A stretch of DNA of 64,000 bases from Prostheceraeus crozeri (taxonomy: Eukaryota > Platyhelminthes > Polycladida > Euryleptidae): positions 744,001-808,000 of the forward strand of contig CAJQUW010001859.1 of NCBI GenBank assembly GCA_907163375.1. The letters run 5' to 3'. Numbering within the stretch: the stretch's first letter is position 1; the number at the start of each line of letters is the position of its first letter. Both the position numbers and the translations under genes were made by a program. Below the pieces are notes generated by a model, which did not search any database, was not told the origin of the DNA, and worked only from the letters and a program-made list of their open reading frames with translations. Below are positions 1-64,000 of this stretch, piece by piece.

Positions 1-627
1 GGTGGCGAAAATCACAAAAGAGATTCTTTTAACTTTCTGCGTAACCATCCTTCATGAGCGTCAATCGTAAAACCGAAGTTCCTTCCATATCAGTCAAAAA
101 TTATTTGATAATGATTTGCTAACATAATTTGAACTAAATTAGCTTTCGAGAAACTTTGGAGGTATTCCTGGAGTCCCGCTGTGTTCTTGAGACAATTACA
201 GTCCAGCAGAGACAAGTCCAGCCGAGGCAGGAAATAATTCTCAGATGCGAGAATATTGTTCAGCAACCATGAATAGAGACTGAATATCTTGTGAATATCA
301 AATGAAAAATCTTATGAAAATAAAGAAAGATCAGGTGAAGTCCAGAATCACTAGCACAATTGCAGTAATTGGCAATTTTATGTGATAAATTACATTTCCT
401 GAGTAATTGACAGAATATATAACACATGCCTACTTGTAATCCTGAATCTCGAGATTTTGATACTTGGAAAAAATTGAACTCCAGATCGAGATTGAACTCA
501 CTAGTTTTAACCAGGCGTCAGATATATTTCGTATTTGAGATAATGCTGCAGGGTTAGAGAAGCATTTCTTCCTGGAATAACAGGGGTGATGGAGCATTAG
601 CAAAACGATTAATCGCAAAGAGGTATT
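1..627. other. Intergenic, nothing recognised
   Basis: AT-rich sequence. Reading frames are short and carry no recognisable motif, splice context or repeat ends. I see no gene here. Confidence 0.5.
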
Positions 628-629
628 TA

Positions 630-1072
630 CGAAGAGTTACTGCTCGTTATCAAATATCGGTCGTAATTATGTGATTATAAATATTACGATTAATCGTGAA
701 GTCATGTTTGCGAAGAGTACCCTTCGCACAGTAAATCGATAAATTTTAAGAGAGCATGAACAATGCGCGGATGATCGTTGGATATAGCCAGTTAATTGAC
801 GAATGATAATCCTTCGCGCAATCACGGGAGGTCTCTACCCACTCGTAATAATGCGAATGATAGCTGACACCCTCATTTTGATCATAGAAATTGCCATGGC
901 ATCACACATATTGACATTGCAGCTCTCATTAAGAAGAGAAAGAGTGTTATTACGATGTCGATTAATCGCTTTGTTTATACTCCACCTCCCTTTTACACCA
1001 CGAAGAAATGCTCCTCTAACCATATAATCACATTACTACGACCGATATTTGATAATGAGCAGTAACTCTTCG
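630..1072. mobile_element. MITE with ~45-bp inverted ends, TA duplication
   Basis: The two ends are inverted copies of about 45 bp that start CGAAGAGTTACTGCTC and differ at only a few positions. TA lies directly outside each end (628-629 and 1073-1074). TA duplication is the rule for Tc1/mariner elements, so this looks like a non-autonomous member of that superfamily. The 350-bp interior has short frames on both strands but no transposase motif. Repeated ATTAATCG words sit inside both ends. Confidence 0.7.
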
Positions 1073-1074
1073 TA

Positions 1075-2497
1075 ATAAAAGAGACTGGTGATGAGGCAGT
1101 CTGATTTGTCCGCATAGTATAAACTTTTGTAAGGTGTGGACTATAGCTAGTAAATTAAAACTTATCAACTTATGAACTTGCTAATAAATGGACCGTCTAA
1201 ATTCTACTTTTTAAAATCAATACTTCAGTTACATATCGGACCCGTACTCGGACTCGGCCAGTGCAAAGAAGACAACTGCTAAATAATTTATTTTGTGGGT
1301 GGTGGAAAAATTAATTTGCTTAGAAAAATCAATGATTTTGATGACACTTTTGTCATTGCTCTTCCATCATTGCTCTTCCATGATAAAGTACAACATAGAA
1401 TACCCGAAGCGCAAACACTGCATAAAGAGAAGAAGACAAACTAATGCAGTAGAAACGGATGTCGGACACGGAATAGGATAACTTTCTTCTAGCCACTTCT
1501 AAGAGATCATTTAAATTGAAAAAGAAGTAATTTCCTCTCAGCGTGACCTCATCAAGTCAAAAAATGATATTGTTTTAAAAACATGTCTCCATATCTTAAC
1601 CCTTATCAGGCCAAGGTTTTCGGAAGCCTTTGTTGGCCAACTGTTTACATTTTGTGAACAACATATTTTTTCAGAAATTGACTATTAAATTCATATTTTA
1701 TAGAAGGAATGTTTATGTCAATGATAAATTATTACAAATAGTCATATATAATGATTGAATATGTATAATATACTAAGCACAGTAGGCCTGACGTACAGTT
1801 TCATATATTTATATTAGGCCCACTATAAATAAATTTTTATAATTTTGATGTTAGTAAAAATAATTTCTTTTTCAATTTGCTCTATTTTGTTCAGTTCATG
1901 CAAAAATGTGCTTTCTTATAATTGAGGCTTGGATATTCATGTTGATGTCATTACCAATCATTAAATAAGCTAAATTAAAAAGTTATAATAGGCCTAAAAA
2001 TCACTTTGTTCCAAAAATGTTCATTGACAAAAGAGACAGAAGATTTTCATCTGAACGTCGTCGATGTGAACAAGTTGCTATTTTACATGCATAAGCACCC
2101 GGAAAAACCGAGCTGCGTCATGTTGTTCACCAATTTTCGTGCCCATATGACACTTGTAACGGTGTCGTTGATTACACATTATATTGTGTAACCTAGTGTC
2201 CTCAAACATCGCTGCAAGCATCATGTCTCGAAAGGAGCAATCAAAGAACATCTTCAACATTCAAACACATTTTGAAAAAGGATGTAGGCTATGACAATGT
2301 TGAAGAACATGACTATCATAGTAAGCAAGAAGTATAGCAAGATAACAAGCAACGTGATCTTGAAATAGCTGAGGCTTTGCTCATCAAAAGCCTCCATCCC
2401 CAACTAAATCAGCATGATCAAAGTTTGACAAGGCGACTATTAGTTATGTAGCTTTATCCTTATTCTTCTTTAGCTTTCTTTAATAGTTTTAGTCGAT
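1075..2497. other. Intergenic, nothing recognised
   Basis: AT-rich sequence with only short frames, none resembling a known family. A 61-codon frame near 2006-2191 is probably chance. Confidence 0.5.
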
Positions 2498-2505
2498 ATC
2501 CTTCC

Positions 2506-3233
2506 CAGGGATGCGGAGTCCTATCATTTTAATAGGACTCCGACTCCGGTGTTTGAAAGGACTCCGGCTTTTGATAAGACTACTCCGACTCCGGGTGGCA
2601 AGTATATAAAGCCTATTTTTTTGAAAAATTAACTGGTGGCCTAAGCTTATAATTGATCATTATAAGCTTACCTGAACCTATTTTTAGTGATCATTGCTTG
2701 ATCAATTATCATTCATTTTCGATGAAAGTTTATCAAATGTCGCTTTCAGTTGGATGCATACGACTCGTTTGCTTCCATCTTCTTGATGTGTGCTTCACAC
2801 GGTTTTTCTCCAGTCTCTACTAGGCAGAAAAATCTACCATCCTTCTCCAAGGCTTTAGAGGAGCCATCACACACGAGTAAAACGTGAGGGTTAGAGGTAA
2901 TGTTCTCAAACAAACTAATATTTTACTTTTGTCTCTGATGTGACCTTTGGCGAGTAGGTGTCATCGAGGCTAGGAAGCCTTGTCTTCTATACTAAATCAC
3001 CGAGTAAAAAGACAATCCATTTTTCACTATCATGGTTCATTCCCTCAACTGTTGCAAGCTTTGCATGCACTGATGTCTCTGTACTTTTGTTTGACGGAGA
3101 AAGTTGACATCAAGACAGTGACAGTTATGCACAAGGATAAACGATTTGTTTGTATTATATTTCGGGTCTAGTTATAGGCCGGAGTCCGGAGTCCTATCAT
3201 TTGATAGGACTCCCACTCCGACTCCGACTCCTG
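2506..3233. mobile_element. Non-autonomous hAT-type transposon, 728 bp
   Basis: The left end is CAGGGATGCGGAGTCC and the right end, read inward, is CAGGAGTCGGAGTCGG. The same 8 bp, ATCCTTCC, stands outside both ends (2498-2505 and 3234-3241). An 8-bp duplication and CAGG-type termini are hallmarks of hAT transposons. Just inside each end is a palindrome built on GGAGTCCTATCA...GATAGGACTCC, together with repeated ACTCCG words. No hAT transposase frame is present, so it must have moved using a transposase supplied in trans. Confidence 0.8.
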
Positions 3234-3241
3234 ATCCTTCC

Positions 3242-5583
3242 CATTCACTGTATTAGTATATCTTTAGCTATCTTTGCATGTATATTTCAGGACATTGATA
3301 TTCAATTAACATGTACATGTAGTTTGAAATTTGTTTCCTTTTTAGATGCGTTATGTCTTACTTATTTCACTCTTTCAAGATGGATAGTGTAATACCCGAA
3401 GCGCCGGTATAAATATTTTCTTGATCAAATGGTTTTCTAAAGTCGCTTTTTAGTTCTCTAGTTTTGAAGTCATGTCAATTTATAGATCATTTGAAAAATG
3501 TCATGTTAAGTTATCAAAAATTGCGATTTGCTTTTCTGCAATACTTGTATGAAAATATTTTACTGCCTAAATTTAAGAATTTAAGCTACATGTAGATATG
3601 TAGGACGATGCAATGAAAACGTTTTTTATTATAGGATAATGCATGGATAATGCTTGAAAATATCGCATGATATCTATCATAACGCATAGTTTAACCTGTA
3701 ATTCGGAGTGTGATATCTGATGGTTTCCGTTTGTTATGTACATAATACACGGAATATATCAGGCAATAACCATGGATTTCTAAATGGTATGGAAATCCAT
3801 GTAGAAGTCCATGGAAATATTCAAGTCCATTCATTTCCATTCGAGTCATTTAGCGCATGAAGACGGCGTGAATTTCCATCAATTCTGTTTATATCCTACC
3901 ACTACATGTACGTCAATGGTGTCAAATTGTTGTTTTCTAACTTACCACTCAGATCCCAATGACGGGCATGGAAAACAAGAGAATTTGAACTCCGATATTC
4001 TTGAAATATGGCATGACATATCATATTCAAGATAGCATTACTCAAGCTTGATGAAATGCATATGGTTCAATGGTCCGTCTAACTCTGATGGCATTCAAAG
4101 TTTGTCAGCTAAACATTGTGCATTTTATGACTTCCTCAAAAAATTGAGTGAACTTATAGCAGTAATAAGAATCAAACATGTCTTCGGAGTTGTTCAATGA
4201 TTGAAAGAAATTCTTAATCAATTTAAAATTTAATTGAAATTTAAATTTAATTCAAAATTTAATCAATACACAAGACCGAAGTCGTGAAATCTTGCTGTTG
4301 CAGGTTATGGAGCATAACATACCACCAAGCGGGGTATCAACATCGATGGAAAGTGGCAGATTACAGTATGTGCTAATTTAAGATGGAATCCGTCAATGGA
4401 CCCTATTATAAGAAACAAACAAGCCTCCAATCCAAGCTTCTATTTCGCAAAATTATGAGGCAATTCTTTCATGTGCTTATAGCGACATACTAACCATAGA
4501 CGTGGATAATAGTACACTAGAATGGAAGTTTGACATCTTGCCTATGTGCAATGATGGCACATGGAAAAATCTATGGTTTGTAGATCTGCTTCGATCTAAA
4601 ACATCGTATCATAGTCAAACTATTTGCCAAGTTGGTTGTGAAAGTTGTTGACAGCAAGTTGCAGGATTTTCATAAATGAAACTTTAAGTGAGATGGCAGC
4701 ATTGTTTCATGTGAATTAGCCTGCTATTCCATGGATTAATATACTGTGTCTATTTGTAGCAGTCATTGACAACTATTTTCTAATTTTTCGATACTGGAAT
4801 GTGAATCAAAAATTGGTTCAGAGTCATGATCGAATGTGGTCGGTGTGCTGTTTGTGAGAATATCTCAAGAATTCAAAGATAAAAATTCTAATTATTGGAC
4901 GATTTCTCCTTCTAGCGGTTAAGAAACCTGGCGCTTTCTGGAATAAACACATTGAAAGCTTCTTTACCGACAGTCATTTCTCTAATAAATGAAATATCGC
5001 TGGATCCTTTCAATTAATTACTAAATGACTTATGTGATATAGTGTGATGATATTTTGGAAGCTCATATTCGAAAGCATGCGAAGGTTTTGAAAATTGTTT
5101 AAATATATTGAACAGGGGAACCCTTTTAAGTAAAATGAATGCTCTGAGATTTCTTGGCCTCTAATTTCAAGCTGGAGCAATGCATGCTCTGTAAATCGAC
5201 ATTACAAGTTGCGTATGTGTCTGATGATACTCTTGATTGATTATAGGAGCGATATTTCAAAATGATGAACGTACAGAACGTTTAACAGGATTTCCTTCTT
5301 TGTCATCCTGTCGCTGCAGTATTTTGTAAATTTACTATTGATTTTGTGTACATGATCTCTGGACTACGGGCAGCAATCCAGATCACAACTTGACTTGACA
5401 ATTAAAAATGCCAACCCGAAAACAAGAAAGCCAGCTCGCAAAATGTGTTTTTTGCCCCAACTAAGTTCCCTCGGAGTGTGCCATGATTTTTATGCAATTT
5501 CCATTCTAGGACTTTCTATGGTATTATTAATTTCTATGATACTAACAGACCTTTCCCGTTGAACCTCAGCTCTTCAAACTATG
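3242..5583. other. Intergenic, nothing recognised
   Basis: About 2.3 kb without a supportable gene. Minor structure includes an A/T-only palindromic stretch near 4210-4265 and a CCATGGATTTC...GAAATCCATG hairpin near 3770-3810. The short frames lack family motifs. Confidence 0.5.
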
Positions 5584-5585
5584 TA

Positions 5586-6899
5586 CAAGATGTTTCAAAA
5601 GTAGGCTAACAGTAGAAATTGGCCTTGAAAAGCTATGTCTTAATGCTATAGATTAATAAGCTATGTCATAATAATCTTTTTCACGATGCCACAGATAGCT
5701 AATATGCCTTGTATTCGTAAGGGGCAAAAATTCAATACTCTTTGACATCGCGTAAATCATATTAAAATATCTCATGATCTCCAGTGTTTTCATGCCTACA
5801 TATTTCACTACAACCAATACAACCCCATCCTGCTGAAAGTACAGCTCATTGAAGTTGTTCAATGACTGCATCTCAGGAATCGCAAAGGATTGGAGCATTT
5901 GAAGGTACACCTCAGCCGTCACAGTTCTTTCAAAAAATACTGGCCCAATCACACCGTTGCTTGACATACCGGCCCAGACGGTTAAGCCAGGCTGGTTCAG
6001 CTCATTTGTTGATACCATGTGCGGATTTTCAGGGAACCAGTAGACACAGTTATGTCTATTTACGTGACCTGATAGTTTGAAACTGGCTTCGTCAGACCAA
6101 ACTATCTTGTCAAGCAAATCTGGGTTCTCCCGAATTTCCGACAACATGAGCACAGCAAACTGCAAGCGTCGTTCAGCATCATCCGGTAGAAGGTGCTGCA
6201 ACAGTCTGGGTCGGTATGGTTTCAACTCAACTTTCCTCATCAGTCTCCAAGTAGAGCTTAGAGAAATGTCCAACTCCAATGAGGCTCTTCTTGTTGACTT
6301 CTTCGGACTTTGAACAAATGTTTGGGCCACTAGCTCCTCGTTTGATGTTATTGAAACTGATCGAGGGCGTCCTGACTTCGGTGCATTCTCTACCGAACCG
6401 GTCTTTTCAAATTTATCTCGAATGCGATAAATAGCAAATCTTGATGGAGGATTGCTGTGAAAGGCATCTCTCCATTCCATTCGCACCTTTTCAGCATTCT
6501 TGTTTTTCCAAAAGGATTTCAAAATCCATTTTCTCTGATCATCTTTTAGATGACCTGACATGACAGAAGCAACAAATTCAAAAAAGCTTCAAGCTTGTTT
6601 AATTCACTTCAAGTCAAACTAACAGTGTTTGATTCAAATCAAATTAATTGAACATATCCATGTACGTAATGTCAGATTGGTGCTATATCTTGTCCATGAT
6701 AGATTTCAAAATTCCTTTGCCAATGGAATGCTACTGCATAGACTTCTAAATGATAGTAGCAATTACTTCGAAGTCTATGGCTCATGTTGGACTGATCATG
6801 GATATCCATCGACTGATTCAGGTGCAAATCGCCAATAGAACGGTCAACATAGATTTCCTAGGGCAAAATCAACTGTTAGCCTACTTTTGAAACACCTTG
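5586..6899 (-). mobile_element. Tc1/mariner-type transposon, full length but dead
   Basis: The inverted ends share CAAGRTGTTTCAAAAGTAGG and continue through GCTAACAGT; only one base differs over 28. TA lies outside each end (5584-5585 and 6900-6901). The 1,314-bp length and single transposase frame on the - strand fit the Tc1/mariner superfamily. The ends are nearly identical, but the transposase C-terminus is scrambled, so the copy is complete in outline and inactive. Confidence 0.85.
5653..6561 (-). pseudogene. Tc1/mariner-type DDE transposase, C-terminus corrupted
   Basis: The N-terminal 130 residues are a helix-turn-helix region with the hinge KSGRPRSV, typical of this family. The first catalytic Asp lies in IVWSDEASF and the second in ELYFQQDG. 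The expected GAPPH after QQDG is missing. From there the frame reads unrelated residues for about 30 codons. It then reaches a decayed SIEFLPL...YLWH stretch, where family members normally carry PPxSPDLxPxD with the third catalytic acid. That acid is absent. The change just after QQDG is best explained by a small deletion plus frameshifts. The start is the first ATG, about 340 bp inside the right terminal repeat. No function in cut-and-paste transposition is expected. Confidence 0.8.
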
Positions 6900-6901
6900 T
6901 A

Positions 6902-7612
6902 TATGTGATATATAGCAGGGACATCTATGATTGATATAATATATCTAAGGGACGTTCAACTCCCATGCCATGTACTGGACTGGAGGCCAGTGACTTTGGT
7001 AGACTTGATTAATGACGATAGTGTGTATCTGGGTAAAACCTTGGAACAAGTGGTAAACAATTCACATCATTATTGTAAAATAAATCAGAATCCAGCTGAA
7101 TTGATTGCCGTACATACTAATCAATACGCCCGGCCCAGTCATGCAGAGAAATTGTTGGAGGAATCTGTGCAGTGTACATATTCACAAACAAGCATATCAT
7201 CGATAGTCAATTTCAAATAAATTGGTGCTTTATATTCATTGATTTTCCCATTCTCTTATCTAAAGCCTCCTCCTGTATAATTATTTGGACCACTGGTGGA
7301 CTTTATTCGAAAATTCAAGAGCGATGAAGCGATATAACATGTACGTGATTTATTTCCGGCCTTGATGGACATTTTTATCACAGTCATGCGCGAATGTTTT
7401 CATATTCACCAACGAAATTCATACGGATTTGGATATCAACTGAAATCCTTATCAATACTGTCCCCTATATTGTCCAATATGGTAGGACATTAAAATCGTG
7501 GAAAGTCACCAATCATCACCGCTTGGTTTGCTTTTTACTCAATATGATCTTCGCATTTTATAAATCACTGGCATCATAATCACATTTTATTTGTTCGTCG
7601 GAGTTTTCATTA
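6902..7612. other. Intergenic, nothing recognised
   Basis: A 97-codon frame at 6927-7220 has no recognised motif and no splice context. I treat it as chance. Confidence 0.45.
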
Positions 7613-7620
7613 TACACTGT

Positions 7621-10600
7621 AATCTGGCACCTCCTAAAGCGGAAGAAATCTGCATCCTAAAGCGCCACACACTAAAATTTCAGAAGGCTAAGTTGATTTA
7701 GTAGGCTAGCACACTGAAGAGAACAATAAACCTTAGACGTAAGCAGCTGCATAGTGGAGAGCGTGAGTCACTGCTTGCCATACAGCAGGAACGCTGTCGC
7801 ATAACAATAGCTGCTATTGAGGACATCATAAGTTCACGTTGCTGTATGTACATGAATCATTCTCCGCTTCATCTCTCCGAGGTTATGTAGCTGGCTTTGT
7901 CTTCGAATGGCAAATTGACTTTCCGTCAGTTGATATTGCAATTAAATTGTTTATTGAAATTATCTGTTGAAGTTGTGCAGTGGTAAATTGCAAATATATG
8001 GGCATCATGATGTCATACCAGGGGACTACATCTTTCCCATCAACGTCGATCGAAATACTGGATAAATGGAAAAGAAATATGGTAAGACTTGAAACCAAAT
8101 GGCCAAAAATCAGCATTCTATATTTTCTCGTGATACTCAATCGTAACAGATATACTAATCAATCTGGTTCATCAACTAAACGGCAGCTCTGAAAAATGAG
8201 GTGAGTTTCCTGTTGCTCTGATAGCCTACCGTATTCGAAAGAGTTGTAATGCATGCATGCTGTATAGCACTAATGTAAATCGAGTCTACGACTTCCGTAG
8301 TTAAAATGCCACTTTTCATAATGGGACTAAATTAATTCTTGCGGATAAGGCAAATATATATATTTCAAAAAGCTGTAAATTTTCGAGGTAGGCATACATT
8401 GTATTTGTCAATTTCATGCATTCATTCGCGCTATCTGTGCTCGGTAAAGCCTCTGAGAAGCAAATGCGTACTCATCTGTTATAAGTGGTGTGTCCAATAA
8501 GGTTTCCTAACGAAGGTGGAAAAATAATAGATACACGCATGTGAAGGGTTAAATTGAATTGGCATATCAAGTTTAGGATTCAATGCAAAGTTCTAAATGC
8601 TTTGATGTACACATACATTACTGTATTTATGTGTGGTCAATTATATTCAGAATATTCGAAAATTGGTTTATTTCAATGAAATTTAGTGGAAATACAACAA
8701 TCAATTCTGTATTTAGTTTATTGGAAGCACACATTAGTTGAATATAACCTGCTAATGTAACCATTTATCACCAACTGTCATGATAATCTATAGTCAGATA
8801 ATAGTATAGACATCGAAAAAATGCAATAGACGACACTGAAGGACATTCGTTTCCATTATGTAGTAGAATAGTTGTCTACAGTGTTTCCTGATTCGGACAT
8901 TTAAGAAAAAACATATTTTTGCAAACATATGCTTAAAATTACGCATTCAATCTTTTAAACGTTTTTATCTAATCTATTGAAATTCTGCTGCCATAGAGTT
9001 GTGAAATCGCTTAATAAATATTCATCAAAATATATGAAATTCCGGATGTTGAACTATGGGCCAACAGACTACTGACAAATTAAAACTTCTATACTTCTGT
9101 ATAGAATCTTCTGCCAATAAATATCCTTCTTGTCAGTATTCAAATATCCGCGGTTTTTCTACAATGTCCAGACACTATTGGATGCAAACGTATTTTTAAT
9201 GTACGGCTTTAATTGCTCAACATCTATAAATATTCAGTCCATCCTGTTGGCCACTTTTAAAAAATAGACCCATTTTAGTAATGAAAGTCTTTTTCATACT
9301 CTATTCATATTAGTCATTATTATTAAATTCTCAACGTAGCATGATATCAAGGCAAAGAAAGACTAAACAGTCATCAACGCAAACATTGAAAGATTACTTA
9401 ACTTAATATAGAATGTTTCTATTCTGTAAAAATACATGATAGGTATTTCTGATTGCAGGAAAATGTCCGCCTATTGAATGGAGCTTTCAAAAAAATCTCT
9501 CATATCATCTATAAATATCATGAGATAAAATCATCTCATGATCAGCATATCATGCTGGTTTCCTCAAACGAACTATAGGCCTACACACATAGAACCAAAA
9601 CCTCTGACGTTGAACAGTTTCAGACGCCTTCACAATGGCTATTAAATCACCGTAGAAAAGGAGATATTCCATTTTTTCATTTTTATTAAATTTCTAACGA
9701 CGATCTTGGGCCATATAAGCTATGCCAGTTATTATTTCTGAAGTCAATTTAGCTCATGCATGTTTGGTAGAGACCTGTGACGCTCATATAGTTTTTATCT
9801 GATCAATAAGTGGGGGAACTTGTTGTCACTTGGCAGTTTGCAAGACAGTGCATGCTGTCTGAAGTGGGAGAATCAATAAGAAACATGTGCAGTATTGTAT
9901 TAGAACTTTCAAACGAAAGTTAGTACTTGTGAATATGGATTATTAGCATAATATGTGCAATTTTTTGGAGATCTGAAACTCGTTAATTTCCATAATCTGT
10001 AGAACATCGAATAACTAAGAAAGGAGCCAATTTTCTGCAACAAGAGGTTTCAGTCATTTTATCAAAGTATATGTGCATGTATTCAATACAGCATTGATAA
10101 ATTACATCATCTAGGCGTATATCAAAATAAATAGCGTAATAAAAATAGTTTTAAAAAATACGATATGCTCTATGTATGCATGATTATAAGAAATTCTATT
10201 TTTTTCAATTATCAGACAAATCAAAAACTTCGAATATTTGAAGGAATCATAATTTGTTCAGCCTGCTGCATGTAACATGTAGATCTGACGTCCTTGTATA
10301 CTAAAGTTAATTATTTCTTTCCTTTCACTCCATAGTTCCTAACTAAAATTCCTTTTTCTTTTCAGCATTCATTTCGAGTGGAATATCAGTGAATGCAAAT
10401 ATGTGGTGTCCAAATATTGAATAGGTGCTTTGGCGGATGAAGCATCTATACCATCATGGTACATGCAGTCTTGTTTCATACGTATAATCTCCAACGCAAT
10501 TGACAGTACTTGACCACCGTAAAAACTGCTGGAAGGTCTTCTTCGTGTGCGTCACATCTTCATCAAGATCAGTGCAAAACTCTGTGAATTTTTGTTTGTG

Positions 10601-11487
10601 CCATAAATTACTTTGAATTCTTTAGTTTTTATCTTTCTACAATAATTTCTTGATGTTTTCCATGATGTTTTAGAACTGCAATATCTGTTAGTTCAGATCG
10701 TAATTTACTTGAAAAACAATAGAGATTGACTTGCATATCTAGCATTTGATTGTTATTCGATATTCGCATCTTGAGACTCTATTTTGTTACTTATCTTTAT
10801 TGCAACTGTTGATCTGCGATTTCACACATGCTTTTATCCACATAATTCTGTAATAAATATCCTACATGTTTCTCACATTTTATACTGTCTAGACACTGAT
10901 TATATTATGCAGCATTTGTATTTTTGTCACCGAAAATTGCGTGGTCAGGCCAAAATTTTCATTGTACATATATACATGAAATTTCGCTGTATCTGTTTCA
11001 TCAACAGACCTGTGATTGCATTCTTTTTGGTACCGGGTGTCAATTTTACAAATTTGTTTTATAAAATAAATATATTACCAATTATTGTTAATTATTAATA
11101 AATATATTAAATTTTATAAATTGTTTCATGTATTCGAATTGTACTTTAAAGTACAACACTAATGTCATGTTTTCTTGCATAACAATACTACAGGGGTTAA
11201 AGGGTTCTTATTTCTTTAGAGGGTTGTTTGTGAAGCAAGAGGTGAATATTGAATGAATATAATGAGAGCTTTGTCTGCAATAAATCTTAATGCGTAACCC
11301 GTCTATTGCTGAATAAAGATAGTAGTATGCATTGTCATAAGGGAAAAGTAGAAAATGTCATTGAAAAAATGTTTTAGGAGGTGAGAGGCTAGCCTTCTAA
11401 AAGGCGCATGCTTTAGGATTTTTTTATTAGTTACGAATAGTGTCTTGCTTTAGGAGGTGATTCAGCTCGCTTTAGGAGGTGCTGGTT
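7621..11487. mobile_element. Candidate 3.9-kb DNA transposon without coding capacity
   Basis: The left boundary reads GCACCTCCTAAAGCG (from 7627) and the right boundary carries its reverse complement, CGCTTTAGGAGGTGC (11468-11482). The direct repeat TACACTGTAATYTG lies outside both boundaries, at 7613-7626 and 11488-11501. Its first 8 bp are identical and would be a hAT-sized target duplication. Further copies of the CCTAAAGCG word lie just inside both ends, at 7650-7665 and 11373-11460. Nothing in between looks like a transposase; the longest frame is 104 AT-rich codons. The exact ends are uncertain by a few bases because the direct repeat can be read as 8 to 14 bp. Confidence 0.5.
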
Positions 11488-11501
11488 TACACTGTAATTT
11501 G

Positions 11502-11941
11502 AAGGTCTCGCAGGTGATGCTCTATATTCACGAGATGTCTAATAAAAGATAAAAATATATTGACATCGGCAACCACTCATAACAAGGAGGCGCACTTTGA
11601 AAGACAGCACTAGTTGCACTCTTCCACCAAAATCTTGATAGAGGATCTTCCGAAGGAATGGATATTCAAACGAGCATTTTCATTTGTTATACCAATCAAA
11701 TTATTATGAATTTTTGACGTTTCAACGCGCGCGAAATAATAATTATTTACTCCAATCATGGATATCTATATAGCAATCTATCTTACTTTATAGATATCCA
11801 TGCTGCAGTGCATTGGAAGTAGCGGAATCTATGTCAATTATGAGTACTTGCGGGCTGCATATTGACTGGGTGATATCTTCTTCAAGTGGGTTCGAATCCG
11901 GGTGACGACACTGCAGTTTTCTCTTTGTTTGTTCCATTTTA
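11502..11941. other. Short non-coding stretch before the LINE
   Basis: AT-rich sequence with an inverted ATGGATATCTATA...TATAGATATCCATG pair near 11757-11804. It may include the 5' untranslated part of the LINE that follows, but this cannot be shown. Confidence 0.4.
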
Positions 11942-12610
11942 ATGACGACACCGAAGCGTACTCGTTCGGGTTCAATTGAAACTAATCTCATGACAGAGAT
12001 CAAGAATCTGATCAAAAACTCAAGCGACGAAATTATTGCGACCTGGCGGACAGACATGAATGAAATCAAAACCCAAATTTCGAGCTTGACAGAACGTTTA
12101 ACAAAGTTAGAGAATTCAGTCAAGACCATCCAAGGTAATCATAAGACTCCAGAAAACGAGATTTCAAATATCAAATGTTATGTGAATGGTGCAGCAACTG
12201 AGTCCACTCAACTTTCATGTCGTAAAGCTGACGAAAGAATCTTAAGGATGAATAACATCGTTATCAGTAGTCTGTCTGAATGCAGTGGGACTGTCGATGA
12301 AAGGAAATCTTGGGATGAACAAGAAGCGAAAAAAGTTCTTAGATGGACCGCCTTTAGAGATGGGGCCTGGTATCTTCATTTTCATTATAAAGAAATGAAA
12401 TTAGGAAAGAGAAGTCTTTGTAGGGACATAAAAATAGTAAAACATCAAAAGGAATTTGGGGTGTTGTCAATGCAACTAGAAATGCAAGCTCATGTAATCC
12501 ATAGAGCAAACGTCCTCGAATTTGGTGATACTCAAAACCTTTTAAATGGGCTTACTCAAGAGTTCCTACGAAATTTCAATGTTAGAAATGAAATTGAACT
12601 ATCATCGTAA
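11942..12610 (+). pseudogene. LINE ORF1-like protein (coiled coil), remnant
   Basis: A 222-codon frame starts with a basic segment (TPKRTRSGS). A heptad-rich coiled coil follows at about residues 15-75, containing ISSLTERLTKLENSV, and then the segment ERILRMNNIVISSL. This order of coiled coil and a short RNA-binding-like strand is typical of the first ORF of LINE elements of the CR1/L2/Jockey type. It binds element RNA in chaperone-like particles. The second half is less clearly conserved. Reverse-transcriptase debris follows within 50 bp with no room for an endonuclease domain, so a large internal deletion separates this frame from the polymerase. It is listed as a pseudogene because its partner is ruined. 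Confidence 0.55.
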
Positions 12611-12639
12611 CGGTGATGAGATTTAGTCTCTTCATATTT

Positions 12640-13757
12640 CACCGGATGAAGTGTATCATCATCTGATTCGTTTAACAGCTGGAAAGCAAAAGGTTCTGAT
12701 CAAATCCCACCAAAACTTTTGAATGTTGCCGCGGGTTTCCTCTCTGAGCCTTTGTCATTTACGTCCAACGAATCGATTGAGACAAAGCCATTCCATCCCT
12801 TTTCAAGCACGCCTATGTAGTTCCAATACCCTAAACATCATCTGCAACTGTAAGTGATTTTCGCCCAGCATCGTTGTCGCCTGCAATTTCAGGAGTGTTT
12901 GAGCGAATAATACTGAGCAATGTTAAACCCCTTTTGCTCTCCTGTTATGGTTCGCATCAGCAGGCTTATCGTCCTGTTGGGTTCGACAACAACCGCACTC
13001 GTTGAGATCAACGAATAGATCACGAGATTTTTGGATTTCAATCATGTTTCGGTGGTCGATGTGTTTTATTTAGACTTATCACGCAGTTTTGACAGAGTTG
13101 CAAAGCAATCGACTAATTAATTTTTTTTAAATGTTTAAGGGTTTAATCATGGCTTCCTGACTTGGCTCCTGTCCTATCTGAATTCGAAGACGTTTTGTGT
13201 GAAAGTTTTGAACGCTTATGGTCCAAGGGTTTCTGTTTGTTCAGGGGTCTCCCAGGTCTCTGTACTTGCGCACTTCTTATTTGCCGCGTTGATGGACTCA
13301 ATTGACTTCTCTGCTAATAACATCGAGTGCGCTACATACGCCGACGATGTAGCAATTATAGAAGGTGTACCTACGAATTGCATATCGTCCATACATCTGA
13401 GCACCTGTGAAAATGTGATTAGTGATGCCGGGCTAACTTTGGACATTACTAAATGTAAACATCTGCGCATTAGCTCTACTCGATCGGATGCACGTACAGT
13501 CTTGGATCATGCTACAGGATTCACAAATGTAAGTTCAGTGAAGATACTGAGTGTTACACTAAGCGATCGCCTTAAGTGCAATCTTCTCTTCTCTAGCATT
13601 CCAGCAACTGCCTCTCAACATTTGAACATCATAAGGTGCATGAAATGCAGTGTCGAATGCGAATCTTATTCAGATACACATAGCATAAACATATTCATGT
13701 ATATCACAGCATCATTACATCTCTATTATTATATATGCTACTCCTGCATTGGGCTAC
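12640..13757 (+). pseudogene. LINE reverse transcriptase, decayed 5' portion
   Basis: Conserved pieces are spread over several frames. SDFRPASLSPAISGVFERII near 12855-12915 matches the first RT block. A later frame (13199-13762) contains the segment GVSQVSVLAHFLFAALMDS and the catalytic ATYADDVAI. Stops and frameshifts between them rule out a working enzyme. The + orientation and order match the ORF1 remnant upstream and the C-terminal piece at 15760-16056, so all three were one element. The sequence breaks off at the TAGAA repeats near 13758, where another LINE inserted. Confidence 0.7.
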
Positions 13758-15720
13758 TTTAGAATAGAATAGAATAGAATATGTTTATTCGATTGACTGA
13801 AAATCACACTTTGCTGAAAAAATAGACATGACATTTCAAGAAATTTCAAGTTAAAGAAAAGTAACGTTAACGCTGGAAGGGTCGAATTCAAATGTACATG
13901 CGGTTATACAGAGAAGTACAGTAAGGGACGAATGATGACGAGCGGCGCTTCGTGTTCTGCTTCATCGCCGCCAAATGTCTCGAACGAGGTAAAGTTTCCG
14001 GGGACAAATGGTGGATAATGGAGAACATGTCACTAAACAGTTTGATAGCCCTATGATCTCTGCGAATTGACAATCGGGTGAATTTTGCACATTCACATGG
14101 AACACCGCAAATTATGCGGTGGCATCTTCTTCTAACTTTCTCCAACATCTCAGAGCATCGTTTGGTAAGTCCAACAAAAACTGGAGAGTTGTATTCCAGG
14201 ATGCTGATTACACACGCATAATAGACTGACATGAGCATATCAGGCGACATATGTGGAAATTTCTTTACTTGCTTGAGCAGATATATGCGCTGGCTGGCCA
14301 ATTTAATGACGCGCGACACATGAGAATCCCATTTTAACCTATCATTGAATGTTACACCCAGGATTTTTAGCGTTGAACACATTGTCAAATTGGGCAGTAT
14401 AAACTGAACATCATTTTGTTTGCAGGACATCATGGCTCTTGTTTTACCTTGATTTAACTCCAGACCATGATTGTCGCACCAACTTTAAATGTTTTCAATT
14501 TCACTTTGGACCTTGTTTTGTAAGGAGGATGCATCGCGAAAAGGAATGACTATCACGACATCATCAGCGTATTTGGTCATCAATGCGTCAGGAGAAGCAG
14601 TTGCAAGAGAACCCATATGAGCGGAGAAAAGGTAGTGAGCAAGAATTGAGCCTTGAACAACACCTGATGTTGTGTCTCTTAATGAACTGAGAGTGAATCC
14701 TTGAATAGTCACTTGCTGTATTCTACCCTTCAAATAGCTGGCGCACCAACGAATGAATGATGGAGGAAGATTTCCGTCACAAAGTGTCTGGATGAGCTGC
14801 TCGTGATTAAGCATGTCAAATGCACGTTTTAGATCAAAGGATATTATAATGACTCCTTTAGTACCTTTCTTGTCCAGATGCTCTGTGGCAAAGTCGTGAA
14901 TACTGATAACAGAGTGAAGAGTCGAAGCTCCTGGACGAAATCCAAACTGAGTGAATGAAAAAAGGGACAACAGTTTTCACGAATAGAGTCAAGGACACAT
15001 TTTTCAAACACCTTTGAGAAAACAGACAATTATGATATTGGTCTGAGGTCATCAATACTCTGACATTTCCTTTTGGGAATAGGTTTTATATGGGCGATTT
15101 TCCATAGTGATGGGAGTTCTGAGGTCTCGATGGACAGGGAAAATAGATGAGTCAAAGGACCGGAGAAGTAAGAGGCTGCAAGACGAATAAGTTTAGGAGG
15201 GATGTTGTCACTACCACACGCTTTTTTGTCTTTTAGGAGGATCAAATGACAAAATACACTCATTTCATTGATGTCAGGATGCCAAAAAGAATCTGAGGTG
15301 GGGATCGAATCAATGATTTGTGACCAGTCAGGAGCGGGAGAGAACGTATCGGCAAATAAATCGTTTATCTTATTGGAAGCAACCTGCAGAGAAGGAAACC
15401 GTTTGAAAAGTTTTGAAAAATTGTCTTTGGACGCAGCATTTAGATCTTCCTTAATTGCATTCCAATAGCCATTCTTTTTGTTCATCATAGCTTTCATCCA
15501 TCGGTCTTTTGCCTTTGAAATCTCGGACTGAATTTTTGCTTTGTAATGGTGGTATAATGAGTATTGCCTTTTGCGATAAGCTTCAAACCGGCAGTTTATC
15601 AAATGCTTCAGCAGAGGATTCATCCAGGGCTTGTCATTAGGTGACATTTCAATGAAAACAAAAGGGGCTTCCTTTAGTGCTTGCGTGATAACATCGTGGA
15701 AGTAGAAGCACTACGGTACA
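13758..15720 (-). pseudogene. CR1/Jockey-type LINE inserted in the other LINE
   Basis: The coding strand is minus, 5' at the right. Three frames (15030-15647, 14485-14970, 13888-14433) read in order through a reverse transcriptase. They contain DKPWMNPLLKHLI, then FGFRPGASTLHSV, SFDLKRAFD (first catalytic Asp), GVVQGSILAHYLFSAHM and TKYADDVVIV (catalytic YADD). The C-terminal thumb/linker follows, with LKILGVTFNDRLKWDSHV and RRRCHRIICG. Damage is light: a frameshift pair around 14970-15030 and one in-frame TAA at 14484-14486. The frame stays open upstream of the first ATG to about 15715, where the copy is 5'-truncated, so the endonuclease is missing. Its 3' end carries AATAAA and then four ATTCT units instead of poly(A), as in CR1-like elements. 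Confidence 0.82.
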
Positions 15721-15754
15721 CCTCATTTTATAAAAAGTAGACCAGTTCACAGAG

Positions 15755-16056
15755 CCCAAACGATTTAAAAAGGCTTCTTGCCGTTGACTCTACTCCAAAA
15801 ACTTAAGAAGTTTCAAAGACGTTCCCACAAATTAATTTGCGGTGACTCTTTTATGTGTCGTAAATTTCCAGATTTATCGCATAGGCCTAAGCACATTGTG
15901 TATACAATTCGATTACAAGAACCATCAGAAAATTCTCTTCTCATCCATTGTATCATATTGTGCCTTCTCGTCTCCCGTTTTCCAGACAACTCAGGATGCC
16001 CTTATTCTCATACGATGATGAAAATCATCCCAGCAGCAATTTATAATAGAATATAA
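15755..16056 (+). pseudogene. C-terminal piece of the interrupted + strand LINE
   Basis: The frame contains LQKLKKFQRRSHKLICG and a downstream YNRI ending. These correspond to the C-terminal Cys/His-containing tail of a LINE reverse transcriptase. The same region is seen on the opposite strand in the nested LINE (RRRCHRIICG). The piece continues the + strand element whose 5' part stops at 13757, and ends in an AT-rich tail near 16060. Confidence 0.65.
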
Positions 16057-16526
16057 TGCTTACTAATTTAAATTATTAATTAAAGTAGTCCTAATGAGGA
16101 CTGATGGCGTTCTCCAATCCACAAGTATACAAAGGCAATGCTACTGTAACCATTGGATTAATCATTTCTTAAAAGTTGGCCCAATGTCCGGTAAAAGTGG
16201 AAATCTTAAGACTTGAAGCACTGCTGATTCTTACTGTTGATATACTAACACCATAGATTCCAAACACTGCCGCATACACGTTTAAAACAGACGTCTAATA
16301 TACTGTACCGACGGCAGATGCTGATAGTGGAAATAGAATAGGACAATGGTCACCATAGGATCAGGAAATTAAAAATGGATATTATAAAACAACTTGAGAC
16401 TGATGGATAAAAATAGGAAAAGTGGAGGTAAAACATTCAACGATGCTACTACACCGATTACAAATGAACTATATCTGACACTACACATGATGGATAAAAG
16501 TAAGAGTGGATAAGTGGAAAGTGGAT
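16057..16526. other. Flank of the large element, nothing recognised
   Basis: No coding signal. The last 60 bases contain GTGGATAA-type short repeats next to the insertion site. Confidence 0.5.
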
Positions 16527-16532
16527 AATGGA
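16527..16532. repeat. Left target-site duplication AATGGA
   Basis: AATGGA abuts the first base of the inverted arm. The identical hexamer follows the last base of the right arm at 45207-45212. A 6-bp duplication is characteristic of Polinton/Maverick integration. Confidence 0.85.
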
Positions 16533-16706
16533 AGTAGTAACAAAAGGTCCAGAATAAACACAGCGCGCCCTCCCCCCCCTCTGGAACGACAGAGGTTGTG
16601 GTCTGTCGTGGTGTGCCGGCCAGGTGGGTTCGCAAACTGTTCGCTGACTCCCCCCCCCTCTGCAACGACAGAGTGTGAGACTCGAGTGAGTTGGTCCGAC
16701 CGCCTG

Positions 16707-16794
16707 GTTGACTTGGGCGACCGTCCAGGTTGACGTGGGCGACCGTCTAGGTTGACGTGGGCGACCGTCTAGGTTGACGTGGGCGACCGTCTAG
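16707..16794. repeat. Four 22-bp tandem repeats in left terminus
   Basis: Four head-to-tail units contain GTTGACGTGGGCGACCG; the outermost has two changes. The mirror array lies at 44945-45032, exactly where a coordinate sum of 61739 predicts. Repeats this close to the termini are candidates for binding sites of an integrase or terminal protein; that is inference. Confidence 0.85.
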
Positions 16795-16824
16795 GTTGTC
16801 GTGGATGGTGAAATGGCTGCCAGA

Positions 16825-18050
16825 TTCGGATTCAGCGTAAAATTCTGCATCTGTGGTGTGATTTCCAGCTCAATCGGCGAGAAAAAATTTTTCTTCAAAA
16901 TTTTAACAGAGTTAAAATTTGGGACGTTTTGGTGTGTAGCGCCCAAACGAGCCATCGGATGAGAAAACGGAGGGCAGATTCGGATTCAGCGTGAAATTCT
17001 GCATCGGTAGGGTGAGTTTCAAGTCAATCGGAGTGAAAAAATTTTCGCTGACGTCCCCCCCCTCTGGACAGCTTGCTTCGATTTTGGCTTCCAGTGGACG
17101 GATTTTGTCGTGCGATAGCTCGTTTGAAAGCTAAGAGTGAGACAAATTCAGTGAAAGAAACGGCTTGTTCCTATCTGTCTTCGTTTGGATGTCAGACGCC
17201 ATTTAAGATTTTGGGAACATTGGCAAAAAACGACAGAGTTAGAATTTGGGACGTTTTGGGCTGTAGCTTCAAAACGAAGCATCGGATTGGAAAACGGATT
17301 TCAGATTTGGAATCAGCGTGAAATTCTCTATCTGTATGGTGAGTTTCAAGTCAATTGGCGAGAAAAAATTTTCAACATTTTTCGAAAAAACGACAGAGTT
17401 AGAATTTGGGACGTTTTGGTGTGTGGCGCCCAAACGAACCATCGGATGGGAAAACGGAGGCCAGATTCGGATTCAGCGTCAAATTCTGCATCCGTATGGT
17501 GAATTTGAACGCCATCGGAGAGAAAAAATTTTCGCTGACGTCCCCCCCCCCTCTGGTCAGCTTGCTTCGATTTTGGCTTCCAGTGGACGGATTTTGTCGT
17601 GCGATAGCTCGTTTGAAAGCTAAGAGTGAGAAAAATTCACTGAAAGAAACGGCTTGTTCCTATCTGTCTTCGTTTAGATGTGAGACGCCATTTAAGATTT
17701 TGGGACATTGGCGAAAAACGACAGAGTTAGAATTTGGGACGTTTTGGGCTGTAGCTTCAAAACGAAGCATCGGATTGGAAAACGGATTTCAGATTTGGAA
17801 TCAGCGTCAAATTCTTTATCTGTATGGTAAGTTTCATATCAATCGGAGAGTTTCGAGTCAATCGGCGAGAGAAATGTTCAACATTTTTCGGAAAAACGAG
17901 AGTTAGAATTTTTGCGATGGCTGCCTTCTGTAGAGCCAAAACGAAGCATCGGATGGGAAAACGGAGGCCAGATTCGGATTCAGCGTCAAATTCTACATGG
18001 AAATGAAGTATTTCCAGCTCAATCGGAGCACTAGAACCGGAGATAGACGG
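16825..18050. repeat. GC-tract satellite, left arm, about 2.5 units of 489 bp
   Basis: Each ~489-bp unit is made of three related ~163-bp subunits marked by CGACAGAGTTAGAATTTGGG, and carries one run of 7-10 C followed by TCTG. About 2.5 units are present here against about 19.5 in the right arm. Frames of 60-166 codons occur because stops are scarce, but subunit length shifts the frame, so they are not counted as genes. Confidence 0.9.
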
Positions 18051-18076
18051 GATTTTTAGTGTTTGGATGATGGGTA

Positions 18077-18161
18077 TTACGTCATCAGCTGATCGCCACA
18101 CACTATATAAGCTGGGAACCGACGGAGACTTTTCATTTAGAGGAGAACGATTGTCAGAGGT
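18077..18161 (+). promoter_or_regulatory. Inward-facing promoter in left arm
   Basis: In 35 bp there is a CRE/ATF-like TTACGTCA (18077-18084), an E-box CAGCTG (18086-18091) and a strong TATA box TATATAAG (18104-18111). A start site would be expected near 18135. A splice-donor-like AG|GTAGGT follows at 18158-18163. The layout reads as a core RNA polymerase II promoter plus a short non-coding first exon pointing towards the core. It lies just inside the satellite and is mirrored in the right arm. Confidence 0.6.
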
Positions 18162-18599
18162 AGGTCGTCTCTCTGAGCTCCGATGATAGCTTCGGACATT
18201 CCAAATCCCGAGTTTCTGTAAGAAACCGACTTAGAAAATTTCATTGCTGATATCAGCTAAGGCGTCAGACTTAGAGATTCGCCAGGAGATGGCCTTCGTC
18301 TCCAGGCCATAAAAGACTCCAAAACTTTAAAGGCTCGTAACTTTGCTTCTACAAGTCCGTTTGACTTGATTCAAAAAAGGTTCGGTCGCTATTGACCTGT
18401 CCTAAGTGATGGACTACTTATAAAATTTCATAAGTAGTGCTAAAAAGTTGAAAAATTTAAATTCACTAGTTTTGGAGGTTTTCTGGGGTTTTCGACCCTG
18501 CTGAAGTCAATGAAAGCATTTTTAATGATGTCTGAGCCAGTCTTCTCATGCTATAAGCGGCTTTTCACTGAAAGCGAGCAAGACACGGAGAGTTTTGCT

Positions 18600-19950
18600 G
18601 TAATATTCCACTGACAGGGTGTTCCTTCGGGACGGCGGACGATGCCGTAGTGATAAGTGTGGCAAGGGAATGTGTCATATTTGAGACCGTAACCGCTGGG
18701 GCAACTCATGTTGGGCATTTGACACAGCTCTCAACGTAGCACTTTGAACGCCAATCGGTTGAGTCTTAGCTATCTTGTCATGGGTGGCCTCTAAACATCT
18801 CCATTGCAAAACGCTGGTGAATCAAGCTCTCTACGGCTTGCTATCAAGCTGATCAAAGCAATAACTTGGGATGTTTCCTCAAGGTTTTCAAGTATGCTGA
18901 GTTCAAATCTGCTATCAGATTTCAAATTCAACTAAGACTAAGGCAGCTTTGAGGGGTTAGATCCCAGCTACTGTTCACTACCTTTGACTCGGCGTTGCTG
19001 TTACCACTTCGGGGCAGTGACAATGATGTCTTAAGCTGTAAAGAGCGGGTATCGGGGAAGATCTCTCACTTCCCTAGTGATCAGTACAAGGCCTTCGGGC
19101 TGTCGACGGGATCGAGTGCCACTCACTACACTCAAATCTATCATTCCTCACTAAGTGTAAATTACTGACTATACATTTGTCCTGCTATCAGGTTATTTTT
19201 GACTTGCTATCTAGTTGAATAGTCTCTTGCTATCAAGAGATTCACTTCTACTCATAAAGCACATCATCGCTGTAATACCTCCTTTGCTCGAGCGTTCCTT
19301 CGGGACGGCGGGTACTGCCGTAGAGGGATTGTGTTGCACGGGTTGTTCGTCGTTTGTTAGACCGAAACCTCTGAGCCGTTGCTCATGTTGGGCGTTCGAC
19401 TTCATACTCAACGTGACGCTTTCTCTCGCCAGGTCAGAGTACTTCAGCCATTCGACAAAGGTTAGTCTTTATGATATGGAGTAGAGTGAAATGTAATTCA
19501 TTAAATGTCCCTTCAATGATTGCTCCCATGATAAACGTTGATGAGACAAATGAAATGATTCTCATCTTCCCTTTTCAATGATTGAAATCTACTAACACAC
19601 TACCGTATAATCGTCCACTATGGGGCAAGACATGATAGAGCCTCCACGCGGTTTGCCCTGGGCAGTCTTTAGACTGGCGAATACTATCATTAAGTTGAAT
19701 CTGTTATCAGTCAACTTGAACGTTGCAAATGAAGTTCGGTGTAATACTTCCTTTCGACGGGTGTTCCTGTAAAGGGCGGCGGTGAAACCCGTAGCTATGT
19801 ATACCGCAAGGGACATTTGGCAATGGTCAATCTTGTTAAACCTCTCTGCGTCATGTTTGCAAGTGATTGCCGCTGTCTCAACGTAGTATGCATTCGCGCC
19901 AGGGCGACATTTAGCCAACTGTCGAAGGTTGCCTAAAACTTTCCATTGCA
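18600..19950 (+). repeat. Three diverged structured modules (M1-M3), left arm
   Basis: M1 (about 18600-18790), M2 (about 19175-19470) and M3 (about 19690-19950) share ordered blocks. These are TGTAATA, GTTCCTTCGGGACGGCGG, CCGTAG, TCATGTTGGGC and CTCAACGT. M1 and M2 can both form a 5-bp stem ACGGC/GCCGT with a 7-nt loop; the loop differs while the stem is kept. M3 replaces it with the arms ACGGGT/ACCCGT. A 119-codon frame on the opposite strand of M3 has no recognised family. The modules could be leader/promoter units or a structured RNA. The function is unknown. Confidence 0.6.
19181..19237. promoter_or_regulatory. Triplet of CTTGCTATCAAG-type boxes, left arm
   Basis: Boxes lie at 19181-19192 (CCTGCTATCAGG), 19203-19214 (CTTGCTATCTAG) and 19226-19237 (CTTGCTATCAAG). 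The 22-23 bp spacing is about two helical turns. Each is a near-palindrome (CTTG-N4-CAAG). Single copies also stand at 18837-18848 and, as CTGYTATCAG, at 18909 and 19701. They precede module M2 and look like operator sites for a DNA-binding protein. Confidence 0.55.
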
Positions 19951-20064
19951 TACGTTATGAGAACCATGAGTTCTACCTGTCTCTATCAATGAGACGAATT
20001 GATGAATGGAATGAAATGGGAGGACACTCACGCGCCACACGCAACATAACACACTTCTCTCTTT

Positions 20065-20400
20065 CGTAGTCTAACAAGCTCTTTACACATGGATCGCAGT
20101 CGATTGCTATCCCTGTATCAGAAGTGTAAGCTATCTTAATTTTATTTGACACTATTTCATCTATCATCATCGCCCATATGAAATGTTTTAAGATTTACAA
20201 GTTAGACTAAGCGTGCTACTATTTCCAAATGAAGAAGTATACATGGTTAAATCATCCACTTAAGCCCATCCGTAGTCTAACAAGCTCTTTACACATGGAT
20301 CGCAGTCGATTGTTATCCCTGTATCAGAAGTGTAAGCCATCTTAGGTTTATTTAACACTATTTCATCTACCATCATCACCCATATGAAGTGTCATAAGAT
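20065..20400. repeat. Direct duplication of ~100 bp, period 206 bp
   Basis: A segment starting CGTAGTCTAACAAGCTC occurs at 20065 and again at 20271 with a few substitutions. It is mirrored in the right arm near 33050-33357. It carries small frames on the strand pointing outward, and most differences between copies change amino acids, so coding is not supported. Confidence 0.7.
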
Positions 20401-23400
20401 TTACAAGTTAGAAATAAAGTTTCAATAGTGTATGCGTTAGAAATAAAGGTGTAACTGTTTGTAAAAATAAGATCGCAAGATTTACTAGTTTACAAGTTAG
20501 ACTAAGTGTAAATTAAAAATAAAATTATAACTGTTTCAAGAGTTTACAAGTCAGAAATTAAGTTTTAGCTGTTTGTATATCAAAATAAAGTTTCAAGAGT
20601 TTACAAGTTAGAAATAAAGTTTCAATAGTGTATATGTTAGAAATAAAGGTGTAACTGTTTGTAAAAATAAGATCGCAAGATTTACTAGTTTACAAGTTAG
20701 ACTAAGTGTAAATTAAAAATAAAATTATAACTGTTTCAAGAGTTTACAAGTTAGAAATTAAGTTTTAGCTGTTTGTATATCAAAATAAAGTTTCAAGAGT
20801 TTACAAGTTAGAAATAAAGTTTCAATAGTGTATATGTTAGAAATAAAGGTGTAACTGTTTGTAAAAATAAGATCGCAAGATTTACTAGTTTACAAGTTAG
20901 ACTAAGTGTAAATTAAAAATAAAATTATAACTGTTTCAAGAGTTTACAAGTTAGAAATCAAGTTTTAGCTGTTTGTATATCAAAATAAAGTTTCAAGAGT
21001 TTACAAATTAGAAATAAAGTTTCAATAGTGTATATGTTAGAAATAAAGGTGTGACTGTTTGTAAAAAATAAGATCGCAAGATTTACTAGTTTACAAGTTA
21101 GACTAAGTGTAAATTAAAAATAAATTATAACTGTTCACGTGTTAAAGCGTTGATGCAACGATGAACAATTAATAAGCTGAAAAGTTTTAGATTCACTTTA
21201 ACATTATCATATGTTTACAGATAGAAATGTATTACAGCAAAGCTACTTCATGAGTTAGTTTGCCAGGAGTGTATCATCTCAAACTTTTACTCCGACTGTG
21301 GAACATTGATTTCCATGATGAAGATTTAAATAGTTAGATTCGATGGCGAACAAGATTTACTAGTTTACAAGTTGGACAAAGTGTTCTACTATTTGTAAAT
21401 GAAAGATATCATTTCAACAGTTTAGCAGTTAGAAATAAAGTTTCAACAGTCTACAAGTTAAAAATAAAATTATAACTGTTTCAAGAGTTTACAAGTTAGA
21501 AATTAATTTTTAATGGTGTATACGTTAGAAATAAAGTTTTAGCTGTTTGTATATCAAAATGAAGTTTCAAGAGTTTACAAGTTAAGAATAAAGTTCTATC
21601 TGCTTGTATGTTAGAAATAAAACAAAGTTTCAACCGTTAACAAGTTAAAAATAAAGTTTCAATAGTTTACAAGTTAAGAATAAAGTTTCAATAGTGTATG
21701 TGTATATTAAGAATAAAGTTTTATCTGTTTCTATGATAGAAATAAAACAAAGTTTCAACCGTTTACAAGTTAAAAATAAAGTTTCAATAGTTTACAAGTT
21801 AAGAATAAAGTTTCAATAGTGTGCATGTTCAGAATAAAGTTCTATCTGTTTCTATGATAGAAATAAAACAAATTTTCAACCGTTTACAAGTTAGAAATAA
21901 AGTTTCACCAGTGTACAAGTTAGAAATAAAGTTTCAATAGTTTATATGTTAGAAATAAAGCTTTATCTGTTTACATGTTAGAAACAAAATAAAGTTTCAA
22001 CAGTTTAAAAGATAAAAACTAAAGTTTCAATGGTGTATACGTTAGAAATAAAGTTTTAGCTGTTTGTATATCAAAATAAAGTTTCAAGAGTTTACAAGTT
22101 AGAAATAAAGTTTCAATAGTGTATATGTTAGAAATAAAGGTGTAACTGTTTGTAAAATAAGATCGCAAGATTTACTAGTTTGCAAGTTAGACTTAGCGTT
22201 CTACTATTTGTAAGTGAAAGATATAGTTTCAACAGTTTACAGATTAAAAATAAAGTTTGAACAGTGTGTATGTTGGAAATAAAGTTTAAGCTGTTTGTGT
22301 GTTAGAAATAAAACAAAGTTTCAATAGTTTACAAGTTAAAAATAAAGTTTCAATAGTTTACAAGTTAAGAATGAAGTTTCAATAGTGTGCATATATTAAG
22401 AATAAAGTTTCATCTGTTTGTATGATAGAAATAAAACAAAGTTTTAACCGTTTGCAAGTTAAAAATAAAGTTTCAATAGTTTACAAGTTAAGAATAAAGT
22501 TTCAATAGTGCGTATGTTACGAATAAAGTTCTATCTGTTTATATGTTAGAAATAGAATGAAATTTCACCAGTTTACAAGTTAAGAATAAAGTTCTATCTG
22601 TTAGTATGTTAGAAATAAAACAAAGTTTCAACCGTTTACAAGTTAAAAATAAAGTTTTATCTGTTTGTATGTTAGAAATAGAGTAAAGTTTCAACCGTTA
22701 ACAAGTTAAAAATAAAGTTTCAATAGTTTGCAAGTTAAGACTAATGTTTCAATAGTGCATATGTTAAGAATAAAGTTTTATCTGTTTGTATGTTAGAAAT
22801 AAAATGAAGCTTCACCAGTTTACAAGTTAACAATAAAGTTTTATCAGCTTGTATGTTAGAAATAAAATGAAGTTTCATCAGTTTACAAGTTAAGAATAAA
22901 GTTTTATCTGTTTGCATGTTAGAAATAGAATAAAGTTTCAACCGTTAACAAGTTAAAAATAAAGTTTCAAGAGTTTACAAGTTAGAAATAAAGTTTCAAT
23001 AGTGTATATGTTAGAAATAGAGTTTTATCTGTTTGTTAAAATATGATTGCAGGATTTAATAGTTTGCAAGTTAGACTAAGCGTTCTACTATTTGTAAGTG
23101 AAAGATATAGTTTCAACAGTTTACAGATTAAAAATAAAGTTTCAACAGTGTGTATGTTGGAAATAAAGTTTAAGCTGTTTGTGTGTTAGAAATAAAACAA
23201 AGTTTCAACCGTTAACAAGTTAAAAATAAAGTTTCAATAGTTTACAAGTTAAGAATGAAGTTTCAATAGTGTGTGTGTATATTAAGAATAAAGTTTTATC
23301 TGTTTGTATGATAGAAATAAAACAAAGTTTCAACCGTTTACAAGTTAAAAATAAAGTTTCAATAGTTTACAAGTTAAGAATAAAGTTTCAATGGTGCATA

Positions 23401-24470
23401 TGTTACGAATAAAGTTCTATCTGTTTATATGTTAGAAATAGAATGAAATTTCACCAGTTTACAAGTTAAGAATAAAGTTCTATCTGTTTGTATGTTAGAA
23501 ATAAAACAAAGTTTCAACCGTTAACAAGTTAAAAATAAAGTTTCAATAGTTTGCAAGTTAAGACTAATGTTTCAATAGTGCATATGTTAAGAATAAAGCT
23601 TTATCTGTTTGCATGTTAGAAACAAAATAAAGTTTCAACAGTTTAAAAGATAAAAACTAAAGTTTCAATGGTGTATACGTTAGAAATAAAGTTTTAGCTG
23701 TTTGTATATCAAAATAAAGTTTCAAGAGTTTACAAGTTAGAAATAAAGTTTCAACACTGTGTATGTTAGAAATAAAGGTGTAACTGTTTGTAAAAATAAG
23801 ATCGCAAGATTTACTAGTTTGCAAGTTAGACTAAGCGTTCTACTATTTGTAAGTGAAAGATATAGTTTCAACAGTTTACAGATTAAAAATAAAGTTTGAA
23901 CAGTGTGTATGTTGGAAATAAAGTTTAAGCTGCTTGTGTGTTAGAAATAAAACAAAGTTTCAACCGTTAACAAGTTAAAAATAAAGTTTCAATAGTTTAC
24001 AAGTTAAGAATAAAGTTTCAATGGTGTATATTAAGAATAAAGTTTTATCTGTTTGTATGATCGAAATAAAACAAAGTTTTAACCGTTTACAAGTTAAAAA
24101 TAAAGTTTCAATAGTTTACAAGTTAAGAATAAAGTTTCAATAGTGTGCATGCTAAGAATAAAGTTCTATTTGTTTATATGTTAGAAATAGAATGAAGTTT
24201 CGTCAGTTTACAAGCTACGAATAAAGTTCTATCTGTTTAAGTTTACAAGTTAGGAATAAAGTTCTATCTGTTTGTATGTTAGAAATGAAGTTTTATCTGT
24301 TTGTATGCTAGAAATAAAGTTTCATCAGTTTCCATATTAAAAAATAAAGTTTTTAGCAGTTTACAAGTTAAAAATAAAGTTTTAATAGTGTATGCGTTAG
24401 AAATAGAGTTTTAGCCTTTGTATGCTAGAAATAAAGGTATAGCTATTTGTAAAATAATAAAAATTGTAAG
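20400..24470. repeat. AT-rich tandem array, left arm (4.1 kb)
   Basis: The basic unit is about 30 bp of the type AGTTTACAAGTTAAGAATAA followed by AGTTTCAAT. Near 20.47-21.07 kb these are grouped into a 200-bp higher-order unit marked by GATCGCAAGATTTACTAG at 20471, 20671, 20871 and 21072. A non-repetitive patch (21135-21350) follows, then a long irregular array to 24470. No gene lies within. Confidence 0.9.
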
Positions 24471-24494
24471 TGATTAGCATATTTCGTTTGCTGA

Positions 24495-24771
24495 AAAGAA
24501 GGTGTTCCGCCTGTTAGTGTTGGTGTATTAATATTGAAGAATTTGGTAGTATCTGTTCAATTGAAGACTATAATGGTTCTAGCAAATATTAAAAACAGCA
24601 GCCATTATATAATTTATGAAACTGAACCCTTTCCTGCTGCTCTCATTCGAGTGGTACCCTATACATATTACCATCCTTCATAACGGGCATTGTATCATAA
24701 CAGGCTTATGTGATTTCAATAAAGTATCACGGATTGTTAAATTCCTAATGTGTTATCTGTTTAATGTATAG
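24495..24771 (+). pseudogene. TATA-binding-protein-like (TBP fold) remnant
   Basis: Two overlapping frames read as one half-repeat of the TBP saddle. The first (24495-24683; ATG at 24573) contains LKNLVVSVQLKT, NIKNSSHYIIYE and FPAALIR. The second (to the TAG at 24769-24771) contains HITILHNGHCIITG and NKVSRIVKFL. These correspond to TBP-family landmarks: an N-terminal strand, YEPExFPxLIxR, then IFxxGKxxxTG and a C-terminal helix. The switch at about 24651 costs one base, so the gene appears broken by a single-base insertion. Only one of the two expected half-repeats is seen. TBP-like proteins bind promoter DNA. The gene lies downstream of the left-arm promoter and reads away from it. Confidence 0.6.
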
Positions 24772-25050
24772 CTAATGGAGGCATGTTATACGTTGAGTTT
24801 TTCCTTCATTCACTGACGACTCATCATATGAATGAGTTAAGGTGAAAACGGTATGCATCATCACTTTGACTGACAAAGGAATGCACACGTACTGAATGGG
24901 GAAAAGATCAGGCTGTCAATAAGGATGAATAGAATCTTATCGAATGGTCTGACATCTACGACAATGAGGTGGATCCATTTTTAGACATGGGTTATCGCTT
25001 TGTCTGATATGAAAACGTTCACACGCTCGCATATTCAGCTGTGAATATAA

Positions 25051-25350
25051 TTTACTATTGCTATTTTTAGTGACTATCTTTACAAGAAGAATGACAGTGA
25101 TGTAAGCAACATGCTTCCTAAGCTGAATAGAGCTGTTTGTGTTATTCTATTAGACATGCCGTTTAGCAAATCGGCGATACAACGATGTTGCCCACCTGTT
25201 AGAAAAATTAGCACAAGCGAGTTATGTGAAGTGTTACTTGATGATGCAAAGATACATCACATTTCATTTTTGATTGAAAATCAAAGTGCTCTTCTGAAAC
25301 TGGGCAATGGCATTCATTGTCAATTGAGTGAAAATTTGATAAAACTGTAG
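25051..25350 (+). CDS. Small uncharacterised element protein
   Basis: The frame is open from 25051; the first ATG is at 25111, giving 79 residues, or about 100 if read from a spliced or earlier start. No known domain was recognised. It contains NRAVCVILLDMPFSKSAI and a C-terminal Leu-rich stretch. It ends 20 bp before the next frame begins in another phase, so the two may be parts of one gene separated by a frameshift. It lies on the + strand with the TBP-like remnant. Confidence 0.35.
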   Translation, partial: FTIAIFSDYLYKKNDSDVSNMLPKLNRAVCVILLDMPFSKSAIQRCCPPVRKISTSELCEVLLDDAKIHHISFLIENQSALLKLGNGIHCQLSENLIKL

Positions 25351-25369
25351 TTTTTCATTGCTGTAAAAT

Positions 25370-25690
25370 GTGTTTACTGCTACACGCATGATTGGTGTAG
25401 GAATACCAATGACCCTTAATAAACATGAACAACACTTTTACATTCAAAGTGATCTGATTTCACCTATTTCTTTTGATGAGAAAAAAGAATACATTTTACG
25501 CGATTTCATTCATGACAAAGACGCTTCATATGGAATAGTCCAGATATTGTTTGAACCTATTTTCTACCATCCTATCGTCAAACAAATGATACCCTCTATT
25601 GCTATCAAAATTACCAATGGTTTACAAGAGTGCATCCACGTGAAAGATACTAAATCCCTCATAACGTTAGTGTTTCGGAAAACAAAGTGA
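25370..25690 (+). CDS. Small protein, possible virion-protein C-terminus
   Basis: A frame of 106 codons. The C-terminal half is strand-rich and ends IPSIAIKITNGL...SLITLVFRKTK. Before it come HFYIQSDLISP and FEPIFYHPIV. From memory this layout recalls the C-terminus of uncharacterised proteins encoded beside Polinton polymerases that may be structural, but I cannot verify the homology. A poly(A) signal AATAAA follows at 25785-25790. The start is the first codon the frame offers after the previous stop, and the true N-terminus may lie in the preceding frame. Confidence 0.35.
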   Translation: MFTATRMIGVGIPMTLNKHEQHFYIQSDLISPISFDEKKEYILRDFIHDKDASYGIVQILFEPIFYHPIVKQMIPSIAIKITNGLQECIHVKDTKSLITLVFRKTK

Positions 25691-25886
25691 AGTCTTTATA
25701 CAACATTTATTGAAATATGTACATGAATGTGAAGCAATAGACTTTATACAACATCCACTGAAAATATATACATGAGCGCACTTCAATAAACATTGTTATA
25801 TACAAAAAGTCTTTTTACTTCGTGAAGGGTGGAAATATACAGAGATAGGAAAAATGTCTTTCAGTGGAAAAGTCATCACATGGGGA

Positions 25887-25971
25887 ATGTACAGATGTGG
25901 ACACATATTCACAAGGAAAAAACAATCTCATGCGATACATAAAACAACAATGTTTATCTACAGAAATCAAC
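25887..25971 (+). pseudogene. Duplicated zinc-finger fragment, opposite strand
   Basis: The sequence reads CGHIFTRK and then, after a one-base shift in an A-run, NLMRYIKQQC. This mirrors the first zinc finger of the polymerase gene (CGHIFTRKRDLLRHIRQ), including many identical codons. The first metal-binding Cys has become Tyr. It lies just beyond the 3' end of the polymerase frame but on the other strand, so it is an inverted duplication of that exon or a remnant of a second finger protein. Confidence 0.55.
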
Positions 25972-26001
25972 ATCAAAATACTGAGTTAAGGATGAATCTA
26001 T

Positions 26002-28902
26002 TTACACGTCTCCTGAATGTGGTAGTGTGAGTTTAATTCTTTTGGGTGGTGGTATGTTTGTGTCAGGATGTCCATGTGGAAGAGATATGTTGTGTTCTAA
26101 CCAGCACCTCTTATCCTCCCATGCTGAAAGCGCCCGTTTCCTAAAAGTATGAGTTTTGATCTCATGCGACTTAGATTTTAAGATTGTCATATTGACAAAT
26201 GTTATATTTTTATTTCTATAGGCTTTCCTGAAATTCTTATGTTTCATATTTTGCACAATGGATTTTGATATGCCTTTAGCGCGCTTAATGCTATCATCAC
26301 TATCCTTTAATTTCATACTGTACATTTTTGGACGGAGGAGAATCATTTCATCTATTTCCTTCCCTGCTGTCTCATCCTTAAAGCAGCCAAGTTTTGCCTT
26401 ATTTTTGATGGAGTAGAGTGGATGATCAGCAGGATAATTTGATGTATCAAAATATCTTTCTAAAGATTTTCCTACTTCATTGAAACTTAAATCTTTTTGA
26501 GTGGTAATACCTAAGAAGAAACTATCTGTATCACCACCCAACAAACGAACCTCTTTTACGAGAGGACATGGTTTTAATATTTTATAAAAGAGTTGGTACA
26601 TTTCAAGCTTAGAATAATCTAGTACAGCTTGGCCAATATAGATGGGCTTGCACAACTCAACTTCAGATTTTATCATTTTAACACCTACAAGGTCCTCATC
26701 GATAATGTCTCTATCGATGAATAGAGGTGATGAGACCAATTTGTGATACTTTTGATCATCATTAACTAGTTTATAGTTTACACGTTTTCTAACATCCTCC
26801 ATCGTCTTACCAAATAAACTGTTGTTCTTATATTTATAAAAATCTTTTTCAAAGTTATTTTGAGCTAGTGCACGTTTCTGGCTGTTGCTATCAATATATG
26901 GTTTGAGGAAGGCTTTCTGTCTAAATTTAATAATGCGGTGAACTCTTTTTAAAATCATGCCCATTTCTAAATAAAATTTTAAGATGCTAAAGTGGACTAG
27001 ATAGTTTTCTTTATCATACTGGGTGAGTAAAAGTTTGCGGCAAGGCTTATAGTCGGGTTGTCCACATGATTCTAAATCTTTATGAAATTGTTTCATAAAG
27101 TCGGAAAACATATCTTTACTCACTTCACCTGATTCGGGTGCGAGTGGAAAATCTACGGTTTTATGTTTAATATTATTTGGATAGATTAGATCTATCTCAA
27201 AATAATATCCCCAATCACCTTCATCTGGAATTGCTAGTATGTTAGAAGGGTTGGAGAAATGTTGAATATCACTATCATCTAACCAGCTAAACTCAGAGTG
27301 AGGTAGCGGTTTGGATAATGAACTACCATACAAATTATTTTGGTCATAATACTTCAGATGGGTATGATCATTACCTACTGTTTCAGATTTTAACCTATGT
27401 TTATTTACAAATGTGAGACCACCGCGAATTCCTCGCTCAAATAAATTATACATCTCTGGATCTTGTAAGAGATGAATGGTCTCATCAGTCATTTTAAAAG
27501 CAGACTTAAATGACATGGCTGGCAGACTGACAAAGTGGACGGGATCTAACTTATCTTCTTCTAATGCCACTCGTCGAAACTCCTGAAATACATCAGCCAG
27601 CAAAAATACATCTAACTTAAGGTAGGCAATCATATATTCGCCAAATGTATGGCAGTCAAATTTTATCCATGCATCTTGTGCATGATCATAATCTTCGGTC
27701 TTACATTCTGCACCGGTCAAATCATTTTTAAATTTATCTATGGGCGGAAGAGAAGTCTCGCCGAGTTTACTAATCGCATCAAAATATGCATATGGAAAGA
27801 CTCCTTTCCGTGTGATGACTTCATCGGTTAGATTTGGATATTGTTTCTTAAGATTTTGTGTTAGTGGAAGAGACTTTAGATTTTGCACGAGAGAGGCCAG
27901 TGATGCAGTCATAAATTGGTAGGAATCTAAAAATTTTATATCAAAATAGACCGTCTTATTTTCTTTAGTTTTATCGACAGGCACTTTTGCTGTCATGGCC
28001 ATAAACTTCTCTCTCGTTTGCGCTATTACATCAAGCTTCCAATCTTTCATTTGACCTAAACCTCCTTTTATTATCATATGGCTGTCGTAGCCCTTGAAAT
28101 TATGGAAAATGACGGGTAATGTACGCCGTTTCATCCTAAGTGAAAAATTACATTTTGAACAGAGTGCGTTTCTAAATTTGCCAGTGATGTGATCATGGTC
28201 GCGCACTTTCTTAATCTTATCATCATCAAATGTTTTCCTACATTTGGGGCAAATGTTGCAGCTATCAAATTTTGCTTGATCATCTGCTGTCATATGCAAT
28301 GATCTGCGATAGAGTTCACCATCATACTTTTGTTGAAATTTTACAGCCTGTTCGAGGAATTGTAGGAATTGGTAAATACAATCCTCACCTTGCCAGACGC
28401 GCATTTTATTTTGCCTACTCCTAAAGTGATCATGCCATACTTCATAGCAGGAAATGGCTGCTGGTCGATGGATGTTATCATCGATATAGCATTCGATGTC
28501 AGCATAGATGACACGCAGGGGACTTAATTCATCACCATTCTCTCTATATGAAAACTCCTTATCTTTGGGCATGCGCTCTATTTGTAGTTTACCCCGCTTG
28601 CACCATTCATAATGACTTAGAAATTTATTTTTCGACCAAAATGGTCGTGTGCAGCGGTCGCATATGAAATGTTCACCTTTAATCGATTTTTGTATATGGC
28701 TGTAAAGGCGATGAATTTTTGGAATGCCACAGTAATGCCACTGTTGAGTATTGTCCTCATACACTAGCAAAAGGTTGACAACTCGATCATAGCTACTTTG
28801 GCGGTTGTTATACCTAACGCCTTTTAACCCTTTCTCCCAGACGTGAACCACTATCTTAATTTTATTTAATTTCTCAAATTTCTCTATATCTTTCAATTTC
28901 AT
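26002..28902 (-). CDS. Protein-primed-type family B DNA polymerase, Polinton-like
   Basis: 966 codons, uninterrupted. A C2HC finger lies at residues 81-101. Exonuclease motifs: YADIE (D135, E137), NFKGYD (N268, D273) and YLKLD (Y427, D431). Between the first two is an endonuclease-VII-like finger: CPKC at 218-221, DHDH at 235-238 and CSKCN at 248-252. Polymerase motifs: IRGG at 491-495, motif A YYDQNNLYG (D520), motif B YKNNSLFGKT (about 691-700), motif C GGDTDS (D791, D793) and KMY at 859-861. All catalytic residues are kept, so the enzyme could copy the element, presumably primed by a terminal protein. The N-terminal part (MKLKDIEKFEKLN) overlaps the upstream exon product in ATGA. The spliced 5' exons suggest that both were one gene. 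TTTATT at 25706-25711 is a possible poly(A) signal on this strand. Confidence 0.9.
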   Translation of the reverse strand: MKLKDIEKFEKLNKIKIVVHVWEKGLKGVRYNNRQSSYDRVVNLLLVYEDNTQQWHYCGIPKIHRLYSHIQKSIKGEHFICDRCTRPFWSKNKFLSHYEWCKRGKLQIERMPKDKEFSYRENGDELSPLRVIYADIECYIDDNIHRPAAISCYEVWHDHFRSRQNKMRVWQGEDCIYQFLQFLEQAVKFQQKYDGELYRRSLHMTADDQAKFDSCNICPKCRKTFDDDKIKKVRDHDHITGKFRNALCSKCNFSLRMKRRTLPVIFHNFKGYDSHMIIKGGLGQMKDWKLDVIAQTREKFMAMTAKVPVDKTKENKTVYFDIKFLDSYQFMTASLASLVQNLKSLPLTQNLKKQYPNLTDEVITRKGVFPYAYFDAISKLGETSLPPIDKFKNDLTGAECKTEDYDHAQDAWIKFDCHTFGEYMIAYLKLDVFLLADVFQEFRRVALEEDKLDPVHFVSLPAMSFKSAFKMTDETIHLLQDPEMYNLFERGIRGGLTFVNKHRLKSETVGNDHTHLKYYDQNNLYGSSLSKPLPHSEFSWLDDSDIQHFSNPSNILAIPDEGDWGYYFEIDLIYPNNIKHKTVDFPLAPESGEVSKDMFSDFMKQFHKDLESCGQPDYKPCRKLLLTQYDKENYLVHFSILKFYLEMGMILKRVHRIIKFRQKAFLKPYIDSNSQKRALAQNNFEKDFYKYKNNSLFGKTMEDVRKRVNYKLVNDDQKYHKLVSSPLFIDRDIIDEDLVGVKMIKSEVELCKPIYIGQAVLDYSKLEMYQLFYKILKPCPLVKEVRLLGGDTDSFFLGITTQKDLSFNEVGKSLERYFDTSNYPADHPLYSIKNKAKLGCFKDETAGKEIDEMILLRPKMYSMKLKDSDDSIKRAKGISKSIVQNMKHKNFRKAYRNKNITFVNMTILKSKSHEIKTHTFRKRALSAWEDKRCWLEHNISLPHGHPDTNIPPPKRIKLTLPHSGDV

Positions 28903-31000
28903 GTCATGCAGTCATCAAACTTTAATTCATTTTCCCACTCTTGATACTTACTTCTACGGAAACGATTATCACTTACATCATTGTAGTGGAGAATGGATAA
29001 CACTGCATACTTAAAACATTGCGATTCGCAATCTACAGAAATGACTGCTTTTTTATCTTTTAAAATTTTTTGAAGATTGAAGGAGCCTCGCCCACTATAA
29101 CTTTCTAGCAAATTGATTTTAAACTTGGCAGATTCTATACCATCAAAAATGAGGCCACTATCGCGTTCGTTGAATTTAACTATATTTAGTTTTAGTCCTT
29201 GGATATGAAAATTTAACCAAGAATCTTCATCGATTACTTCTGTAGCAGGAGAGGAGGGTATGTAAAACTCCAACCGCTCTGCTATTTGACCAGTATGATG
29301 ATCGATTTTTACATATTTTATTTTTAAGTAGATGAGCGCTTTTATTCTAAAGTTGTCTAAATTTCTAAAGAGCGCATCTATCAAGGATGAATTTTGATGA
29401 AACCATTCCTCAAAGTTAGCAATGGTTTCTGAGGAGTCCATCTGGTAGTTCCTCACTAAATTGTTCATTGATATTTCAGAGAGTCGGATAGAGGAGGTAC
29501 CGTTGGTGTAGGTATCGTTCGTGTGTGTATGTCGAAGTCTATGTGAAGATAATTCAAAATGTGACTCAAATGATTGAATGCAGAAGTCGCAAGTAAAGGA
29601 GACGTGTTCAATAGAGTCATCCTCACCTCGGGAGATTGATGGCGACTTGGGTTGACACACACGTTGTCTGATGTGTCGGAGCAGATCGCGTTTCCTCGTG
29701 AAGATGTGCCCACAGTCAGCACATTCCCGCTCGTCGCCTTCCCGCGATAGTGTTGAGCTGGAACTAGCATCACCTAAAAGAGAAATCATTCTATCATCTC
29801 TATTAAAGTCTTAGTGTTTTGTTACAACTTACCTTCACTCAATAGCTCTAAACTTTCCTTGAGAAAGGAGGGCTTTGGTGATGAAGTCGATGCCTGAAAT
29901 TGAGGAAGATGCTATTAGATAAACGTTCGAGGGAGATGAGTGAGGAAATCTTCAACCTACCATTTTAATGGTGTGGTCGCACACCTCGATCTCCATTTCT
30001 ACCAACTTGTTGGAGATGGGAGGGAAGTCGCCTGCTGTTGCCGGTGGTGGTATGTGAGAGTTGGCGGGGCGGTTAGGAACGTTGTCGCTCAGAAATACCG
30101 TTGCGAGATCTGTTGAGAAAAGGAAGGAAAGCGATCAGTAACATGACTATTCAATTCCAAGTGTGGCGTGCGTTTTGTTTAAGTCCTTGTCCCCCTTTAC
30201 CATCACTGTAACTTACCATCAAGAGAATCTACTTCCACCATCACCGATGGTTCAAGAGGAGGTAGAAGGGGGATGCGAGCCGAGGGTGGAAGAGTCCGCG
30301 GCTTGGGTGTTGGAGGGATGCGGCGACGAGGAGCAGGTATGGGTGGTGGTGGAGGTTGGGCGATGACCATGTCCGAGGTGGATGGCTGCTCAGATGGTGG
30401 AGCTGAGGTAGATGGGCAAGAGGGTAGGGTCGGAAAATCATCATCATATTTCCGCCTCGCGACTTCCTCCCACTTCTCCTGCCTTGCCAAAACTGTAGAG
30501 TGGAAAAGAGATGAGATTGATGAATGATAGAATGCATGCTATCAGCCATGATGATACAGAACACATGACAGCATTCATTCATTAAGATACTTACATATTC
30601 CCAGTCGTTCATAGGCTCGACCAAGTGCCCCTTCAGGAATAGGTTCTCTGTTCATGATCCGCTGCTGTACTGAAAAACGGAGGGAGATATTAGAGTGCAT
30701 TATAAATTTTAGAAATGAGCTTCGCTTTTGAAAATCGCGGAGTAAAAAGACGTTAAGGGTCTTTTGTTGAAAATTAGTAAGGATATGATTCTTACATTCT
30801 TGATGTTATTCAAAGGTTTATGAAAATTAATTCCTATGCTCAACACACATGATAACCGAATGATGTTAGTTCAAGAGTTCTATTAGCACAACCTGCATCC
30901 TTGCCCCATCACACAAAAACTTACATTGCTCAATGAGAGTTTCCTCCATCTTGGCAGAGACGCGATAAGATTCAATTTTTCTCGTGATACTCGTATCCAT
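28899..31000 (-). CDS. Spliced N-terminal part of the polymerase gene
   Basis: Six exons join in frame, 1,512 nt in total, 503 residues. Coding exons: 30925-31000 (ATG at 31000-30998), 30595-30669, 30217-30492, 29961-30109, 29833-29893 and 28899-29773. The introns are 255, 102, 107, 67 and 59 bp. All are GT-AG with GTAAGT or GTAGGT donors and pyrimidine-rich acceptors. Exon three is proline-rich (APPSEQPST; PPPPPIPAPRRR). The last exon has zinc fingers at residues about 230-252 (C2HC) and 274-294 (C2H2). It then has the conserved segment KKAVISVDCESQCFKYAVL, found at the N-terminus of large Polinton-type polymerases. An ATG at 29789 falls in the last intron and is not the start. An acceptor at 31045-31046 implies a further non-coding 5' exon. 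The frame ends in TGA overlapping the polymerase ATG. Confidence 0.75.
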
Positions 31001-31149
31001 ATCGAAGATTAAAGTAGTTAGATTCGACGTCGAAGGCAAATTCACTGAAAAGGATACGTAAGATTTATTTCATTTTACCTATGATGATCATGTGAATAGT
31101 CATTCAATGAACATGAGTCAATCAACACTTCGAAATGCTCCATACCATG

Positions 31150-31440
31150 AAGACTAACCCTTGTCGAATGGCTAAAGTACTCTGACCTGACGAGAGAAAG
31201 TGTCACGTTGAGTATGAAGTCGAACGCCCAACATGAGCAACAGCTCAGAGGTTTCGGTCTAACAAACGACGAACAACCCGTGCAACGCAATCCCTCTACG
31301 GCAGTACCCGCCGTCCCGAAGGAACGCTCGAGGAAAGGAAGTATTACAGCGATGATATGCTTTATGAGCAGAAGTGAAACCCTTGATAGCAAGAGACTAT
31401 TCAACTTGATAGCAAGTCAAAACAACCTGATAGCGGGAGC
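31150..31440 (-). promoter_or_regulatory. Extra copy of module M2 upstream of the polymerase gene
   Basis: A diverged copy of M2 lies outside the inverted arms, on the - strand, 100-400 bp upstream of the first coding exon. Three CTTGATAGCAAG-type boxes stand at 31382-31393, 31405-31416 and 31426-31437. Then come a TATA-like CATAAAG and the ACGGC/GCCGT hairpin block (31296-31325). A donor-like AG|GTTAGT lies about 130 bp downstream. The position suggests a promoter or non-coding first exon that splices to the acceptor at 31045. Confidence 0.55.
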
Positions 31441-31724
31441 TCACCAACACTCACCTTATGAAAGATAAATGTGAAGAGTAGAGCTGGTGCACTACCTTTT
31501 ATAAGATTTTCCTAAGCGGTGAATGGATGAGACGTCTCGTCCAATCACAAGACGATCAGGAGTTTCCAGTGCGCTCACACACTTCCAATTAATGCTGATG
31601 TCACAAACTCTCTTTTATGAACGTATGAGCATCTATTTGAATCTGTCAATGTACATTCCTATTGCGATATGATTTATTCGTTGATGATTTTACTATGATA
31701 TCTTATGTGTTCAGAGCTTGCTCA

Positions 31725-33022
31725 TACACTTAGTCTAACTTGTAAACTAGTAAATCTTGCGATCTTATTTTTTACAAACAGTCACACCTTTATTTCTAAC
31801 ATATACACTATTGAAACTTTATTTCTAATTTGTAAACTCTTGAAACTTTATTTTGATATACAAACAGCTAAAACTTTATTTCTAACGTATACACCATTGA
31901 AACTTTATTCTTAACTTGTAAACTATTGAAACTTTATTTTTAACTTGTTAACGGTTGAAACTTTGTTTTATTTCTAACATACAAGCAGATAGAACTTTAT
32001 TCTTAACTTGTAAACTGGTGAACCTTCATTTTATTTCTAACTTGTAAACTCTTGAAACTTCATTTTGATATACAAACAGCTAAAACTTTATTTCTAACGT
32101 ATACACCATTAAAAATTAATTTCTAACTTGTAAACTCTTGAAACAGTTATAATTTTATTTTTAACTTGTAGACTGTTGAAACTTTATTTCTAACTGCTAA
32201 ACTGTTGAAATGATATCTTTCATTTACAAATAGTAGAACACTTTGTCCAACTTGTAAACTAGTAAATCTTGTTCGCCATCGAATCTAACTATTTAAATCT
32301 TCATCATGGAAATCAATGTTCCACAGTCGGAGTAAAAGTTTGAGATGATACACTCCTGGCAAACTAACTCATGAAGTAGCTTTGCTGTAATACATTTCTA
32401 TCTGTAAACATATGATAATGTTAAAGTGAATCTAAAACTTTTCAGCTTATTAATTGTTCATCGTTGCATCAACGCTTTAACACGTGAACAGTTATAATTT
32501 ATTTTTAATTTACACTTAGTCTAACTTGTAAACTAGTAAATCTTGCGATCTTATTTTTTACAAACAGTCACACCTTTATTTCTAACATATACACTATTGA
32601 AACTTTATTTCTAATTTGTAAACTCTTGAAACTTTATTTTGATATACAAACAGCTAAAACTTAATTTCTAACTTGTAAACTCTTGAAACAGTTATAATTT
32701 TATTTTTAATTTACACTTAGTCTAACTTGTAAACTAGTAAATCTTGCGATCTTATTTTTACAAACAGTTACACCTTTATTTCTAACATATACACTATTGA
32801 AACTTTATTTCTAACTTGTAAACTCTTGAAACTTTATTTTGATATACAAACAGCTAAAACTTAATTTCTAACTTGTAAACTCTTGAAACAGTTATAATTT
32901 TATTTTTAATTTACACTTAGTCTAACTTGTAAACTAGTAAATCTTGCGATCTTATTTTTACAAACAGTTACACCTTTATTTCTAACGCATACACTATTGA
33001 AACTTTATTTCTAACTTGTAAA
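31725..33022. repeat. AT-rich tandem array, right arm (1.3 kb)
   Basis: Inverted counterpart of the left array. The 200-bp higher-order unit is present three times (CTTGCGATCTTA at about 32541, 32741 and 32941) against four on the left. The unique patch 32260-32490 mirrors 21135-21350. The array stops at 31725, so the right copy lacks about 2.8 kb of the left array. Confidence 0.9.
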
Positions 33023-33471
33023 TCTTATGACACTTCATATGGGTGATGATGGTAGATGAAATAGTGTTAAATAAACCTAAGATGGCTTACACTTCTGATA
33101 CAGGGATAACAATCGACTGCGATCCATGTGTAAAGAGCTTGTTAGACTACGGATGGGCTTAAGTGGATGATTTAACCATGTATACTTCTTCATTTGGAAA
33201 TAGTAGCACGCTTAGTCTAACTTGTAAATCTTAAAACATTTCATATGGGCGATGATGGTAGATGAAATAGTGTCAAATAAAATTAAGATAGCTTACACTT
33301 CTGATACAGGGATAGCAATCGACTGCGATCCATGTGTAAAGAGCTTGTTAGACTACGAAAGAGAGAAGTGTGTTATGTTGCGTGTGGCGCGTGAGTGTCC
33401 TCCCATTTCATTCCATTCATCAATTCGTCTCATTGATAGAGACAGGTAGAACTCATGGTTCTCATAACGTA

Positions 33472-34822
33472 TGCAATGGAAAGTTTTAGGCAACCTTCGA
33501 CAGTTGGCTAAATGTCGCCCTGGCGCGAATGCATACTACGTTGAGACAGCGGCAATCACTTGCAAACATGACGCAGAGAGGTTTAACAAGATTGACCATT
33601 GCCAAATGTCCCTTGCGGTATACATAGCTACGGGTTTCACCGCCGCCCTTTACAGGAACACCCGTCGAAAGGAAGTATTACACCGAACTTCATTTGCAAC
33701 GTTCAAGTTGACTGATAACAGATTCAACTTAATGATAGTATTCGCCAGTCTAAAGACTGCCCAGGGCAAACCGCGTGGAGGCTCTATCATGTCTTGCCCC
33801 ATAGTGGACGATTATACGGTAGTGTGTTAGTAGATTTCAATCATTGAAAAGGGAAGATGAGAATCATTTCATTTGTCTCATCAACGTTTATCATGGGAGC
33901 AATCATTGAAGGGACATTTAATGAATTACATTTCACTCTACTCCATATCATAAAGACTAACCTTTGTCGAATGGCTGAAGTACTCTGACCTGGCGAGAGA
34001 AAGCGTCACGTTGAGTATGAAGTCGAACGCCCAACATGAGCAACGGCTCAGAGGTTTCGGTCTAACAAACGACGAACAACCCGTGCAACACAATCCCTCT
34101 ACGGCAGTACCCGCCGTCCCGAAGGAACGCTCGAGCAAAGGAGGTATTACAGCGATGATGTGCTTTATGAGTAGAAGTGAATCTCTTGATAGCAAGAGAC
34201 TATTCAACTAGATAGCAAGTCAAAAATAACCTGATAGCAGGACAAATGTATAGTCAGTAATTTACACTTAGTGAGGAATGATAGATTTGAGTGTAGTGAG
34301 TGGCACTCGATCCCGTCGACAGCCCGAAGGCCTTGTACTGATCACTAGGGAAGTGAGAGATCTTCCCCGATACCCGCTCTTTACAGCTTAAGACATCATT
34401 GTCACTGCCCCGAAGTGGTAACAGCAACGCCGAGTCAAAGGTAGTGAACAGTAGCTGGGATCTAACCCCTCAAAGCTGCCTTAGTCTTAGTTGAATTTGA
34501 AATCTGATAGCAGATTTGAACTCAGCATACTTGAAAACCTTGAGGAAACATCCCAAGTTATTGCTTTGATCAGCTTGATAGCAAGCCGTAGAGAGCTTGA
34601 TTCACCAGCGTTTTGCAATGGAGATGTTTAGAGGCCACCCATGACAAGATAGCTAAGACTCAACCGATTGGCGTTCAAAGTGCTACGTTGAGAGCTGTGT
34701 CAAATGCCCAACATGAGTTGCCCCAGCGGTTACGGTCTCAAATATGACACATTCCCTTGCCACACTTATCACTACGGCATCGTCCGCCGTCCCGAAGGAA
34801 CACCCTGTCAGTGGAATATTAC
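33472..34822 (-). repeat. Three structured modules (M3-M1), right arm
   Basis: Mirror image of 18600-19950 at a coordinate sum of 53422, nearly identical. Hairpin blocks fall at 33628-33659 (M3), 34099-34128 (M2) and 34772-34801 (M1). The modules read towards the polymerase gene. The CTTGATAGCAAG triplet is at 34185-34241. Conceptual frames of 119 and 66 codons on the + strand are the same as in the left arm and are not counted as genes. Confidence 0.6.
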
Positions 34823-35260
34823 AGCAAAACTCTCCGTGTCTTGCTCGCTTTCAGTGAAAAGCCGCTTATAGCATGAGAAGACTGGCTCAGACATCATTAA
34901 AAATGCTTTCATTGACTTCAGCAGGGTCGAAAACCCCAGAAAACCTCCAAAACTAGTGAATTTAAATTTTTCAACTTTTTAGCACTACTTATGAAATTTT
35001 ATAAGTAGTCCATCACTTAGGGCAGGTCAATAGCGACCGAACCTTTTTTGAATCAAGTCAAACGGACTTGTAGAAGCAAAGTTACGAGCCTTTAAAGTTT
35101 TGGAGTCTTTTATGGCCTGGAGACGAAGGCCATCTCCTGGCGAATCTCTAAGTCTGACGCCTTAGCTGATATCAGCAATGAAATTTTCTAAGTCGGTTTC
35201 TTACAGAAACTCGGGATTTGGAATGTCCGAAGCTATCATCGGAGCTCAGAGAGACGACCT

Positions 35261-35345
35261 ACCTCTAACAATCGTTCTCCTCTAAATGAAAAGTCTCCGT
35301 CGGTTCCCAGCTTATATAGTGTGTGGCGATCAGCTGATGACGTAA
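35261..35345 (-). promoter_or_regulatory. Inward-facing promoter in right arm
   Basis: Mirror copy of the left-arm promoter: CTTATATA (TATA box on the - strand), CAGCTG and TGACGTAA lie within 35 bp. It points to the polymerase gene, 4.2 kb downstream. With donor-like sequence after the predicted start, a long 5' intron reaching the acceptor at 31045 is possible. Confidence 0.55.
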
Positions 35346-35371
35346 TACCCATCATCCAAACACTAAAAATC

Positions 35372-38300
35372 CCGTCTATCTCCGGTTCTAGTGCTCCGAT
35401 TGAGCTGGAAATACTTCATTTTCATGTAGAATTTGACGCTGAATCCGAATCTGGCCTCCGTTTTCCCATCCGATGCTTCGTTTTGGCTCTACAGTAGGCA
35501 GCCATCGCAAAAATTCTAACTCTGTCGTTTTTCCGAAAAATGTTGAACATTTTTCTCGCCGATTGACTCGAAACTCTCCGATTGACTTGAAACTCACCAT
35601 ACAGATAAAGAATTTCACGCTGATTCCAAATCTGAAATCCGTTTTCCAATCCGATGCTTCGTTTTGAAGCTAGAGCCCAAAACGTCCCAAATTCTAACTC
35701 TGTCGTTTTTCGCCAATGTCCCAAAATCTTAAATGGTGTCTCACATCTAAACGAAGACAGATAGGAACAAGCCGTTTCTTTCACTGAATTTGTCTCACTC
35801 TTAGCTTTCAAACGAGCTATCGCACGACAAAATCCGTCCACTGGAAGCCAAAATCGAAGCAAGCTGTCCAGAGGGGGGGGGGACGTCAGCGAAAATTTTT
35901 CTCTCCGATTGACTTGAAACTCACCATACCGATGCAGAATTTCACGCTGAATCCGAATCTGGCCTCCGTTTTCTCATCCGATGCTTCGTTTTGGCTCTAC
36001 AGTAGGCAGCCATCGCAAAAATTCTAACTCTGTCGTTTTTTCGAAAAATGTTGAAAATTTTTTCTCTCCGATTGACTTGAAACTCACCATACAGATAAAG
36101 AATTTCACGCTGATTCCAAATCTGAAATTCGTTTTCCAATCCGATGCTTCGTTTTCAAGCTAGAGCCCAAAACGTCCCAAATTCTAACTCTGTCGTTTTT
36201 CGCCAATGTCCCAAAATCTTAAATGGTGTCTCACATCTAAACGAAGACAGATAGGAACAAGCCGTTTCTTTCACTGAATTTGTCTCACTCTTAGCTTTCA
36301 AACGAGCTATCGCACGACAAAATCCGTCCACTGGAAGCCAAAATCGAAGCAAGCTGTCCAGAGGGGGGGGGACGTCAGCGAAAATTTTTCTCTCCGATTG
36401 ACTTGAAACTCACCATACCGATGCAGAATTTCACGCTGAATCCGAATCTGGCCTCCGTTTTCTCATCCGATGCTTCGTTTTTGCTCTACAGTAGGCAGCC
36501 ATCGCAAAAATTCTAACTCTGTCGTTTTTTCGAAAAATGTTGAAAATTTTTTCTCTCCGATTGACTTGAAACTCACCATACAGATAAAGAATTTCACGCT
36601 GATTCCAAATCTGAAATCCGTTTTCCAATCCGATGCTTCGTTTTGAAGCTACAGCCCAAAACGTCCCAAATTCTAACTCTGTCGTTTTTTGCCAATGTCC
36701 CAAAATCTTAAATGGCGTCTCACATCTAAACGAAGACAGATAGGAACAAGCCGATTCTTTCACTGAATTTGTCTCACTCTTAGCTTTCAAACGAGCTATC
36801 GCACGACAAAATCCGTCCACTGGAAGCCAAAATCGAAGCAAGCTGTCCAGAGGGGGGGGGACGTCAGCGAAAATTTTTTCTCTCCGATGGCGTTCAAATT
36901 CACCATATGGATGCAGAATTTGACGCTGAATCCGAATCTGGCCTCCGTTTTCCCATCCGATGGCTCGTTTGGGCGCCACACACCAAAACGTCCCAAATTC
37001 TAACTCTGTCGTTTTTTCGAAAAATGTTGAAAATTTTTTCTCGCCAATTGACTTGAAACTCACCATACAGATAGAGAATTTCACGCTGATTCCAAATCTG
37101 AAATCCGTTTTCCAATCCGATGCTTCGTTTTGAAGCTAGAGCCCAAAACGTCCCAAACTCTAACTCTGTCGTTTTTCGCCAATGTCCCAAAATCTTAAAT
37201 GGCGTCTCACATCTAAACGAAGACAGATAGGAACAAGCCGTTTCTTTCACTGAATTTGTCTCACTCTTAGCTTTCAAACGAGCTATCGCACGACAAAATC
37301 CGTCCACTGGAAGCCAAAATCGAAGCAAGCTGTCCAGAGGGGGGGGTGGACGTCAGCGAAAATTTTTCTCTCCGATTGACTTGAAACTCACCATACCGAT
37401 GCAGAATTTCACGCTGAATCCGAATCTGGCCTCCGTTTTCTCATCCGATGCTTCGTTTTTGCTCTACAGTAGGCAGCCATCGCAAAAATTCTAACTCTGT
37501 CGTTTTTTCGAAAAATGTTGAAAATTTTTTCTCGCCGATTGACTTGAAACTCACCATACAGATAAAGAATTTCACGCTGATTCCAAATCTGAAATCCGTT
37601 TTCCAATCCGATGCTTCGTTTTGAAGCTACAGCCCAAAACGTCCCAAATTCTAACTCTGTCGTTTTTCGCCAATGTCCCAAAATTTTAAATGGCGTCTCA
37701 CATCTAAACGAAGACAGATAGGAACAAGCCGTTTCTTTCAGTGAATTTGTCTCACTCTTAGCTTTCAAACGAGCTATCGCACGACAAAATCCGTCCACTG
37801 GAAGCCAAAATCGAAGCAAGCTGTCCAGAGGGGGGGGGACGTCAGCGAAAATTTTTTCTCTCCGATGGCGTTCAAATTCACCATATGGATGCAGAATTTG
37901 ACGCTGAATCCGAATCTGGCCTCCGTTTTCCCATCCGATGGCTCGTTTGGGCGCCACACACCAAAACGTCCCAAATTCTAACTCTGTCGTTTTTTCGAAA
38001 AATGTTGAAAATTTTTTCTCGCCAATTGACTTGAAACTCACCATACAGATAGAGAATTTCACGCTGATTCCAAATCTGAAATCCGTTTTCCAATCCGATG
38101 CTTCGTTTTGAAGCTAGAGCCCAAAACGTCCCAAACTCTAACTCTGTCGTTTTTCGCCAATGTCCCAAAATCTTAAATGGCGTCTCACATCTAAACGAAG
38201 ACAGATAGGAACAAGCCGTTTCTTTCACTGAATTTGTCTCACTCTTAGCTTTCAAACGAGCTATCGCACGACAAAATCCGTCCACTGGAAGCCAAAATCG

Positions 38301-41300
38301 AAGCAAGCTGTCCAGAGGGGGGGTGGACGTCAGCGAAAATTTTTCTCTCCGATTGACTTGAAACTCACCATACCGATGCAGAATTTCACGCTGAATCCGA
38401 ATCTGGCCTCCGTTTTCTCATCCGATGCTTCGTTTTTGCTCTACAGTAGGCAGCCATCGCAAAAATTCTAACTCTGTCGTTTTTTCGAAAAATGTTGAAA
38501 TTTTTTTCTCGCCGATTGACTTGAAACTCACCATACAGATAGAGAATTTCACGCTGATTCCAAATCTGAAATCCGTTTTCCAATCCGATGCTTCGTTTTG
38601 AAGCTACAGCCCAAAACGTCCCAAATTCTAACTCTGTCGTTTTTCGCCAATGTCCCAAAATTTTAAATGGCGTCTCACATCTAAACGAAGACAGATAGGA
38701 ACAAGCCGTTTCTTTCAGTGAATTTGTCTCACTCTTAGCTTTCAAACGAGCTATCGCACGACAAAATCCGTCCACTGGAAGCCAAAATCGAAGCAAGCTG
38801 TCCAGAGGGGGGGGGACGTCAGCGAAAATTTTTTCTCTCCGATGGCGTTCAAATTCACCATATGGATGCAGAATTTGACGCTGAATCCGAATCTGGCCTC
38901 CGTTTTCCCATCCGATGGTTCGTTTGGGCGCCACACACCAAAACGTCCCAAATTCTAACTCTGTCGTTTTTTCGAAAAATGTTGAAAATTTTTTCTCGCC
39001 AATTGACTTGAAACTCACCATACAGATAGAGAATTTCACGCTGATTCCAAATCTGAAATCCGTTTTCCAATCCGATGCTTCGTTTTGAAGCTAGAGCCCA
39101 AAACGTCCCAAATTCTAACTCTGTCGTTTTTCGCCAATGTCCCAAAATCTTAAATGGCGTCTCACATCTAAACGAAGACAGATAGGAACAAGCCGATTCT
39201 TTCACTGAATTTGTCTCACTCTTAGCTTTCAAACGAGCTATCGCACGACAAAATCCGTCCACTGGAAGCCAAAATCGAAGCAAGCTGTCCAGAGGGGGGG
39301 GGTGGACGTCAGCGAAAATTTTTTCACTCCGATTGACTTGAAACTCACCATACCGATGCAGAATTTCACGCTGAATCCGAATCTGGCCTCCGTTTTCTCA
39401 TCCGATGCTTCGTTTTGGCGCTACAGTAGGCAGCCATCGCAAAAATTCTAACTCTGTCGTTTTTTCGAAAAATGTTGAAAATTTTTTCTCGCCAATTGAC
39501 TTGAAACTCACCATACAGATAAAGAATTTGACGCTGATTCCAAATCTGAAATCCGTTTTCCAATCCGATGCTTCGTTTTGAAGCTAGAGCCCAAAACGTC
39601 CCAAATTCTAACTCTGTCGTTTTTCGCCAATGTCCCAAAATCTTAAATGGCGTCTCACATCTAAACGAAGACAGATAGGAACAAGCCGTTTCTTTCAGTG
39701 AATTTGTCTCACTCTTAGCTTTCAAACGAGCTATCGCACGACAAAATCCGTCCACTGGAAGCCAAAATCGAAGCAAGCTGTCCAGAGGGGGGGGGACGTC
39801 AGCGAAAATTTTTTCTCTCAGATGGCGTTCAAATTCACCATACGGATGCAGAATTTGACGCTGAATCCGAATCTGGCCTCCGTTTTCCCATCCGATGGTT
39901 CGTTTGGGCGCCACACACCAAAACGTCCCAAATTCTAACTCTGTCGTTTTTTCGAAAAATGTTGAAAATTTTTTCTCGCCAATTGACTTGAAACTCACCA
40001 TACAGATAGAGAATTTCACGCTGATTCCAAATCTGAAATCCGTTTTCCAATCCGATGCTTCGTTTTGAAGCTAGAGCCCAAAACGTCCCAAATTCTAACT
40101 CTGTCGTTTTTCGCCAATGTCCCAAAATCTTAAATGGCGTCTCACATCTAAACGAAGACAGATAGGAACAAGCCGTTTCTTTCACTGAATTTGTCTCACT
40201 CTTAGCTTTCAAACGAGCTATCGCACGACAAAATCCGTCCACTGGAAGCCAAAATCGAAGCAAGCTGTCCAGAGGGGGGGGTGACGTCAGCGAAAATTTT
40301 TTCTCTCCGATTGACTTGAAACTCACCATACCGATGCAGAATTTCACGCTGAATCCGAATCTGGCCTCCGTTTTCTCATCCGATGCTTCGTTTTTGCTCT
40401 ACAGTAGGCAGCCATCGCAAAAATTCTAACTCTGTCGTTTTTTCGAAAAATGTTGAAAATTTTTTCTCGCCGATTGACTTGAAACTCACCATACAGATAA
40501 AGAATTTCACGCTGATTCCAAATCTGAAATCCGTTTTCCAATCCGATGCTTCGTTTTGAAGCTACAGCCCAAAACGTCCCAAATTCTAACTCTGTCGTTT
40601 TTTGCCAATGTCCCAAAATTTTAAATGGCGTCTCACATCTAAACGAAGACAGATAGGAACAAGCCGTTTCTTTCAGTGAATTTGTCTCACTCTTAGCTTT
40701 CAAACGAGCTATCGCACGACAAAATCCGTCCACTGGAAGCCAAAATCGAAGCAAGCTGTCCAGAGGGGGGGGGACGTCAGCGAAAATTTTTTCTCTCCGA
40801 TGGCGTTCAAATTCACCATATGGATGCAGAATTTGACGCTGAATCCGAATCTGGCCTCCGTTTTCCCATCCGATGGTTCGTTTGGGCGCCACACACCAAA
40901 ACGTCCCAAATTCTAACTCTGTCGTTTTTTCGAAAAATGTTGAAAATTTTTTCTCGCCAATTGACTTGAAACTCACCATACAGATAGAGAATTTCACGCT
41001 GATTCCAAATCTGAAATCTGTTTTCCAATCCGATGCTTCGTTTTGAAGCTAGAGCCCAAAACGTCCCAAATTCTAACTCTGTCGTTTTTCGCCAATGTCC
41101 CAAAATCTTAAATGGCGTCTCACATCTAAACGAAGACAGATAGGAACAAGCCGATTCTTTCACTGAATTTGTCTCACTCTTAGCTTTCAAACGAGCTATC
41201 GCACGACAAAATCCGTCCACTGGAAGCCAAAATCGAAGCAAGCTGTCCAGAGGGGGGGGGGTGGACGTCAGCGAAAATTTTTTCACTCCGATTGACTTGA

Positions 41301-44300
41301 AACTCACCATACCGATGCAGAATTTCACGCTGAATCCGAATCTGGCCTCCGTTTTCTCATCCGATGCTTCGTTTTGGCTCTACAGTAGGCAGCCATCGCA
41401 AAAATTCTAACTCTGTCGTTTTTTCGAAAAATGTTGAAAATTTTTTCTCGCCAATTGACTTGAAACTCACCATACAGATAGAGAATTTGACGCTGATTCC
41501 AAATCTGAAATCCGTTTTCCAATCCGATGCTTCGTTTTGAAGCTAGAGCCCAAAACGTCCCAAATTCTAACTCTGTCGTTTTTCGCCAATGTCCCAAAAT
41601 CTTAAATGGCGTCTCACATCTAAACGAATACAGATAGGAACAAGCCGATTCTTTCACTGAATTTGTCTCACTCTTAGCTTTCAAACGAGCTATCGCACGA
41701 CAAAATCCGTCCACTGGAAGCCAAAATCGAAGCAAGCTGTCCAGAGGGGGGGGGACGTCAGCGAAAATTTTTTCTCTCAGATGGCGTTCAAATTCACCAT
41801 ACGGATGCAGAATTTGACGCTGAATCCGAATCTGGCCTCCGTTTTCCCATCCGATGGTTCGTTTGGGCGCCACACACCAAAACGTCCCAAATTCTAACTC
41901 TGTCGTTTTTTCGAAAAATGTTGAAAATTTTTTCTCGCCAATTGACTTGAAACTCACCATACAGATAGAGAATTTCACGCTGATTCCAAATCTGAAATCC
42001 GTTTTCCAATCCGATGCTTCGTTTTGAAGCTAGAGCCCAAAACGTCCCAAATTCTAACTCTGTCGTTTTTCGCCAATGTCCCAAAATCTTAAATGGCGTC
42101 TCACATCTAAACGAATACAGATAGGAACAAGCCGATTCTTTCACTGAATTTGTCTCACTCTTAGCTTTCAAACGAGCTATCGCACGACAAAATCCGTCCA
42201 CTGGAAGCCAAAATCGAAGCAAGCTGTCCAGAGGGGGGGTGGACGTCAGCGAAAATTTTTCTCTCCGATTGACTTGAAACTCACCATACCGATGCAGAAT
42301 TTCACGCTGAATCCGAATCTGGCCTCCGTTTTCTCATCCGATGCTTCGTTTTTGCTCTACAGTAGGCAGCCATCGCAAAAATTCTAACTCTGTCGTTTTT
42401 TCGAAAAATGTTGAAAATTTTTTCTCTCCGATTGACTTGAAACTCACCATACAGATAAAGAATTTCACGCTGATTCCAAATCTGAAATCCGTTTTCCAAT
42501 CCGATGCTTCGTTTTGAAGCTACAGCCCAAAACGTCCCAAATTCTAACTCTGTCGTTTTTCGCCAATGTCCCAAAATCTTAAATGGCGTCTCACATCTAA
42601 ACGAATACAGATAGGAACAAGCCGATTCTTTCACTGAATTTGTCTCACTCTTAGCTTTCAAACGAGCTATCGCACGACAAAATCCGTCCACTGGAAGCCA
42701 AAATCGAAGCAAGCTGTCCAGAGGGGGGGGGACGTCAGCGAAAATTTTTTCTCTCAGATGGCGTTCAAATTCACCATACGGATGCAGAATTTGACGCTGA
42801 ATCCGAATCTGGCCTCCGTTTTCCCATCCGATGGTTCGTTTGGGCGCCACACACCAAAACGTCCCAAATTCTAACTCTGTCGTTTTTTCGAAAAATGTTG
42901 AAAATTTTTTCTCGCCAATTGACTTGAAACTCACCATACAGATAGAGAATTTCACGCTGATTCCAAATCTGAAATCCGTTTTCCAATCCGATGCTTCGTT
43001 TTGAAGCTAGAGCCCAAAACGTCCCAAATTCTAACTCTGTCGTTTTTCGCCAATGTCCCAAAATCTTAAATGGCGTCTCACATCTAAACGAATACAGATA
43101 GGAACAAGCCGATTCTTTCACTGAATTTGTCTCACTCTTAGCTTTCAAACGAGCTATCGCACGACAAAATCCGTCCACTGGAAGCCAAAATCGAAGCAAG
43201 CTGTCCAGAGGGGGGGTGGACGTCAGCGAAAATTTTTCTCTCCGATTGACTTGAAACTCACCATACCGATGCAGAATTTCACGCTGAATCCGAATCTGGC
43301 CTCCGTTTTCTCATCCGATGCTTCGTTTTTGCTCTACAGTAGGCAGCCATCGCAAAAATTCTAACTCTGTCGTTTTTTCGAAAAATGTTGAAAATTTTTT
43401 CTCGCCAATTGACTTGAAAGTCACCATACAGATAAAGAATTTCACGCTGATTCCAAATCTGAAATCCGTTTTCCAATCCGATGCTTCGTTTTGAAGCTAC
43501 AGCCCAAAACGTCCCAAATTCTAACTCTGTCGTTTTTTGCCAATGTCCCAAAATCTTAAATGGCGTCTCACATCTAAACGAAGACAGATAGGAACAAGCC
43601 GTTTCTTTCAGTGAATTTGTCTCACTCTTAGCTTTCAAACGAGCTATCGCACGACAAAATCCGTCCACTGGAAGCCAAAATCGAAGCAAGCTGTCCAGAG
43701 GGGGGGGGACGTCAGCGAAAATTTTTTCTCTCCGATGGCGTTCAAATTCACCATATGGATGCAGAATTTGACGCTGAATCCGAATCTGGCCTCCGTTTTC
43801 CCATCCGATGGTTCGTTTGGGCGCCACACACCAAAACGTCCCAAATTCTAACTCTGTCGTTTTTTCGAAAAATGTTGAAAATTTTTTCTCGCCGATTGAC
43901 TTGAAACTCACCATACAGATAGAGAATTTCACGCTGATTACAAATCTGAAATCCGTTTTCCAATCCGATGCTTCGTTTTGAAGCTAGAGCCCAAAACGTC
44001 CCAAATTCTAACTCTGTCGTTTTTCGCCAATGTCCCAAAATCTTAAATGGCGTCTCACATCTAAACGAAGACAGATAGGAACAAGCCGATTCTTTCAGTG
44101 AATTTGTCTCACTCTTAGCTTTCAAACGAGCTATCGCACGACAAAATCCGTCCACTGGAAGCCAAAATCGAAGCAAGCTGTCCAGAGGGGGGGTGGACGT
44201 CAGCGAAAATTTTTCTCTCCGATTGACTTGAAACTCACCATACCGATGCAGAATTTCACGCTGAATCCGAATCTGGCCTCCGTTTTCTCATCCGATGCTT

Positions 44301-44914
44301 CGTTTTGGCTCTACAGTAGGCAGCCATCGCAAAAATTCTAACTCTGTCGTTTTTTCGAAAAATGTTGAAAATTTTTTCTCGCCAATTGACTTGAAACTCA
44401 CCATACAGATAGAGAATTTCACGCTGATTCCAAATCTGAAATCCGTTTTCCAATCCGATGCTTCGTTTTGAAGCTACAGCCCAAAACGTCCCAAATTCTA
44501 ACTCTGTCGTTTTTCGCCAATGTCCCAAAATCTTAAATGGCGTCTCACATCTAAACGAATACAGATAGGAACAAGCCGTTTCTTTCACTGAATTTGTCTC
44601 ACTCTTAGCTTTCAAACGAGCTATCGCACGACAAAATCCGTCCACTGGAAGCCAAAATCGAAGCAAGCTGTCCAGAGGGGGGGGACGTCAGCGAAAATTT
44701 TTTCACTCCGATTGACTTGAAACTCACCCTACCGATGCAGAATTTCACGCTGAATCCGAATCTGGCCTCCGTTTTCTCATCCGATGCTTCGTTTGGGCGC
44801 TACACACCAAAACGTCCCAAATTTTAACTCTGTTAAAATTTTGAAGAAAAATTTTTTCTCGCCGATTGAGCTGGAAATCACACCACAGATGCAGAATTTT
44901 ACGCTGAATCCGAA
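35372..44914. repeat. GC-tract satellite, right arm, ~19.5 units of 489 bp
   Basis: A tandem array of the same satellite as in the left arm. Alternating unit variants give a 977-981-bp higher-order period. It is visible as 217-codon frames recurring at 36431, 37409, 38386, 39366, 40344, 41325, 42302 and 43279. Each unit has three ~163-bp subunits and one G-run of 7-10 next to ACGTCAGCG. The recurrent frames (142 and 217 codons, - strand) follow the repeat period and switch frame between subunits. I regard them as non-genic. Confidence 0.92.
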
Positions 44915-44944
44915 TCTGGCAGACATTTCACCATCCACGACAAC

Positions 44945-45032
44945 CTAGACGGTCGCCCACGTCAACCTAGACGGTCGCCCACGTCAACCTAGACGGTCGC
45001 CCACGTCAACCTGGACGGTCGCCCAAGTCAAC
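44945..45032. repeat. Four 22-bp tandem repeats in right terminus
   Basis: Exact mirror of 16707-16794. Beyond it the last 174 bp contain two runs of 8 or more G, each preceded by CTCTGTCGTT, echoing the satellite's own C-tract and CGACAGAG motif. Confidence 0.85.
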
Positions 45033-45206
45033 CAGGCGGTCGGACCAACTCACTCGAGTCTCACACTCTGTCGTTGCAGAGGGGGGGGAGTCAGCGAACA
45101 GTTTGCGAACCCACCTGGCCGGCACACCACGACAGACCACAACCTCTGTCGTTCCAGAGGGGGGGGGAGGGCGCGCTGTGTTTATTCTGGACCTTTTGTT
45201 ACTACT

Positions 45207-45212
45207 AATGGA
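45207..45212. repeat. Right target-site duplication AATGGA
   Basis: Identical to 16527-16532 and directly adjacent to the final GTTACTACT of the element. Confidence 0.85.
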
Positions 45213-46660
45213 GTTAAACAATAGAACTACAATGACACTCCACTACACCGAAAGCAATGAAACTATTTACACTATGCCTAAGACTACACGCTTATGTAAG
45301 ACTGCTCGCAGATCTGCTTCATTGGGATCATCAGATCCACTCGGGGCAGTATCTCTGTGCTATTCTCAGTGACATTTGCTTAACTTTTATTTATTCTCTA
45401 AGTCATGCAACCTACTTTGACCTAACCATACATACTTACATCTAGTGTCAGTTCTTGCATCTTACTGTATAAATTCTTTTGCGATTTTTATTTCATAATG
45501 CAACACGCTACTGATACTAGGCTCTCCTATTCAATCTATTACTAGTACTACTAACTCGTGTATGAGATGGTTTCATCATAGCATTCGAACTCGTTAGATT
45601 TAATTAGCCCTAACCCTATCCGGGTTCGGGGTTTTAAGATATCTAACTCGTGGAATGCTATAAAAGAAGCAAATATGCACTAGTTGCGTAAATAACTGAT
45701 ATTCAATAGGATGAATGGGTTCAATCTTGGATTCATATGCAAAGTTTCTGAAGTAACAAATGCAGATGCAAGCTGCTTGAAATTCACTTCATTTCCTGTT
45801 TAATTGTTTAATTTTCTAGCACAAGTACTGACGACCCATGGAATACATGAAAATCAACTGAAGAGATTCCAAGAATATAGGTTGCTGACTAAGACTATGA
45901 AAGTGGTTTCGCATGTCTAAGTTGGTAATTACAATTATTTTAGTTACTTCAAAACTGTCGGCATTACATGGGGTCCGCAAATTGCCGGAACAGGCAACGT
46001 TCTAATACTTCAGTGACTGCGCATCCCTGATGTCAATAGATGATCCGCGAGGGATCTCGCTCTTATGAACTTGAACTTAGCCACTGCAGTAATCATTTCA
46101 GCGTACATTGTACGTATTTGTGAAATCGACTAGTCGTTACATAAGAATTTCAAGATGAACTTGTTGAAATCACATTTCATCTCTGAGTTCAGATGAAGAT
46201 GATCATGACAGTCAAGACCTTGCAACAACAGACAGGACATGCCATGCGACAACATCACTCTTCTAAAGCGAAAAGGTGATCAATTGTCACAAGGTTTTCA
46301 ACTTCAACAGAGCGCATGTATAGTTGAACTATTCGGTCTCTATCCATATTGTCTGTTATCAAACCTTTAAATAAATTGATTATTAGATATAGGCATTAAG
46401 TGCCGCCTTTCGTCCAGGCATGGGAAACAGAGATTTTGGGCGGATATTTAGACGGGCATGGTTAAATAAGGATACAGTCAGCTCATCAATTTCATTCTTA
46501 ATAGATCTGGCATTTACATGTACAAGATAATTTTAATGGCAGTGATTGATAAATATATGTTATAATGCAGGGTGACCCATATCTCCCTCCGGGATTTGAA
46601 ATTGCTGTGAAATGGTATATTTTATGGACATCTAATTAATACCAGTACTTATCAGACATT
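45213..46660. other. Intergenic, nothing recognised
   Basis: No supportable gene. A short CCCTAACCCTA occurs near 45606 but is not a telomere array. Confidence 0.5.
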
Positions 46661-47192
46661 GGCTACGATGAACTTGTTAATGAATTTGACTCTGCAACTC
46701 AGAAAATTCTCGACCATTTTGTACCTTTCCGATCAATTACCTATCTTCGCCGTCCATCCGACCCTTGGTTCGACGATAAATGTCGCAAACAAAACGTGAT
46801 TCGGACGAATACGCCACCGGTAACCCTCTAACTCCATTGAGTCATCATTTGTGTTCACTGCATGGACTAATCTACGACGAGAATGTTGTAAACTCCTCAA
46901 GCTCAAACGTGAGTCCTTCTGGCACTCTATAAGATTGAATCTGAGAACTCCCGTTGAACGGGAACAATGGCCTCCATTTTCTGGCATCTCAATGCGAACG
47001 ACCTCTCCTAGTCACCTGCTGCGAGGACTATGTAACAAAACATTTTCGAATTTGTGGCTTGGAATTTGATTCTTCTACTGATGTGAGCTATTCAACTTAT
47101 CGCACAAGTGAAGCTGATATCAATCTTTCCTTCATTGATTTTACTACACTACTCGACGCCATTGCTATTAATGAATCCGCTGCTTATATCTG
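46661..47192 (+). pseudogene. LINE fragment, region before the RT core
   Basis: The frame opens GYDELVNEFDSATQKILDHF and continues to LRRPSDPWFDDKCR. These are the linker residues between endonuclease and reverse transcriptase in CR1/Jockey-type LINEs. After a frameshift near 46840 another frame reads TAWTNLRRECCKLLKLKRES, the expected next segment. Stops follow, and no catalytic block is left. It is an old partial copy. Confidence 0.6.
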
Positions 47193-49387
47193 AATGAAGG
47201 TCACATTAAAGAAATTGATGGTGGACTTATCAGATGACGAAGTCAAGAACAGGGAACAATGTTTACGTTATTAAATTCAAAGATTCATCTTCATACATGG
47301 ATGAACTTTTGGTTTTCGCGATCGAGACACACCAATGCAACAGAAAACTATTAGTTCTTTGATAACGGCCAGCAATGAGATCCAGCAGCAAACAAAATAA
47401 CCAAAGAAGCAGACGAAAACTATTGACCTTCTTCAAGCAGATTAAATTTGTAATTTTGCGTTTTTTAGATGTTTACACAGAGACGCACCGGACCGCGCAG
47501 CGTCCGGTGTGAATAGTGCCATAGGTTTGTTAAGGTTGTGAACGAAAATTCTGGACGCGTGAGGACGCACCGCGTCAAGTGTGAATGGACCTTTATGTGA
47601 CCACCCCACTTATGCAACTATTTTTGATTGGCATTTCAAAATTCGCAAAAGAAGGGGAGTACTGAACATTCAAAGGCTGCATGTCTTCCATTGTCTTTGA
47701 ATACATCATTGCTCTGAAATCACGTAGACATAAATTAAAGCAGCGATGTAATATCAGGGCACATGGATAAGGTAATTCAAGAAAGAAGCATTAAGGAAAT
47801 TTGTAAACAAGGGACATTGCAGTGTCTATGTTATTTTAGCAAAATATGTCACTTTTATCAATACCCCTGGAAATAAAAATTTTTCGTCTCTATTTCAATT
47901 TTTTTGTTATATATGACGAGGCGTCGGGGTCCTGCACATTCTCAGAATCCCTAATATTTAATTTTGCATGCCATTTCTATATAAACACCTAATATCTGTT
48001 TTTGCTGTACATGTAGATGCAATTTAACAGTGACTTAAGTTAAGAAAATGCATTTCAATGGAAATCATTGGAATCAAATTATTATTCGTCATGAAAACGT
48101 CAATGTAACTAGTCCATATGATTGGTATTGAACGCTTTCAGATGTAGGTACTACGTGGCAGCCACGTTGAACGACAAGTTGACTTGGAACGATCATTTTC
48201 ATCGAATAATCCTGACTACATCCGAGTTTGAATGTCTCCGAAAAGAATTTACTTGAAATGTTCAATAGGTTTTTGTGTCTTCCGTCATGTTTGTAGCACA
48301 TGCAAAACTAACACAACACATAATTTGTAATGAGTCTTGCTCTTGTCTCGTGAGACACCGAAAATCTCTATGGAAATTTTGTGGGAATTGCCACACACAG
48401 CATGAATGAATCATTTTATAAAGTAGCATCAAACATTTTCGTATAGAAGTCGACTGATACGAACCATGCTTGGTGTAGAGTGTGGTAGGCGTCTATGATG
48501 GAATATCTCCGTACTGTAGGTATAGAGATTTACCGTATTTCCTGTGATAAACATAAACGTGACGGCACTTACATATTATCACCTTCTAAATGCGGCGTTC
48601 ATTAGAAGGCGGCGCTTATTAGAATGCACGATTTTCCACTTTCTGAATTTTCCAAATTGAATAACAAAATAATTGTCAGGCTTAATACTTTCGCGGAGAG
48701 GCAACAAAACAGGGCCGAAAACTGATTCATCTTACTGCATTAGCGATGTGTTTATTGCCGACAAGGCATGTTAGCTTCGATGTTGAAGTAACACAATGGG
48801 ACTAATTTCTTGGAATTGCCAGTACAGCAGTTGAACATAATTTGTCGTTTCTTTGCCCCATGCAAAACGTGATCATGACATGAGCCTGTGCACTACTCAA
48901 CGGCACAGGAAGCTCTATATGTCACCGAATCTGAATTGATGACGATATGAAATTTGGTGCATTGACTTAGTGCGTGAGGATGAGACCTCTTTTATTACAA
49001 TGTAGACTAAAAACAGTGAAATAATTAAGAATAAGTAAGAATTAAAAAAATGCAATAGTATTGCGAAGTTCCACTAACTTCATACCGGAACCACTTTCCA
49101 TTTTAAAACTTGAATTTCTGAAAAATGACCGAATTAGTGGAATCTCAGCCCAGATGCGCGATCAGGAGGCTGAAATTGATGAAGTAGAAGTTGTTTCGAA
49201 TAGAATCACGCTGCAATATAAATGGTTCCGCTAACTTCACAAACGTCATAAATTTGACCTTCCAGCGGATCAAATCCAACAGCCTTTGAGCAAAAGTTTG
49301 AAAATGCGCTGAAACTATAAGCCACAAAAGTACATTAATTACAATAATGATAATAATACGGTTGGCTGAAATCGGTCAATCTAAAGA
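47193..49387. other. Intergenic, transposon-like scraps only
   Basis: CACCGGAC-N8-GTCCGGTG near 47490 forms a strong hairpin beside ACGCACCG-type words often seen at MITE ends. GCGGCGTTCATTAGAAGG near 48590 recalls a DNA-transposon terminus. Neither has an identified partner end. No gene was seen. Confidence 0.4.
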
Positions 49388-50093
49388 TGGCAATTGAGAC
49401 GCTACTAGCTGCAGAACAAGACCAAGCTATAAGGACCAAAGCACATTCCACTTAGATACTAAAAATTAGCAACGATGCCAAGTGCAGAATGTGTATGTCC
49501 GCATATGAGACAGCATCGGTATCCCATATTCTTACAGGATACTCTAAGCTGGCACCAGACGAATATCTGAAACGTCACAATGAGGTTGTCAGACAAATAC
49601 ATAGAGATATATGCCTACAGCATGATATCAACGTATCGACAGAGTCAGGGGAACACGCCCAGCAACCAGTGATTGAAACGGAAGCAGTAAAGATATCATG
49701 GGACTCCGAAATAAGAACCGACAAGAGAATTTCAGCAAGGAGGCCAGATGTCGTAGTTGTTGATAAAGAAAGGAAGATCGGATTCATAATTGATATAGCG
49801 CTACCAGAGGACAGAAACATAAGAAGCAAAGAGCAAGAGAAGATCACAAAGTACAAAGATTTGAAAATTGAAATACAGAGACTGTGGAAGATTCATGTGA
49901 AAGCAGTACCAGTAGTTATCGAAGCCTTAGGAGCCCACACGGAAAAGATTTCCACATAAGGAAGGAAATCCCCGGTCGACACCGAGTACCTCAGTTACTG
50001 AAGGCTGCTCTACTTGGTAGTGCCTACATACTTAGTCGCACTCTTGATCTCCTTGAGTCCTGGCAGGACTCCGAGATCCTAATCCTGAGATGA
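49388..50093 (+). pseudogene. C-terminal part of a LINE with restriction-like endonuclease
   Basis: The frame 49489-49959 contains RMCMSAYETASVSHILTGY, a Cys/His knuckle whose last Cys is now Tyr. Then comes ARRPDVVVVDKERKIGFIID with IALPEDRNI and KEQEKITKYKDLKIE. The RPD...D pattern recalls the PD-(D/E)XK-like endonuclease found at the C-terminus of some LINE proteins, which nicks the target for reverse transcription. Upstream, ETLLAAEQDQAIRTKAHST reads in frame up to a TAG. Downstream, after a frameshift near 49960, GRHRVPQLLKAALLGSAYIL continues the family tail to 50093. The reverse-transcriptase core is absent. Confidence 0.65.
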
Positions 50094-50916
50094 TTACACC
50101 GACCATGATTGTGTGAGGTCGTAACTGAAAAAAGACATTTATTCAACCGGTGTTCCAGAACTCGCTCTCCCTCTGGTTCAATTTCCTACTTGCAAGCTTG
50201 ATTGCATCTTCTGCTCGTATATTATAACCTTGCTCGTTGTTGAAAATTGCAAGGTTATTGCGTCTTGTTCCTAGACTCTTTCATTTTCCTATTGGTTATG
50301 CTAGTTTAGTGTCTAGAATGTTATGCTATCTTGGTTTCACATAGGAATTTCAAATTTTCCAAAAATTTTAGACTTTCCATTTATTGTCCTTCTTTCTACT
50401 TGATTTTTTCCACTTGAGTCTTGGTTAGTAGCCAGATTATATATTTTATGGATTAATTGATAATTTTCTTTATTTTTGTGTCAGAAAAGCTTGACTTCAT
50501 TTAAAGGGAGAACAATTAGGATTATTTCCTGAATTCTTCTGAAACCGGATAATCGAGGATGTCTCGAAGGCCTTATAGTCATTGTTGACGTGTGGAAGAT
50601 GCTATTTTCCAACGCTACTCACATTTAACTTTTACTTATCATTTGAATATTTTCCTTCTATCTCTGTACATAACAACAGCAAATCTTTGGCTTGATTGAT
50701 ATGTGTTCACAGCTAGGGTTGTTACCTAATTCTATTTGTTGCATGTTATCACCTTACATACGTGTGTTCGTTTCAGATTTCACAAAGTCTTGCATCATTT
50801 GTCACTTCGATTTCATGTGCATGCAAATGCAAAGTCATTAGATTGCATAATATTTCCCGTGAAGTGCTAATTGAATAAAATCTCATTTGACAATTGAAAG
50901 CTAGTTCCCTTTGAAG
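50094..50916. other. Non-coding, upstream of the Ig gene
   Basis: AT-rich sequence. It should hold the promoter and 5' untranslated region of the gene starting at 50917, but I see no clear TATA box or other element. Confidence 0.4.
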
Positions 50917-51031
50917 ATGACCATCTCTTTGAGAATTTGCTTCTTTTCAGTTATCTTTGGACATTCCCTTTCTCAATATGCAACTACAATTCCAACGACG
51001 AGGTCGACTTTTCGAAACAAATATACTAAAG
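50917..51031 (+). CDS. Ig-domain gene, exon 1: signal peptide
   Basis: The 115-nt coding part encodes 38 residues plus one base. A hydrophobic core (ICFFSVIFGHSLS) follows MTISLR, a typical secretion signal, with likely cleavage near SLSQ. The Thr-rich stretch ATTIPTTRSTF comes next. The ATG at 50917 is used; the frame also runs upstream through TTG. The donor AAAG|GTATAG at 51032 leaves phase 1, exactly what the Ig exon at 57552 needs. The pairing is therefore supported by frame, although 6.5 kb separate them. Confidence 0.55.
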
Positions 51032-53959
51032 GTATAGTGAGTGAATCATTAGGCAAAATGCACATTTTCTCTGTAATTCCCATCATAGATAGCACGTTAT
51101 AGCCCTGATACAGTTCATTAAGCTGAATGAGTCGTTTATGAAATTTAGATTATTTTTATTTGCCTGTTGGTGTATATCATCCATTGTTTTCTCGTTACTT
51201 GAAGTCCCCTTTTTAACTCTCTAAATCTTTTACTCCACTGTGGGTCAGAAGTTACCGAATATGTTTCCATATAATCCAGGGTAGAGGTCCAAGGAATCAA
51301 TTGCATTAATACTTTACACTTAGCAAGTTGCACTTTAATATTCTACTATATGTCAAATTACATTACCAAAAATAGTTTCATAATTGAAAAAAGGCAGAAG
51401 TATGAAGTGTCTCAAATTAAAAAAAAACAGAAATTGTACTAGGAAGTGAAATGAATTCATTTTACATTCTTAAGATGGTCGTCATTTTTGCACACACAAG
51501 CACTGAGTATTGATTGATTCATTCGTCAATTTTCAATTTCAATTATTAATCGGAAATTATGACCGCAGATGTGATTCTTCAGAGAAACCATTACAGCTTC
51601 GAAAGGAGATTAAATGGAATAAAAAAGAACTTCTTACTATTCCAGTCAAACTGAAATCCAGCATCATAAAAATACTCAGAATTCATATGGTCACATGCCT
51701 AATGAAAACCACCTTGTTTAGGCCACATTTCAACTTACCGGGCATATGCGCATCAGGCTATTTCTAAGGCAGCATTAGTCAGAGGAGCACATCAGTTCAA
51801 CGAGTAGCATGGTGGGTAGAATCTCTCTATTTCTTCAGCAGATGTGCCATGGTGCGACTCTGATTAGTTGAATTAATGATATGAAAGATCGCTTTCTGAA
51901 GAAGTAGAATAGTCGTGTGAGTGCTTGCAGCTTATGCATACATCAAGCATGTGCACTAAGTTAGGAAAGACATGTAAATGTCGTAGTCTACTCATTTATA
52001 AGACCGAAAATTACTTCTCTGTACACGCAGTTTAGTTGATCAATGATCACATTATCAATGATGATTAAGTTGCACATCAGACAATAAGCTTTGATCTATG
52101 CATTATTTTAGGCATTAGGCCTATATATTGATGATGTAGAGACTAGACGTTATATCCACCGTAAATAGATGTGCAATATTATATTGCGACTTGAGATCTA
52201 TGTCTCCGCGTACCTTTTTATTGAATTTCTATGTAAAACTGACAATTGTACAAAGTTGAGTTTTCATGCAAGCTATATATGGAGATTGCGGCTATTATTT
52301 CAATGGTTTAAATACCGGTATGTTAATCATGTTATCATGAAAAACTGCTCATTGAACTTTCCTCGATTGAGACATGCATTGTAATAACAAACATACATGT
52401 ATATTCGAAAACTGAAATGATAGATTTAAATTAATAAGATCATCCTACTTAGGGAAGATACATATCATCTATTATAAAGCAAGTGTGATTTTAGGATGTC
52501 ATGATTTTCATGCAAATATTTAATGCTCTACATTTCCAGTTAAGAGACAGTCGTGAAGTTGGTAGAACTTGGTCAGACACATTCATTATATTCAGGAGCA
52601 TACTTTATGAATTTTAGCATCAAAAGCTTTAGTCAGCAACAAAATTTTGTGTAATACTAGACAGTAAATACTTTGATAAACACTTATTTATACATTAAGA
52701 AACAGCAAGACAGAAAATATCGAGGTGCGTCCTTCACAACATAATAAGTCATAATTGTCAGTTTTTGAATTCCACAGAAGCCGTTTTGATTCTGTGAAGT
52801 ATAGTATAATATCATATCAGCTATTTAAGTCAATAAGGAGCTTGAGTTACCTGATTCTTGCCATTCATTCTGCTCTGGTTATGGCATGACTTATCAGACA
52901 TCAATTGATGTGAAGTCTCGAAACATTTTCCAGTCTACAGAAATTTCAATAATTCTATTCATTATCAAAGTGATTTTTGTTTTCAAATCATTTAGAATGC
53001 TAGAAATTACATAGTGCATCAATTCATGTGAAACCATTTATGAATTTCTTCGTACATAAATGCCTCAGAAGCAGAGCATTCCAATTTGACGATAACTGAA
53101 ACTTATGTCTTTCGTGATTCAGTTAATACAATGCATGAAATTGGTCTCTAAATGATCTTAATTGACTGATAACGCCCAATTTTATGGCTTCAAAAAATAA
53201 GCGTCTCCTTTAAAGTAGAGGTGACTTATTACAATATTCAGGTTCCAATTTCTAGGTAAATCATTACGTATTTGCACATTTATTGGACATTTCGGTATCT
53301 GCACTCTCGTAGAAGATCATTTGTTGCTTGAAATGTATTGGAACGCATTGAGAAAATTTTTCAATCATTTTCAGACAAATACTACAGATTGCTTGCATAG
53401 TTGTACAGATTTCTGCTAGCGATAAAAATATGGAACTTGAATGTCATAGTTTCGCTAATAATCAATATTCTCTGTGGATCTATTGTCTGAAGGTAAATTC
53501 AACTAATAGTTGTTACTGTGCTTGTTGTGGTCAATGTAGATATGGCACAAATTAAGTTCGAATGGACGCTAACATTCGATCTTCCTGACCGTTACTCATT
53601 TGATCAGGAATCGAGCACAGATCAGCTATAAAGCTGAACAAGTGCTGATAGTGTAGGCCGGCAGGAACTAATGTTCCTGTATCTGCAGGGAAAGAGGCCG
53701 AAAATGAAACTTACAGGGAATGATGTACAAGCCGAGATGTACTGCCGAGCTCTACCTGGTTCCTCTTCTTGTCAGACAGGATCAAAGAACAGCACATGTA
53801 AATCCAATGGGACACAGATTGAAGCTTTGATCAAAAGGAAGTTTTCCTTATATGTTCTCAAATGAAAAGACTAGAGCAATTTTTGACATAGGATGTCTTC
53901 AGATCATTGCCTGCGATGTGTATGTGCTATTATCAACAGGATGGCATCTGCATGACGTG

Positions 53960-54085
53960 GCAAAAGGTTTAACCAGGTTTTACCCTGTTTAAACCACGTT
54001 TAAACCTTGTTTCAACCAGCTTTAGTCCTGGTTAGACCTGTGTAAACCTTGATTAAACCTAGCTAAATCCTGTTTAAACTAAAAC
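53960..54085. repeat. Degenerate GTTTAAACC-rich repeats
   Basis: About eight imperfect copies of a 14-17 bp word built on CCTGGTTTAAAC. They sit just inside the left end of the possible hAT element and are echoed near its right end (55475-55565). Subterminal repeats of this kind often bind a transposase. Confidence 0.55.
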
Positions 54086-54358
54086 GCCCTCTGATATCCG
54101 ATAAATTAATCTCATGTTTATATGATTATTTAATAAACTTGCTTAAAGCGCTTATCAAAGTACATGCTCCTCTTCAAAAATGCATTTTCATATCAATCCT
54201 CGACAGCCAAGGTTTCACCAAAATCAGTATCGAATATGACGTTCCCTTGGGAACGTCACAATATTAATTTACAATATAATTACCAAATCATAATATGTGG
54301 AATAAAACAGAAAAAGAGAATCTGCAGTTCTTATCCCATGACCTGTTAAGCAGAAAAA

Positions 54359-55060
54359 TTAAGTCAAATAATAAATTAATAATACAGGGAAAAGGAAGAA
54401 AATACGTTGAACACAAACACTTGCAAATGTAAGCTCCTTTTGGACACATAACACTGGTTTGAGCCACATGAGGGCCACTCCTTCAGTTACATATAAATCA
54501 AACGAATTTTTGCACTGTTTCAGACATTTACATGTAAAGTCGTTAATTGAAACTGCTGTTCGGTGATGACTGCAGATGTCTGTAATGCTGGATGCTGGCG
54601 GTTTTGATGATCTTGGTCTACTTGTATTCGTCGCTAGCCATTTTGGGATGTGATCTTTGACCTGTTCTTGCAGAGCCCTCTGCGACTTACCTAAGGAGCC
54701 TATGCAAGCGCAACTATATTTATAGACACGAGTGTTTTGGAAGGGAAGCGGCAAAGGATCCTTCGGTGCGACAGGAGTTAAACGGTTGGTGTGAAATGTC
54801 ACAGACGCCTTGATATGGTAATATGTCTTATTCACCACTTTAGATATACTGCTGAGCCAAAAGACTGCTTTGAGGTCCGTAATACGGCATGCAAGCCATC
54901 CATAATAGGCTTTTTCTCCACTGTTGCATATGTCGTTTTTCATCAAGAACGGATATCCCAAATGGCTTATAAAAAAGCATTCTACCAGCATGAGAAAAAC
55001 AACTGATGGCAGTAATTTGACCGACACCGGAGATAATGATTGCGGGACATGCAAGTACAA
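54359..55060 (-). pseudogene. Penelope-like element C-terminus (GIY-YIG-like), decayed
   Basis: The 233-codon frame contains KDPLPLPFQNTRVYKYSCAC and then CIGSLGKSQRALQEQVKDHI, where the family has a CxxxYIGxTxRxLxxRIxEH GIY-YIG nuclease core. Downstream, SSITDICSHHRTAVSINDF and LKPVLCVQKELT match the usual conserved tail ending in PSLCVQKE. The YIG is altered and the upstream reverse transcriptase is not recognisable. In Penelope-like elements this domain nicks the target DNA; here it is certainly dead. Confidence 0.6.
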
Positions 55061-56059
55061 GATGTACTAATGACAACGCTATATAGGAACTTAAATTTAG
55101 TGTCATTCACTAAATTACCGCACTTCACTATGTATTGCAAATAATACCATGAAAAAAATTAGAAATTCTCATTATCATCATGAGACGCTGAAGTAACTGC
55201 AGCAATGGCTCGAAGCAACTTCTCCATTGTAGGAGCTACCAGTCGAATTCTTAGTTCGGTTTGGTTCAGTGTCACCGAACTGAATTTACGATCAGCATCC
55301 GCAGTATACGATGTAGGACAGCTTTTACCTTTTAGCATTGCATCAGCAAACTGCCTTGTTACGGCTCTTCGTGTGGCGAGTGTGTCTCGAACGTGTTGCT
55401 ATTCGCCAGTAGTTCCGCGATAATTAAGATTTTCAGAACAAAATAAAAAAATTCTACGTTATGAAAATATGTGACCTGTTTAAACAGAGTGTCCTGTTTG
55501 AACTGGTGGGTTTTACCTATGTTTCCACACATGTTCCACACAGGGCTTCAACAGAATGTTTAAACGATATGCCACCCTGATTATATCACTTCTGATCGAT
55601 GATGTATGAAGAGAATGTAGTTGAATGTGCATAAAATTGATTAAAATGTTTGTGTTTGCAAACATTAGGCGGCTTGTCAAATTTGAGTGTGCTTAGCTTC
55701 ACAGAAAAAGCGTGAGCATCATAGGAAAAGAGATGAAGAAATTACGCATCAAAAATTGTGGCTCCGGACTTAGTACTTTTTGCCAAGCTGCCGGCTACAA
55801 GGAATATCACATGTCTGTCTACTCTGGAAGATTTTTGCCTTAGAAGTGTAATCATAATCACAAAAATGACAAATCTCATTTTGAGTGATGAAATGAATAT
55901 TAGATCATTACGTTATTAAGTGCACCAAGTTCGGATCTACATAGGCAAATGGAATATTCTGATGTTTGACACTCAGTAACTTGCAAGACGACTAGCGTTA
56001 CAGCTTAAGGATTGTCGTTTTACTTATGTTGGGTGACAATCTACAAATTAAAAATAAGA

Positions 56060-56330
56060 AGAAGCTCGTGCACGAATTTAGGAAGAAAGCGCAGTTTCTC
56101 TCGCACTGCATGGGCAGGCATCTTATTGCATCGTCAAACGGAGTTGGTGTTCCTGGATCGCCATGTCATGGCATCAATCTGCGCGGATTTGCTTCAAATG
56201 CAAATTCTACCATTCTTGGTTCGTGAAATCGATGGAACGGACAACTGCATCCTAAAGGATGATCACCCACCTCATCGAGCAGGAACATCCTTATCAATTG
56301 CTGGAATTTGATGTCTCAGAGTTAGATTCG
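56060..56330 (+). pseudogene. Tc1-type transposase fragment
   Basis: AWAGILLHRQTELVFLDRH, then ICADLLQMQILPFL and, further on, LKDDHPPHRAGTSL. These match Tc1-family segments VWGGIxxxGRTxLVFID, YxxxxLxxxxLPF and the second catalytic Asp in QDNAPPHRA. Here the Asp-containing motif is changed. Neither the first nor the third catalytic acid is present. A short, old remnant in intron 1 of the Ig gene. Confidence 0.6.
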
Positions 56331-57551
56331 GCGCCTTATTTTCGGGAATACCACATCGCATCAGTAGACTTCTTTTAGCCACGATGGCTAAACGCGCCAT
56401 TTACAGTTTTTGTTAATAGAATAAAGTGAAATTGCTGGATCTTAGTAAGTTTTCCACATGAACATTTCGCTTTTGCAAGGCACAACTTAGCTCTTTTTGT
56501 GCAGTATTTTATAAGCAAAGTGGGAATGACATTACGAGCACTTTAATGAAGACATATTTGGAAGTCATTTAGAATTAATTGAACAAATTTACAATTTACA
56601 TGTACATTTAGAGCGCAATTCAGATCCAAGAAATGTACATTATTGTTGATTAAAGAGTTTTGAGCCTAGACTCACAACAAATTTTGATCGATCAATTTAA
56701 AAACAACTCGTTTTTTGTGCGAGACCTTTCGGCCTACGACGTAGGCCATTCTCAAGTGACTGATTTATTCACAGAAGTAAACACAGCACGATTGACAGAG
56801 ACATACATGAAGTTAAATAATCAATAATCAGAAAATCAGTCAACAATACGGATGATGATTAGGAATGAATAGCGTGGTAACAAATATAGCAATGCAAAGC
56901 TGGTTACTATGAACAATGGCAACATTTAACACCGGCGCAAAAACGAATCAGAATGCCAGCCAATCACACAGAAGACAAGCACACAAAAAACATGTTTAAA
57001 CGGCAATATAACTAAAATTAATGATGTGCATTAGAGAGTGAGCAACCAAGTAAGTTTAAAATAAAAATATATGCAAATATTTAAAAGCAAAAAAATGAAT
57101 AAAGAGTGATATTTTGTATGCATCAATATCAAATATAGGGATAACATAGAAATGTTATGAAGATGAAGTACTTCTGATATCTTCTGAGCTATTGATATCT
57201 TTTGATAAAATAATGACACCTGACACTATCATGGTTATCAGATTGCCGACTTTCATCCGTGTCATAGATATAGAAAAAGAAAGAGTTTTCAGTGTGCAGT
57301 TTTTATTGCTACCGAGTGTACATGCAAGAATTACCATTTAAACAAGCATTACTTCCGCTAAGAGAAGCTGAAAATTCAGCATTATAAACAGACACTGTAA
57401 ATAATGGATTTATCACTTTTCTTAATGACTTTGCGTTATCATGCTCATCATGCTAATGGAAAACTTATCTTTGACTCTCTGCTGATCTATATGAAATTTT
57501 AGGCGATCTGAATATAATTATTTTATCCTATTTGCTTTGTTTTAATTCCAG

Positions 57552-57866
57552 GTAGAACAAAGTTTGCCGCGGAACACATGTCATCTGTGCTGCCCTGTCT
57601 CCCAATTGAAATGCAACGGCTGGCACCTTTCGCGATTTATTGGTATCGACAAAATGATGTCAGTTTGGAGAAAATTTTTATATCCTACAATGGAAAAATT
57701 TGGAAACATAGAGATTATCAAGATAGATTGCTTTTGTTGATGGGCGCTGATTTATTGCTGACCCAACTGAAAACAGAGGACAAAGGACTTTATATTTGCC
57801 GTGTTCATTTCCGGATTAATGGTGAAGACTCTTGGGAAGTTAATAAAGTTCGACTAGTGATTGCAA
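57552..57866 (+). CDS. Ig-domain gene, exon 2: immunoglobulin V-type domain
   Basis: The 315-nt exon lies between acceptor TTAATTCCAG and donor A|GTAAAT, phase 1 on both sides, the usual arrangement for Ig domains. The domain has the B-strand Cys (SVLPC), the core Trp 15 residues later (IYWYRQ), a long strand-rich middle (LLLLMGADLLLTQL) and DKGLYICRV. That places the second Cys 67 residues after the first, typical of a V-type fold. WEVNKVRLVIA forms the last strand. The product is probably a secreted or membrane adhesion/immune-type receptor. No transmembrane segment is seen inside the window. Confidence 0.8.
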
Positions 57867-59597
57867 GTAAATACGATTTATGTTTTAATGCGATTAATGT
57901 ATTGACAAGTTTCAAAGATTGAATCACAAAGGTCAAGTTGCTAGCTATTTTTGTTATAGTAGCAGTAAAGCGACAGCTCAGAGGTGATTTCATAAATGCA
58001 TGTAATTCATAAATGTTCATAAATTCATAGACCGTTTCATAAATAGTTGCACAAAAATTTCAACTCATTTTCAAGCGTAATTTTCGTATGGAAGATGTGG
58101 CTTAATTTTAGCAAGGTTTGTGCCATATGTAGTCTCTAGTTCCATAGATTATTTTGACATGCATTTTAATTTCACAAGTGGTCAGTTGCGGTCATAGACC
58201 ATGCAAAACAAAATTGAAGGTTTTCTTTGACGCAGGATTTCAACATGAAAACGATTGAATTTTTCAATGAAAATTGACTGACAGCTTCATCCATCCATCA
58301 CTTATCTAATGATGAATGGAGGTCAAGGTTGCGCGAATGTACAAAAAAATACACTACGAATAAGGTTAATCACAAAAAATAATATTTATGTATGAGTATA
58401 TGGCAACTACACAGCAGATTCAACATTCAAAATGCATGTTTAATGTACATGTATATTTTACATCCGAATTACTGAATGTAATCCTGAATGTAATGGTCAG
58501 TGGTCGATCCGCCAGTGCACCGAAATTGCGACAGAACATGGATTTTGGAGCCGTGTTCGTTGGAGTGGAAAGTTGCAATGAAAATCTACCAGTATCTGAG
58601 TATGTGAACTCAAAGGACTGAGTGGTTGGCCATGATGGGATTTCCACTTAACATTAGGCATTTTTCATGCATGTAGTTTATTATAGGTTTATTTATTGAT
58701 ACCTTATGCGGATGATATCTATCTCCATGTATACAGTATATATGCGGATGTGTGTATTAGGTAGAGAGTAGGCTAAGTGATTATGCAACTGCTATATGAC
58801 TCCTATTGGAACATCCTAGCTGTATATAAATCTTAGTGAACGATTTTCTAGATAAGCCTGCAGCACCTTCAGATTCGTGCCTCCTAAACTATTATTTAAT
58901 ATTGTCTTCATTAGCCCGAAATGATGTCGCTGAGCTCGCATATTGATATATCATATTTTGGCGCCATATTGGCGTCTGAAATCTCTGGCTGTAATATGCT
59001 CATCTATGTACGAAGGAGCCATAATTAATCCTCAGCAACCACCATAGATACATTGCATACTTTCAGAAGATGACAAATGATTTAAACTTGCAGTCAAACT
59101 TAAAGTAATAATATTGAATTTATATACCAAAGGAATTGATTTAATTTTTTTCAAAGGCCTATTTCAGGTATACTGAAGAGCAATGTCATTTTTGGAATCA
59201 GCATGATCGATATAACAAACCTGCAGATATGAGATTCCACAAGGAACCGAAAAAAGCTTTACGTCTTTGCTCCTCCTTTTAACTTGCTTCTGACCGGAAG
59301 CAGGGTAAACTCTTCATCAATTAAAATTACCCTCCTTATGTTACCAACAGTGCAAAGTGCAAATAGCATTCTCGTGTCTCACCGACATTTCAATTATCCG
59401 ATAATTGACAATTCGTGTCTTGAAATTGTTTCTTACTACGTTAGGGAAGTGCCTTGCGATATATTTACTATCATCATCATTTTCATTGGAATATAAACCA
59501 ACAGACCTCGTTTCTTGTTGTGCAGCAGCATCATAGTCGACTAATAAAATGAAATTTATTATCTTATCTTCAGTATTAAACTTCTTTCTTTTTGCAG

Positions 59598-59630
59598 AAT
59601 TGGCCACCAAACCAACTGTTCCACATGAAG
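59598..59630 (+). CDS. Ig-domain gene, exon 3: short stalk exon
   Basis: A 33-nt exon with a strong acceptor (CTTTCTTTTTGCAG) and donor (AAG|GTATGT). It is phase 1-1 and open in the frame set by the Ig exon, reading LATKPTVPHE. It begins a Thr/Pro-rich stalk. Confidence 0.6.
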
Positions 59631-60191
59631 GTATGTAAATTATTGTTATTCATAGATTTATTGAATAAAGCGTACTTGTGACGTAAAAGTATCATACTTG
59701 TATGTTGGATGAGATAATTCGTAAACCATTGACCTATTTCAATTAATTACCGGAAGCATTTTCAGAATCTGAAATTTTCACTAAATATGTTTATTCTTTG
59801 GATGAAGATGAGCATTAGTCAGCGCATAAAATAGCACGCCGAAAATTAATATTTTCCAGTTTCGTGCGTCGTTAAATATGCTGTTTTTTAACATCTATTT
59901 CAAGAGGTCACAAACTTGAATTTTAAAACTGTCAAAATTTCAAATTGCTCCTAATGCGAATTTCAGCGTGAGACATTGATAAGATCAGGGAATTTCATTT
60001 TTAAACCATGAGTATAATTGCGTAAAGTAATAACCCACTGACAGAAATCACAAACTCAATATTATCAAGTTCACTCTCTCATTCATTCATAGCCGTGGCT
60101 TCTATGGATGGACTGAGGGATAGTACTGAGTGGACTGAGTCGACTAGGAATCAACACCAAATGCCTGGGTACTGATCCAGCAGGATTTCAG

Positions 60192-60307
60192 ATCGACTCC
60201 TGAGGCACGGGCCCGGTCCGTAGAATCTCAAATCGACTACACGGACACATGTCCAATCCGTAGAATCTCAAATGGACTACCCAGGCACGGATGCGGTAAA
60301 ATTTCTA
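60192..60307. repeat. Minisatellite, three units of ~40 bp
   Basis: Units at 60192-60231, 60232-60271 and 60272-60307 share ATCGACTAC and CCGTAGAATCTCAA. It lies in an intron of the Ig gene and is followed by AATAAAGGTATCTGTCC, which might be the end of an old retroelement. Confidence 0.6.
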
Positions 60308-61811
60308 ATCGACTCTGGAGTCAGAGGTCAGAACACGACGGTCTAGACACAGTCGATCCCTAGTGTAGCTTCTGAAGAGGCCGTTAGTGCGCCTATATTG
60401 CAGAACAGCAAATCGCCAATAAAGGTATCTGTCCTCCGCTCGTCTCACGCATTAGTTAACTGGTTTCACGGTTCAAAATTCGTACAAAATTTCATAACAC
60501 AATCATCAGTTTTCCACTTCAAATATTAGATTAGCAGCTGTGGTTAATATGGATAATTGAATCTCGAATATTTTCAAGAAAATCAAGTACAAATGAATGA
60601 ATATCCTGCATTTCAAAAAACGCATTAATCAAGGTTCGATCAGGCTGAAATGAATAGGTCGTGAAGAAAAGTAGCAGACGTTTGTACATGTTTATCTACG
60701 AAAGAAGCTTGTATCAAGCTGCAAGCTCCTTCAAATTGATCGTGTAATAATTTTTGTTCGTTTAAGGTGGACATATGGAAATCTCAATTCCCAAACAGTG
60801 CCACCAAAAGTTCAAAATCAGTTTTGTGAAACATTGAATACGCCTGCACATTATTTGTTGGTATCTCAAAAGGCTTTGTCGACAAAATTTGAACGAATGC
60901 AGCGACACACTTACAGGATAATGAATAATGACTAAAAGTACGTATATCAAGCTACAGTTGAAAATAGGTCTGAAAATCATCTGTAGGACAAAGACACTCC
61001 TATTCACAAGTCGCGAGATTGCTGAACATGGGTGTCTCTAGTGAGCTTTTTCAATTGCAAATTTTGATATCAAAGGGAAGGTTACTTTCCATCTGTCACT
61101 TTATTGTCTGCATACCTTTATTTACACTTTTTCATTTATTTATTTATTTCATCTACATGTATGCGTTATTATTGCTATTTTTAAAAGATGATATTTACAA
61201 AGATGTTTCATCGAAGAATTTGATATCCCTGCAAACACACTTTTAAATATACATGTATTTCTGCTTCTTGTCATCAATGCACATTTTGTCTGCAATCTTG
61301 ATTCATCAATGAAATGTTATCTAGGTATGCTCTGGTGACAACAACACCGGAAGCATTATCAACGGAAGCACATGTGAGGAGGTGACTATTCAAATATTTT
61401 TCTTATTATCACTCTCAACCGACACACTGTGCATCACAATCTTTCCGTTTTAGAACAAACAGTCATCTTGAGGAAGTGCTTCCTATTCCCGTCAGCTTTA
61501 CGGACTTTAATTAATAAAGCAGCAAGATGCTTCACTAAGCTGATGTAAAAAATTCTCTTTGTCTTCGGGAATCCCATGGCTTACAATGTTGAGATGCAGC
61601 TTTCCTCATCACTTTATCCGATACTATGTAGCACTGGATATTCTTTGTTGCTCATTGTTGTTTGCTATTCATTGCCGAAGTGTGCTAATTTTCGTCATGA
61701 TATGTTTAGATTGCTATGGTTTCATAACACTTTCATCATTCTCTTGATTTTATTTTGTGTCCTTGCACTTTCAAGTAAACTGTTCAGCATCAACTTCATC
61801 TTTCCAATATT

Positions 61812-62506
61812 GGGTTTGTCCTATAACGCGTCATTAATTAAATGGAACCGTAATGACACCTCATTTAGCTGTCATTAAACGGGCACCGTCCATAGAAGCG
61901 TCATTTATTTTGCTCCATTTAACCGTAATAATCTTTTAATGGATGGATGTTCACGAACGCGTCACAAAAAATGCCATTCATTAATTAAACATAAATGAAA
62001 GAAGAATATTTAAAGGAGAGTAAGATCTTCATTAACATATAAATAACAGGCATATCGAGCAAGAGTTATCAATGTAAGACAACAGCTCTTATTGAATCAT
62101 CGCTTTCAAACGCACAACAGATTCCATGAAATGATTTGCTTTCAAAATCAACTACAGCGTAAGATCGAATCTTGGCTTTGGTTATACCTACGTGTACATG
62201 TACATACATGTTATGCATATAATCAACCCATAGGAATATCAATGTTGTGATGTCAGAAAGGGTCAAAATGACATCATGAAATCCCGTTACACGCGACATT
62301 GTGAAAAATTAATGGAAGCTTTTGCGCTATCCCTGCTTAATGACAGTCAGATGAAAGCATTCTAAAAATGAGATAAAAAACAGATAAAAATGAGCTTCTA
62401 TAAACACTAAAATGACAGATCTTTTAGCTGTCATATAGTTGGTTTCATTAAATTGTCTTCAACGTTTTATGACGGTTAAACAAATGACGCGTTATAGGAC
62501 AAGCCC
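61812..62506. mobile_element. MITE, 695 bp, with GGGYTTGTCC inverted ends
   Basis: The ends are inverted copies starting GGGYTTGTCCTATAACGCGT and extending to about 23 bp with one mismatch. ATT stands on both sides (61809-61811 and 62507-62509), a 3-bp duplication as in PIF/Harbinger-like elements. Internal copies of AACGCGTCA and TAGCTGTCAT repeat near both ends. It has no coding capacity and sits in an intron of the Ig gene. Confidence 0.75.
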
Positions 62507-63768
62507 ATTACCTCTAATATCTAATCATGTTCTCCTAACAACCACCGATCCAATCACTAGTAAGTGTAGCACACAGATAAACCCTATATTACCCGGTCGC
62601 TTTGATTCTTGGAAACCCGGGGGTTCCTGGAGCCCTCTGATTTTGATGTTCATTCGATTCATTTGTTCCCAAACTTACAAAACAACACAATTGATGTACA
62701 ATCATACCACTGGTGGAAGTATCAGTTTTTATCAACTCAGTCATCTTGTTGCTATAAATATCAAATTAAAACTTAAAAAATGTTATTTGTATTTGTTAGA
62801 AATTCCTGGTAGATGACTCTGAAAACGACATGTTTTGATAAGTTATCCCAGGAGAACGTGTTGAGGCAATGTTGGGAGTACGTTTTGATTCCATTGGGAT
62901 TCTTTAGTGACAAGGACTGCAACTCAAATGAACTTCTGGAAAATGCATGTAAATTATGCATTGTCTACAACTATCTTATTGATACACTGTGCAAAACAGC
63001 AACTGCGCATCCAAATGAATGAATGCACCAAAGATATTGTGTGACAAGAGAATCTGTCCATTTCTCAACTTGGGATCCTTTATTTGTAGCATTAAACTGG
63101 CAGCATCAACTGTAAATCCATTGTGGGCAGTGTTTGTGGGATATTGCACAATCACATACATGCAGATGCATTTATGGATGAATTAACATGTAAATCATAA
63201 CTTCATGTATATTTTGTCCATCGTCTACAAGAAATTTGAAGTGATTGAGATGATTTATTTTGTTAGAAATTGTCAAAAATGCTCGATTTTCAATTGACTT
63301 TTGATCTGCGTTTAATCAAAGGACAAATGTTTGATGTTTCCATTGACCAAATTTGATCACTCTTGATTCGGCTGTCATAAGCACCTACAACTAAACCTCA
63401 CAACAACATTGACTCATGGCTATTATAGTTTTTATATGGGTAAAATAGGGCTAGCCCTCCTTATTCAAATTTCCAATTTTAGGATATACCGGACACTTCC
63501 TTGGCGACACTCTTCGGGGTTTTATAAAATCGTTCACATTGTGTGCATTTGTGAAGTTAGTTTGCTTGCATTGCATATCCTCAGAACCCTCTATCCCTTT
63601 CCTTTATCCTTTCCTGACTCATTTCAAAATATTTTGAAGGGTACGTTGTTTTATTCTGTTCGCAAAAATAATCGGACCTATATCTTCATCATTGATGCTC
63701 GAGAGGTAAAAAATTGTAAAAAGGAAAAATGAACATGAAGGATGCCTGCAGCATCTTCCGTATTTCAG

Positions 63769-63834
63769 CAACATCAACAAGTACAACTAGAAGTACTCCG
63801 GTCACGATCAGTCAGGAGGGGACGACTCTTGCTG
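63769..63834 (+). CDS. Ig-domain gene, exon 4: Thr/Ser-rich stalk exon
   Basis: A 66-nt exon between acceptor CCGTATTTCAG and donor CTG|GTATGT, phase 1-1, in frame with exon 3. It reads TSTSTTRSTPVTISQEGTTL, a mucin-like segment likely to be O-glycosylated. The gene continues past the right edge, where further stalk and any membrane or cytoplasmic exons would lie. Confidence 0.55.
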
Positions 63835-64000
63835 GTATGTAAAATGTAGCATTTAATTATACAAATTGTGAAATGAATCAAACACATAGAGTAGAATAAA
63901 ATTTGTCAATGATAAAGAATTGGGATGAAATTCATCAAAAATGCATGTTTATGGATTCGTGCATGTTTACACGCTGTCAAACAAATTGACAATTTTTTTT

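Follow-up and report, generated by a model that had tools for sequence, protein, structure and literature searches.

The window, the 64,000-nucleotide stretch of DNA analysed here, contains a 28.7-kb element with a family B DNA polymerase (PolB) gene between two long inverted arms (Table 1). The element begins and ends with AGTAGTAAC.../...GTTACTACT, exact inverted termini that are flanked by AATGGA on both sides, as claimed in the original prediction. The outermost 47 bases form a perfect inverted repeat as far as the first indel, and an (AGT)2//(ACT)2-type end motif is present on the terminal inverted repeats. The host assembly contains 542 exact occurrences of the 15-base end and 26 of its reversed control; the inverted termini are therefore beyond chance, and a chance inverted repeat was rejected. 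The end base is identical at 30 of 30 fetched end loci, so other copies do end at these bases. All nine copies for which both flanks are available have a perfect 6-bp duplication, with a different 6-mer in each.

Table 1. Features of the element and its flanks (window positions).
Feature	Position	Strand	Remarks
Left target-site duplication	16527..16532	.	AATGGA
Whole element	16533..45206	.	Ends common to 30/30 fetched end loci
Outer terminal inverted repeat, left	16533..17209	+	22-bp repeats at 16697-16804
487-bp unit, left arm	17210..17898	+	~1.4 copies
2.5-kb non-satellite arm segment, left	17899..20396	+	
29-bp satellite, left arm	20396..24450	+	
Broken 3' stub of neighboring gene	25051..25690	+	Frames 25051-25350 and 25367-25690
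PolB main open frame	26002..28902	-	966 aa, with endonuclease VII-like insert
Zinc-finger N-terminal part of PolB	28899..29789	-	Out of frame with main part in window copy
Predicted upstream PolB exons and TATA box (31503)	29833..31503	-	Prediction only
29-bp satellite, right arm	31716..33026	-	
2.5-kb non-satellite arm segment, right	33026..35523	-	5 differences from left segment
487-bp unit, right arm	35574..44804	-	18.9 copies, as 977-bp higher-order repeat
Outer terminal inverted repeat, right	44510..45206	-	22-bp repeats at 44935-45042
Right target-site duplication	45207..45212	.	AATGGA

Eight other copies share one layout: an outer repeat, a 487-bp array, a 2.5-kb segment, a 29-bp satellite and the PolB core, followed by the mirror order; four of the eight were read in part, with gaps of 3–10 kb in the sequence read. 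The core borders are the same in two further copies. Among the matches listed, 19 end pairs are spaced 19.7–28.7 kb apart. The family is present in high copy number in one host genome; its copies have common ends, 6-bp duplications and, where read, one layout. The insertions are young.

The left arm is about 7.9 kb long and the right arm about 13.5 kb, and the inverted similarity runs on through both of them. Satellite-rich inverted arms taking up most of the length, as first proposed, are real and include a 487-bp unit and a 29-bp family. Regions 17899–20867 and 32555–35523 (2969 nt) aligned as 100% complementary; a separate count gave five differences over 2498 of these nucleotides. The right-arm 487-bp array is overlapped by the inner part of the outer terminal inverted repeat. 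Such a long array in the right arm is peculiar to the window copy, and C4125 has a long array in the opposite arm. In seven copies, the two arms of one element differ at 0–9 positions; full segments of different elements differ at 2–30, and the ranges overlap. The suggestion of a giant variant is not supported, since the element is of ordinary size for Polintons, within the published range of 15–25 kb and up to 40 kb given in part of PMC6431247. An Rfam search of positions 16000–46000 at the gathering threshold gave 0 matches.

The PolB gene expected in the middle of the element is present by homology; the reading frame of the window copy is split near position 28900. A single 1271-aa frame without a stop is found in 36 of 47 scored copies (98–100% identity), and in the other 11, the window copy included, the frame is shortened or interrupted by a stop. 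Gene modeling suggests that the PolB gene of the family is probably spliced. The window protein by itself had no DNA_pol_B_2 match in Pfam; this domain was matched in 5 of 21 aligned homologs, and the motifs are conserved. By homology, the protein appears to be a Polinton-type, protein-primed type family B DNA polymerase. An endonuclease VII match was present in 21 of 21 homologs and was the only match in the PHROGs search; PDB sequence searches gave no convincing match. Relatives were confirmed in none of the viral contigs, and bacterial and archaeal genome contigs gave one match at most (L056, 38% identity).

The stub beside PolB has a full-length counterpart of 519 aa in the host genome, where it adjoins a second family of PolB. 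The 519-aa protein is 96% identical to the stub of copy L007 over its last 149 aa, and the DNA beside the second family is 91% identical to the window over 25241–26027, in a comparison confined to the 3' neighborhood of PolB. Pfam gave no convincing match for the 519-aa protein, which may be a minor capsid (penton-like) protein, given its motifs and its 22% similarity to a 476-aa neighbor.

A Pfam scan of the window ORFs, covering part of the short ones, found no RVE integrase; nor did the scanned ORFs contain a capsid protein, packaging ATPase or protease, apart from the broken stub of one capsid-like gene. The Pfam scans may miss short or split genes, and the gene content of other copies was assessed by layout alone. 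The original prediction overlooked the absence of an integrase, although part of PMC4642659 names PolB and integrase as universal signatures of Polintons. A search limited to open-access papers turned up no description of a PolB-only Polinton family. The region 24495–24683 resembles TBP with an E-value of 0.025, below the Pfam cut-off, and we make no claim from it.

Other Polinton-type genes reside in the host genome: two further PolB families have 33 scored loci, and an A32-type ATPase gave 150 scored matches over the cut-off. None of these PolB loci or ATPase matches lies between the 19 end pairs among the matches listed. The exact 15-base end was absent, among the matches listed, from six contigs carrying the other PolB families (C20, C611, C952, C1041, C1320 and C1590); thus, these families do not share the end exactly.

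We propose, with a probability of roughly 0.65, that the element is an internally deleted, integrase-less derivative of a Polinton/Maverick that makes its own replication PolB and borrows its integration, the integrase donor being inferred. The proposed relationship to Polintons as a derived variant is borne out by the PolB homology, the (AGT)2//(ACT)2 ends, the 6-bp duplications and a stub whose full-length gene persists in a fuller relative. A high-copy family would have arisen by internal deletion, in which a virus-like ancestor lost nearly all its genes but that for PolB, with each element making its PolB. Protein priming at the AGTAGT ends would let the polymerase replicate the element as linear DNA, and such copying would leave both arms of one element alike. 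The integrase of a resident Polinton could then act on the copy, inserting it with a 6-bp stagger. The satellites would be expanded spacer and not machinery. Since its PolB frame is split, the window copy would now depend on other copies for PolB.

The element could instead be a plain non-autonomous Polinton that is replicated and integrated in trans by full Polintons, with PolB as a passenger yet to decay. The youth of the insertions, the abundance of full-length relatives and the 11 copies with damaged PolB frames are consistent with this unlikely reading. Against it, PolB is under purifying selection, with pN/pS of 0.07–0.10 between subfamilies, compared with 0.6–0.8 for the adjacent stub in the same copies, which is under relaxed constraint. 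This difference led us to reject a passenger PolB as the leading reading, although selection in a fuller ancestor could explain part of it. Within the window's own group, where counts are small, PolB pN/pS values lie between 0.04 and 0.73.

It is considerably less probable that the element is autonomous with PolB alone, in which case a PolB with a nuclease insert and a spliced N-terminal extension would both copy the element and bring about its integration, and a DDE integrase and capsid would be unneeded. Selection was seen on PolB and on no other gene, and searches with queries other than integrase itself met no integrase-bearing family that has these ends. However, the endonuclease VII insert is not special to the family, because all 21 homologs have the match and integrase-bearing Mavericks of Spodoptera have a weak one (PMC5803895, in part), and 6-bp duplications fit a retroviral-type integrase.

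A foldback-type transposon with a captured PolB gene would explain the long tandem-repeat inverted arms, but we rejected this very improbable origin: the ends and 6-bp duplication are as in Mavericks (PMC8097293, in part), and the stub extends into a gene neighborhood that is Polinton-like, beside another PolB family. Satellite-rich arms are hard to assemble and their repeat counts are known from the assembly alone, yet loss of genes through an assembly collapse of the arms is just as improbable and was rejected as the whole explanation, because the layout and the core-to-satellite borders recur in copies on different contigs, and 19 end pairs among the matches listed have the spacing given above.

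Polintons, defined by a polymerase and an integrase, are regarded as integrating viruses. In the examined parts of this family, the polymerase alone is maintained while its capsid-like neighbor decays. If this is true for the whole family, a natural experiment has separated the polymerase from the integration functions; PolB would work chiefly on its own coding element, and integration can be borrowed. The integrase-less Polinton derivative proposed here makes testable the action of PolB in cis, the end sequence needed by the integrase and a satellite-like life off full Polintons. It would be a natural test of which parts are required for the spread of such elements, and its arms show Polinton arms as sites of satellite DNA growth.

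Drosophila foldback elements also have long inverted arms of tandem repeats, and differ from the element in transposase type and duplication length. The element shares the tandem-repeat inverted arms of this class, and no transposase was matched in its scanned ORFs. Tlr1 of Tetrahymena is likewise a reduced Polinton relative, and has long inverted arms with tandem repeats. In contrast to the element, Tlr1 has no polymerase but retains genes for integrase, ATPase and capsid, according to part of PMC4642659.

The element resembles Polintons/Mavericks in its protein-primed type PolB (by homology), (AGT)2//(ACT)2 ends, 6-bp duplications and size (PMC8097293 and PMC6431247, in part). Unlike them, it has no integrase, capsid, ATPase or protease detected among the scanned ORFs, and its arms are largely satellites. 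Part of PMC8097293 describes intact Mavericks of vertebrates as intronless, whereas the PolB gene here is probably spliced. The Spodoptera Sf Maverick 1 and 2 also have a PolB with a weak endonuclease VII match, but contain at least nine ORFs including ATP, INT, PRO and CAP (PMC5803895, in part). Integrase-less Polinton-like viruses (PLV) are integrated without their own RVE integrase, as the element is, and borrowing from resident Polintons was proposed for them in the relevant part of PMC4642659. The same source defines PLV by a major and a minor capsid protein and a packaging ATPase, a set not found among the scanned ORFs of the element. PLV keep the capsid proteins and packaging ATPase, and several lack pPolB; the element is the reverse.

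The element is bounded by a perfect inverted repeat of its outermost 47 bases and has the same four layers on each side of its core. The termini and 6-bp duplication of the original prediction recur in the 2.05-Gb host assembly. There are 542 exact occurrences of the 15-base end (251 and 291), compared with 26 for the reversed control. Halved, this excess would correspond to some 250 elements, an order of size only, because single ends and fragments are counted too. Among the matches listed (host contigs C11 to C1761), at least 19 plus/minus end pairs lie 19.7-28.7 kb apart (median 22.1 kb). The starting base is identical in all 30 end loci fetched from the 40 scored, and the 6-bp duplication is perfect in 9 of the 9 copies with both flanks, each copy having its own (AATGGA, CATTAT, CACATT, GACGAT, AATCAC, AATGTT, CACAAT, CAAATT and GCCATT). 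No empty insertion site was found among the loci at hand. By eye, coding sequence resembling that of retroelements seems to surround the insertions on C11509 and C7363, and its paralogues could include empty sites. The open reading frames flanking the window copy are ordinary transposon remnants; their DUF4817 and reverse-transcriptase matches would point to an animal host, perhaps an arthropod.

Features of the element, its surroundings and a related locus (window positions unless L061 is named)
Feature	Position	Strand	Remarks
Whole element	16533-45206		AATGGA on either side
Outer repeat, ~0.7 kb	outermost layer of each arm
487-bp unit	second layer inward		~1.4 copies left, 18.9 copies right
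2.5-kb non-satellite segment	third layer inward, both arms
29-bp satellite	fourth layer inward		~4 kb left, 1.3 kb right
Core, ~7.3 kb	innermost, between the two 29-bp satellites
PolB main open frame, 966 aa	26002-28902	minus	endonuclease VII-like insert (Pfam E 4.8e-7)
Zinc-finger N-terminal part of PolB	28899-29789	minus	just upstream, out of frame with main part
Predicted TATA box	31503		upstream of PolB
Broken stub frame	25051-25690		convergent with PolB
TBP-like stretch, frame-broken	24495-24771		Pfam TBP E 0.025, below cut-off
~302-bp inverted duplicates	19180-19481 and 31147-31450		approximate
217-aa open frames	36431-43932	minus	one in each 977-bp right-array repeat, eight times
Flanking ORF, DUF4817	5653-6561		E 7e-9
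Flanking ORF, reverse transcriptase	13199-13762		E 2e-6, just below cut-off
Two short, mutually similar ORFs	L061 3310-3687 and 3698-4000	plus	past the 476-aa gene

The order of layers is identical to that of the window in eight other copies, in the stretches read, where pieces were compared with window segments. Contigs C10238, C8164 and C13472 were read through piecewise and C11509 almost through; gaps of about 3, 5, 5 and 10 kb were left in C4690, C499, C7363 and C4125, respectively. Repeat lengths differ among copies: the window element has its long 487-bp array in the right arm and C4125 in the left, and C11509 has lost the satellite of the right arm together with most of the 2.5-kb segment there. 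In C788 and C436 the core is flanked on both sides by the same satellite as in the window, a comparison that rests partly on alignment rows and end letters. Seven copies retain both 2.5-kb segments at full length; within one such element the pair shows 0-9 differing sites, against 2-30 between full segments of different elements, a range that overlaps the former. The segments of C4690 are identical to each other and differ from all other full segments at 18-30 sites. These differences, those of C4690 especially, indicate that the arms were alike at insertion and that the insertions are young.

The right-arm 487-bp units are organised as a 977-bp higher-order repeat. Its 217-aa frames are probably due to chance; the first of the eight has no Pfam match. 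The ~302-bp stretch directly downstream of the predicted PolB promoter recurs inverted within the 2.5-kb arm segment at ~94-95% identity; the beginning of the PolB gene region is thus also present in the arm.

The PolB search of the assembly yielded 47 scored places from 28,788 first-look candidates, every one at 98-100%. A 1271-aa frame runs without a stop in 36 of them; in the other 11, including the window copy, the frame is shorter or contains a stop. Thirteen contigs from this search fall within the listed range C11 to C1761, with both ends on eight, one on two and none on three. PolB has 3141 homologues with E values up to 0.001; among the best 120 of these, most of those aligned have one long frame. 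Endonuclease VII is matched in all 21 aligned proteins and DNA_pol_B_2 in five, the window protein having no match to the latter. Certain residues are invariant or nearly so across the alignment; we take them to be the family B exonuclease and polymerase motifs. Upstream of PolB, the predicted TATA box and six predicted GT-AG introns, with phases consistent with the open frames, point to a spliced gene that has a proline-rich N-terminal extension, each of its exons being a separate prediction.

Relatives of PolB with 73-95% identity occur in other data sets, among the matches listed. One homologous protein, P0002, is 84% identical to the window PolB; another, P0130, differs by one residue from the window stub, the broken remainder of the gene beside PolB. 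For each, the longest contig given is 6237 bases, and their genes may therefore lie side by side in a different data set; in this pairing the stub identity is high while that of PolB is lower. In the TBP-like stretch, which weakly resembles half a TATA-binding protein, the first 58 codons are identical in the loci compared.

PolB and the stub differ in selection. Between subfamilies (host loci L001-L006 against L007-L008), PolB has 43.5-55.5 synonymous changes over ~568 sites and 13.5-18.5 nonsynonymous changes over ~2330, a pN/pS of 0.07-0.10; inside the window's own group the ratio is 0.04-0.73, on small counts. For the same pairs, the stub (107 codons) has 5-10 synonymous changes over ~67 sites and 12-23 nonsynonymous changes over ~254, a ratio of ~0.6-0.8; L007 and L008 alone differ by 3 and 3 changes. 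The substitution pattern indicates that PolB is maintained and the stub to a much smaller degree, a contrast that exchange with fuller families could obscure.

The stub frame is open for 213 aa in the two sister copies L007 and L008. It has 11 homologues, six of them from the first search and none named; one, P0128, is 359 aa long. A search of the same genome with a distant PolB, P0120, scored 33 of 37,011 candidates and revealed two other PolB families: one of five loci, with a 1364-aa frame, and one of 28, whose frame is 1272 aa long; a single stop was noted, in C10598. At L061, of the 1272-aa family, two convergent ORFs, 519 and 476 aa long, lie in the 4 kb beyond PolB. Over its final 149 aa the 519-aa ORF shares 96% identity with the L007 stub, and over window positions 25241-26027 DNA identity is 91% for L061, 96.5% for L007 and 96.0% for L008. 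This PolB-adjacent DNA and the match of the stub to a full 519-aa gene suggest that the window family arose by deletion from a more complete Polinton type that survives in the genome. The 519- and 476-aa ORFs are similar to each other (22%, E 6e-17) and, judged by motifs, are presumably penton-like minor capsid proteins; Pfam gave no convincing match for them, nor for the two short ORFs past the 476-aa gene.

An A32-type ATPase was matched above the Pfam cut-off at all 150 scored places (of 1517 candidates). Three matches share a contig with an end pair (C559, C679 and C788; 19 pairs read), all outside the pair. On two F3-type contigs, C952 and C2278, the distance between the ATPase match and PolB is about 75 and 35 kb, respectively, so the two genes are not evidently in one element. 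Judged by sequence matches, the host genome is unusually rich in Polinton-type elements, with two or more further PolB families (33 scored loci) and no fewer than 150 A32-type ATPase matches.

Precise ends, 6-bp duplications, many copies, matched arms and a maintained PolB are the observed basis of the mode of spread that we propose. PolB would be made from the element and would copy it as linear DNA starting at the repeated AGTAGT ends; an integrase supplied by a full Polinton could insert the copy. Integrase borrowing was proposed earlier for integrase-less Polinton-like viruses (PMC4642659). The exact 15-base end is absent from all six contigs in the listed range C11 to C1761 that carry members of the other two PolB families, which counts against simple borrowing from these families.

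Integrase and PolB are called universal Polinton signatures (PMC4642659). No integrase was found among the ORFs of the element scanned with Pfam, and we therefore class it as a Polinton derivative rather than a strictly defined Polinton. In the open-access literature we found no PolB-only Polinton family. The end motif, duplication and PolB of the window element are like those of Mavericks (PMC8097293). The endonuclease VII match of the window PolB is not new, since Spodoptera Mavericks already show one (PMC5803895). Bidnaviruses also acquired a Polinton PolB, but by joining a parvovirus (PMC4061559).
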